A stretch of DNA of 64,000 bases from Asterochloris sp. CNOR1 (Eukaryota > Chlorophyta > Trebouxiophyceae > Trebouxiales > Trebouxiaceae): positions 2,356,001 through 2,420,000 of the forward strand of contig OZ017758.1 in the NCBI GenBank assembly GCA_963969365.1, in the 5' to 3' direction. Both the position numbers and the translations under genes were made by a program. The notes beneath the pieces are model-generated. The model was not told the DNA's origin. It worked only from the letters and a program-made list of their open reading frames with translations, and did no database searches. Positions 1 to 64,000 of this stretch are shown here, piece after piece (within the stretch, counting starts at the first letter, position 1; every line of letters starts with the position of its first letter).

Positions 1-3000
1 ATGTGCCCCAGCTTGCAATTACCCGAGCTGATCCTGCTTTTATTGGGTAGGACAGGTCTGCTGGAGCTGCTGCTGGGCCATGCCGCAGGTACAAAAGACA
101 TGCCTGGGCTCCTGTTACAGCTGTTGCTGGGTCATGCCGCAGGTGCTGGCAGCTGTGCACAGGCCTTTGCTGGAGCTGCTGCTGGGTCATGCTGCAGGTG
201 CTGGCAGACGTGCATCGGCCTCTGATGGAGCTGCTGGTGGAGGAGGCCTTCCATGCCATCCTGGAGGTCTCTGCGGCAGACAGCAGCGACATCAAGGCCC
301 ATGAGCTGAAGGGTGCCATGCCACCTGTCGAGGTGGAAGGCAACTGTGCCATGCTGCTTGTCTCTCCTCCAGAAATCAGTCCAGCATACCAGTTTTTGCA
401 TGCATGACTGCCTGCCCAGACTGGCAGGCTCGGCAGTCTCCAGAGCTGTGACCCCATTGCAGTAGCTGACACCATCTGCAATGCAAATCCCACAGCTGCA
501 TGCCATGCGGTCCAGCACCAAGGTCCCATTGCCTCTCGCACTCCATGGTGATGCTCATACCATCTGGAGTGCTGCTGTCGCAACCCTTGCCTACATCAAT
601 GGTCCATTCTGATGCCGTCCTGCACCTGTTTCCAGTTGTGGAGTCGCTTTGCGCAGGCAGTCTTTGCTGCCCACACGCTGACCAACGCATCCCATCTACC
701 ATGCGAAGTGTCCATGTGACAGGGCCTCATCTTGCACACCTGTTGGCCGGCCGCACAAGCCTGCCCCTGCCGCCTGCAGGCGGGCAGCTGGCCGGAGCTG
801 GCTCGGCGCTACTTTGCACTGGCTGCAACAGCTGCCCTAGTGCGCTCCACTGAAGCCAGCGGGGGCCTGGACACTGCGCTGGGGCACCAGCATGCGGGCT
901 GCACGCCCCTTGCTGCCCTGGGGCCTCTGGCCATCCAGCAGGTGAGCCATGTGCCTGGTGCCCCGAGCGCTTCATGTCGCAGCCTCTGGCACTGAGCGGG
1001 TGGACCATGTGCCGTTCCTCCCTTGGGTGTTCATGCTGCCGCCTCTGGCCACCCAGCAGGTGAGCCATGTGCCTGGTGCCCCGAGCGCTTCACATCGCAG
1101 CCTCTGGCAATGAGCAGGTGGACCATGTGCCGTTTCTCCCTTGGGTGTTCAGGCTGCCGCCTCTGGCCACCCAGCAGGTGAGCCATGTGCCTGGTGCCCT
1201 TGAGGGTACATGCCGCCGCCTCTGGCGATGAGCAAGTGAGCCATGTTCCTGTTCCACCTTGGCTGTCATGCTGCTGCCTCTGGCCAGCCAGCAGGTGAGC
1301 CATGTACCTGTGCAGCATAGCAGGCTTTGTGATTGAGCAGCTGCAGAGGCGGTAAAACAGACATAAAGCAGGATGTGGCAGCCTGACTTTGGGGTTTCAT
1401 GCCGCCAGTGCTGTTATGGTGTTCCCTCTGCCCATTGTGCTGTGGGCCATCCTGTGTTGCTGTGGCTGACGGGTTTTTGTCTCCTGACTGCAATGTTCAT
1501 GCCGAGTGAGCATTGCTGCACCTTGAGCATATGACAGCGCCTCTCTGAGTGCTTCAATATAAACACGACAATCCTCCTTCGAGCGTTTCACCTCGTCGCG
1601 TCCCTGAGTGCTCCAGTCTGAGTGTGTGACGGCACCACTCAAACTGCTTCATCTGGAGTGTGTGACACTACCTCTCAGAGTGCTCCAGCTTCAATGCGTG
1701 ACAGCATCACTGTTGTGCTGCTGCAGGGCCTCCTGGCCGGGAGCCACGACGGGAACCCAGAGGACGCTGGCATCGCAGGTCTGCCACTGGTGAGCGGTGC
1801 AGCTGCTCACGATCCCTTGCAAGAGCTCGTCTGCGCTGCAGTGCAAGTTATCATGCTCTGCACTCCCTCAGGCTTGCAACTGGGTGCAGTCCTGTGCTAC
1901 ATGCACCCTGGCCTGGCTTGAAGGTACGTCCCCACAGTGGCTGGGTTGTGTGCTGGCAGACCAGGGAAGTCATGTGCTCTGTGTTGGCAGAGCAGGTGCA
2001 CAGGGACAAGATGCTGGCCCCAAGCGTGTTTGCAGGGGCCCTGCAAGGCTAAGCCCCTGCCGTGGTTTGTTTACCCAGCAGCTGGGATTGTGCCAGCAGA
2101 GCTTGTGCATAGGGAAAGTGTGGCTCATTTGTTTATGCAGGGAGCCTGCAAAGCCGCCCCTGAGTCCATCCAAGCTAGACAGGATGCTCAGGCCCTGGCA
2201 TCTGCTGCTGCAATGTGCTTGGGCGCCAAGCAGCCCGGAGCGATGGACGTCGATGTTGATGCCCAGCAACTGCAGCGGCGCTGCCGCCTGACGCTGCACA
2301 GCCTGGCCACGCTCAAGGTACAGCCTGGGCTCACCTGTTGTCTGCTGCACTGTTCGTGACAGTATGCAGCCTGAGGAACACGTTTCTTGCCTGCTGTTGT
2401 ACAATCTGGTGACTGCTTGCGCAAACAGTAGTCACTCAGTGAGACTGCTTGCGCTGCTTTGATAGCTGTTTGACTGCTGCTTGCGCAAGCAGCCACATGC
2501 AGTTTCACATGCATGCCTGCCTCACACAATGCTGTGCTTGCCTGTGTGTAACGCGCTGCAGGCCCTTGTTGCATTGTTTTGCTCAAGCCTGTTGGCAGCA
2601 CTTCCTTGAATTTCCACTACCACTGCTTTGTTGCAGGGCAGCAAGTTGGACAGTGGTCCCCGAGCCAACACCCACAGCTTTTACCGTGGGGCGTGGCCGG
2701 CAGCCGCTGCTGCGCGAAGTGGCATGCCCCTCAGCCTGCAGGCAGTGGCTGCCCGGGTGGATGCAGGTGGGTGCACGTTGGTGAGGGCTGTTCTGGCGGT
2801 GCATGATCAGCCTTTGCTTGATGGATGTGCTCAGCAGTGGCATGCCCCTCAGCCTGCACTGCCCCTTTGGGTGCAGGTGGATGCACAGTTGTGAGGGATG
2901 TTTTGGCTGCGTATGATCAGCCGTTGCATTCTGGACATGCTTAGCAGTGGCATGCCCCTCAGCCTGCAGGCAGTCGCTGCCCTGGTGGATGCAGGTTTGT

Positions 3001-6000
3001 GTTTTTTTTGCTTGCTGGCTTAGCTGCGCTGCTCAGTCTGACTGAGGACACATCAGAAGTTGCTTGATGTAGCAGCAACAGCACATCCAGCATCGTCACC
3101 ATTCATGCCTGCTTGCCTTGACTTGCTGTGCTCATCACAGCACCCAAAAGATGAGGAACCTGCATGCGTTTTGCCTTCCAGCTGCTGCTCACAGTATTTG
3201 TTACAATTCACCTTGCTGCCTGCAGGCTACTACGCTGAGCAGGTGCAGGGCTGGGAGGCTTTTGCTGACGACATCCGCCACGTCTGCCACCTGTGGCAGG
3301 CAGCTGCCAAGCGCCAGAACTCCCCCTTCGCCGAGCAGCTGCGGGCGAAGGGTGTGCCGGAGATGGGTGACATCATCCTAGCCTCTCTGGAGTCCCTGAT
3401 GGCCCAGTCAGAGGCCAGCCTCAACTCAGGTGGGACTCTGATGGTGCTGCCTTTCCAGATCTCCTCTCATGATGCACCTCATCTCAGCCGGCTGCCCTGA
3501 TGTTAGGTTGGCTGTCCAGCCCTTGTGCATCCTTCAGGGCACAGGACTGGGACTGCATGATGGCCCAGTTAGAGGTAGTCCTCAGTGACACCTTGCCGCT
3601 CCCTGATACCTCAACAAGTAGCCAACCTCACCTCCTGTGGGTTTCAAAGCTTGGGCCTGCTGTCTGTTTGGTCCCCTGCAGCCCTGGCCTCAGCCTAAAG
3701 CCAAATGGGTTGCCTGCACCAAGGACAGCCAGGCAAGCAGCTGGTCTCCCGTCTGAAGCTGGCCTGCCACAGCTGCATGCTGCGTGTGCAGCGGCAGGGC
3801 TGCCTTTCTGTGGCTGCCATTGAATTTGACTGGATGTGTGTCAGCAGTGATTTGCTTTGCTGGGCGTTGCATGGCACTGGGCAGCACATGATGAAGGTAC
3901 AGCACCTTGGCAGGCATCTGCTCAGCCATTGTCTTCGCTTGACAAGTTTTTAGCACGCGGCAACGGATGGTAAGGGAACAGCGTGTGCGCTGCAGTCCCA
4001 GGAGAGACCAGCGCACCAGACAGTCGGGCAGGCAGCGCCGGACGTGGTGCAGAGGAAACTCCACCAAAGGCACGAAAGAAGGCAGAACAGTTGGCCCTGG
4101 ACCTGGGCAGGTGGGCGTTGCCTTGCTTGCAGCTGTTGCAGACGGTACAGCCTGCCACTCTGGACGTCACCTGCTTTTACTCCAAAAGCTGTTTACATGT
4201 TGGCTTTCCTTGCTTTCAGTATGGACTTGTTTTACCTGCAGCTTCATCAAACCCTCCTCGTTGCATGCACAGCAAACACCTAAATTCTTGATTCAGGACT
4301 GGTCTCATGTGTCGTTGCGTCTACAGGGTCAAGGGTTGGGGGGGGGGGTGGGGGGGGGGGGGTTTAGCCTGCAAGGGTGCTAGCCTGCAAGGGTGTCAAC
4401 AACTGCTCCGCGCACTTCAAGTGAACATGTGATTTGTCTCAGCAGTTTGTAGGTGCGTTCTGATCTGCATCCAGCAGCAGCCTGGCTGGAGCCACACAAG
4501 ATGCCCAAGCTGGCCACTCAGACTGCAGAGCTCTTGCCTGCAGGCCCTTCTGCCCCGTCAATGGCTGCTGCGTGTGCTGGCAAGAGGAGGACAGCAAGCA
4601 GATCATCCTGTGCGAGACCTGCGATGCAGAGTACCACATCTACTGCCTGCAGCCACCCTTGCAGGACATTCCAGACGGTGGGTGGGGCAGCCCTGCCACG
4701 GCAGTGCTTTAATGCTCAGAGTGACGCTGGTCAGCAGGTCTCTCCTGGTCAAAGTGTTTTGGTGAGCGGCGGGCAGGCCTTTTGTAAGTCTACGAACAGT
4801 GGCGCATGGCACTATGCCTGTGATTGCTCCTGCAGGGGGTTGCTGATAAGGAGTGTGCTGGCTCTGCTGGAGGAGTTGCTGAAGTGCCTGTGACATGTCT
4901 GCAGTCTGCACCCGCCCCTGTATTACTGCTCAGGAGATGTTGGGGAGCTTCTGGTGCATCAATGGCATTGTTGCTGCTCATGCAGAAGGTTGCCTATTGG
5001 GTGTGCTGCCACTGCCGGAGGAGTGCTGGGAGTGCCTGCCGTATATTCGCGGCCTGTGTCTGCCCCTGCGGGGCATCTGGGACAGTGGGTGTCTCAGCAC
5101 TGATTCAATCTGACAGTCTCTGAGGCAGCTGGCGGTAGCTGGCAGCCTCTCGTGACATTCTGGATGGCGGCGTGCCAGTGCTGCTGTGTGTCATGCTCAG
5201 AGGCGTGCAGGTGGATTGCTGTGGCGCTCCATGATTGCTACACGGTGGCCTCCATCTGCAATGAGCAGTGCTTGATGTGCCAATGTTTTGCCTACCCCTG
5301 ATGCTGCAGGGGAGTTCTACTGTCCGAGGTGCAAAGCAGAGCAGGACGGCAACTCTGCTGGCAATGGCGGCCTGCAGCCCCAGGAAAAGTCCACCCGCCT
5401 TATGCAGCTCGATAAGGCATACCAACGTCTGGCGACTGCTCTTGGTGAGGCTCGCCTTGTGGTGTCTGCAGAGGGCTGCTGTCGCTCCACACTGACTCTG
5501 CACCGCTGTTTTAACACCTGGGGAGCTATAGTGCAAGCCGGTTGGAGCCTGATGATTGGGTTGCGAATATCTTGGCTTGCAGTATATCGTCTTCTCCTTC
5601 AAACCCTACACGCTCCTTGACAATGTGGCGCTGTCTGCGCTCTGCTTCATTTTGCTTGCTGTTGCCTGATCTCTGACCAGCTCCAACCGTCCCCTTGTGG
5701 GCACTATAAGTACCAAGACATGCTCTCTGCAGAAGAATCATTTGCCAGCAAACTCCTACAGGAACCTTTGGCTGCATCCTGCAGGCCAGCGCAAAGACTG
5801 GCAAGGCAGGCCTGAATCCCTGCCAATGTGATCCAACCTACGAAGTGCAATTGCCCCGTTGCACGCCAGCATGAGCGCCAGGACCTGCACCCTGCAGTGC
5901 AGATGGAGGTGGCTGTGCTGCTGTTCCTTGTTTCCTGACTGAATGTGGACTGCCCCCTGCAGGCCAGCACGAGTATGAAGACCTGCTCCCTGAGGAGCGC

Positions 6001-9000
6001 GTGGAGGTCGCGGTGCTGCTGTGCAGCCTGGCCAATGGCACGGCCTACCTTAGGAACCACTTTGATGAGCTTGAGGAAGACAGAAAGACGCACCGCAAGG
6101 AGCTGATGGCGCTAAAGGCCAAAATGAAAAAGTGCGCTTCTCTCTTACGATTCATAGCGCTGGGTGCTGCGTGACGCCTTTCTGGCATTGCTTAGGTGCT
6201 TGTGAAGGAGTGGGGCACCCTGTACGACAGTTTGCTGCCTGCAGGCCAGGTGGAGAAGTGTGTAGTTTCTGATTGTCCTTGCTTTGTCTTATGTGAAGAA
6301 GGGGGGGTTCATCAGCAAGGGTACGCCGCAGAATGCCATCTACTTTGCTGCACTCTGGGGCTGCTCAGAATGCGCGGAACTGGCAGCCACAGGCATTTGG
6401 CACCGACAGCAGAGCAGTGACCTGGTTATTAGTGCCTGTAGGGCATCTGCATCAAGCTGGTTAAATGCCGCTCTTGGAGGATAGGAAAGTCCAAGTCCCT
6501 GTGTTGCCGCACACAGGTGCCCCCTTCAGTGTCAGGGCCAGTCATGGCCAGCAGAGCACTGTCTCAGTAGCCCACCAGCCAATCTGACGTGCCTTCCTGC
6601 TGTTCAGAGATGCACAGGAGCGGGCCGCTGCGGCTAAGGCTGCTGCAGACATCTCCAGCCCGAAGGCTGCAGAGGCTGGGGCCACACCTGCTGGGAAGAA
6701 GGGCGTCAAGAAAGGGGACAAGGGCAGCAAGGCACCTGAGGATGCAGCTGCCAAGGCCAATTGGCAGAAGTGGCAGGAGAGCAATGTCAGGTGGGCTGGT
6801 GTGCTCTGCAGCAATTCGCAGAGGCAGGAGGGCAGGCACCCAACTCCCTCCACAGTTTAGCACAACCTCAGCTTGCAGTGCACCTTGATGGCAAGCACAG
6901 TGTGGGCTGTTTGCAGCTCAGGCTGATGAAGTGCCTGCAAGCGCCATACGCAGATTGACATCAGACTGACATGGCTTCGTTACAAGTGCTGAAGCCTGAG
7001 CCCAGCACAGCATGTCATGAACACACGTACACCTGGGTCTTCTTCACCTGTCATAGCGTGTACCAGTCTGCAATGAGCCCTGCTGGATCCATCTTTGTTA
7101 ACTGCACCTGGATGCCACTCTGAAGAGCATGCAGCCAGTGGGACAGTTAGCTGCAGCCAGCTCTTTGGATGTGTGGCGCCTTGCTATCAGTGCAATTGCA
7201 GTTTCTGAGTCGCGCCTAACGCAACGCATGTAGGCATCAAGAGCGATGTGTTAGACAGCAGAGCAGAGATTTGCCCTCTCCCAGAAGTGCTGCGTCACAC
7301 TTGAGGGCATTCCAGACTTGCCTGTGGGGTGGCAGGTGACATGAGCTCCCTGGTGACTGCCACCACGCGGCACATTCATCTTGTGACTGCCCTGTTGCAG
7401 CGCTCGCAAGCAGCTGGAGCAGCGTGAGTTGACATGTTTTACCACGTCCCACGCATGCTCAGCTGTGCCATTCCCACGCTGTCGCTTACCTGCTGCAGGA
7501 CGCGCAAGCAGCTGGAGGAGTCAGCAGCTGGGGACATTGAGGCTGACCAGGCCAGGGTCAGGGAGCTAGCAGCAAAATTGCGGTGCGTTACAGGGTCCCT
7601 TCTTGTGGCTGCTACAGCCACAGGCTTATTTGCAGCAGGCTTGAGTACGCATCCATCTCTGCTTGAATTGTCTTCTCAGGCTTTCTCACAGAAACTGCCT
7701 AGAGCAGCCTTGTCGCCCCTCCTTGTGTGTGTAGCTGCTGTTGTGAAGAGCAGGCAAGAGCAGGCAAGAGCAGGCGGCCACAACTCTACATGTCTGCTTG
7801 TCATTGACCATCTGAGGCAGGAGGAAAGCTGCCTGACGCAGCCCTGTATTCAGTCGTGCTGCTGTCGAACCTTCGCTGAGGTAGAATGGGACGCACACCT
7901 TTAGTGCATATCCAGCATGTAAACGAGGCAGCAGGACACCATGACACCAGAGCAAGCCTGGTGCACTGCACGGGTGTGACAGGCAGTGAGGCTGCTAAAC
8001 GCATTGCATGCCTGAGCACTGCTGTGCAGCTGTCAGGGACGCCACAGTACTCATCGTGCAGGCACGCAGGACTTCACACAAGAAGCTGATGCGTGGGGTG
8101 TGCCTGTGCAGGGAGGGTCACCTGCGCAAGGACCTGCTAGGGTTTGACCGCCACTGGAACCGTTACTGGCTGTTAGGGGCAAGCTTCACCACAGGCAAGC
8201 ACTGTGCACTGCTGTGGGTTGTGGTGGTGCCTTAAGGTTGCGCTCCTGCTGTGCCTGTACTGCTGTTGGCTGCACGGGCATACTATGTGGGGCAGCCAGG
8301 TCTCACTCTTGGTGCAGACAAGGCCCACGTGAGCAATGCCGCCGGGGTGCATTTGCAAGGCCCGCAAGCCTCTGCAGCGTGTTGCCTTGACCTGGCCAGG
8401 TGAGTTCACTCAAGGCAGACATGGGCTCACTGTGGCTACGGTCAGGCATGAGGCTTCTCTCAGGGTGTTTTCTGCCTTGCCAGGTGGTGAGCAGGACGCC
8501 CGCCCAGGCTGGGTGTTTCAGGAAAAGGCAGCGCCCCCTCCAGCTGAGAAGTTGGCCCCAGGAGAGCGCCTGCAGCCCAGCAAGCAGCAGCTGGCTGAGC
8601 ATGCACGCCGGGAAGCCGAGGCGGGGTTCACTGCTGCGGGTGATGAAGATGCCCTGGGTAGGTCTGGCTGATGCACGCTCTTGCAGCTGGCCGATACCTG
8701 CAGCCCTCATCGCAGCAGGTGGTCCAGACTTCCCAGATGCAGCTGACCACAGTTGCATCTGTCGATGCGGACTTAGGTGCATGACTGCTGATGCTTGGGT
8801 GTTGCAGCTAAGTCCGCATGCTCTTGCAGCTGGCCGGTACCTGCCGCCCACATCGCAGCAGGTGGTCCAGCCTTCCCAGAGGCAGCTGACCACAGTTGCA
8901 TCCGTCAATGCGGAGTTAGGTGCATGACTGCTGATGCATGGGTGTTGCAGCTAGATCCTGACAAGCCCCTGCAGCCCACCCTACAGCAGGTGGCAGAGCT

Positions 9001-12000
9001 TGCCACCAAGGGCCCTGAAGACTGTCAGAATGCCCTGCCGCGGCTGCCCCCAGCAGGCGATTCTGAGGCGCAACAGCGGCCATCAGCAGCCGACCGCACC
9101 CTGCATGAACCAGCCAGCAACTGCGCCGCCCAGCAGCTGGCAGCGTCTGCTGTGTTGTGGGCTGTTGTATGCAGGGCGAGGTGGGCTGTGCCGCCCAGCA
9201 GCTGGCAGCGTCTGCTGTGCTGTGCTGGCCATCTGCTGACCTGTTGCAGCTCCGCAATGCTCTCCCATGCATGCTGTTCAAAGCCTCGGGCACAGCTGAG
9301 GCTGTGCAGGTGCCGCTGCCAACAGCTGCAGCAATGACTGAGTCCTAGGCTAGGGCCCTCAGCAGCAACGGTGCCAGATCTGAGATCTGCTCATTGATGG
9401 TGGGCTCGCGCAATCTGTCAGCTTAGCACTTGCAGGCCTCCAACCAAAACCAGCAGCTTGCTGATCTGCCATCGGCCCCATCACATGTTTTGAAACAGTG
9501 CTGGCTGCACCTGTAGGCTTGAAGCAGGAGAGCCTGCGGGATCGGCAGGACTGGACGCCAAAGGGCACAGTGGAGGCAAAACCCTCGGAAAAACCCAGCC
9601 ACCGTCTGCTGGTGATCATCCCAGAGGACCAGGGGCCAGGCCAGGGGTGGGCGTGGTATAAGACCCCCAGGCAGCTGGATCTGCTCATCAGGCACCTCAA
9701 CCCCAAGGGTGAGCGGCCTAGGGCTTGTTGGGGGTTGGCGCTGGCACAGGCATGTGGCCAGGGTCAGCTGTGGTGCAAGACCCCCAGGCAGCTGGACAGG
9801 CTTGTGGCAATGCTGGGCCGTCTCATTCATGTGACCATCTGCGGTGCAAGATGCGGCAGCTGGGCCGTCTCATCAAGCACTTCCCGAGTAGCGAGCAGCT
9901 TGTGGCTCATGGTTATCTTTGATTTGGCTGTTGGCTGGGACCGCGACAGGGTGCCAGTGGTGCAAGACTGGCTGCAGTGCAGGTTGCAGATGGTAGCTTT
10001 GCATTGCGGCTTGCGCCATCAGTAGGTTGTTGTGGTCCCTATGCAACCTCAGAGTGTGTGTATGTGTTATACGTCGGCTGTAAGCTGCTTTCGCTGTGGT
10101 CTGTGGCATGGGGACGCAGTTTCCCTCAGCCGCTCAGCAGTCTTGGCATTCAGCGAGAAGTAGCTCGTGCAGCCAGCTGCAGCACACATTTGGAGCCACA
10201 GCATGCAAACTACTGCGCACCCCTTGAGCTCTTTTGCCTGCAGGTGTGCGGGAGAGTGCGCTCCGCAAGGAGCTCCTCCAGCTGCAGAAGGTCGTCGGAG
10301 TGCCCACCCCAGAGCCAGAGCCCGAGCAGCCAGCCGCCGAGGCTGCTCTCGAGGCACCCCCTGCCCAGAAGGCCCTCTCCAAGCGCAGCCTGGCAGCGGA
10401 GGTGGCCATGCTGTCAGGGCCGTCGGCAGCAGTGGTGCCGCAGCCCGAGGGGGGGAGGGATGCAGCTGTTCTGGCCAACGGCGATGCTGCAGAGCCTGGC
10501 GCTGTTGCTGAACAGGCCAGCACAGCTGCTGGCAGCGCCAATGCAGCGGGTGTGGTGCCGATGCAGGAGGATGGTGCAGCAGCAGCAGCCAACACAGCTG
10601 CTGCTGCTGCTGCTGCTGCACCGGAGGCAGTCGCGGCTGTGGTGGATCCTCTACAGGCCCTGAAGGAGGAGCTGCTGGCGGTGCTGGACTGGGTGCCTTT
10701 TGATGCCTTCCACAGAGTCAGGGGCAGCCCTGAGCGGCGGGAGCAGTTGAGAGGCGTGGTGCTGGCCGCCCAGACCTCCAAGGTGCAATTCATCTACTCT
10801 GAAGAATGCCTATTCCTATTTGTGTACCCTTTTTTACAGAGCCAGCGAGATGCCTGACAGCAGTGGATGCAAGCCCTTGTCCAATGCAGATCTGAGTGCA
10901 GGCTGCCGCCTTCGCTGTGCTGTAATGTGCAGGCTGCTGCTGCGCAAAGTTGCCCCCATTGAGGCTTTGGGCAGCGCCACTTTGCTGTGTGCGACAACCT
11001 GCTAGCGCCGGTCAGGTGGTTGCTCTTGACCTGCAGGTGCTGGCAGCGGCTGTCCTTGTGCTGGAGGGCATGCTCACAGAGGAGCGCTGGAAGCCGCACT
11101 GGCGCCTCTGGCGCATGCCGGCACCACATCCCAGCATCGCAGGTGAGAGTGCCCTGCCAAGCTTTAGGGGCTGCAGCACATGTCGCCAGAACCAGAGAGC
11201 ACCCTGCCAAGCTTGAAGGGGCTACAGCACATTGCGCCAGGACCAGAGAGCCTTCGGTGGTTGCAGCACATGACGGCAGGACAAAGAGCCTTGAGTGATT
11301 GCAGCATTGCCCATGCCTGCTTGCATTTTGGCAGTATGGTGCTAGGGGCTGTGCGTGGCTGTGCCATATGCAGGCGGCATGCCAAGCAGTGCAGCGGCCT
11401 GTGCCCTGCAGCACCTCCTTACGTCCCACGGCAGCGTCATCGCTGTGCACAGAGCATCGCACACCCACATCTGCTGAAGTAATCAGCAAGTGCTGGTCTG
11501 TTTCTGACTGCCATCCTTTGGGGGCGTTCGCCAGGCTCTGACCCATGCCCTCACTGCTGCAGCCACGCAGAAACGCCAGTGCAGCAGCCTGCAGGGCATT
11601 GCACAGTACCAGATGCGCAGCATTGCACATCACAGTTGTGCCTGACAATGCCCGCCTGCACTTTTTGCAGGGACCAGCGCAGCGGTGCGTCTGAGGCTGC
11701 AGGCTATGAAGCCTGCCATCAAGCGCAGTGCAGCTGCCAAGGATGCCACATATGCACATGGCGGCGGAGGTTACAGGTTCCGGCAGGCGACCCTGGCAGA
11801 GGGTGCCCTGGCAGAGAGCTCAGAGGCCACACCCTCTGCAGGCAAACCGTGTTACGACAGGCCACATGTCCGCTTGCTTGCATGGCTCTGCAGCTCCACA
11901 GTCTTTTCTCCAAGCAATCAGCTTGTGCATGCCATGCCCTACCTCTGCAGCTCCACAGTCCCTCTTTGCTTTGCAAGCAATGTACATGCAATACACTGCT

Positions 12001-14646
12001 GAAGCTTGCAACAGGTGAACATTTGGAAGCTGCAGCGTCTGCATGTAAGGTCCTCACAGCTCCCCTGCACAAGGTGCGCACATCACCAGACAGCAGCAAC
12101 CCACTATGCACCTGTTGCTGTGCATGCACAGGCACTGCTACTCTCATCACTGCTGCGTGGTGACTCAAGTGCCCATGCAGCAGTGCTGACCGATCCACCT
12201 GTAGCAGTCATGACCGATCCACCTGTAGAAGCGCACACATCCTCAATGGTGTGCAGGCGAGGACAGTGCCGTAGAGGACAGGGCCGCCCCTGAAGCTGCC
12301 AAGGACAAGAAAGTCCCCAAGGCGCGGGCTGCCACCAATGCAAAGGCTGTCTCGAGAGGTGCGGCAACGTCGTCTGCCGCCCATGTGAAGTGCCTGTATT
12401 TGCTGCAACACTTTGAGTGTGTCAGGTGATCAGCCAAGCGTCGGGCTGCTTCCAAGCCTGGCACTTCCACTGGAGGTGAGGATCGCCAGCGTGGCAATGC
12501 TGGTGCCATGTGCATCGCCCTGCTTGCAGCAGTGCTGCATGCCTGCATGGACAACCTGCTGAGGGAAACTGGCAGCTTGCAAAACATCCTGGCTTCAACA
12601 TGCCGCTGCGAAGCAATGCATGCTCAAAGCTGGGCATCCGGACTGTGCATGGACACGCTGAAGCTGCACCTGATGAGCCCCCAGACGACAGCCAGGTTGC
12701 CCGGACTGATGAAGTGTGGCTTGCAGGCTGCACATGCCCTTGAAGTCATGTGTGTTGCTGCAGCTGCCTCTGAGGCACCTTCAGATGAGGAAGAGCAGCC
12801 TGAGAATGATGAGGACATGGCTCGTGCCCTGCAAGCGCAGCTGAACAACTCGAGGGGCCGCGCCACGCGTGCTGCTCAGCGCGCTGACAGGGGGGGAAAG
12901 CGATCAGTGCAGGGGAGGGTGGCCCAATCGCAGCGGCCAAGAGGACGGCCGTCAGGGCCGGTGTCCAGGGCAGGTGGGCACTGTCAGCTGCCTCCACTTG
13001 ATGCCAGGGGCACCAGCACACACCTGGTCAGGCAGGGTGCTGCCAGCCAGTCAGGCTCATCAGGCTGGACCTGATCCTGGAGGCTTGCAGTGATCAGGTG
13101 CCAGGGGAGAAGCATTGGTGGCAGAGGGCTCCAGGCCAGCAGCCAGGGCAGCCAGGCTGTAGCAGTGGACCCTAAGCTGTGGCGGCCTGCCAAGGCTTAG
13201 GATCTCAGGTCTGCCTGTGATCAGCCAGTCTCTGCGGGCCTCTCGCAGTGCCTGCTACAGCCTATGGTACAAGGCATGCCTAGGCAGCAGGTGACGTCTG
13301 CCTGCAAGGCAGCTGAGGGGGCTAGCAGCCTGCTGTGGCAGTGCCAGCCGCAAAGACCTGGGATCACAGGTTTGCCTGTGCGCAGCCAAGCCGCTCGGCC
13401 CTCGTGCACTGCCAGCTGCAGCCTGAGGAGCCATGCATGCCTGGCCAGCAGGTCACCCCGGCCTGCAGGGCACCTAATGGGGGCTAGCAGCCTGCTCTTG
13501 GCGCTTGTAGGCAAGCACACTGCAATGTGGGCAGGGTCAGCAGGGGCGCCTTGAACTCTGCCTGTGTCACCACCAACGTGCTGAGCCTCTACGTGGCCCC
13601 TGTGCCTGCAGGCAAGCGCGCCAGCAGCCGCCTGACCACCAGCAGCCGCAACCCGACGCCCAGCGATGTTCCAGAGGATGAGACTTCTCCCGAGCAGAGC
13701 AGCAGCAGCAGCAGTGAGGACGACGATGCAGAAGACCCTGATGTGCAGATGGATGAGGCTGCAGCCGCCAGCGAGGCGGCATCTGACGATGAGAGCTCAG
13801 AGGACTCTGGCGAGGAGGGCTCAGGTGGGCTGAGCCACAGGGGGCGACATCCGCCTGGGTGTGTGCTGCTGTTGATGATTGAGGTACATGAGAGAGGGTT
13901 GAGGTGGGCATGAATGTTGGAATGACAGCTTTTGCAAATGTGGAGGGGAGCTTCATGAATACAGAGGGTTGCCAGGTGTTGCGTGCGCCTTCCATTGGCT
14001 TGGCTGCACCAGCAGTTGTGCATGCATTGGTCATCGCTGCTGACATACGTGTTGCCCATCAAGTGCACTGAGCCGGCGCTGGATGCCAAGCGATAGCGCT
14101 TCACAGGCCTGCACAGAGCTGCGGGCCTCACAGGTTGACTGCTCAAAGGCCTCATGTGCGGGAGGCTGCCAGCCAACTCCCATAGACAGTAACATGGCAT
14201 GCTTCTCTGCAGCCCTCATGACGGCATTTGCCCCATAGACAGCAACCACATGCATCATACGGAAGGGGTACTGGGTGTCATGCCTCACTACCCTGCTGCT
14301 TGCAGATGATGAGGGCAGCGATGAGGGTTCATCTGAAGCTGGTGAGAGTTCAGAGGTAGCGACTGAGGACTCTGACAATGACTTCAAGAAGCCAAGCAAG
14401 CAGCCTGCCAGGTCAAATAAAGCACTGGCCCGAGCGGCAGCCAGGAAGCCAGCAGCTAAGCAGCCCGCCCGACAGGCTGCCAGGCCAGCTGCAAACGGGC
14501 GAGCCGCCAGGGCCACGGCTGCAGCGGCAAAGCCTGCAGCTGGCAGAAAGGCCAAGGAGACAATGCCCGCCAAAAAGTCTGCCAAAGAGAATGCACCCAC
14601 CACGCAGGCCATACAAGGGCGCAAACGCCTGCGCAAGGCTGCCTGA
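1..14646 (+). CDS. MBD9/BAZ-like chromatin protein with bromodomain-like, PHD and WHIM modules (5' truncated)
   Basis: This is the 3' part of a long multi-exon gene; the start lies upstream of the window. Exons with consistent phase: 198-332, 780-941, 1727-1789, 2141-2317, 2637-2766, 3226-3429, 3996-4110, 4478-4677, 5310-5444, 5963-6131, 6608-6790, 7499-7582, 8112-8194, 8484-8657, 8687-8776, 8830-8919, about 9057-9180, 9517-9708, 10244-10782, 11037-11142, 11671-11841, 12257-12358, 12434-12475, 12764-12973, 13612-13824 and 14306-14646 (TGA). Visible modules in order: a SWPEL segment (780), a bromodomain-like stretch (SGMPLSLQAV to GWEAFADDIRHV, 2720-3300), a PHD finger (CCVC, LCETC, YCPRC; 4540-5335), a WHIM1-like helix (LLPEERVEVAVLL, 5980), WHIM2 (LGFDRHWNRYW, 8137), WHIM3 (WYKTPRQLDLLIRHLNPKG then VRESALRKE), an AT-hook-like RPRGRPSG and a Lys/Ala-rich H1-like tail. 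This order matches plant MBD9, a subunit of ISWI/SWR1-type remodelling complexes. The PHD predicts histone-tail reading in the nucleus (inference). The stretch 9180-9517 and the joint after 6131 are the least certain. Confidence 0.85.
71..240 (+). repeat. Triplicated 3' splice site and exon start
   Basis: A unit of about 53 bp carrying GCTGGGYCATGCYGCAGGT is present three times, starting near 71, 124 and 180. The last copy supplies the acceptor for the exon at 198, and the copy at 124 also carries the next bases of that exon in decayed form. Confidence 0.75.
930..1316 (+). repeat. Four tandem copies of a 5' splice site (118-bp unit)
   Basis: The junction CCAGCAG|GTGAGCCATGT occurs four times, with the GT at 942, 1060, 1178 and 1294 (spacings 118, 118, 116). 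The first is the donor of exon 780-941 of the chromatin gene. The other three lie in the following intron with about 20 bp of exon-like sequence in front of each. Confidence 0.85.
2719..3000 (+). repeat. Three tandem copies of the bromodomain-like exon 3' end
   Basis: GGCATGCCCCTCAGCCTGCA recurs at 2721, 2839 and 2949. Copy 1 encodes SGMPLSLQAVAARVDA and donates at 2767. Copy 3 still encodes SGMPLSLQAVAALVDA and has a GT in the same phase at 2995. Copy 2 has lost the frame. Confidence 0.8.
4338..4362 (+). repeat. Intronic poly-G tract (G-quadruplex candidate)
   Basis: Eleven G, one T and thirteen G in a row lie in the intron before the PHD exon. A short direct repeat, AGCCTGCAAGGGTG, occurs twice immediately after it. 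The exact G count may be affected by sequencing error. Confidence 0.7.
5700..5995 (+). repeat. Decayed upstream copies of the WHIM1 exon start
   Basis: The true exon starts at 5963 (encoding QHEYEDLLPEERVEVAVLL). A copy about 98 bp upstream (near 5865) still reads QHERQDLHPA then MEVAVLL. An older copy near 5702 reads HYKYQDMLSAEE. All keep a recognisable exon-like frame inside the intron. Confidence 0.65.
8667..8960 (+). repeat. Tandem 143-bp unit holding twin symmetric exons
   Basis: Two units of 143 bp each contain an acceptor, a 90-nt open exon (8687-8776 and 8830-8919) and a GTGCATGACTG donor. A third, diverged copy (LQPTLQQVAEL) follows at 8951. The two 90-nt exons start and end in phase 1, so either or both can be included without changing frame. 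Confidence 0.7.
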
Positions 14647-14820
14647 TCAGCCCAAGTGACTAGCTTAGGTGTTGCTTGGGTTCAGACACCCCTTGAAATG
14701 AATAATGTCTTGCTAAAGGCCAAATTGATTTCTCTTAATTGCCCGAGAATGGGAGCAGACCCATCACAGTCGCAAAAAGGTTCCATTCCTGCTCCTTTTC
14801 AGGACAGCTAATGGCAATTC

Positions 14821-16201
14821 ATGAAGCAAACTAGGCTGAAGCGCTTGCAGCCCAAGCTCTACATACCGCTGCTCTTCCTTTGCTACTTGGAGGTAGGCCC
14901 CGCTGACCATGCTTGCTGGCATTAGGGCAATCAGGGAAGGCTCTGGGGGCTGACTGCATGTGGGTTCTGGCCAGCCTCACCACCAGCCCATGCTGTCCGT
15001 GCAGGTCTTGCTGTGGACTACCTGCCTGGTCAGCAGCTGCGCGGGCAGCTCGGAGGCGGTCAGGGCCGAGGACACTCAGTTCTTGCTGCGAGAGACTGTG
15101 AGTGCTACTGCCCGCTTAACACCGGGCCCGGCTTTCGCTCGCCATCGCTTGCCCTCCCTGATTCAATGCCCGGATCACTGGCCAGCCCGTCCAGTCGATG
15201 AATCAAGGGCGTACAGGGCCTCAAGGCCAAGACATCATGCGCCACCACTGATTTGCACCTTGACTGTTGTGATGCAGGGCAACCTCAAGCAGACTGTTGG
15301 AGTCCTTAACACCCAGGACTTTCTGCCCGGCGCCGTTGATCTTCGCGGTGGCAACCTACACCTTGAGTGGGAAGCGCTCCTCCTTGCCAGGCTAAAGGAA
15401 GCGGTAGTCACTCCAGCCCTCACCCAGCGGCGTCCTGTCCTGACTCTAGCCAGTCTCTTGCCGGTGCGCGCCCAACAGCTGATCAGCATGCGTGCAAGCC
15501 CCAGCTATGCGATGCAGCAGCAAGCCACTGCCTTGATCTACATGCGCATGCTGGAAGCCCTGCATTTTCGAGGGGCCTGACAGTATCAGCTGGATCTGCA
15601 TGTGTGTGTCATGCAGCGCCTTCTCTGGTGACCAGGGCTGGGCTACTGTGTGACAGCTGGAGCAGTGCTGTGGCCCTCGCTTTTAGACCGTCTCCCAGCC
15701 GGCTGCCATGTTTTGACAATCTAGCATACCTGGGCGGATGTTGTACTACAGCAGGTTCCTGGCTGCATGTTGTGCCATGCCAGAAACTGACCAAACCATG
15801 GAAGCAGGCTGGTGCCCCAATGCTCAGAAGAGTCTCTGCTGTGCCGGCGTCTGGCCCATGAGGGCGAGTGGCCAAGCCTTCAGCTGCGGCCACCCTGGCC
15901 CCCATTCTGGGCACCATCATAAGTCGATGCCAGCCTGCAGTGGGCTGCTGCACTCTGCGGCATGTCAGCAAGTAACTGTCAGCTGATGCCTTCCAGGCTG
16001 CCTCTGCCTCCCATGCAGGGCAACATGGTGGGCTTGCTGTTATCGCTGCCCCTCAACAGGCTAGCACAGGCATGCTGCCAACAGCGCTGTGCCGAAGACT
16101 GGCCTCGTCTTGCTGCCTGACAGCTGCTGTCCCTGCCATTGCAGGTCACCACAGGCGTTCCTGCGCCCTACTCCGGAGTCAAAGCGCTTGTCAAAGCCTG
16201 A
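14821..16201 (+). CDS. Small unidentified protein with N-terminal membrane segment
   Basis: Four exons join in phase 0 throughout: 14821-14892, 15005-15097, 15278-15463 and 16145-16201 (TGA), giving 135 residues. The protein starts MKQTRLKRLQPKLYIP, has a hydrophobic stretch over about residues 13-35 (PLLFLCYLEVLLWTTCLV), then a mostly soluble part containing LLRETGNLKQTVGVLNTQDF and a helical LEWEALLLARLKEAV, and ends YSGVKALVKA. The basic N-terminus followed by one hydrophobic helix suggests a signal anchor or organelle inner-membrane protein. I do not recognise the family. It lies 174 bp after the chromatin gene and 271 bp before the carrier gene on the same strand. The unusually long last intron could hide a further exon. 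Confidence 0.6.
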
Positions 16202-16472
16202 GCCCTCCCCAAAAGAGGGCGAGAGCTGAGAGAAGCCGCATTTGATTGAGCGAGAGCGTGTGAGAGCAGCGCACTACAACCTACACTCTTCGAGAAGACC
16301 CACCACACCCATCTCCTACCTCCTAAACGCTACAGAACAGGGAGAGAGAGCGCACACTGTGGCAGCAGCGAAACCCACACAGCACAGCGCAGTCCCACCC
16401 CACACCGACGAGAGAGGAGCGAGCCAACCACCGTTTACAGCACAGTCCATCACCCCCACACACACGCACACC

Positions 16473-19400
16473 ATGACGCCCACCAAGGTCTCCAGCAGCA
16501 GCACAGCAGGCGCCCTGACCTGGCAGGGGGCTCCTGCCACCTTCGAGATCAACCCAGAAGCCACCATGACCCGCCGCCGCCGCGGGACCCAGCACTTTGC
16601 CTCCACCACCATGGCGGAGGGAGTCTTCAGCAGCAAGGCTGGCAAGGCCCTGCCTGCCGCCCCTCCCCCGCCCTCCAGCCAACCCAAGGTGGACACCAAG
16701 CCGGCCAGCGACGTGCTGGCTGGGGCTGTCGCACGGGCAGCCAGCCAGGGGACCATCCACCCCATTGATACCCTCAAGGTGGGTGCCAGGGTTGTGGGCA
16801 GCCTTGTCGGCTGCTGCTTGCCTGGTGCTGGATGGTGTGAGGGAGGTGCTGCCAGCGGAGGGCTGCTCAGGAGCTTCAGCTCTGAGCAGTCCTGTCTGCT
16901 GCTGCCTGATCAGGCAATCTGGTGCAAAGCGGCCAGCCAGGCCCCATCGACAACTCCTGCAAGGTCCCAGGCTGGTTAAAGTGCAATTGTGGGCTGTGAA
17001 CTGCGCTGGCAAGTCTGAAAGCGCTTCCATGAAGGCACAAACTGAGTTGAGCTGAGGTCCTGCTCAGCATCGCACACCCCTGAGTCCCCTCAGTAAGGTG
17101 TGGCTTGCCCCGGCGCAGGTGAGGATGCAGGCGACCGGCGGCAAGCCGGTGTCCAAAGCAGTGTCCAAGATCAGCCAGCTCATCCCCCCTGCGGGGGCTG
17201 ATGTCGGCACCAAGGCTGCCCAGGCGCAGAAGATTGTGACCAAGGCCATCCCCAAGGTGGCCAGCCTGTATCGGGTGAGTACCAGGGGGTCGAGCGCTGG
17301 GGCGACATGAAATCAGAACCTGACCTGTATCCTCTTGTCCTCGTACTCTTACACATAGATGCTGATGTTGATTTGTGAAGCAGCCTGTCCGGTGCAACCT
17401 TCAGAGGCAGGGCCATGTGCGCTCAGCAGAACACTGAGCAAGTATAGGGGCGGGCTGCGGTTCCTTGACATTCTGCTTTCTATGTCTGTACGAGGCAGGT
17501 ATGCACGCCGCAGCACTGGCATCTGTGGGGGCTTACCATCTCTACATGATTGGTGCATAGGCTTGCAGCACTGGCCTCTGTGTGGGCTGACCTTTTGAAC
17601 ATGATTGGTGCTCAGGCTGGACATCTGACATCTGTGGGGCTGACTGTCTGTGTGCGCTGCCGTGTGTTGCCAACTGTAAATGAACCCCTTGCTTTCTGTG
17701 CAGGGAGTGGTGGGAGCAGCCTCAGGAGCTGGCATTGCCATTGGCACCTACTTTGCCTTCTATGGAGCCGCCTCCAACGCTCTGGCCAGGGCTACAACCA
17801 TGAAGCCAGGTGAGCTGCTCCGACCAGGCACTGTCCCAGCACTACAGGAGTGCTACGTTGCTTCCCATTTGAAGGAAACAACAGCAACCACACACTGTGG
17901 CTGCCCAGGGTGTAGAGGGCTTCTAGAATGCCTTCAGTGCCCAGAAGCGTGATAGCTGTGGGGCAAATGTTGTCTCAAAGCTGCAGCCCAGTCTGGAGGT
18001 AAGCCTGTGCTCTCTGCTGCAGGGCAGACTGCTTCCTGCCTAGGAATGTGCTGCTTCAAAGCCGCAAAGCGTGCTGAGCAGTGGCAACTTCCCCCTGCTG
18101 CAGGCCAGATCGCATTTGTGGCGGGTGGGGTGGCAGCAGCAGGAGGCAGTGTGGTGAAGGTGCCCCTGGCAGTGTGCATCCGCTCAGTGCAGGCGGGGGT
18201 GTATCCCAACGTCATTCAGGCCTGCGGCATCATCGTCAAGAATGTGGGCGTGAAAGGCCTGTTCACGGTGAGTGTAGCAGCTGGCGCCACCGCTCTGGCG
18301 TCAGGGGGATGCCTGGAGGAGGTCATGTAGCTGGAGGAGCAGGCAGAGGGCAGAAGGCACATAGTCCCTGGACAGTCAATGCGCAGGGCTGCAAACGCTG
18401 TCAGAGTTTGAGGGAGCGGAGGGACAGGCATGTGCTCTGGTCGCATGAGCCTCTAAGCGCTGGGGCTTCAGCCTGTGTTGTGCAGAAGACCAGAGGCTGC
18501 CTGTATTACACCGGGAGTGCTGGCATTGGCTCAGCTGTGGGGCACAGGCAACTGTGCCGGGAGTGCAGGCCTTGAGCTACTGGCAAAGAGCAAGGCAGGT
18601 GCTGTCACTTGTTGTTTGTGCCCCACAAGTCCCACTGGAGTCCCACCTTGTGCCGCTCTTGCAAGTGCTGCTGGTCGGTACATGCATATGGCTGATGATG
18701 ATGTAGCACATTGCCCACCTGAGTGGGCGAATCATGATTGCCTTGCCCAGCCTGGCTCTCTCGCTGAATGCATGACCTCCTTTGCTCTGCAGGGTTATCT
18801 GCCTACCCTGCTGGAGGATGTGCCTGACATGGCCGTCAAGTGAGTGCATAGCAGCACCCCTCCTTGTATGCTCCACTGCATCTGATGTCAAGCTCTGAAG
18901 TTTGCACTCCTGCCTTTATGTTCACTGTCCAATGATACAACTGCCAGCCTTGCTGTGCCTGCAGGTTTGCAGCCTATGAGACCCTGAGGCAGCTGCACTT
19001 CAAGATGACTAAGGGTCGCAAGGCAAATGTCAAGGTGAGGGGCCCAGCATCGTTGCTTCAGACTGCTGGCTTGGATTCCTCAGCCACTCCTACAGACGCT
19101 TCTTTTCATGTGATGAGACGCCTCTCTTCATGTGATGGCAGAGCTCCATGTCGGCGTGCTAGCCCCCCTCTTTGTGAAACGTCTTGGCGCACATTGCTGC
19201 AAGGGCCCCTCTGCTTGCGTGCTGTCAAAGCTGTTTGGCCTGTGCTCTTGTCTGTGATCGTCATCTATATGTGCACGGCTATTTGAGCCATGTTATGTAT
19301 CCCTTGTCTCCACAGGAGGATTTTGTGATGGGCGCCTTCTCGGGCGCGGTGGCCGCGGCTGCCACCACCCCCTTGGACGTGATCAAGACCAACATGATGT

Positions 19401-20932
19401 GCACCGCAGCTAGCAGGCCCACCATGATGTCAGCAGCCCGTGGTGTCTGGGCCAATGGGGGTGCGACTCACTTCTTCAGGTGGGTACCGACTGGAAGCAT
19501 GTGTCTGGGCCCATGGGCTAGTTGCACACTTCCCCAGGTGGGTACCATTTAGACAGCTCTGCCTGAGCCAATTGGGCATGCAACCCACTTCTCAGGGGAG
19601 GGGGGACCATTGTGCTACTGCTGGTGGGCTGTGGAAATCGTGCTACTTCTGGTGGTCATGTGAAATTCTTATGGTTTGTGAAGCTGCTGTGCTGTGCTTT
19701 GTGGCTTGGGCATATCAGCTCGCTGCGTATGAAGTCTGATAGAGAGCCACCAGGGGGCACAAGCACTCCCTCAGGTGAGTGGACTCTGCTACGAGCAGGT
19801 GGATGCCAGCGCTTTGAAGAGAAATTAGGCAGCCCTGTTGTGGCTGAAGATGTAGGGGTTTCTAGGGTAGCATTTTGACGTGTGAGCTTTGTGGGCTGGG
19901 GAACCTTTGAATGTATTTTCACTGGGGGCACATGGTGGGCTGCCAAGGGTGGCATCTGTGCTGTTGTGCAGTGCATTCTCCTGCTGGTGCCTGCATCATG
20001 GTGAGTTCCAATGCGGTCCCCAAGGCCCTGCCGCCGCCCTCCTGGAAGGCTCATGCAGTCTACTACTGGTGTGACGCCCTTGGAACGCCCCTTCTCCATT
20101 GCCCCACTTGGGTCGACAGCTTGCTTTGTATTACGTGACTGCTCATGCTTGTGTGACTCTCCTGCAAGGGCTCTCTGCAGAACAGGGAAAGAGCAGCACA
20201 CATGCTCTGTCCCTGCATGCACATGTGCATGAAGCATCAGCATGGTCAAGGGACTGGTCACGATAGTGCGCTGCTGAGGCTCCTCTGCAGGCCATGTATG
20301 GCCAGTCTCAGACCAAATGTTCCTGCCTATAACCAATCAGCTGCCTGCCTGCAGGGGCGTGGGCCCGCGTGCTCTGTCCAATGGCATCAACAGTGCAGTG
20401 TTCTTCGTATTCTTCGAAGCGCTGAGGGCCGCATTTGCCAGGCACAAGGAGCAGGTGGGGCACGGCTGCAACACTGTTGGCCCACAGCATAACAGGCGAC
20501 TGCCTGTGCCTCACTGCATGGGGCCGGCACCAGGATCATGTGGCACGCTGCCCAAGTCTGCCGGTCACAGAGAGATTCAACTGCAGCCTGTGCCCAATGG
20601 GAGAACGCAGTGCAGACCCCTTGCAGTGCTGCACCTGCTTTCATTCCAGCTTGGTCCTGTACCCCTTCTCCTGGCATGTGTATGCCGCAATGCATTGCAG
20701 ATGCCGAGCAGGTTGCCAACCCAGCAGCTCGCACTCCGTCACTCTGTGTGATGAAGCCCGTTTTTGAAGGTGCACTGTGCTCATTTTCTGGTCAACCTCA
20801 CCTGTTTCGTCTCTGCAGGAGCTGCGGCGCGCTGTGCGCCCTGGGAGGCCCCTGCTGGGCAATGCCAAGAGTGTTGCTGTCAAGGGAGGCCCTTTCAGGC
20901 GCAAGCCCCAGCTGCAGTCTGCTGCCGCCTGA
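16473..20932 (+). CDS. Mitochondrial carrier family protein, S-adenosylmethionine-carrier-like
   Basis: Nine exons: 16473-16778, 17119-17274, 17704-17809, 18104-18267, 18793-18839, 18965-19034, 19316-19479, 20355-20454 and 20819-20932 (TGA); about 408 residues, longer than the usual 300 because of a Pro/Ala-rich N-terminal extension of about 80 residues. The three carrier repeats are visible: HPIDTLKVRMQ (a full Px[DE]xx[KR] signature), VPLAVCIRSVQ (degenerate: the acidic and basic positions are Ala and Ile) and TPLDVIKTNMM (full). GYLPTLLEDVPDMAVKFAAYE and the ARAASQGTIHPIDTLK start resemble plant SAM carriers, so transport of S-adenosylmethionine or a similar solute across the inner mitochondrial or plastid membrane is likely but not proven. 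The start at 16473 has a good context (CACACCATGACG) after a CA-rich leader; an in-frame ATG at 16242 is possible. The tail is basic. Confidence 0.88.
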
Positions 20933-21171
20933 GCGGCGGGGCCCAGCCACCCTCTGCAAGACCGGGTACATACTGTGAAGACCTGCATGAGAGGCGTGCC
21001 CTGCTCACTGGAACAACGTGCTGGGTCTTGGTCACATCTCTGCCGCAGACAGGCTGCTTTGCTTCCATTGGATGCTCTACTTCACCTCCATTGCAACGGC
21101 TGTGCATGTATATTGAGACCGAGCGCATTTTTGTGAGACCTGGTTGTCTGATTTGAGTTGCCTTTGCTTAC

Positions 21172-21183
21172 TGTAAATTGTAA
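21172..21183 (+). terminator. Two TGTAA polyadenylation signals for the carrier gene
   Basis: TGTAA occurs at 21172-21176 and 21179-21183, about 240 nt after the carrier stop codon, in the tail-to-tail gap before the ZDS stop at 21261. TGTAA is the usual chlorophyte poly(A) signal. Confidence 0.6.
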
Positions 21184-21260
21184 GTCTCAAGTCAGAACAT
21201 CAGCGCCAGAGAATAAAATCAAAAGTCTTCATAAAGGTCAGGGGGGAGACAAGTGCCAGT

Positions 21261-24200
21261 CTATGCTGTGGCGGCTTGCCCTCCAGCAAGCCTGGGTGCT
21301 GCATCCAAAATCTTGTAGGCACACTGACGACCTGAAAGAGTTGCACCCTCCCTGCAGCATGATCAGCAGGCCTTGACACGCAGGCAGGCAGACATATGGC
21401 GCAGGTTGAATCCACCATGGATGCAGGGAAGGGCACCAAGTGCACATTGAAAGCCTGCCAAACTCCACCGGACTCACATGCTGTCAATGTAGTCCTGCTT
21501 GGTGTAGCTGCCTGCAAGGAAGAAGTTGGGGACAGGGGTGGACTGGTCTGGGCGGAAGGGGTCCATGCCAGGTGCCTCCCTGTACAGCGACTGCCCAATC
21601 TTGACAATGCTGTGCCATGTTGGCTCCAGGCCCTGGGCTGACGGGAACAGCTTGAGAACCTGCAGCAAAAGTCAAATGGCCTGAGGAGGAAGTGCAGGGA
21701 CACTTCTGAACGCAGCTCTGGCAACATGAACAGCATCTCAAGGATGCTGACACCCTGCAGGTTTGTAAGGTGCCATGCTGGACAAAATGCTCATATGTTC
21801 ACACAGCGCCAAACTTCAGCTGCTGTGCATTGACATAATTGTTTATCAGGGCCACATCTTCCTCAAGTCAGGTAATTTTGATAGCTTTGTGGGTCTTCAA
21901 GTGCCGGGCTGTCACCCACAGCAGCAGATCTTGCAGCATGATGCGGAGCATGTACCGCGGTCCCACCTGCTGGTGCACTCTCTGTGCTATCTGCTCGTTT
22001 GGCATGGGCATGTACTGCGTGGCGGGGGTCAGCACACACTGCAGCAGGGATCCCTCCCCTTCTTTGTAGTAATCGACGGGGGAGGTCACGGCCAGGTCTG
22101 CAAAGCAGCTGAAGTCTGCATCTGCACTGTACAGTAGGTTGTCTAGGCCCTGGCCGCCCTGCACACATCAACACAACAGGTGAGGGCCTGGTGCGCAGCA
22201 GTGGCAGCCGCAAAGTGTGGGGAGTCTGCAAGCTGCACGAGTGGGAACGTCTGACAGCTGCAAATGCACACCGTGCAACAGCTGAGGGTTCAGTAGGGCA
22301 CAAGGTGGTGGAATCACTGCAAGCAGCCACACTTGGTTGCAGTCAGAGGTGGGCGCACTGCTTGCAGCCCCCACAGCGCTGGGCTTGGGAATGCAGCTCC
22401 GATGACGTCTACCAGCAGCTGACAGTGTGATAAGACGACATGGCAGCACAGCTGCAGTGTCTGACAAAAAGGGAGGCATACTGCTTGCAACTCCAAAAGC
22501 CAGTGGGCTCTGTGTTGCAGCCCTGCTGGTGCCCACCTGGTGGGCACCAGCAGCTGGCAGCCCTTTTTTGCAAAAGTATGGCAATGCAGCTGCGGTGTGA
22601 GGCAGAAAGGCAGGTGCAGGGTCTTGTGGACGGGGCCAACACTGAAGCATGGCCTCTGTCTGCACACTGCGCCCGAATCCCAAGACTGCCGAGAGCACTG
22701 AGTTGGCCCATCCTTGAGGGGCCCCTTGTTTTCAGCGCATCTGCCTGCAAAATGGCAGGCAGAGGCGCAGTCTGGGGGCTTGCCTGATTGAGCTGCATCA
22801 TCTTCTCCTGGTCAGCCAGCTCGGTCACCCAGCCGTTGTATCTAAGCTGCACAGTGATGACAGCGACCCCCGTCAACTTATGGATGTTGTCAAACTGTGG
22901 GTGGGTGCGCCACGCCTGAGGTATGAGCTTCTTGGCACCTGCAGCAGGGGCAGCAGTTTGGTCACTGCCTGCCCCAGCATTGGGTCCCAACCGAATCTTT
23001 GCCTGTCAAAGGAGGGGGCCAACGGTGGGGCCCAGCCAGCTGTCGGTGGGAGTGAGCCTGACAACAACGCCTGTGCTAATTCGGGCCTCCACATGACCCA
23101 CTGCTGATGAGTCCTTGTGCGACATGTGAACCCCACAAGCACTGCCGCCACAAGTCCAAGGCACTGGAGGGGGCACACACATCAATCGACATCACTGTGC
23201 TGCCCACAGCTGAGGTGTCATGCATCCCACAAAGGGCTCAGCTGTTCAGGCTCCACAGGTGCGCATGAGCACCACAGCCAGCACAACTGCCTGCTCGACA
23301 CGTCCTTCAAGCAGCAGGCAGCTAAGAGTCCAAGGCCACATCTCCACAACCTAGGGTCTAAGGCTATGGTCGGGACCTCTGCTCCCCTCGCCCCCAGCAT
23401 TCAAACCCTTGCTCCTCCTAAAGTGGGTTTTCCAGCGGTGCCAACAGCATTGGCGCTGGCAGGAGCACTTTACAGCCACAAAAGCTGAGGGTTCACATCC
23501 CCAGAAAGCTGTGGTGTGGACACGCACTGCTCACCTGGCACATCAAGAGCTGCGACATAGGCGTCAGCCTTGACCACCTGCTGCTGGCTGCTTTTGGAGA
23601 GCAGCAGGCCTGTGACGCGGGTCTGGCCATCAGGCCCAGTCTCATGCTGGACCTCTCTGCAGACAGGGGTCACAAGTCTCTCTCTGGCGCTGTCCGGCCA
23701 ACAGGGAGATGTAGCAGCGAACTGCTGCAAGCAAAGCAACTGCAGCTGCAGATAGGTGGACAGCCAAGAACACAGACACCCACACAAGTGTGGGCACCCA
23801 AGCAGGCAGGAAGTTGCATGCAGGCAGAAGCGGCGGTCCACATCCTGGGGGGCTGCGGTGGTCGCGGTTTCGGTTGCCTCACTGGCCTCTGCCCCTCACC
23901 TGCAGCCCCACTGGGTGTGCACTCTGCCGCCCTTGGACTGCACATACTCTGCGATGGGCTGCAGCAGGCGCTCGGCGGGGGACCCGTTGAGCATGCGCAG
24001 CACTGAAGCGTCCGTCTTTGTGGCGAAGAACTGGAAGATTGACAGCATGCACCTCGCAGAGATCTGCAGGGAACCAGCCGAGGACAGCAGTGAGGGTGCA
24101 GCTGTCGAGTGAGACACACTCAGCTCCCGGTGGCAGGGCTTGAGACGCCGCAGCGTCAGCGCGGCAAGGCGCGGGCCATGCAGCGCAGACGGTCGTCGAG

Positions 24201-26844
24201 TGGGCGCCAGAGGAGGTACATCCCCCACAGCCAGGCTCCGTCTGTGGGGTCTCATGCATGCAGCAAGCTGCCAGCAGGCCCTGCTGCGGGCAGAGGGGCC
24301 ACCCACGTCATCGCAGTTCAGGAAGCCCAGGGCATAGGCGATGGGATCCCACATGCGACGGATCGAGGCCTCCGAGCCGCCGTGGCTCTTGAACCAGTCT
24401 GTGAAACTGATGTCGTCGAGGGCCCTGACGCTGCGCATGCCGCCCTCGGGGTCGAACAGGGCCCTCACCACTGGTGAGGTGCCCAGCGCCAGGGAGTTGG
24501 CAGCCTGCAGGTGGGGGACAAGGTTTCAGTTGAAGACTGTCACATACCCTCGGGGTCAACCGGGCCCTCACAACTGGGGAGGTGCCCAGCGCCAGGGAGT
24601 TTGCAGCCTGCAGGCGAGGGACAAAACTTTGGTTGAAGACTGTCACAAAGACTGTTAAAACCGCCGGCCACAGTGCAGGCAGCCCACACAACGAAAGAGG
24701 TACAGGGAGCCAGGGTTTTTTTGTGATTGAAACCTGCAATGTTGGAGAGTGGACCAGTATCACCAGCAGGTGACGATGGGATTGCAGAATCCTCTGACAG
24801 CCACAACACCATGGCACTGCCCTTCATGCCCTGCACTGCTTGCAGTGCACAGACACTGCGCATGCTGAACCGCTTGCAGTGCCAAGAAGCACTGATGCAT
24901 GCAGCAGGAGGCTGCAGGCCCTGATGTGCGCTCTGCTGCATGCCCCTCCAGCGAAAGCATAGGACCGGCTCTAGCCTCACCTTGTCCAGCAGATTGAGCT
25001 GAGGGGTTGTGAAGAATGCCTTCAGCCCGTGGAAAGGAGCGCCAATTTTCTTGTCGCCAAGGAAAAACCGGAAGTCCAGCCCCCGTACATCTCCACCTGC
25101 AGCAGGGCCAGCGTTCAGCCTAAGACACAGCAGCTGCCAGCCTCAGCAGTGGCATCGGCAGGCATGCCACTCCCCCAAGCAGCCTTGTTTGCAGCAGGGA
25201 GTCCCAGCTGTGCCTGACGCATCCAGGCCTCAGAAATGGCACTGACAGGCAGGCGGGAGCAGGTGTACAGACTGAGAGACCACCTCATCACCATGATGAA
25301 GCAGCTCACCTGTGTTGACGAAGGTGTGGGTGTGCTCCTTGAGGAGCAGGTTCTGCAGGACGCCGCACTTGGCCATCAACCGGAACAGGTTGTGGTAGCA
25401 GCCAAAGAAGACGTGCAGCCTGCAGCAGGTGTCAGGGGCCTGAGCATGGCGACGTGACAACCTCAGGACTGAGTGGCAATCTGCAGGTAAGCAGCAAGAG
25501 GCAGCCCAGCACAGGCATGCATTTGCCCTCTGCCTGCCTCCAGGTCAACCCTGTGCCCTGTATGTGTGAAGCTTGCTGAAGAACAGCCACCCCGCAAGGT
25601 CATTGCTGACACTGATACTGAGAACAAATCACCCAGCAGCTGGAGAAACAAGCCACTCCTGCCAGAACCAAAGCTTTGATGCCGGGTGCGTCCCATCATC
25701 TCATTAATGTGTCCAGCAGCAGATGATGCTATTTGCTCGCTTGGAATGGGAGCATGTGGCGCCAAGGCCACCCGTGTAGACAGAAAGTTGATCTCAGCCT
25801 CGGAGAGGCAGCCAGGCTTACCCCATCTCTATGTGGTTCCCGTCCTTGTCCCTGAAGGAGGCCACCTTGCCCCCAATGAAGGGGCGCTGCTCGTAGACGT
25901 CCACCTCATACCCCTGGTCCAGCAGTTCGACAGCTGTGGACAGCCCTGCCAGGCCGCTGCCCACCACTGCGACCTTCAGCTTGGGGGCATCCTGCACGGC
26001 ACCCGGTGAAGCTTTTCAAGCGGGATGATACACAATGCTGCAGGGCCACAGCTTGCAGAGCTGTGGCCATGGGGAGAGCCACCCCCCACCAACGCCACCT
26101 CCAGCAGGATGCACCCTGCACGAGATACACAGACATGCTCCTTGCATGCGCCCAGCCTCAGCAACTGGCAGGGTTCTCGGTCAGCAAAGAAGCTGCTCAC
26201 AGAAACCGCCATGCCACTGATACCTGACATGGCAAAGTGTCCTGCAAGGTAGTGTACAAGGACACTCAGCTTGGTACTCAAACGCAGCCAGCCACGCCAC
26301 GATGCAGCTCAGCTGCAGGAAGCCCCTGCATGGTGTAGGGCTGGTGCCAAGCCTACCAGCAGCAAGGCCAGACTGGCAGCTGTGATGTCCAGGTTCGTGC
26401 TTCTCCCCACGGCTGCTTGTGGCCAAGGTGGGATGAGCACCCCCAGGCAGCTTGCTGCTTTCTCAGCAACTGTGCCACCCACAGCACGCTCAGGGCTAGC
26501 CTGGCACAGCTGAGATGGACATGCAGCACATCTGCAAAAGCGTGTGCTTGCAGCTGCTAGAGCTTCCATTGACGTGCCTGCGCTGATGGAAGCCTGCGAG
26601 CTCAGGCAAGCTGGCCTCACAAAGCAGGTTTCTGCTGAGCAGCCTTGCACAGAGGACTCACAGGCTGTGCTGTGGGTTCTGGGGGATACAGCGACCTCAG
26701 GGGAGCGTCCTTGGCTGCCACATCATCTGCATGGCTGGTCTGGCCAACCTTGGGCCTGTTCACAGCAGGCTTGCTGGAAGTCCTGGGCTTGGGAGGTGCA
26801 GCCACCGCGGCGCGTACAGCTGCAGCAGCAAGATGAGGCACTGA
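21261..26844 (-). CDS. ZDS: Zeta-carotene desaturase, chloroplast (5' end unresolved)
   Basis: FAD-dependent desaturase of plant-type carotenoid synthesis, converting zeta-carotene to lycopene at plastid membranes. Exons on the minus strand: 26662-26844, 25822-25991, 25310-25419, 24981-25096, 24307-24504, 23900-24063, 23535-23656, 22784-22938, 21967-22158, 21478-21659 and 21261-21351 (TAG); about 560 residues. Seen: Ala-rich transit-like start, [13 protein letters not shown], dinucleotide motif [69 protein letters not shown] and the C-terminal [20 protein letters not shown], which is diagnostic of ZDS. The fourth exon has a short insertion (LGDKK) before IGAPFHG. The intron after exon 22784-22938 has a GC donor (CAG|GCAAGC). 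No in-frame ATG precedes 26844, so the start codon must sit in an upstream exon between about 26850 and 27130; a 5' frameshift is the alternative. Confidence 0.95.
24470..24625 (-). repeat. Duplicate of ZDS exon-5 start in the preceding intron
   Basis: The start of the exon at 24504 (encoding [15 protein letters not shown]) with its acceptor is repeated at about 24566-24607, roughly 100 bp upstream in the sense of the gene. It still reads [15 protein letters not shown] before diverging. Confidence 0.8.
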
Positions 26845-27235
26845 CTGCTTCTGGCAATTGCAGAGCAGGCTGCAGGTGTGACAGCGGGGGGTGCAGTGCC
26901 AGCACCAAGGTTCTGGTCATTGGGGGAGCTACCATCAGTGGCAAGCTCAGTGAGCTGACCTGACCGGTGCCTGGCAAGCCTCTGCTGAGAGGGGTGGCCA
27001 GCATGCAGAGGGCAGGTCCCCTCCCCAAGCAATGACTGCCGCTGCATGCTGTCAAGCGGCCTGCAATGCGCCATTGTAATGATGACAGCTAAATGAGGAC
27101 CTGTGTCCTGTGTGTCCTCTGTTTTCACGTTATTGCCACGCCAATCTAGGGCAAGCTTCAGGTTTCAGCCTAGAAGGGAAGACTTGACAGGCCCCAAATT
27201 GGGCCAATCAGGGGCCATCTCCACCATCAAGCTGC
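26845..27235. promoter_or_regulatory. Divergent 5' region between ZDS and ERdj3 genes
   Basis: About 390 bp lie between the first recognised ZDS exon (minus) and the ERdj3 ATG at 27236 (plus). It must contain the unrecognised ZDS start exon and both promoters. I see no clear TATA box. Confidence 0.45.
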
Positions 27236-30200
27236 ATGGGGACCCTCAGATCCCGGCTACCATCCCTACTACTTCTCCTGACTTTGCTGCTTGGCGCCTG
27301 CATTGCTGCCAAAGACTACTACGATCTTCTCTCTGTGCCCAAGGGGGCCAGCGAATCCCAAATCAAGAGGGCTTACAGAAAGCTTGCATTGCAGTACCAT
27401 CCAGTGAGTCCCTCTCCCCAAGCAGGCATTTTGTGGCATCTCCTTGCTGCATCTCAAACCGGCTGCGCTCATGCAGGACAAGGTCACCGGCAGCACAGCA
27501 GAGAAGGAGGCAGCAGCAAAGAAGTTTGCAGAGATCAGCAGCGGTGAGTGTAGGGGAATCAACTGAGCGCTGAAAAGCAAGCTTCATTCCTCTGCAAACC
27601 TGCTGCTCTGATCAACCCTGCACAGACAGAGGCGATCAGAAGAAAGTCATGTCCCTGCCTTCTTCTGGCACCGCACCACACAGCACGACCGCCCACCAGA
27701 ACATTGGCAAGCCAGCTCAGATCAGGGCACCATGGCATGCTGTGCAGCTCTTGATGTATCGTGAAGAGATTCACCACAGAGAGCACTGGCCTGATGCACA
27801 TCAGCGCTGGGAAGTGCAGGGCAAGCTCTCAAGAGCACCAGTGCCTGCAGCACAACCTCTCTGGCCTGCAAGCTGTGCAGCCGCAGAGCACCTGCCAGAC
27901 CACCATCACATCAAGAGCATGCCATTGACTTTGCAGCCTATGACGTGCTGTCCAGCGAGGAGACGCGCAATATCTACGACAGATATGGGGAGGAGGGGGT
28001 GAAGCAGCATGCGGCCCAGGGCTCCCAGGGAGGAGGCAGTCCGCAGGACATTTTTTCACAGTGAGCCTGTGGGCACTGGGGCCGTTGCTGATGCAAATGA
28101 CATACTCCAGACACCAAGGACAGGGGCGGCAGCAGTCCGCAGGACATCTTTCACAGTGAGCCTGTGGGCACTGGGGCCATCGCTGATGCATTTTGCCTAC
28201 TCTAGACACCAAGGACAGGGGCGGCGGCAGTCCGCAGGACATCTTTCACGGCGAGCCAGTGGGCACTGGGGCCGTTGCTGATGCACATTGCATACTTCAG
28301 ACACCAAGGACAGGGGCGGCGGCAGTCCGCAGGACATCTTTCACAGTGAGCCTGTGGGCACTGGGAGTTGTTGCTGAACCATATGGCAGACTGTAAACTC
28401 CAATGACAGGAGCGGGGGCAATCTGCAGGACACCATTTCACAGTGAGCCTGTGGGCCCTGATGACTGTTGCTGATGAAGAACATAGACGCCAAATCCCAG
28501 CCCCGCAGGGACTGGCACGACATGTCGCACCCAGGCTCATGCCTCTTGCTGCCTCGTGGTGGTCTTCATGGGCGCTGACCTGCTTTGCTGCTGCAATGCG
28601 AGTCCATGACTGAAGTGCTTGCGGGAGTGCTCTTGCCTGCCTGCAGATGCTTTTGCAGAGCTGGGGCACCCTTTAGGCCTGCTGCTATACTCTGTGCTCA
28701 GCAGCACCAAAGGGCTCCTGCGTACTCAGAAACAGAGGGCTCCTGTAGCAGGCTTGCTTGCTCGCCTGCAGATTTTTTGGAGGCGGAGGAGGACCCTTTG
28801 GGGGTTTTGGGTTTGGCTTTGGGGGCGGCCAGGACGAGGAGGAGCAGATTCCCAAGGGCAATGACGTCAGGCTGGGCCTTGAGGTCACGCTGCGAGACCT
28901 CTACTTAGGCAACACCTTCAAGGTCAGCCCTGCCTGTGGGTCTGGACTCACGTGGCCGCTGGCGCGGACACCACAACTGCATGGTCAGTGAGCACATGCC
29001 TGCAACACGCAGCGTGCTAGCAGTTTTCTTTGGACCTCAGACTTGTCTGGCATGCAGTGTCTGCAATGTCAACGCAGGCTGGTTGAGGCCTGATAGGAAT
29101 GCTTAGCTGCAGCTTCACCCGTAACACCGTCTGTTGCTGCAATTCTGTTGCTGCAGCTGAGCATGTGACCCTGCAGGCAGCTGTGTTGCTCAACTATGTT
29201 CTTTTTGGCCTTCAGTGGACGTAGCCTGCTGCCCAGGTGCTGCCTATGCAGCCCATTTACTATTTGTTGACCTGTTTGGAAGCAGAGAGACACCCCTAGG
29301 GTTTTCTTATCAGCCTGCACTGCACCCAGCAGCCCTACTGGACACTGCACAACAGCCATTTATGTTTCAGCAACTCCTTCAGATCATGCACCATGAACGC
29401 CATCGAGCCGGCCAAGGGAGAGGAGGCAGTGCTGTTTGGAGGCCCGAATAGTCATGCCCACAGGAAGCTGTTGCATATGCAACCACTGCTTATCATTAAG
29501 GCCCTCCTCTGATGCTGACTGCAGAGCAGGCACCACCTGCACAACGCTGCAGCATGGGTTGTAGCTGTTTATGTTGTCTGCCAAAAGGGTGTGCTGGGAG
29601 GGCTCAGAAGCGATTGCAGAGCACACCAAGTCTGACAGCGCGCCCTGCAGGTCACACGTAACAAGAACGTGATCAAGCCGGCCAAGGGAAAGAGGCAGTG
29701 CCGCTGCAAGAACAAGATGGTCACACGCCAGCTGGGTCCAGGGATGTACCAGCAGTACACCACCCAGGAGTGTGAGGAGTGCGACAATGTCAAGGTGGAG
29801 AGGGAGCGAGAAACCCTGGAGGTCAAAGTGGAGCCTGGCATGAAGGACGGCCAGGTGCGGCGCTGCGAGACAAGAGCTGCACACAGCAGCATCAGCTGGT
29901 GCTCTGCGCTGCTGGCAGCTGATGGTGGTCCATGCAAGCCCGGGGGGTCGATATGGCTGGGACTTTGATGGCTGGGTGGGGCGTCGAGAACAACTCCTGA
30001 TGGGAGTGTAGAGTGGCCCACAGTATGGCGTGCTGCTAATTGATGTCGCCAGCATAGAGTGGATCTGCTTGACTGGTATGAAGGATGGCCAGGTGGCTGG
30101 CTGTGCCAAACAGAATTTGAGACTTGCTTTGGTCTGACTGGCACAGGGTGCTGTGTATTGCCATGAGCTGCATGGTAGTGGAGGCATCTACAGATTGCAC

Positions 30201-31488
30201 CTTCCCATACTCAGCTTTTGTTCCTCTTGCGGACTCAGCCTGAGCCGCCAGATCAGCAAGAGAGAAGCCCAGGTGCTGCAGAGTAACTTCCTGGCTTCTG
30301 CCATGACACTGGTGGCTGGCTATATGGAGCAGCAAGGTCTCCCACCACACAGCTGCCAGCTTGGCTGCTGCTGGAGGCCCCCGGCCTCTGCGATAAGCAG
30401 TGCTCTGTCAAGGCTGTCAGCTATTGCTAGCCACAGAAACCTGGGATCTCCATAAGGGCCTGGGATCATTTTTTCAAGGCTGAAACCTGCAGCCTGAATT
30501 GTGACTGCAGGAGGTTGTGTTCTTTGAAGAGGGGGAGCCCATTGTTGACGGTGAACCAGGCGACTTGAAGGTGAAAACTTGCTTGCCAGCATCGCTGCCC
30601 GTCATGACGCCAGACACGGTGCACCCCTGACACTTCTGCTTGCCCTGCTGAGGAGCCTGCTCCTGTGCCTAGACTCTGTCCTCTGGCTTCTGTGCTGCCC
30701 GCCGCTTCCTGTCCCCGATCCTGCTTTGACAGCGAATCTGACTGTATCGAGCTGCTTGCTGGGGACGCAAGCACTGGCCACAGTTGGTTGCCGTCAACCT
30801 TGCATGGCAGCTGGCACCTGCACTAAGGATCTGCTTCCTACCACGTCAGCAATTGCTGGCAGCCCGTCTTTGCACTGAGACCCAGCTCCCTGCTGCCTGC
30901 AGTTTGTGATTCGTACTGAGCGGCATCCACACTTTCGACGAGAGGGCAACAACCTGCACTATGGCATGGCCATCAAGTTGGTAGATGCCCTTATAGGGTA
31001 TGATCTAGAGGTGCGTGTCCTAGCCTGATTTGTCGGTGCCGCCATGTTTCCATGATGTGTGATGGGTGTGCTTCACTGATCAGCTCAATCTGCACTGCAC
31101 CCGTCTGTATACACAGGGACTTCAGCCCTGGCTGACACTTCATGAGGCTCTCTGACCTTGGCCACCAGCACAAGTGTCCTCATCAGCCTGCACTGCTCCT
31201 GACCACTTTGCTGCCACTCAATATATCTTGTGCTGAAAGGTGTGCAATGCTTGCCATGTGCAGCTGGACCACCTTGATGGCCACAAGGTGCGCATCAAGA
31301 CAGAGGGGGTGACCAAGCCGGGAGAAGTCCGCATCATCAAGGGTGAGGGCATGCCCTTGTTTGAAGGAGGAAAGAGGCGAGGAGATCTTTCTGTGACCCA
31401 CTCCATTTTATTCCCCAAGTCCCTCACTGAAGCCGAAAAGGCCACAGCCAAGGCCCTCTTGACAGACAAAGTTCATGACGAGCTTTAG
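27236..31488 (+). CDS. ER-lumen DnaJ co-chaperone (ERdj3/DNAJB11 type) with HDEL
   Basis: Type I-like J protein that recruits BiP/Hsp70 in the ER lumen. Exons: 27236-27403, 27477-27543, 27938-28061, 28772-28922, 29651-29854, 30511-30570, 30903-31010 and 31264-31488 (TAG); about 369 residues. Seen: signal peptide with a Leu-rich core (residues 1-25), J domain from [10 protein letters not shown] with the HPD motif at residues 55-57 split by the first intron, Gly/Phe region ([18 protein letters not shown]), ERdj3-type cysteine segment ([20 protein letters not shown] then CEEC), [17 protein letters not shown], and [15 protein letters not shown]. The protein ends KVHDEL, so it carries a classical HDEL retrieval signal. 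It is divergent from ZDS and tail to tail with the lysyl-tRNA synthetase gene, only 36 bp from the longer form of the latter. Confidence 0.93.
28028..28456 (+). repeat. Five 95-bp copies of an ERdj3 exon 3' end and donor
   Basis: GGCAGTCCGCAGGACAT...TTCACAGTGAGCC recurs with donor positions 28062, 28156, 28251 (mutated to GC), 28346 and 28443. Only the first copy has ATTTTTTCACA; copies 2-4 have ATCTTTCACA, one base shorter, so they would put the next exon out of frame. A diverged copy of the exon-29651 start also lies near 29398-29435. Confidence 0.88.
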
Positions 31489-31524
31489 TGGAGATGAAGC
31501 AATTGGAGCAGAGGACAGCGCTGC

Positions 31525-39074
<7,550 letters not shown>

Positions 39075-39373
39075 CCTGGATCCGGTAGCAGCAATCAGGA
39101 TGTTGTCTAACACCCTGCGATCTGGCTGCCAGCAAAGTGACCTAACCCACTGTGCCCGCCTTTGAGACCAAGCCTGGATCATAACCCGCTGACATTGCTT
39201 TGAGGTGAGGAGAGACAATCGCTGCGAGAGGTGACAAGCTGCTCATGTGCATGCCCTACCTGCAGCTGAAAACCTGATTGCAATGCTGCATCTGTTGGTG
39301 GCACACAGTGTGGCAACAGAAGTTTCCTGTGTGCAGGCTTTGCCCAGGCCAGGTTTGGCCCTGCTCTGAGGCC
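39075..39373. promoter_or_regulatory. Divergent 5' region, LysRS and ATP synthase subunit gene
   Basis: 299 bp separate the two start codons on opposite strands, so the promoters must share or abut this stretch. No TATA-like or other site stands out. Confidence 0.4.
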
Positions 39374-39667
39374 ATGGCAGAGATTGCCACCAAGTTTACC
39401 CAGGGCCTCCAGAAGCTCAAGGTCAAGGAGGTGGGGCCCTACACCAGGCAATTTGCGGAGCAGCACCTCACCCCCTCAAAGCTCAGCTCGCGCTACAACA
39501 ACTGGTTCCAGAATTACAAGACCAAGTACATCGACACTGGCAGCCCCAAGCCGCTGTGGGACACCATGGCCGGCTTGTTTGTCTTGTCCTACGCCCTGGC
39601 CTGGCCCCAGGAGCTGAAGCACCTCAAGGCGGAGCAGGCAGCCAAGCTAGAGGGCAAGAAGCACTGA
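39374..39667 (+). CDS. Mitochondrial ATP synthase subunit f-like protein
   Basis: Single-exon gene of 97 residues starting GCCATGGCAG. The N-terminal half is basic and amphipathic (TKFTQGLQKLKVKEVG). The second half has NWFQNYKTKYIDTG, a single predicted membrane helix (MAGLFVLSYALAW) and the charged end ELKHLKAEQAAKLEGKKH. The pattern of YNKY(I)..G, one helix and a KHLK-type basic tail is that of subunit f of the F1Fo ATP synthase membrane sector in animals and fungi. The match is by layout and short motifs only; a different small inner-membrane subunit is possible. It is divergent from LysRS and convergent with the dehydrogenase gene, 124 bp from its stop. Confidence 0.6.
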   Translation: MAEIATKFTQGLQKLKVKEVGPYTRQFAEQHLTPSKLSSRYNNWFQNYKTKYIDTGSPKPLWDTMAGLFVLSYALAWPQELKHLKAEQAAKLEGKKH

Positions 39668-39791
39668 CCCTCCAGTTCATCACAACCACTTCACACACTG
39701 AGCCATGAGCATGTGCAGTCACAAATGCAGCGCATGTGGCCTGCCTAATGCCTGAGACAAAGCATGAAATGCAGTGCCAGTCAAATGCTGT

Positions 39792-42440
39792 TCACAGATG
39801 CAATTGGTTCAGAAGCGGCTTGTTCTCATGCTTTCTCACAATGTTGTCACACAGCAGCTGGGCATATGCATCATACACCTCCACTGCACAGACACCAGCA
39901 TGGGGGAGTGCTATCACATTTGGCCTCTGGTAAATGGCATCCTGTGGATCAGCAGGCTCCTGCAGCAAGGGGGCTTGGCGGTACATCATGTCACAAGCAG
40001 GCACCACATGTGACGTGCTGCTGCCACAGCACAGCTTCAGCAGGCTCAATGCGGCAGCTAGACAGAGCGCAATGCAAGTCAACCTGCCAATGGACGTCCA
40101 GGCCTGCGCCGCCCAGGTGGCCTGAGGCGAGTCCATCCTCAAGTGCCTGCTTGCCAGGATGAGGGGTGTGGGCTGCCAGCAGCTGATTCTACACAAGAGG
40201 GAGCTGGCAGCTGTGCTCACCTGTCGCTGGACGACTTCACCTCGTGCAAAATTCAATAGAAAAGCTCCAGGGCGCATCTGTGCAATTTGCGCTGCCCTGC
40301 ATGGCAGCAGCAGCCTGTCCCGACAGGACCTAGCGGACAGTCACAGCACTGCATCTGTGCCCAGGTTGTTTCACACATCTGTGCCAGCGTGTTGTATGCA
40401 TCTCTGCCAATTTTATGCATCTCTGCCAAAACCATTTCAGGCAGCCTGACAGGACAGCAGAGTGCTTGCAGGTGACATGGCACCTGCACAGCTGCCTTAT
40501 TCCACTGCGCACCCGATGAGGGACCGCGTCTTGGCGGTCAGGGGACAGTGCAGGCTCACGACATGGGCCTGGCTCAGCATGTGGTTCAGGTCGTGCTCAG
40601 TGCTGGCGGACGTCAAGCCGATGACCTGCAGGGTGCGTGTCTTTCAGCGCGCTCAGCTGCAACCCCATCATGACTGGGCAGCAACTTCAGTTGGGCTGAT
40701 GCATAACCTTAAGAGTGGTCAACAAGGCACACAGCGCCCAGGCGGTCTGTAGTGCACATGATCTCGTGCTGGATTCGAAAGGACCTTCACAAGCGCTTAT
40801 GGTGGTGGGGTTTTGGCAGTCACCTCCATGCCAAGTCCGGTAGCCATCTGTGCAAAGCGCTTGCCAATGGCGCCCATTCCCACAATGCCCAGTGTTTTGT
40901 TGGCAAGGGTGTGGCCTGCAGGGTGGCCTAGGCCGCGCTGCTGGAATGTCTCCTGCATTGCAGCAAGGCACTGGCTGATCACAGCATGGGTCGGGCGGTC
41001 CACCGGGGCGGGCTGCTGCTGTTTGGCTACAGGACGGTCTTGCATGCTGTCTCAGCCTCAAGCACCACTTGCGGTAAGCCACTCCTAGGCTGAGCAGGCA
41101 AGCATTGCATGAGCATGACGCAATGCGGCTAGGCAGAGAGGGCCCTGCCCTGACATGTGGCTTTTCCAGGCAGGGCAGTGGGCTGATGCCTCAGAGGCGC
41201 AGGCAGCGGATACCCTGCTTTGCCAGCTGTGGGGATGCACCAGTGGCCTTGCCTGCTGCTCCTTGTACCGCCTGGTCAGCATGAGCATGACCATGAGGGC
41301 ACTTTCTGCGACACAGGCAGCATTAACGCCTGGCGAGGTGCACACTGCTATAGACCGTGCCTTGGCTGCCGCCAGGTCAATGTTGTTATAGCCTGCAACT
41401 CAGCACTGAGAGCACCTCACCTAAGCACAGCTGATGGCTGCTGCTGTGATGAAGGTCCCCTCTGAATGTTGCTCTGGACCACGCCACAACGCATGCCAAT
41501 CATGCAGGGCTGCCCACCTGACGCTGGCTGCACAATGAGTTGCAGGTCCTTGGCTGCTGCAATGCTGGCGGCTGAGACGACTCCTGTAGTTGGTACCAGG
41601 ACGTGAGCATCCTGGACCTGCAGGGCAGCAGCAGGCCGTCTGGCAGGCAAGCGGGGCAACGTCCTTGCTCAGGCAGATGCTCTTGAGCACATGCAGATGT
41701 GCAGGCACAGCTGCGGCTTGCCTGCTGCTCTAGAGGAAGCGCTGAATCCATCATCCGCAGACTTGCCCAGGATGGAAGCAGTTTGGCAAGCCTGAAATAG
41801 CATTTGTCACCCGTCAGCTGACGTCACCAGCTTCGATGATGCAGCCAAAGCTCACTCACTTGTCATAGATGACATGCCAGGCATTGAGGCACCACACAAT
41901 ATTCCAGGTCTCTTGTTCTGTGTTATGGCCTCCATTGCAGTACTCTGCTTTCATGGTCACGTGCGTGCTCAGGGGAAGATGTGCTGAGATCAGCAATCTA
42001 ATGTGTTGAATTGCATCCCTTTTATGGCTACACTGTTGCTATACTGACGGTTATACTTCCAGATGAGCCATGTTAGGTCTGTGAAATTGGACAAGTGGCA
42101 GGATTTTACCACGATGTCGAAGAGCTGTCACGGCTCCCTTGAGGATCTGGTAAAATGCCTGAGGGCAAGTGACTGCATGCAGGTGGGTTGCATGTAGCAA
42201 AGTTTGGCTTCATGCATGTCATCAAGGCTATGGGTTCATTCTTCATGCTGCCTTGCAGAAGGAAGGAAAGACAGTCACAGAGTGTGCTCTGACTGTGGAG
42301 GAGTGCCAAAAGTATAGAGCAGCACATGCCAGATGCAAGCGCAGCCAGATCGATGCACGCTCCCGCATCCAGGGCAACAAATCATATTGATCTGGAAAGC
42401 ACTGCACCTCAGCACCAGCAGCTCGAATCCTCCTCAGGTG
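39792..42440 (-). CDS. D-isomer 2-hydroxyacid dehydrogenase (5' end unresolved)
   Basis: NAD(P)-dependent oxidoreductase of the D-2-hydroxyacid dehydrogenase superfamily. Exons on the minus strand, from the 3' end: 39792-39959 (TGA), 40084-40137, 40221-40277, 40513-40625, 40824-about 41010, 41253-41392 and 41518-41617. Likely further exons lie near 41718-41793 and 42370-42430 (RAAGAEVQCFPDQYDL). Seen: HVLVPTTGVVSAASI, GYNNIDLAAAK, the nucleotide motif TLGIVGMGAIGKRFA, HCPLTAKTRSLI, RPGAFLLNFARGEVV (catalytic Arg region), SGHLGGAGLDVHW, and ALPHAGVCAVE (active-site His). The layout resembles Arabidopsis At1g72190-type proteins; the substrate is unknown. A short exon between 40277 and 40513 appears to be missing, because the flanking phases do not join. 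The intron after 41253-41392 has a GC donor (CAG|GCAAGG). Confidence 0.87.
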
Positions 42441-42621
42441 GGTGCATGCCACGTGGCCTGTGCACAGGCTGTACAGCGATGTGGGCAGCCCAATGTTGAC
42501 ACTCTGCCTCGCCTGATGCAGGGCCAGCACAGGGCCAGTACTGCCTGGCATATAGCAGGTCCACCTGGCAATGAGCTGTGAGTCCATGCTGGGGCAAGCC
42601 TGCCAAAGGTGCAGAGTCCGC

Positions 42622-45600
42622 ATGGCATCCTTGGGCGTGGTGCAACGCTGCCGGGCACAGCCTGCAGCCGCGGTGCGTTGCAGAGCGTCTGGCAGCGCAG
42701 CAAGTCAGATGACAGGTCCCACGGGCAGCAGTGGTGCCCAGTCAGAGCAGCTGCCGCCCGCCCAGGGCCTGCCACCTTGCTGCAATCCCCTGCGCAAGCA
42801 GCACGTGGGGTGGCACAGCTGCACAAGGCTCCGAGCCCCCACTGGTGCGCGGCACGTCGCCTGGAGGCTGCTGTGCTCGGCCAGCAGCTCCAGCAGCGAT
42901 CCTGGCCTGAGCCCCAAGGAGCTCCAGAAGAGAGTTAACGCGGACAGGATTGCCATGGTGTTGTCCAGCCTGGCCGAGGAGACAGAGGCTGCCCGCAAGC
43001 AGCAGGTGGGCAGCCACTGCCAGTGACAATGCCTGTAGGCTGCTGTCGTGCAGCTGCTAGAAGCATTTTGAGCTGACCAGTGCCCCTGGAAAGCCCCTTT
43101 TCTAGGGTTAGTGCTGGCCCACCATAACAGACTTGCTGCTTTGCTCTTGCTCTGGACCCTCTTGATACATGATACCATTCCATACCCACTCTCATGAGGC
43201 TGCTGATCAGCACAGAAAGAGCCCATAGTGGTTCCCTGATGGCTGTCCAAGACTCATGGCGTTGCGTCCAGCATTATAAGATTTCTACAGGGTTCCCTTA
43301 AATTGCGGCAGCCACCCATGTGACGCTGCTGCAGGACCTCCAGGAGGAGTCAGGCAGCCTGGCTGACATGCTGAAGGCTGGCCTCAAGAAGGCTCCAGAG
43401 GATGACCAGCTGGCTTTTGGGGGCCCCCGCTACCAGGCCACAGATCCCAACAGTCAGGTACGTGAGGCTTGCATCAGGCTCTCATCAGGCAGCACCCTTT
43501 ATCAGGCCACAGATCCCAGCTATTAGGAGAGGGGGCTTGACTGGCAGTCCAGGCTGCATATCCCAGTGATCAGGTGAAAGGGGCTTATCAGGCAGCCCCC
43601 ACTACCAGGCCGCATATTATATAGTCAAGTAGGTGAGGTTATCGGCAGGCAGCCCCCACTACCAGGCTGTGTATAGCAACAGTCACTGTGTCTCTCAACA
43701 GGCAGCACTCTGCCCCTGCAGCTTCCGGCTTGCATCTGTGGTCCCCGACCGTCAAGCCACACAGCCCCGGGGATAGCCTTTGATGCCTAGTTCATGCAAG
43801 TCTGCATGCACAAGGGTGGTGCACTCTGCGCCATTGGTGTGATGGCTGTGCCGCTGTACCCCAGACCTAGCATCCCTGCCAGCACACCTATGTCCCCCCT
43901 GGGCCCCATTCATACCGGGGAACAGAGACTAAGGGGTTCAGGACTGCAAACAGCGCTTGTCCCTGGGCTCTGAGTCCTGCTCACCATCTGCGATGAGAGC
44001 CTAGTTCCTATTCAAGCGCCTTTCCCAGCGGATCCAGGCTTTGGCAAAGGTGGTTTCCACCCGGTAGAGCTTAGGCGCTAATCCTCTCAATATCTATATA
44101 CGCTTTGTAGGGCATGCACAGCTACAACACCTAAGCTGTACAGTGGTCGCTTCCAGTCATCAATGCTATAATAGTTGCATTGAGCGCCCTGGTGTAGACA
44201 GGCCTCTGGCACTGCTGGGTGGCTGCCTGCCCCTTGTTCTGGGGGGTTCATGTCATGTGAGAATCATGACACAGTGCGGCTCCATCAAGTCAGATATAAA
44301 CCCTGACTCCCATTGTACCGCTGCAGGGATGGGCCGCAGTGGACTCTGCTGAAGAAGAGAGCAGCGAGTCTGACCCTGAGCCCGACGAGGCTGTCACAGG
44401 CTACCTTGGGGGAGCACAGGAAGGCGGGGCCGGTGCTGACTTCTTCAGAGAAGAGGGCTGGTCAGAGCTTGAAGAGGTGGGCAGATACGATGATACTCTA
44501 CTGCTTTGTGAGCTAGGTGCAGCCAGTGCCTGGCAGCAGGTAAGCAGCAGGCAGCCCTGCAGAGGCCCCTGGCACTGCAAGCCTTGGCCAAGTGTTAGCA
44601 GGTAGCTATCTGCCCACACGATTTCCTCTGGCTTGGGACTGTGTGCCCTCACACAGTCTTGCTGGCAGTCAGAAATATGTTGCAGGTCGACGGGCTGATC
44701 ATGGAGGGCTGATTTACATTCTTACTTCTTGGCTAGAGGCAGCCCTACCAGGGCATCAGCAGTGCAACATGGCCCTGCAGTAACCACAAGACTGCTTACA
44801 TTAATCGTAGCGCTGCTGCAGGTGGACAGGCTGATCACGGGGGGCCGCTCTGACCTGACGCTGACCGACCTTCAAGCCTCCTTCAAGTTCCCACTGGACT
44901 CCTTTCAGAGCAATGCCGTGCAAGCCCTCCTTGATGGGGAGTCTGTGGTCTGCTGTGCCCCTACCGGGGCAGGCAAGACTGCCATTGCAGAGGCTGCAGC
45001 TGTGGCTGTCCTTGCCAGGTGGGCCTTCCTGAAACAGGGACACATCTTGCCAGAGAGGCTGCAGCTGTTCGCACTGCTTCATGCAGTGACATATGCTACA
45101 GCATGGCAGCAGAGCAACAGTCTGCTCCTACAGTGGTCCCATGTCAGCAGATAAGGTGCTGGAGCTCCATCTACCCCTGCCCTGAACATCAGTCACGGAA
45201 GCAGCTGTGCCACCCGTGATGCCCTTGTTGGCCTCCAGGGGCCAGCGGGTCATCTACACCACCCCTCTGAAGGCGCTCAGCAATCAGAAGCTGGTGGAGA
45301 TGCGCAAGCGCTTTGGGGAGAACAGGGTTGGCCTGGCCACCGGCGACGTGTCCCTCAACACTCAGGTGGGGATCTGCAGCCTGCAGCCTGCAGCCTGGTG
45401 TGATGTGACCCTCGCTGCACTGCAGCAAGACATCGCTGCTGACAGTGCTGCTTTTAAGAGCATGCGATTCCACTTGTTGTGCCTTCTGGTGGCTCCTGCT
45501 GCAGCAGACCTGCTTGCACGTCCCAGCCTGGCATACCTGAGCATTGCAGGCTGGCAGATCACTTTGAAAGTAACAGTAATGTTCATGGATTCATTCTGTT

Positions 45601-48600
45601 GTTGGTACAATGTCTCCATTGACAGAGCAATGTCACCTTGCTGAGGACAGTTGTAAACAGGCCCGAGCATGTGGCCCCCACTGCGCTCCTCCTGCCCAGC
45701 TCTGTCGTCTAGATTTTGTGCAGGCAGTAAGCGCAGCCAAAACCATTGAAATGTTGCCCTGCACAGCCAATTCCATTGAAAACTTGCCCTGCACCTGCCC
45801 AGTCATGCTGCTCAGCCATGAGCAGATCTCCTAACCACCTCTGTACAGGCAGACAGTGCCAACCTGACCAGTGACGGTCTTGCTTATGTGAGGCTTGTGC
45901 TGAGCCCTCTGAACCACTCACTATGCAGGCTGACATCGTCATCATGACCACAGAAATCCTACGCAACGTGATGTACAAAGTTGGGGAGCTGGACGGCGTG
46001 GCCCTGGACCAGAGTGCCGAGGACAGGCTCGCAGATGTGGCCCTCATTGTGCTGGATGAGGTGGGCTGGCAGCTGGCATCTGTCATGTCTGGTACCAGCT
46101 CACGAGATGCAGACTGGCTGACAGACGTGGCCCTCACCATGCTGTCATTGGTGGATGCTCACTAGGTGTGGACAGGCTGGTGCACGTGGACCTCAATGTG
46201 CTGGACCAGGTGAAGGGGCAGCAGGCATTCTCAGTGCTTGCAGCTTGCTGCAGACACTGGCAGATGGCATGCGTGCTGTGCTGGATCCCTGAGGCGTGAG
46301 CACATGATTCCGATGTTGGTGTCGCGTGCTCTCCAGTGGCTCCCTGTCGTGCCAGAGCACATCCTTCAATCAAATTATGGCCCTCGTTATGCTGCACAGC
46401 CCTGGCAGGGGGGGCTCATTAAGTTGCTGTGCTGCCAAAACAGCAGCAGACCCTGACCTCGTGCCTGCTTGCAGGGTGACCATCTGGGCAGCTCAGAGTG
46501 GGCTGCTGCATTGCTCTGACCTTGCAAGGGCATTGATGCAAAGCCAATGAACTTCAGTGTGCATCTCTGGCCTGCAGGTGCACTATCTGGGCAGTCCTGG
46601 CAGGGGCACTGTGTGGGAGGAGGTGATTATCCATTGCCCCACCACCATCCAGATGCTGGCCATGTCAGCCACAGTGGCCAACCCTGAGGATCTGGGGGCA
46701 TGGATCAGAAAGGTGGGGCCCACTCACCCCACTCAGGCTGCAGGGCATGCCAAGGAGTTTCTGTTGAGTGGAGTGTCAGGCTGCTGTGGCAGCAGGAGCC
46801 TGCTGTCTGCTGGTCCGCCCGATCATGTCGCCTGCTACAAATGCAAGTAGGCTCTGAGAGCCTGCCACACCATGCAGGCCGCAGGACACCCGAGAGGAGT
46901 GTAGGGATGCCTGCCATGGGCTGCCTGTTGGGTCTGCTCGGCCTTGACGCTTGTTTCTGTGCAGCAGGTGCACCTGCAATGTGACAGGCAACAGCCTGGT
47001 GAGTGCTCTGCACCTGGGCCTGCATCCTCATGTGCCTAACTGCATGCTGCCGTGAAACCTGCAGGCTGATTTCTCATTCCCAGTCTGGCTGCCTGCAGAC
47101 ACATGGGCCATGCAATACCATCACCACACGCTTCCGCCCCGTCCCCCTGACCTGGCACTGGTGCCACGCCATCGAGGGACAGACAGAGCTGGTGCCCCTG
47201 CTCAACAGGCGCGCTTCAGGGCTCAGCCACCCCCTGCGTCCGTCAGCTATGAGGGAGCCGGGCTGGGATGCACTGAATACCTTCAGGTGGGGCTTGGGCT
47301 TCACACCAGGTGCAGGGCACAGCGCTTCGGCAGAGAGTGCCTCTGTCCCTCAGCTCTTCTTGCTGCAGTCCATGTTGTTGTTGTTACCCATGCATCCAAG
47401 CTTTGCGTGCTTTGCTTGAAGCACTCAAGGCCTTTCCTTCTCACATCTGGGTGCCCAATTCTATTTGTTGCTTTACGCAACCCTTTGCATTTTGCACAGC
47501 ATGTGGCGCCTGCTTTCATCTTCCCTGTGCGTCACTGCTGCAGGACCCGGCGCTTCAAAAAGGACGAGCAGGAGGTTCCCCTGAGGCTGCAGATTCCTGC
47601 CTGGAAGCGTGTTCCCCCACTGCACGACACCATCGCAGCTCTCAGAGCACGTGACTACCTGCCTGCCATCTGGTTCGTGTTCAGTCGCCGGGGATGCGAC
47701 GAGGCAGCAGTGCGCTGCTTCAAAGGTGGCATGACCCTCACCACCGCTGAGCAGGCGGCTGCCATTGAGCAGGAGCTGGAGGCACTGAGGTGGGCGGCAG
47801 CACTCTACTTGGATCTGTTGTGCTGTTGTTCTGGGTCTTTGCGCTGTTGCAATAGTCCTTTCTGGTGCATATGGGCTACATGTGATCACTGTGAAGTGCG
47901 CCAGCAGCATTGCCTGTTCGTCTATACGGTCTGCTGTGTTGCCCGTCTTGTGCAATCTCTCTGGCATGGTGTGGCTTTCAGTTGCGGGATGCTTTGACCA
48001 TGTGACAACAGCAGAGCTGAAAAGATAGGAGTGCAACAAGCCAGAGAGACGTATGAGTATACCACTTCCGACACGTCAATGCACCAAACAACAGGGTGTC
48101 AGTGGACAGCATCAGGACAGGAATGCTGGTCGCATTGCACAGTTTCTCGAACTGGCCAGCCTTCATGTGCAGTCACCTCAGGCCTGCAGCCTTCTTGGCC
48201 CATGAGCAGTGACTGTGTGGTCCACCTTCTCGGTGTGTTCATGTCTTGGCGTACCCCAGAAGCCTGCATCCAGGACTGTGAACAGATCCCATGCAAGTTA
48301 TCAGGGACACCAGGCAGGGAATCAAACCCTTTTTGGTTTTGCTTGCAGCCTGTCTTTGCCGCAAAGCACTAAGCCCCCTCTCTTGATGTCTGCAGGCGAG
48401 AGCAGCCAGAGGCAGTGCGGGCTGACCTCTCAGAACCGCTGGTGGCCGGCATTGCATCACATCACGCTGGCTGCCTGCCAGCCTGGAAGGCCATTGTAGA
48501 GCGCTGCTTCCAAAGAGGTGAGCTGTGGCCACAGCCACATTCTGGCAGATCAGTTTCAAACATGAGGGGCTGCGGAACACACAGGTGCCCTACCCCAGGA

Positions 48601-51600
48601 AGAAGGGCCGAGGTGTGCTCTTGTGGCCACAGGCCGCAGGCTGGCAAGTCACCTCCAGCAACAGAGGGCTTTGGGGCACAACACATAGTTAAAACCATCC
48701 CAGGCACAAAGACCACCATATGGGCGGCCATAGCGAAGGGTTGCTTTCAACGAGGTTAGCTTTTGTGGCCACAATAACAACCTGACAACTTATCTCAAGA
48801 CCACAAGGGCTTTGGGACTGCAAATCACACAAGTGTCGACCACCTCAGGCACGAGACCGCTTTATAATAGGCTCAGTGGAATGCTGCTTCCAACAAGGTG
48901 AGTGTGTGTGGCCACAGCCACACTTGTGGCACATCACTTCAAATGCTAGGGCGCTCGGCAGCAATTGGGGGAAGCTCATGTTGAAGCAGGTCATCACACC
49001 AGAGACCAGCACATCGGGTACAACAATTTATCAGGGACAGGCAAAATGCCACCGCCCACCTAAGTGCCTCCAGCACCTTGATGGTGGCAGCTGCCTGCTC
49101 AGTGGTGGTGATGGCAAAGCCACATCTACCAGAAGGGCCTTGGCGCTGCAGGACACCTAGGCCAAAACCACCCCAGGCATAAGGACTGTTGTGTTCCCAA
49201 CAGTTGGGTGCTCCAGCAGTCAGGGTTTCCCCTGACTTAAGTCTCATCTGCAGGCGTAATGCTCTCATGTGATCAAACGTTTGGCGGCATGAGCTTTTGT
49301 TTCACACGTTTGTTGCTTTCGCAATAGCGACATCAGCAAGCATCAAGCTCACCACATTCCTTGACATGCTTGCAGAATGCAGCAATCCCTGCCTCGCCTG
49401 CTGCAGGGCTGATCAAGGTGGTATTTGCCACAGAGACGCTGGCGGCAGGCATCAACATGCCAGCCAGGACGACCCTGCTCTCGTCCCTGGCCCGGCGGCG
49501 AGATGGGCAGCTGGCTGCGCTCATGCACAATGAGCTGCTGCAAATGGCTGGGCGTGCTGGCAGGCGGGGATTCGATACAGCAGGTGGGTTTGTACTTGTG
49601 CAGCAGGTCCTGGTCGGTACTGCTGTGACCAGACTGCAAGCCACTGGGTGGCTTCATGCACTGCGAGCCGCTCCGGATGCCTGGGCAGGTGTTGAGGCAG
49701 GAGTTGGATGCAGCAGGTGGGTGCTGCACGTGCTATCGTCGACCTCAAAAGAGGCTGCAGAGACAACAATGACCCATCTGGCACATTGCTGGCTCATGAG
49801 GGGGCTCTGCTTACATCCTCCTTAGGAATGCTGCCATCTCCTGAGACCATGAGACACGCTGGCAGCCTTTGAGCGGGCCGGCTCATGAGCGGGCTATCTC
49901 GCTGTGCTTTGCAGACCCAACAGACATGCTGGCTCATGAGGGGGCTGGCTAAGTGTGTCTGGCAGCAGCCTACACACCACATCGCTCCTGCAGCTGGCGC
50001 TGGGCAGAGCAAGGCCTAATTTTTGCCCCAAATGTTATCTTGTGCCCTTGTCCTGTTTGCAGCAAACAAGTTGCAGTCGTGCATACTCAACCTTCCAAAG
50101 AAAAGTCGTGCAGGCTACTGCACGCTTGGGCGTGGCTGCAACCTCAGGACCCTTCTCACTCTGACAGCTTGAAACCTGGCCTCACTGCAGACAGCTGTGT
50201 GCTCATACACTGCAGATACTTGCAAGCTGACCCTCGACATACCCCACCCATGCGGCCGCATCGATTGTGTGCCCATTCACGCAGTGTCCAGTTGCTGGAG
50301 GAGACTGTGCGCTCAGAGTCAATATAAGGAGCCCTGGCTGCCTGGATCTCATGTGCCACACCGCTCACAAAGTTCAACGCCTGCTTCTGCTGCAGGAAAC
50401 TGTGTCCTGATTCAGAGTCGGTATGAGGAGCCTGAGGCGGCCTGGGAGATCATCAAAAAGGGTCCTGAGCGGCTGGAGTCCCAGTTTGCTGCAGGGTACA
50501 GCATGGTACTCAACCTGCTGTACACGCGCAGCCTGCAGGAGGCCAGGGAGTTCATCGACCGCAGCTTCAGCACCTACATGGGTGAGTGAGCCTGTAACGG
50601 TTTGTCTGCTCTACTGTCGGACGATCTAGAGATGAAGGGAGCCTTTTGGCGGCTCAGCTGCAGCTCCTGCATGGGTGCAGGCCAGGTCAGTCCATCACTG
50701 TTGCTGGCAATGTGCTGTAAGTGGGGATTTATGTGCGTTACTCTGTTCTCATGCTCCCACTCCTGACACTTGACCGTGTAAAACAGCTGTCCTAAAACAG
50801 CGTGCGGTCAGGCTGCTGCAGGCAATGGACTGACCTGCCTTTCACGCGGTATTCCCCTGTCAGCATGAGAGGCCTGAAGCTAGCACCATGGAGAGCAAAG
50901 GTCTGCAGAAGCTGGTTCTAAGACCCATGTCTCAATGCAGGTGGCGAGGGCCGAGAGGAGCGCATCGAAGAGGCCGTCGCCCTGGAGGGGCGTGCCGCCA
51001 GGCTGCTGCAGCGCGCTGGCACTGCAGCTCACGATGAGAAGGTGGAGGCCACTCTGTGGGCTGCCTACACCAAGCTGAAGGAGCGCCTGGAGGCGGAGAA
51101 GCGCAGCGCGGCCATCCTCCAGGAGCAGTGCCTGGAGATGCGTGCGCAGCAGGGGCAGGCGCTGCTGGTGAGCACCCTGCATACAATCTAGGAGCTGTTC
51201 CGCTGTGGGTCTGGTCAATCATCAGAGTGCAGGGTGGGGGTTCCTGTGTGCTGAGGCAGTGGCTGCAGGCCTGGTGCAGTGCTGTAGGAGTCATGATCAC
51301 GCAGGTGCAGGACTAATTTTCCACTTGGAAGTGGTGTGGAAGGTGTGCAGCACTAGTAGCTTGGAACGCAGAGCCTGAAGGTGCATCAGCACAAGCATCG
51401 GCTCTTGATGTAGTTGGGCAGATGCAGGGCTCCAAACACTCGTATCACACAGGGGCAGAACTCATTCCAAAATGTGGGAGTGGTGTGGAGGGTGTCAGCT
51501 CTAGCAGCTTGCAGACGCAGAGCCTGAAGATGCATTGTCGCAAGGGGGCAGAAAACATTGGCCCCTGGTGTGGTTGGGCAGATGCTCTTGGCACTGGCCA

Positions 51601-54600
51601 GGTGTCTATGCCGCATTTAGACCTTGATGAGTTGCAAGGTGCCAGCACGCTGTGCAGTGCTCAGGTTGGGCCTGTGAGCTGTGCAAGCATAATATTGATA
51701 CTTTGAGCCGCTGGCTGCAGGAGACCTTGGCTTTCCCCCAGGTTATTGGCATCCAGGTACAGACGGACTCGTCAGCAGGGCTGGAGGACATGCTGCCAGC
51801 CCTCATCATCAAGCCAGTGCAGATACCTGATGATGCGGGCTCCACAGATGCCGATGGCAGCTTGGAGCAGACCTTCTACCTGTGCCTGCGCTCTGACAAC
51901 AGGCAAGGCTGTTGCTGAACGACCAGCCTCATACCCCTCTGGTGCTGTGTGCATCGTTGCATAACTTACCCAGTGAGTCGCCTCTTGTGGGCCTGCTGCG
52001 CTACTGCAAAGATCAGCCACCGACGCGCTAATCTGATGCTTCTGCAGGTTGCTGCTGGTGCAGCCCCGCCACATCGCGGGCGTCCTGCCCGTCACCCTGG
52101 AGACTGGCAGCATGGCAGAGGCAGCAGACACTGTGGAGGCTGCGGCAGGGGCGGTGGCGTGGGACACATGGATGCCCCTGACCAGCGGGGCACAGTTTGC
52201 TGCAGGTGGGGCTGCAGCTTGGCTTGTGTGTCAGCCTGTTACACTCATAAGTCGAGCTTGCAGGCATGTCTTGTGCTTCTGGTCTGTGGTGCTGCACCTG
52301 CAGTGTGCTTTCAAGGGTTTCCTGTGGGGGGGCTGTGAACCCGAAAAGGGCGCTCTGCCACATGCCTCCGGTCCAGTTGCCAACACCTTTGAACTCCCAG
52401 CACAGTCTGTGCACATCCCTTCTGTGCAGTCAGCACTGCTTCTAGTGTGACTCTGCTTGCCTTTCTCCACACCTTCTTTGCATGTGTACAATACACTTGC
52501 ACTGGCGACCCCACCTGGGTTTGATGCAGGCTCTGCTCCACTTCTTCTTCTGGCTGCACCTGTCAGGGCCATCATGTGCTCTTGCCTGCAGGCACCCCTG
52601 ACACCCTGAGAGTGGCTCGCGGACTGCCTGCAGCTGCCGACCTGGACCCCTTTGGGGTGCCTGACGAGATGCAGGATGCCTTCGACATGCAGCAGGACAT
52701 TGTCAAAGACGTGAGCAGGCACAGTGCTCATGGCTGCTGGTTGTTGCAGTGAGCACTGCTGGCAGATCACCGGCAAGTGCAGCGTGCACCACACGGGGCA
52801 GCATTCGCATAGAATGTGGTCAGAACGCCTGCTTCAACAGGATTGCCCTGCATTTGCTAAGCAGCCGCCAGGCCATGACACTGCAGACGGGTATGACGCT
52901 TGAATTTGCAGGCTGTTTGTCCACGCAGAGCATCAGAGTCTTCAGCTGGGCGCTTACTTGATTGCTGTGCCTGCTGACTCTTGGAGTGACTGAGTGTCGA
53001 CCAACACAGCTTGGCGCTGCAGGTCAAGCGTCAGGTCAAGAGGATGAAGCAACAGGGCAACCTTAAACAGGCAGAGCAGCAGGCCTGGGAGTTGCAGGAA
53101 GAGGTGAGGCTGTGCAGAACCTGTGGCTGAGGTTGTCAGCGTGAAATAAGCACCCCCAAGCAGTTCGTGCAGCAAGCGTGGGAGCTGCTGGAACAGGTGA
53201 TGCTGTGCAGGTGCTGCTTCTGTCCATGGCTCCAGCTGTATGCCATGTGCAGAGTTGGCTTCCTGCCACACTACTGGCTATGACATGTTGCCTCTTTTAT
53301 TTAGGCAACAAGGCTGCTGAATGGCCTTGGGAGCTGCTTTATTGTGTGCTTCAGGGGATTGCTTGACCACATCAGAAGCAACCCTGTGTGCAAGCCTGGC
53401 TGCGCCTCACAAGCTTCCAGCAAGTGCCTGCTGGGGGTTGCCTGAGCTGACCCCCCCTTTGTGCAGGCCAAGCATCTGAATCGCAAGGCAGCCAGGCTGC
53501 GCCGCCAGGCCGCTGCAGGCATCAGCAGCACCTGGCGCAAGTTTGAGAGCCTGATCAAGGTGCTGGTCGCCTCCGGAGCCCTCAGGGAAGGCACTCTTGA
53601 AGCCACCGCGCTGGGCCAGGTGTGTGTCTACCTGGTGCATCTGCTCTGGCTCTTGCTCTGATTTGCTGCACCAGCCTGGCCGAGCTTGACTGACACCACA
53701 GCATTGACATGGGGGGCCCGCCAGCGCTGATCGCAACATGGCACTGCTATGATCGACGACCACAGAGACAGCATCCACACAGGCCTGTCCCCAGGCTGCA
53801 AGCATAGAAGTCCTGCCGCTCACAGACCACAGACAAGCTCCTTGCACAGCATGGGTCTGAACGCAGAGGAAAACGGACCAATAACGCTTGGAAGCGTGGG
53901 GTTAGCACAGTCCAGACCCAATAGCAAAATGGCTGCTGGCCCTGCTGCGGCACTTGCACACTGTGAACTCCTGCCCTTCTGCATCGATTGCAACGCCTCT
54001 CTACAGCACCTGCCACGCCCCTCAGCAGTACCTCTTGGTGCCTGGAGCAGCTGATGCAGCACAGCGTGTGCGGCGTGCTCATCTTTGCAAGCTCTGACAT
54101 GGCCTTGTCCTGCACCACTTTTGCAACATACATATTCTGTAATGTGGCTGAGCCAGCACTAGCCCTCTTGTGGCCCAAACGGCAGTGTCTTCAGCAGAGT
54201 TTCACGTGTGGGGGACTCTGATAATGCTGAAAGCAGCCCACAGCATACCACAGCTCCCGTGCTTCCTGTGCAGGTGGCCCGCCAGATAAATGGTGCCAAC
54301 GAGCTGTGGCTGGCGGTGGCGCTGACGCATGCGTCCGTTCAAAGTCTGGCGCCCGCACGGCTGGCTGGTCTGATGGCAGCCCTGGTGGCCCAGGAGGCCG
54401 TCAGCAAGCCCACAGTGATGGCAGCGTATGCCCCCTCGGAGGGGGTCATTCAGGCGGTGCAAGCGCTGGAGCCGGAGCGGCAGCGCCTGTTTGAGCAACA
54501 GCAGGCTCAAGGGGTGGAGGCTGATTTGACAGTGGACCTCAGACTAGCAGGTGAGGCAGGGCCACTTGATCTGCTGTAAGGCCATATGCAATGACTTGGT

Positions 54601-55312
54601 GCGCGTGTGCATGGACTGTTGACCTGTCACAAACAGTGGAGGTGTGGACCCGAGCTGAGCAAGTGAGGCAAGGGTAAATTCCATCATGGACAGCGGCCTG
54701 GGACCCAGGGGGAGAAGGCTAGGTTTGACTGGGGACCTGAGGATGGTTATCAACCTGAGAATGGCTATCAAAGCATGTGCACTCGACTCGTTGTCATGTC
54801 ATGTGTCGCGGCTTGATGCACTTGTGCAGGGGCTGCTCTCGACAGAGCCTGGATTGTGCCAGCATGTGAGATGTGGGCGCAAGACGTTATTTGAGCGACA
54901 TCAGGCGCAGGATCAGCGTTGCTGTGGCTGTCATGAGCTTGCAGCAGCTTATGAGGAGGTTAGCAGCCGCTCAAGAAAATGGCACTTGCCGTGGGAGTTT
55001 GTTGCAGGCGCAGCTACATGAAACCTGCTTGTGCTTTTGGGCTTGAGGCGGCTGCTTTGCTTGGTGCATCACAACCATGCACACCTCGTGAGTTCAGGTG
55101 TTGTGGAGGCTTGGACATCTGGGGCCACATGGGAGCAGGCCATGGCAGATAGCAACCTGGACGATGGGGACATTGCCCGCCTGCTGTCACGAGTGGCAGA
55201 CGTGCTGCGCCAGATCACCTGGTGCGATGCTCTGCTGCCTGAGCTGAGGAACAATGCCAGGAGGGCACGCAAAGCCATTGACCGCCCGCCCATCTCTGAC
55301 CCTCTCAATTAA
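42622..55312 (+). CDS. ISE2: ISE2-type DEVH-box RNA helicase (Ski2/Mtr4-like, plastid)
   Basis: ATP-dependent RNA helicase; plant ISE2 acts in chloroplast RNA processing and affects plasmodesmata. Twenty exons: 42622-43005, 43335-43457, 44327-44476, 44822-45018, 45239-45365, 45929-46060, 46578-46712, 47099-47286, 47544-47789, 48396-48517, 49407-49583, 50396-50581, 50941-51167, 51721-51902, 52048-52205, 52592-52710, 53023-53103, 53467-53619, 54274-54550 and 55098-55312 (TAA); 1192 residues against about 1170 in Arabidopsis. Motifs in order: [10 protein letters not shown] (about residue 267), Ia [11 protein letters not shown], Ib region [16 protein letters not shown] split by an intron, [54 protein letters not shown], then the long Ski2-family C-terminus ([31 protein letters not shown]). 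The Arg/Ala-rich start ([20 protein letters not shown]) fits a plastid transit peptide; in-frame ATGs at 42571 and 42586 are alternatives. The intron at 51903 has a GC donor. Confidence 0.93.
43415..43695 (+). repeat. Five copies of the ISE2 exon-2 3' end
   Basis: CTACCAGGCCACAGATCCCAA followed by a donor ends exon 2 (near 43430). Diverged copies follow near 43500, 43550, 43602 and 43663, each 50-70 bp apart and each keeping the TACCAGGC-like core. Confidence 0.7.
44680..44860 (+). repeat. Duplicate of the ISE2 exon-4 start
   Basis: The acceptor and first bases of exon 4 (TGCAGGTGGACAGGCTGATC at 44817) are matched by TGCAGGTCGACGGGCTGATC at about 44684, 134 bp upstream, within the intron. 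Confidence 0.7.
46025..46400 (+). repeat. Decayed copies of the ISE2 DEVH-box exon end
   Basis: The exon end encoding [10 protein letters not shown] (46030-46060) is echoed near 46122 (reading TDVALTMLS), 46180 ([10 protein letters not shown]) and 46373 (IMALVMLHS), all in the following intron. The acceptor side of the next exon (CATCTGGGCAG, near 46483) also has a copy. Confidence 0.6.
48495..48930 (+). repeat. Repeated donor after the ISE2 exon 48396-48517
   Basis: CGCTGCTTCCAAAGAG|GTGAGC is followed by TGTGGCCACAGCCACA-type intron sequence. Related copies occur with GT at 48755 (TTGCTTTCAACGAG) and 48898 (TGCTGCTTCCAACAAG), and a partial copy near 48610. Confidence 0.7.
49046..49121 (-). 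repeat. Inverted copy of an ISE2 exon-intron junction
   Basis: The reverse complement of this stretch aligns with 47727-47803, the end of exon 47544-47789 plus its donor. By hand about 58 of 75 positions match. The minus strand still reads [19 protein letters not shown], against [19 protein letters not shown] in the exon. It lies in the next intron but one of the same gene. Confidence 0.8.
50180..50425 (+). repeat. Copies of the ISE2 exon start at 50396
   Basis: The exon start encodes [13 protein letters not shown]. Upstream copies in the intron read SCVLIHCRY (near 50190) and [11 protein letters not shown] (near 50300), at about 100-bp spacing. The matching upstream exon end (GATRCAGCAG|GTGGGT) is also doubled, at 49584 and about 49721. 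Confidence 0.65.
53066..53212 (+). repeat. Duplicate of the ISE2 exon 53023-53103 end
   Basis: GCAGCAGGCCTGGGAGTTGC (near 53077) recurs as GCAGCAAGCGTGGGAGCTGC (near 53169), about 96 bp later, including the following GTGAKGCTGTGCAG donor sequence. Confidence 0.65.
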
Positions 55313-55372
55313 TATGACCTCTGACAATCTGCTGATGACGATTGCTAACTCTTTGAAGTCGGCCGCTGAACA

Positions 55373-55382
55373 TATTTATAAG
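55373..55382 (+). promoter_or_regulatory. TATA-like element before the DUF218 gene
   Basis: TATTTATAAG lies 30 bp upstream of the ATG at 55412, in the 99-bp gap after the ISE2 stop codon. It would allow separate transcription of the downstream gene with a very short leader. Confidence 0.4.
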
Positions 55383-55411
55383 GGCAGACCAAGCATTCGG
55401 TTGACCACACT

Positions 55412-57554
55412 ATGGCAACCACTCTCGGCCTGCCGGGCATCCGAACCTCCTCACATGTGCTTCTAGCGGTGAGGCTGCTCCCTCCTCGTCAGTGGCAAAG
55501 ATTCGCATGCTCTGCTCAGACTTCAGCAGAACATGGGCAATCCTGGTTGCTCACACAAGCGGCTCTGGATGTTGCCAAGCCGTGTGGCATCATTGTTCTG
55601 GCAGGTGGCCTTGACGGTCTTGGCAGATACCAAATGCGTGCAGCAGCTTGCACAGGCTACATTGTGTGCCTGCAGGTGGCCTTACAGGCACAGGACAGGT
55701 GCCACTAGTTGGCAAGAGGCGACTCGATGTGGCGTCAGAGCTGCACCATCATCACGGTCAGTCCTGCCAGTGGTGTTCATGCCTTGATCAGTATCAATGT
55801 GCTGAGGGTGTTCCTGCAGACATTGATGCCCAGAGGATGCTTCCCTTTTCCTCACGCTGACAGCTGTTGTCAAATTGGGTGGCCAATCTGCCCGCAGACA
55901 CCAAGACTCTGCACACGTAGGGCATCTCTTTGCCTGGCCGCAGGCAGGGACATCCCCATCCTGTGCAGTGGCGGGGGCACACCCCATGTCCCCGCGGTGC
56001 TAGGCCCAACGGGGCACGTCATCCACGAGTCCACGGCCTATGCACACTACCTAGCCACAGAAAGGGATGTGCCAGCCAGCTGCATCTTGAAGGAGACCTC
56101 GTCATATGACACCATTGGCAACGCTTATTTCTCCATCAAGACACATGTCGTGCCTGCGGGGTGGAGGTGAGGCATGTCCTTGATTCCCCTGCGTCTTACT
56201 CAGGGATGTTATTGTGGAAGTCGTAAGACAGGTTGCACGCAACAGGCCAAGCACTATTGATGCCCAGCAGTCGCCCCCTGGGCATGCTGGCTTCGGCTGT
56301 GCCCGTCTATTGTCAGGCCTGTCAGCAGAGAGCTGATGACCTCAAGTGTGTCAACTGCTGACAAGCCTGGTGCCTCTGCCTCAAATGCTTGTCAAACTCA
56401 GCTGCCTGTGAAGGGGGCCTTTGATGCATGTGCTCTTAGTTCATTGAGCTGGCTGGCAGCATCGCACTCAGGGTTTGGCAGACGCAGTGTTGGCTGGCGC
56501 GTGGCTGATGGCGATGGTCACAGGCAGCTTGCCTGTGATGCATCACAAGACCCAATCGAAGACTAGAAATGCACGCACAAGTAACTGTCTGCTAGTGCAA
56601 AATTGATCAGCATCAATCTGGGTCGCGACAGGCCCAGTAGGCTGCGACCAGCTCAGGCTAACTGGCACTGTTGATGTTCAAGACAATAAATTGTGCTCAC
56701 CTGCTGCAGAGGGTGCACTGCCACATCCAGCCTCTCAGCTGACCATGCCTCTGCAGGACGGTGCTAGTGGTCACCTCACATTTTCACATGCCCCGTTCAC
56801 GGGCCATCTTTGAGGCGCTGGGACCTTTGGAGGGCAAGGCAGAGCCAGAGTGAGGCAGCCTGCATAGTCACTGTCACTGGACAGCAAATGGATGCTGTGC
56901 CCATGCTGTGTTGCTAACCCTGAGTGCCAGCTACCTTCACAACAACCATCACCTAAACAAACACCAACAAGGACATATTACTGCCCAGCAGTCCCCCGCC
57001 AGCTGTTGCCCCTAGACATGCGGAGTCCGTCTGTTGGCCTGAATAGATTAGATGGAGCAACTAAGAATCTGTTGTTGCCCGTGCACCTGCACAGCAGCAC
57101 ATGGCACCACTGCTTGACCCAAACTCAGATTTTTAGTCTCATCCAGCTTCTGCAGGTGGCACTTTGTGAGCGCCTTAGACGATGGCCTCTTTTCAGATGA
57201 GGTGATGCAGGCCAGGCAGCAGCGAGAGGCACAGAGCCTCTCGGTCTGGAACAAGAACGCTGCCAAGGTGTGCACTGTGACCTGCTGACGGCACCTGTTG
57301 CCACCGTAGATGCTGAGCTGGTATTTTTCCTGTGCCCTGTGCTGCAGCTACAGGACAGCAGGCAGTTCCATGAGTGGCTCTTTTCCACTCACCTGTGCTA
57401 TGCAGCCGGCCGCCAGGTGAGATGCTCGCTGTCAGGGGTGCAATTTCATGCCTGGACTCCTGCCTGGGCAACTTGTGGCAATCCACACATGCAGGGCGAG
57501 TTTGGCAAGCGGGATGCAGGCCAAATCTCTGATAAGGCCCTGGGCAGCTATTGA
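55412..57554 (+). CDS. DUF218 (YdcF/SanA-like) domain protein
   Basis: Seven exons: 55412-55604, 55676-55756, 55944-56166, 56757-56849, 57156-57267, 57348-57416 and 57495-57554 (TGA); 276 residues. Seen: CGIIVLAGGLTGTGQVP near the start of the domain, KRRLDVASELH, PILCSGGG, VIHESTAYAHYLA, VPASCILKE, SYDTIGNAYFS, TVLVVTSHFHMPRSRAIFE and a C-terminal helical part (MQARQQREAQSLSVW, FHEWLFSTHLCYAAGR). The SGGG, E-S-TAYA and D-T-NA elements are the DUF218 core; its bacterial members are envelope or membrane-associated proteins of unclear chemistry, and no reaction can be assigned here. The first 45 residues (MATTLGLPGIRTSSH...) could be an organelle targeting sequence. The exon-2 start (GTGGCCTT...) is partly duplicated at 55605. 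Starts 99 bp after the ISE2 stop on the same strand. Confidence 0.82.
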
Positions 57555-57735
57555 GGCAGCCAGGCATGCTGGGGCTAACGGGGCATCAGAGTTGCGTCAT
57601 CAAATGGTAGGGAGGCCTTCAGGTCCCGCTTCTTCAGCTGAAATGCACAAACTTTAGTGCAGTCTCTGCAGGCAAATTTGTTGGGGAAGAGATCGAAGCA
57701 GAAAAAGCAAGACGCAACATTTCTGCACAACTTCA

Positions 57736-57868
57736 TTACATTGTGAGGTGTACTGATTTGATCATGTGATGCATTGTTTCACTGAAAGCAGTAGCATGTT
57801 AGACTGAAGCACGTGCAACCACTTTTTCTCACTACTTCTAGTGCAACTGGATTTGGCCATCTCTTACA
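57736..57868 (-). terminator. TGTAA signals downstream of the FrnE-like gene
   Basis: On the minus strand TGTAA occurs at 57864-57868 and 57736-57740, about 120 and 247 nt after the stop codon at 57987. They lie in the 432-bp tail-to-tail gap with the DUF218 gene; no plus-strand TGTAA was seen there. Confidence 0.5.
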
Positions 57869-57986
57869 TCTGCTAAACTTTAGCCTCTCTGACATCAGCA
57901 TAATTGTCTGTCACTGTTTCAGTATGCTGTTGCCAAGATCAGCTCGCCCTCTGACTCCGAACTCTTACTTCAGACAGCTGGCTGGC

Positions 57987-59792
57987 CTAGAGGCGCTCAA
58001 AGACTGTGGCAAAGGTGTCTGGGTCCTGCAGCAAGATTGGCCAGTTCATTTTATGCTCAAGAGCCAGACAGAATCACAAACAGCAGCAAAGGCCGGGATG
58101 CCAGCAGCGGGCAGCCACACCCCACCTGGGCACCAGAAAGCACATACTGGCCATTGATGGTGAAGTTGGGGACGCCTGTGATCCCATGTGCCCGCTCCCG
58201 AATCTCCTGCAAGACCTGCAGCAGGCATACACGAAGACTCAGTCGGGATTTGAGCTGAACCAAACCATGACACCCATGTTGAGCCTCGACCGTCGCTACA
58301 CGCGGGGGATGGCAGGCAGAAGCCACTTGAGGCTAACCAGCCTGTTCCAGCCCTCTTCTGGGAGCCCTGAATGCCAAGTGAGCCCACCAGAGCCCACCAG
58401 AGCCCACCAAATCTCCTCCGGGAGACCCTTGTGCCAAGTGAGCCCACGAGATCTCCACACATGTCAAGTGAGCCCAAAAACCTCCTCTGGGAGCCATACA
58501 TGCAGATTTGATGCCCATCATATCTCCTCTAGGAGCCAGACAAGCACATGAAGCCCACCAGATGCAGTGCGTCATGACAAGAGCACTGCACCTCAGAGCG
58601 CCCAGCATCAGACTTGAGGTACTCCTCTGCTCCCTCGACGCCTGCCTGTTGTGCAGCCTCCAGCAGGACCTGGGGATCGTTGATGAACTTGCCCTGCAGG
58701 TAATGGGGGGGACTCAGCAGGCCTAGACAGGGACCCCTCATCCACAGCAGCACTGCTACAGCAGGGTGTGCCCTCCACATGTGTGAGGTGCCCCCCAAGC
58801 TCACACATCAGTGCAGCAGGCTACGACAGGGATGCCAGCAGCAGACAGCACTGCTGCAACTGGGGCCCTCCACCTATGTGAGGTGCCCACCAAACAGGCT
58901 AGACAGAGATGCCCTTGGTTGCAGCAGCCGACAGCACTGGTGGGCCCTCCATAACACTGGGCTAGACAAGGTGCACTCGATGTGCGTGCCTGTGCAGGGT
59001 AGCCAGCGCCGCAGCTGGCTGCACCATCATCACTGCACCATCAGCCCCTCTGTGTACACTCCCTGGTGGTGTGCATTGCCTGCTGCTTAAGCCAGCAGCT
59101 GAGGGCCTCACCTGCGTGAAGTAGGCCTTGAAGAGGGCCTCAACAAGTTTGTCCTGCTTCTCCGTACTCTGCTGCCCAGCAAGGTAGATGAGCCTATGGC
59201 TGTTGATGGTGCTCCCTGTTTTCCCATCCATGGTGTACTGCAGGCCTTCCTTTGCGAAAGTGTCCTGCACATGCACAGCGCTGCTGTTGATCGAGGGGGC
59301 CTGCCAGCAAGATTAGTTGTCAGAACAGAACGGGGAGAGCTCGACACAGCTTTGGTGCACTATGGCTGCTGCCGGGTACAGTCACATGTCTGGCACATCG
59401 GCCTGGAATTATGTGACCTCTGCGCAGTCAGGACACATGCCGCAAAGCCGGGCATCTCACTGTCATCATGGGCTCTATGGCCTTTGCCCGCTGCTCCCCA
59501 AACTTGCTGTGGTAGTGGCCACGCTTGTCGACTCCTGCATGTGCCGGGCTGTGAGGTTGATCAAGCTGATTGGCAGTGCATACGGTGGCACACGCAGGCA
59601 CAGGCGTGAGCAGTAGTGGCACTGGCCTTCTTCAGATGCTGCTGGGTTCAAGAGGAAAGGATGCCACCGCACTTCAAAAGTCTTGTCAGGGAACTTCTGA
59701 ATGGCTTTCTCAAGCCTTCTTTTGCCGATGTAGCACCAGGGACACACAGTGTCTGAGACCACATCGATGGGGATGGGCTTGCTGCCAGCCAT
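57987..59792 (-). CDS. DsbA/FrnE-like thioredoxin-fold oxidoreductase
   Basis: Member of the DsbA family, FrnE/2-hydroxychromene-2-carboxylate isomerase-like branch. Exons on the minus strand: 59627-59792 (ATG), 59461-59534, 59112-59264, 58592-58693, 58126-58215 and 57987-58025 (TAG); 207 residues, the normal family length. Seen: IPIDVVSDTVCPWCYIGKRR with the redox CxxC at Cys17/Cys20, FEVRWHPFLLNP, KFGEQRAKAIEPM, STINSHRLIYLAG, LVEALFKAYFTQGKFIND, the cis-proline loop GVPNFTINGQYVLSGAQ, and DTFATVFERL at the end. A thiol-disulfide role is likely; isomerase activity cannot be told from sequence. The start is set by GCCATGGCTGG; the frame is open further upstream but has no ATG. The first intron seems to begin with GCCAGT, an unusual GC donor. 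A pure cytosolic form is suggested by lack of a targeting sequence. Confidence 0.88.
58375..58970. repeat. Degenerate tandem repeats in FrnE-like introns
   Basis: 58378-58560 holds repeated AGCCCACCA/CCTCYGGGAG units. 58700-58960 holds about three units of roughly 95 bp built on GGCCTAGACAGGGA, CAGCACTG and GGGCCCTCCA. Both are intronic. Confidence 0.6.
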
Positions 59793-60590
59793 GGCCACTC
59801 TCTGTGCCAGCACCTTGGCCAGGACTGTGTTTTTGTTCAAGCTGCTTTTCACAAATGGCGTCCAACGGGTTCTTGTAGGTAGTGTGAGTTGTAGGCAGTG
59901 TGAGGCTTATCAGGTCCGACGCAGCATGGCGTGAGATCATAACGTCATGCGTTCCCGCCGCTGCCACTTATGAAGTACTATTGGGTCCCTCCCCAATGGA
60001 CCTCCCAGTCTAAGGTGGGCAGCGTTAAGACAAGATTGGAGCAGGTGCACCTATTTGGAACCCATGTGTAACGAGGGTCCAGCTTTGGATGTGGCTTTGC
60101 CACGGCCCCTTCATTGTTTCATCCCCGCCAGAAAGGCTCTGTTTGCATACTTGGGCCTTCCGTCCATCACCAGTCATTACACAATCAGCATGACGGGAAA
60201 GCTGGAACCGCAGTGCAAGCCCTCAAGATTGCCAGGGTGTTCAGTGGGCCGCTCAGAGGAGGAGGGCCACGGCAGTGATAGCACATGCAGGCCTGAACTC
60301 CAGTGAAATCAGACCTGCATGTGCTATCATTGCTGTGCACCAGAAACCCCACAGCACCTGTGATCAAGACAAGCCAGGGGCGCTTTCACTGCACAGTCCC
60401 CCAACCAAGCTGGCATCGTGGGGATCATATGAATTTCTTCTGCTGCAAGGCTCAAATGCGTATCGCCGAGATCAGGGGCAGCTTGATCAAGCCCGTGAAG
60501 AAGTATCTAGAAAGTGAAGCGAATTTGCTGCTTCACTGACACAAAGGAGACCCCCCTGCTCAACTGATGTTCGCACCCTAAGCAAACGTT
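59793..60590. other. Region without a supported gene; long hairpin inside
   Basis: No gene with acceptable splice sites or recognisable protein was found. The only clear structure is the inverted repeat at 60272-60333, with a short open frame (60303-60539) across and beyond it that shows no family motif. The first part should contain the promoter of the FrnE-like gene. Confidence 0.5.
60272..60333. repeat. Inverted repeat, 25-bp stem with 12-nt loop
   Basis: Arms 60272-60296 and 60309-60333 (GATAGCACATGCAGG against CCTGCATGTGCTATC) pair over 25 positions with one mismatch and one G-U pair on the plus strand. It could be a small-RNA precursor, a MITE-like remnant or a cruciform. Confidence 0.8.
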
Positions 60591-61745
60591 TCGATGATCA
60601 TCACTCATCCTGGGATGGAGAGGTCTTTTCATTGGAGGAATCCCCTTGGGCTGTGCGCAGCCTCTTGCTGGTACCAGCTCCAATGTCACTGTCAGCGCGA
60701 CGGTGCTTGCGACTGTCAGCGTGACGGCGCTTGCGCAAATACGCCTCTACAGCAGCTCATCATCATATCAATGTTGTGGTGATGTTAAATCAGGTGTTGC
60801 ATATGTTCCAGCACAGGTAGGACACACCGGCAGTGACTGCAAAGGCTCGCTCTAATGCCTGCATCACCAATGAGTGCTGCAGTTGGCAAAATCCCACTAC
60901 CTCCAGAAGCTGCCTGTAGCCCTGCGCAGCACCTGTAGCTCTCTCCTGTGCATCGAGATCTGAGGTGTTTCACAAGCCCTGGTGACAACACAGCTGGGTT
61001 CCCTGGTCACAGAGCACCTTATGCTTGGGCCCCTCAATGTCACGATGGGGTGCGCCCAGACCTGCAGACTGTAAGTGCTGGTGGTGACCACCTTGTGGCG
61101 CACCTCTTGCAGCCCATCGTGTAGCCCATTCGGCCCCCAACATTCCTGGAATGCCACATCCGCCGATGAATCTACAAAGACGCTCAGGTTCGGTAGTCTG
61201 ACGAGGATCGGATGAAGAGGTATCTCCCGATGAAGCCTCCTCTTGGTCAGCGCTGCAGTGCCAGGCCTCTTGCCAGTACCGACTCCAATGCCACTGTCAG
61301 AGCAACAAGGGCGCTTGCCTGCACAGCAGCGCATCAGCTGATCATGGGGTGGTAGCGCCAAGGCAGGTGTTGCATGCCATCCAAACACAGGTATGACACA
61401 ACGACGGTGCCTGCAGACCTCCCACTTAGGCTCGCTCTCCTGGCAGCACCGCCAAAGCAGCTCTGGCAAAACAACACTGTCTCTGAAAGTTGCCTGTAGC
61501 CCAGCGAATAGCACCCTCAAATTCGGTCAAACAAGCCCTGCGCAGCACTGGTAGCCCTCGCCTGCACATTGAGATCTTGAGATGATCCACATGGAAACCC
61601 CTGGAGTCCCTGGTGACAGAACATCTCCGCTCCCTGGTGCCAGAGCACCTGATGCTTGGCACCCTCGATCTCACCTCGCGCAGCGCCCTGACCTGCAGAC
61701 TGTAGTTGCTGATGCTGACTGTCTTGCTGCGCACCTCACGCAGCA
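60590..61745. repeat. Roughly 600-bp tandem duplication
   Basis: Unit 1 (about 60595-61125) and unit 2 (about 61195-61745) share, in the same order: ATG/GGAGAGGT near the start, CCTCTTGC(T/C)(G/A)GTACC, CACTGTCAG, GGTGTTGCAT, ACAGGTA(G/T)GACACA, GGCTCGCTCT, GTTGCATGT-like blocks, AGCCCTGCGCAGCAC, TCCCTGGT, and CTGCAGACTGTA. The copies are clearly diverged, with indels. Confidence 0.75.
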
Positions 61746-62120
61746 CGTGGGCCTGGAAGTGGCTGGAAACAACACCACAGCCAGGAGGGCCATATGGCCA
61801 GCCAATGCATTTACGCAGATCATTGAATGTGGAGAGTGCCTTCCATGAGGTATGCTACCTGTCATCAGACACCATGCAGATCACACCCCTGCTCATCTCC
61901 AGGTGCTGACTGCATCCAGGTGCTGCGCAGCATGAGGCTTTGAAGCATCCACAGACTTCAGTAGCCTCGAGTCCAGTCCTGAGGACAACCAGATAGCGGC
62001 CCCAAACAGCGCCCCACACAAGGGGACCACTGTCCTATAAGCCCTTGACACTGCAAGACCGGATGAAGAGCAGGCCATGCCGAAAGTCCTCACTTGAGCT
62101 AGCAGGGACTGTTTTGCCAT
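61693..62120 (-). CDS. Unidentified protein, first two exons of a possible gene
   Basis: Tentative. An ATG at 62120 opens 70 codons (61911-62120) that contain SRAYRTVVPLCGALFGAAIWLSSGL, a probable membrane helix, and end in a GTCAGC donor. A phase-matched exon at 61693-61752 reads HVLREVRSKTVSISNYSLQ and has a diverged twin in the other tandem unit (EVRHKVVTTSTYSLQ, near 61063-61120). No family is recognised and no stop-bearing exon was found, so this may be a decaying or mis-assembled gene. Confidence 0.3.
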
Positions 62121-62408
62121 GAGCCCCTCATGAGTATTGCTTCACTGACGCAGCGCACCAGCCCAAAGAGGTCAGGGTCCGCTCTCCTGCTCTGCCCCAG
62201 TGACAGCCATGACATAGCACCCTGCTCTAGAGGGGTTTGCTCACTCCAGCAAGGGGTGGTGCTTTGAGTGCCAAGCGCTTGAGCTGCCGTTCAGCAATGA
62301 CATGACAACCTTTCTGCCAAGGCAATAGGTGTCGATGGCGCTACTGCAGCATGATCGCTCACTATGTGACTCGCAAACCCCCACAGCCACCTTGTGCTCA
62401 CCAGCAAC

Positions 62409-62578
62409 CTGTGCCGCTTCCTGCCTCTCCTCATTCCGCTTCTCCTCCCTCAGCCTCCTCCGTTCAGCTAGGAAATCAGTGCTCCTGGTCTCAAGGACCT
62501 ATGCCTCCCTGGCAAGGCTTTCTAGCTGCTGATCCACTTCAGCCAGATCTTGAATGAGCTCTTGCGCCCGTGTTAGGC
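62409..62578 (-). pseudogene. Coiled-coil coding frame interrupted by TAG
   Basis: One minus-strand frame reads LTRAQELIQDLAEVDQQLE and, after a TAG at 62499-62501, FLAERRRLREEKRNEERQE, then CAG|GTTGCTGGTGAGC. Charged heptad-like composition on both sides of the stop suggests a real coiled-coil exon. Either the stop is a disabling mutation or sequencing error, or the TAG is an acceptor (GCATAG|GTC) and only the second half is used. Confidence 0.35.
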
Positions 62579-63642
62579 CTGCTTGCAAATGCATGCCTTC
62601 ACTTGGACATGAGGCTTTCGCCAGCTCAGACATGACAAACACCAGTTAGCGCCTGGTGAACCGAATTTAGCTGTTAATACTGGGGCTGTAATCCTGCAGA
62701 AGTGCTCTAGGGCTTTCCAGGGAAAGTGGCAGACAGCGAACCCAGCATCTGCTGCACCTGCCATGCCTCCGCCTGTGCGACCTCTTTCAAGCTAGTGATC
62801 GATGTGCTACTGTATGGCACGTTGTCGCTGAACTCAACAAGATCAGATCTGGCTTACATGCTGACACCCATCTTTTTTTGTCTGACTTTTGCCATGCTGG
62901 GCATGCTTGACAACTTCGGCAATCCGGTTTCTGTTGTTGCTTTGAAGATGTGTTGCTTGCAAACAATAGTTGGTGAAGGCTCGCATGATTTTTGGCAAGG
63001 CCGGCCGCCCTCAAGCCCACATGACCTGCTGCTCCTTCTATGCATGGCGGAAATGATGCTTCAGTAAAAGGTCCGAGCAGCAGCACTACTGGCAGGAGCT
63101 GCTCTCTGGCTGCAGCTGAAGCTGTGCAGGCACCCCAGCTCCAGGCTGAGCTGTGCCTGGAGCTGTCGCAGCTGCACTCACATGCTGCAGCCCAGGATGC
63201 TCTGCACCTGCCAGGTTGCTGCCATGAGGCCATCTCTCACAACTGATCCGCCTGAACATGTGTTGTGCTGCATGGCACACATCTCTGCAGCCTGCTATGC
63301 ATGGGTCAGGCACCATGCATACTTGCCCAAGTGACCCTGGCTGGAGGCGCAAACAGCCTGAGAATGAAAACCTCAAAAGGTTTAATCCATCACTGGGGCA
63401 GGCTGCCGCTCCCTGGCTCAGCGTCCTGGTGTGAGTGTGCTGGTTGCAATGAGCAGTTTCACACAGTCTGGAAAGTCTAGCTTGCTGTGTCTGCCCTCTT
63501 GCAGTGCTGGGATTCACATCTGATGAAGCGTTTGGCTCAAGATGGGGGCACATCACATCAAACTTGCAATACTGCACGGGTTATGGTCATTTCTAAATGC
63601 TGGCAGAGATCACACACACACGCACACACATACGCGCACAAC
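62579..63642. other. Region without a supported gene
   Basis: No plausible splice chain or recognisable protein was found on either strand. A minus-strand frame at 63086-63250 (ending SSSCQ, TAG) is open but looks like translated noncoding DNA. Confidence 0.4.
63609..63640 (+). repeat. CA-rich microsatellite
   Basis: An imperfect (CA)n tract with ACG and TACGCG interruptions lies directly after the stop codon (on the minus strand) of the histidine phosphatase gene, in its 3' UTR. Confidence 0.8.
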
Positions 63643-64000
63643 TCAGTAGTAGATGCCATCTTGGTGCATGTGGGCCGTCTGGTTCATGCTGGTCAGCATG
63701 GGCTCGCCGCGCTTGTTCACCCGGAAGGTTGACACCCCTCCATTGTGGATGTCGACAGCTCGAAAAGAGGAGGGAGGGAGGCCCAGGGCAACACAAAGGA
63801 ATGCCCTCATCATAGATTTGTGAGTGATGACAAGGTGGCTGCTTCCAGGAGCAGTCAGAATCTCTGCAGCAAAGGCGATGCATCCATCAGGGTTTGAGCA
63901 GGTACAGGCCTGCCAGTCTCTGCCAGTCAGCAAGATGCAGGTGAGCTGCTCACCCTGCCAGGCCTCCTTTGCCTGATCAAAGACCTCCTTCAGGGGCCAC
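63643..64000 (-). CDS. Histidine phosphatase (phosphoglycerate-mutase family), 3' end only
   Basis: Two exons of a minus-strand gene that continues beyond the window: 63954 to past 64000 (PLKEVFDQAKEAWQ) and 63643-63863 (TGA). The last exon encodes LVITHKSMMRAFLCVALGLP, where the His is the second catalytic histidine of the superfamily, then NGGVSTFRVNKRGEPML and TAHMHQDGIYY at the end. This C-terminus is typical of plant and algal phosphoglycerate-mutase-like proteins, some annotated as 2-carboxy-D-arabinitol-1-phosphatase-like. The substrate cannot be decided without the N-terminal half. Confidence 0.82.
   Translation of the reverse strand, partial: WPLKEVFDQAKEAWQGEQLTCILLTGRDWQACTCSNPDGCIAFAAEILTAPGSSHLVITHKSMMRAFLCVALGLPPSSFRAVDIHNGGVSTFRVNKRGEPMLTSMNQTAHMHQDGIYY

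Follow-up and report, generated by a model that had tools for sequence, protein, structure and literature searches.

Junction-spanning copies of exon ends in introns of the green alga Asterochloris sp. CNOR1

Exon-end copies in the window and in a wider sample

The stretch of Asterochloris sp. CNOR1 DNA analysed here (64 kb, the window) carries the genes for zeta-carotene desaturase, lysyl-tRNA synthetase and a DExH (ISE2-like) helicase. The exons of these three genes were placed by spliced alignment of named algal homologs, and zero-length, tiny and terminal alignment pieces were removed by hand (19, 24 and 44 rows were reduced to 11, 10 and 18 exons, respectively). All other gene models, including those of a DnaJ-family gene, a PHD-finger gene and a mitochondrial carrier gene, are ab initio. 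An initial ab initio training, which converged on tiny exons, gave way to one based on the homology-defined exons. The resulting finder reproduces 31 of the 36 homology-defined introns exactly, those genes having been part of its training.

It is apparent that 12 of these 36 introns hold, at a score of at least 20, a copy of the flanking exon end that includes the splice junction. The 36-intron set contains 14 junction-spanning pairs, 7 intron-only pairs and 1 other. The boundaries of introns 2 and 3 of the lysyl-tRNA synthetase gene are uncertain, and when these were omitted, 11 junction pairs in 10 of 34 introns remained. In a control with 20 shuffles per intron, mean maximum scores were 8–14 and the highest was 19. 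The junction copies, first proposed from a reading of the window as decayed neighbouring exon ends with their splice sites, are therefore confirmed as a genuine observation. The principal loci are as follows (percentages are identities unless stated otherwise).

24443..24647, minus strand: zeta-carotene desaturase intron 4; acceptor (24504/24505) and first 62 nt of the next exon at 24443–24544
24547–24647, minus strand: tandem copy of the preceding segment, in the intron; 88% identical, period 103
33977..34309, minus strand: lysyl-tRNA synthetase intron 6; acceptor and 82 nt of exon at 33977–34069, decayed copy at 34217–34309 (76%)
33677..33889, minus strand: lysyl-tRNA synthetase intron 7; exon end and donor at 33828–33889, copy at 33677–33737 (78%)
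32870..33121, minus strand: lysyl-tRNA synthetase intron 8; exon end and donor at 33090–33121, copy at 32870–32901 (84%)
32373..32676, minus strand: lysyl-tRNA synthetase intron 9; exon end and donor at 32645–32676, copy at 32373–32404 (84%)
44678..44845, plus strand: helicase intron 1; acceptor and exon start at 44814–44845, copy at 44678–44709 (84%)
46021..46228, plus strand: helicase intron 4; exon end and donor at 46021–46079, junction after 46060, copy at 46170–46228 (76%)
48484..48939, plus strand: helicase intron 8; exon end and donor, junction after 48517, decayed copies at 48721–48818 (64%) and 48876–48939 (80%)
49511..49722, plus strand: helicase intron 9; 73 nt of exon and donor at 49511–49589, copy at 49644–49722 (70%)
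53057..53210, plus strand: helicase intron 15; exon end and donor at 53057–53117, junction after 53103, copy at 53150–53210 (77%)
28028..28499, plus strand: DnaJ-family gene (ab initio model); exon end and donor, junction after 28060, period-95 array of 4.7 copies at 28028–28476
918..1311, plus strand: PHD-finger gene model (ab initio); exon end and donor, junction after 941, array of period 118 with sub-period 59
2718..3001, plus strand: PHD-finger gene model (ab initio); exon end and donor, junction after 2766, period 110–118
8673..8953, plus strand: 143-bp tandem duplication (92% matches); one copy contains the whole predicted exon 8830–8919 (ab initio model)
19443..19575, plus strand: mitochondrial carrier gene (ab initio model); exon end and donor at 19443–19517, junction after 19479, copy at 19501–19575, offset 58 (69%)

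The copy in lysyl-tRNA synthetase intron 6 lies in the intron, 240 nt upstream of the original, and was called an exon by the ab initio finder. The offset of the intron 8 pair exceeds the intron, so that no single simple tandem unit accounts for it. Across ten ab initio gene models of the window, 21 junction-spanning pairs were found in 6 genes (5, 1, 1, 3, 4 and 7 pairs). The first-pass annotation had counted at least seven genes with one to four copies per intron; occurrence in several genes is upheld, with slightly fewer genes at this threshold, and the DnaJ-family array bears out the multiple copies.

Scanning the window along ungapped diagonals (score of at least 16, offsets 15–1500) returned 143 local direct repeat pairs, versus 7 in one dinucleotide-resampled window. 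Ten of the pairs in the window had offsets below 50, a class that is absent from the BLAST self-comparison, and TRF detected many arrays of period 24–42. The sample was extended to 304 kb by adding to the window 240 kb from 18 large contigs, 17 of which contained at least one direct pair. At a score of at least 20, this sample held 183 direct pairs, of which 177 were classified after exclusion of six with offsets above 700. Eighty of the 177 span a splice junction, versus 31 ± 5 under random placement. For three gene-model settings, each at two score cut-offs, the junction pairs numbered 80, 46, 80, 47, 81 and 47, with null means of 33.8, 20.4, 31.0, 18.0, 28.7 and 16.7, respectively.

Junction pairs in the 304 kb are 61–93% identical, with a median offset of 138 bp and a 5–95% range of 66–380, wider than the spacing of 50–145 bp initially described. 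Their exon portion (median 34.5 nt) is short relative to the offsets, and the 80 pairs continue for a median of 18.5 nt of intron sequence past the junction. Visible intron-only pairs have a median length of 43 nt; there are 39 of them in 167 kb (0.23 per kb), and the intergenic DNA outside gene models contains 10 pairs in 48.9 kb (0.20 per kb). Visible pairs cover 8.0% of intron bases versus 3.5% of intergenic DNA.

Geometry and decay of the copies

Direct pairs predominate, 183 to 7 inverted (3 and 0 in the shuffled control, at the same score), and 127 of the 183 have offsets of 50–199. In 17 two-copy arrays, the array length minus twice the period ranged from –9 to +10; these arrays are head-to-tail with little microhomology. 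A single tandem unit inside the intron fits 74 of the 80 junction pairs, and the other 6 do not fit. The direct pairs and head-to-tail arrays identify these sequences as tandem DNA duplications and not retrocopies, as had been proposed. Retroposition is rejected also because the copies in the 80 junction pairs carry intron bases. The doubt that they might be assembly artefacts is answered by their divergence, since the pairs are only 61–93% identical.

Dispersed elements, either introners or transposons with incidental exon-like ends, could also place such sequences in introns. Each of four segments tested against the 56.4-Mb genome matched its own locus only (one also matched its own adjacent tandem copy), in a search that gives a lower bound, and none supported a dispersed element. 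Moreover, the copied sequence is the adjacent exon itself, and this explanation is hardly credible.

Intron birth through tandem duplication of an exonic AGGT segment (the Rogers model), in which the repeats would mark intron gain and not growth, invokes the same mutational process and has been reported from plants, animals and fungi (PMC3443670, as excerpted). It requires, however, that the donor-side and acceptor-side junction regions match each other. Pairs in which both copies hold a junction numbered 8, 2 and 0 of 177 in the three settings, versus 10.7, 8.5 and 8.0 at random, and one of the 2 results from an incorrectly modelled exon. Because the required arrangement is never above random, AGGT intron gain was rejected for the bulk of the pairs, and we regard it as very improbable.

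The copies could instead be functional, with selection keeping them as decoys, as incipient exons or as splice sites used alternatively or redundantly. A plausible donor (GT) is kept in 29 of 48 copies and an acceptor (AG) in 25 of 34, and the acceptor TGCAG bases match at 0.79–0.85, versus 0.68–0.76 for neighbouring exon bases. Donor retention, however, resembles that of adjacent exon dinucleotides; acceptor retention is somewhat above it, a difference that may arise from the invariance of the original acceptor itself. Of 102 junction and exon-to-intron pairs, 94 had enough exon columns for a codon test. Mismatch at codon positions 1, 2 and 3 was 0.214, 0.222 and 0.288, respectively, and 23 of the 94 copies carry a frameshift. 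Codon-position constraint is thus almost absent, and the copies decay like non-coding DNA, in a near-neutral manner. On the intron side, identity past the splice motif falls to 0.44–0.46 (donor positions +7 to +10), with 0.65–0.79 on the exon side, which is what freezing of the functional half would produce. A function for the copies is very improbable.

Exon duplication of the kind that gives mutually exclusive exons does not fit either: two-junction pairs numbered only 5, 1 and 0 of 177 in the three settings, and the junction and exon-to-intron copies, nearly flat by codon position and with 23 of 94 frameshifted, are not staying coding. The broader claim that such duplications provide a general mechanism held in part, for some intron lengthening and for occurrence beyond the window. 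The near-flat mismatch and the frameshifts, together with little donor-motif constraint, give no good support to splice-site redundancy or exon birth.

Random placement and the excess at splice junctions

The observations are probably best explained by short tandem duplications whose position is largely random relative to gene structure, those that span a junction staying visible through a frozen exon half. Stretches of approximately 30–300 bp, mostly 50–200, would be duplicated head-to-tail. A duplication within an exon would usually break the gene and be lost. After a duplication in an intron or across one junction, the outermost splice site would still be usable, and splicing would presumably use it, leaving the mRNA unchanged and the intron longer. 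The inner copy would then decay neutrally, as part of the intron. If the unit includes an exon end, selection would freeze the original half, so that divergence would be one-sided and the pair recognisable for longer than a pure intron pair. This prolonged recognisability would account for the over-representation of exon ends with splice sites among visible intron repeats.

This scheme was simulated with random placement, loss of exon-breaking events, a frozen exon half and fitted event ages. The age-fitted model adequately reproduces the data, predicting 50–51 visible intron-only pairs per 80 junction pairs, versus 39 observed (p = 0.22). The agreement requires an age distribution weighted towards old events, whose fit has free parameters; with uniform ages, the junction fraction was 0.50 versus the observed 0.67 (80/119). 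Exon-only pairs are overpredicted (32–54 versus 22 observed). With uniform ages and a unit length equal to the offset, the simulated alignments were longer than the short ones observed; scaling the unit length by 0.6 and adding a spacer came closer on the exon portion and still overpredicted exon-only pairs.

Alternatively, junctions may be preferred targets of duplication, through DNA damage linked to transcription or splicing (for example R-loops or nicks near exon–intron boundaries) or through shared CAG/TGCAG motifs. The raw excess is strong and appears in all three gene-model settings and at both cut-offs, and exon portions are short for their offsets. Intron-only pairs are also short, however, so that shortness is not specific to exons, and the two-copy arrays show little microhomology. 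TRF arrays, at 7 junction to 11 intron-only, are consistent with the simulated young-event fraction of 0.45 (p = 0.64).

Recent pairs, though their numbers are small, bear on the same question. At a score of at least 20, junction to intron-only ratios were 14:11, 8:7 and 2:2 at identities of at least 80, 85 and 90%, respectively; at a score of at least 25 they were 8:4 (at least 80%) and 6:3 (at least 85%). The ratios 14:11, 8:4, 8:7 and 6:3 are mildly above the placement null of 0.29–0.36 (p = 0.015, 0.037, 0.048 and 0.067, respectively), but not above the simulated 0.45 (p = 0.15–0.61; p = 0.32 for 14:11 and 0.61 for 8:7). For recent events, the evidence on junction preference is mixed, and any preference is mild at most. 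Strong targeting is unneeded given the arrays and the fitted simulation, and targeted duplication is, on balance, rather unlikely. The first-pass annotation had proposed comparison with random placement as a test; the raw excess was found, and the modelling suggests that it is largely survivorship and the frozen exon half under random placement. Its interpretation overall is partly supported.

Related systems and implications for intron growth

Short tandem duplication has parallels elsewhere (the cited papers being represented here by excerpts). In rice, tandem-duplication insertions of 50–200 bp are ascribed to patch repair (PMC7971508, which refers to Vaughn and Bennetzen 2014 and to a 2016 plant study of single-strand breaks). 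The algal copies have the characters of that type: they are direct, mostly 50–200 bp and, in the two-copy arrays, head-to-tail with little microhomology. The rice insertions are young and were called between varieties, whereas the algal pairs are mostly old and were recognised in one genome via the frozen exon half. In human and mouse cells, fill-in by Pol alpha-primase at the 3′ overhangs of induced breaks yields small tandem duplications (PMC8355091) and is, by analogy, a candidate route in the alga. The duplications may come from patch repair or from end-joining of staggered or adjacent breaks.

Intron gain through tandem genomic duplication of exonic AGGT (PMC3443670, PMC2891723, PMC4974935) is similar in that a genic tandem duplication is tolerated since splicing hides the extra copy. 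There, however, the intron is new and arises within an exon, whereas in the alga the duplication takes in a junction already present and enlarges the intron that it borders. Genes in human segmental duplications contain internal tandem repeats at exon–intron boundaries (PMC2812944), and these likewise straddle the boundary and alter the amount of intronic sequence. The human cases comprise 27 modified introns in paralogs that arose recently in primates, frequently accompanied by alternative transcripts, whereas the algal copies are decayed and were seen in genes of one alga. Among the titles and abstract openings of the matches listed from the freely accessible literature, none ascribes the lengthening of introns across a genome to junction-spanning copies.

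The genome of Asterochloris glomerata is 56 Mb, close to the 56.38 Mb of the present genome, with 9 introns per gene, approximately 5% repetitive DNA, introns larger than fungal ones and a mitochondrial genome of 110.9 kb (PMC6652019). Duplicated exon ends receive no mention in the excerpts of that account.

What stands is that short tandem duplications lengthen introns and that exon ends serve as their tracers. Ordinary insertions into introns usually decay unrecognisably on both sides, whereas a junction-straddling duplication has one side frozen and is recognisable and datable for longer, which offers a view of intron lengthening. The frozen half is also a trap, making junctions look more like duplication hot spots than they need be, and exon-end copies can give gene predictors false exons, as in the lysyl-tRNA synthetase gene.

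The age-fitted model extrapolates to 512–772 junction and 640–1597 intron-only events over 456 introns, figures that rest on poorly constrained old ages, visible pairs making up 8.0% of intron bases. We offer tentatively, as a somewhat doubtful extension, that most intron DNA of this alga could be debris left by tandem duplications nearby, each intron having undergone about one junction-spanning event or more, and that intron length could be set by the rate of repair-driven duplication and not by transposons. If so, frozen exon halves would provide a one-sided clock for dating intron growth.

Gene models and the 304 kb sample

The window represents bases 2,356,001–2,420,000 of contig 13, in a genome of 56.38 Mb and 21 contigs, 18 of which are approximately 2 Mb or longer. 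A published account of the Asterochloris glomerata genome gives a size of 56 Mb, 9 introns per gene and a mitochondrion of 110.9 kb (PMC6652019). Exons of three genes were placed by spliced alignment of named algal homologs, and the best protein matches were from Trebouxia (zeta-carotene desaturase, 83 % identity; lysyl-tRNA synthetase, 72–73 %; helicase, 49–50 %). Splice motifs in these alignments were consistent, mostly CAG|GTGAG donors and TGCAG|G acceptors. Once zero-length, tiny and terminal pieces had been discarded by hand, 36 introns of 96–1130 nt remained, including lysyl-tRNA synthetase introns 2 and 3, whose boundaries are uncertain.

A gene finder trained on the homology-defined exons was run over 304 kb, comprising the window and 24 stretches of 10 kb each, drawn from 18 large contigs. 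The setting used yielded 62 genes and 456 introns. It reproduced 31 of the 36 homology introns exactly (33 donors, 35 acceptors), an optimistic figure, since the same genes were used in training.

Local repeat pairs at splice junctions

The first-pass annotation had described introns carrying decayed copies of neighbouring exon ends with their splice sites, and that observation was correct. In the 36 introns, 14 repeat pairs with a score of at least 20 had one side spanning a splice junction and the other inside the same intron (junction pairs). They were spread over 12 introns; 7 other pairs were intron-only and 1 belonged to neither class. Shuffled controls, 20 per intron, never scored above 19.

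At the same cut-off, the 304 kb sample contained 183 direct and 7 inverted pairs, as compared with 3 and 0 in shuffled sequence; inverted local copies are rare (7 of 190 pairs). Classification was applied to the 177 direct pairs with offsets up to 700. Junctions were spanned by 80 of these (42 donor, 38 acceptor), and the remainder were intron-only (39), exon-to-intron without a junction (22), exon–exon (13), intergenic (10) or other (13). It is apparent that the phenomenon extends beyond the window. When the same pair geometries were placed at random, 31±5 junction pairs resulted, with a maximum of 50 in 100 trials; an excess of observed pairs was present under each of the three gene-model settings tried and at both score cut-offs. 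A junction pair was present in 64 of the 456 introns; in 95, 20 nt or more belonged to a visible pair of any class.

The window is richer in pairs (53 in 64 kb) than the other stretches (124 classified pairs in 240 kb). Among 29 non-redundant tandem repeat (TRF) arrays in the sample (period at least 24, at least 75 % matches), all five with periods above 58 bp lie in the window, which is therefore enriched in recent duplications with long units relative to the other sampled stretches. Six TRF arrays, in L006, L007 and L012 (stretches J05, J06 and J11), are situated entirely within predicted exons. Their periods are 25, 24, 27, 36, 24 and 54; all but one are divisible by three, in keeping with repetitive stretches of protein.

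Tandem duplication as the source of the copies

Offsets of 50–199 were found in 127 of the 183 direct pairs, and in the two-copy arrays (n=17) array length minus twice the period was −9 to +10. Direct orientation, short range and head-to-tail geometry mark these events as tandem duplication with little microhomology. One tandem unit inside the intron is compatible with 74 of the 80 junction pairs. Pair density was alike for intron-only (39 in 167 kb) and intergenic (10 in 48.9 kb) pairs. Visible pairs cover 8.0 % of intron bases and 3.5 % of intergenic DNA, since introns additionally hold junction copies. Mobile elements were considered as a source; all four segments tested had no genomic match beyond their own locus, in a search that gives a lower bound, and this speaks against such an origin. 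Individual sites in the window were as follows.

8673–8953: 143-bp duplication (92 % matches) in a PHD-finger gene model; it contains a complete predicted exon and may be a recent duplication of that exon
33977–34309: decayed exon-start copy in lysyl-tRNA synthetase, called as an extra exon by the ab initio gene finder
47726–47811: helicase exon 7 end and donor, with an inverted copy at 49038–49123 (77 % identity, score 46), approximately 1.3 kb downstream in the intron after the next exon
60650–61745: direct repeat cluster with offsets of 580–631 (e.g. 60977–61113), outside the final gene models

In published work on rice, most insertions of 50–200 bp are tandem duplications, and adjacent-nick repair, not slippage, is given as their cause; the tandem-duplication share falls beyond 125 bp, reaching 5 % by 200 bp (PMC7971508). 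Small tandem duplications can arise, by one known route, from Pol alpha-primase fill-in (PMC8355091), and tandem repeats at exon–intron boundaries have altered human introns (PMC2812944). Intron gain through tandem genomic duplication of exonic AGGT has support (PMC3443670, PMC2891723). That arrangement was not above random among the 177 pairs (8, 2 and 0 in three settings; random 10.7, 8.5 and 8.0). Among the matches listed from the open-access literature, no description was found of junction-spanning copies as a genome-wide trace of intron lengthening.

Possible junction preference and fate of the copies

The raw excess over random placement favours a preference for splice junctions, but on the recent events and the fitted simulation strong targeting is not needed. 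TRF arrays comprised 7 junction and 11 intron-only cases. At identities of at least 80, 85 and 90 %, junction to intron-only pairs numbered 14:11, 8:7 and 2:2 (score at least 20) or 8:4, 6:3 and 1:1 (score at least 25). Against the placement null for recent pairs (expected junction fraction 0.25–0.36), the classes of at least 80 and 85 % showed a mild excess (P=0.015, 0.037, 0.048 and 0.067); against 0.45, the value for simulated young tandem events, no class was in excess (P=0.15 or more). Among recent events there is thus room for a mild junction preference and no sign of a strong one.

Identity of donor copies (n=48) to the original was 0.65–0.79 in the last exon bases, 0.56–0.79 at +1 to +6 and 0.44–0.46 at +7 to +10. 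For acceptor copies (n=34) it was 0.68–0.76 in the exon zone, 0.79–0.85 in the splice motif and 0.44–0.59 beyond it. The exon part and the splice motif of the functional half of a junction pair are frozen, and junction pairs therefore remain visible longer. In the simulation, tandem duplications of guessed unit length were placed at random in gene models, exon-disrupting events were removed and copies decayed neutrally. The visible junction fraction was 0.45–0.49 for events with no more than 0.3 substitutions per site, rising to 0.83 at 0.3–0.4 and 1.0 beyond. With ages fitted to junction pairs alone, 50–51 visible intron-only pairs were predicted per 80 junction pairs (observed 39, P=0.22). 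Counter to random placement, uniform ages give a junction fraction of 0.50, as against 0.67 seen, and the model overpredicts exon-only pairs (32–54 versus 22).

The first-pass proposals of splice-site redundancy and exon birth are not needed. In a copy retained as a coding exon, codon positions 1 and 2 would be expected to differ much less often than position 3. Exon and copy mismatched at rates of 0.214, 0.222 and 0.288 at positions 1, 2 and 3, and frame was lost in 23 of 94 copies. The donor GT persisted in 29 of the 48 copies, a share inside the span seen for adjacent exon dinucleotides (0.48–0.67). The acceptor AG persisted in 25 of the 34, more often than the exon dinucleotides adjacent to acceptors (0.53–0.59), the original acceptor motif itself being invariant. 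The bulk of the copies thus behave as near-neutral debris, with single cases of use possible.

Taken together, the data argue that short tandem duplication has left a genuine, widespread and selectively filtered trace, in which exon ends serve as long-lived tracers. A mild junction preference is compatible with this trace; strong targeting is not called for. The false exon call in lysyl-tRNA synthetase is a warning for the annotation of genomes of this kind.
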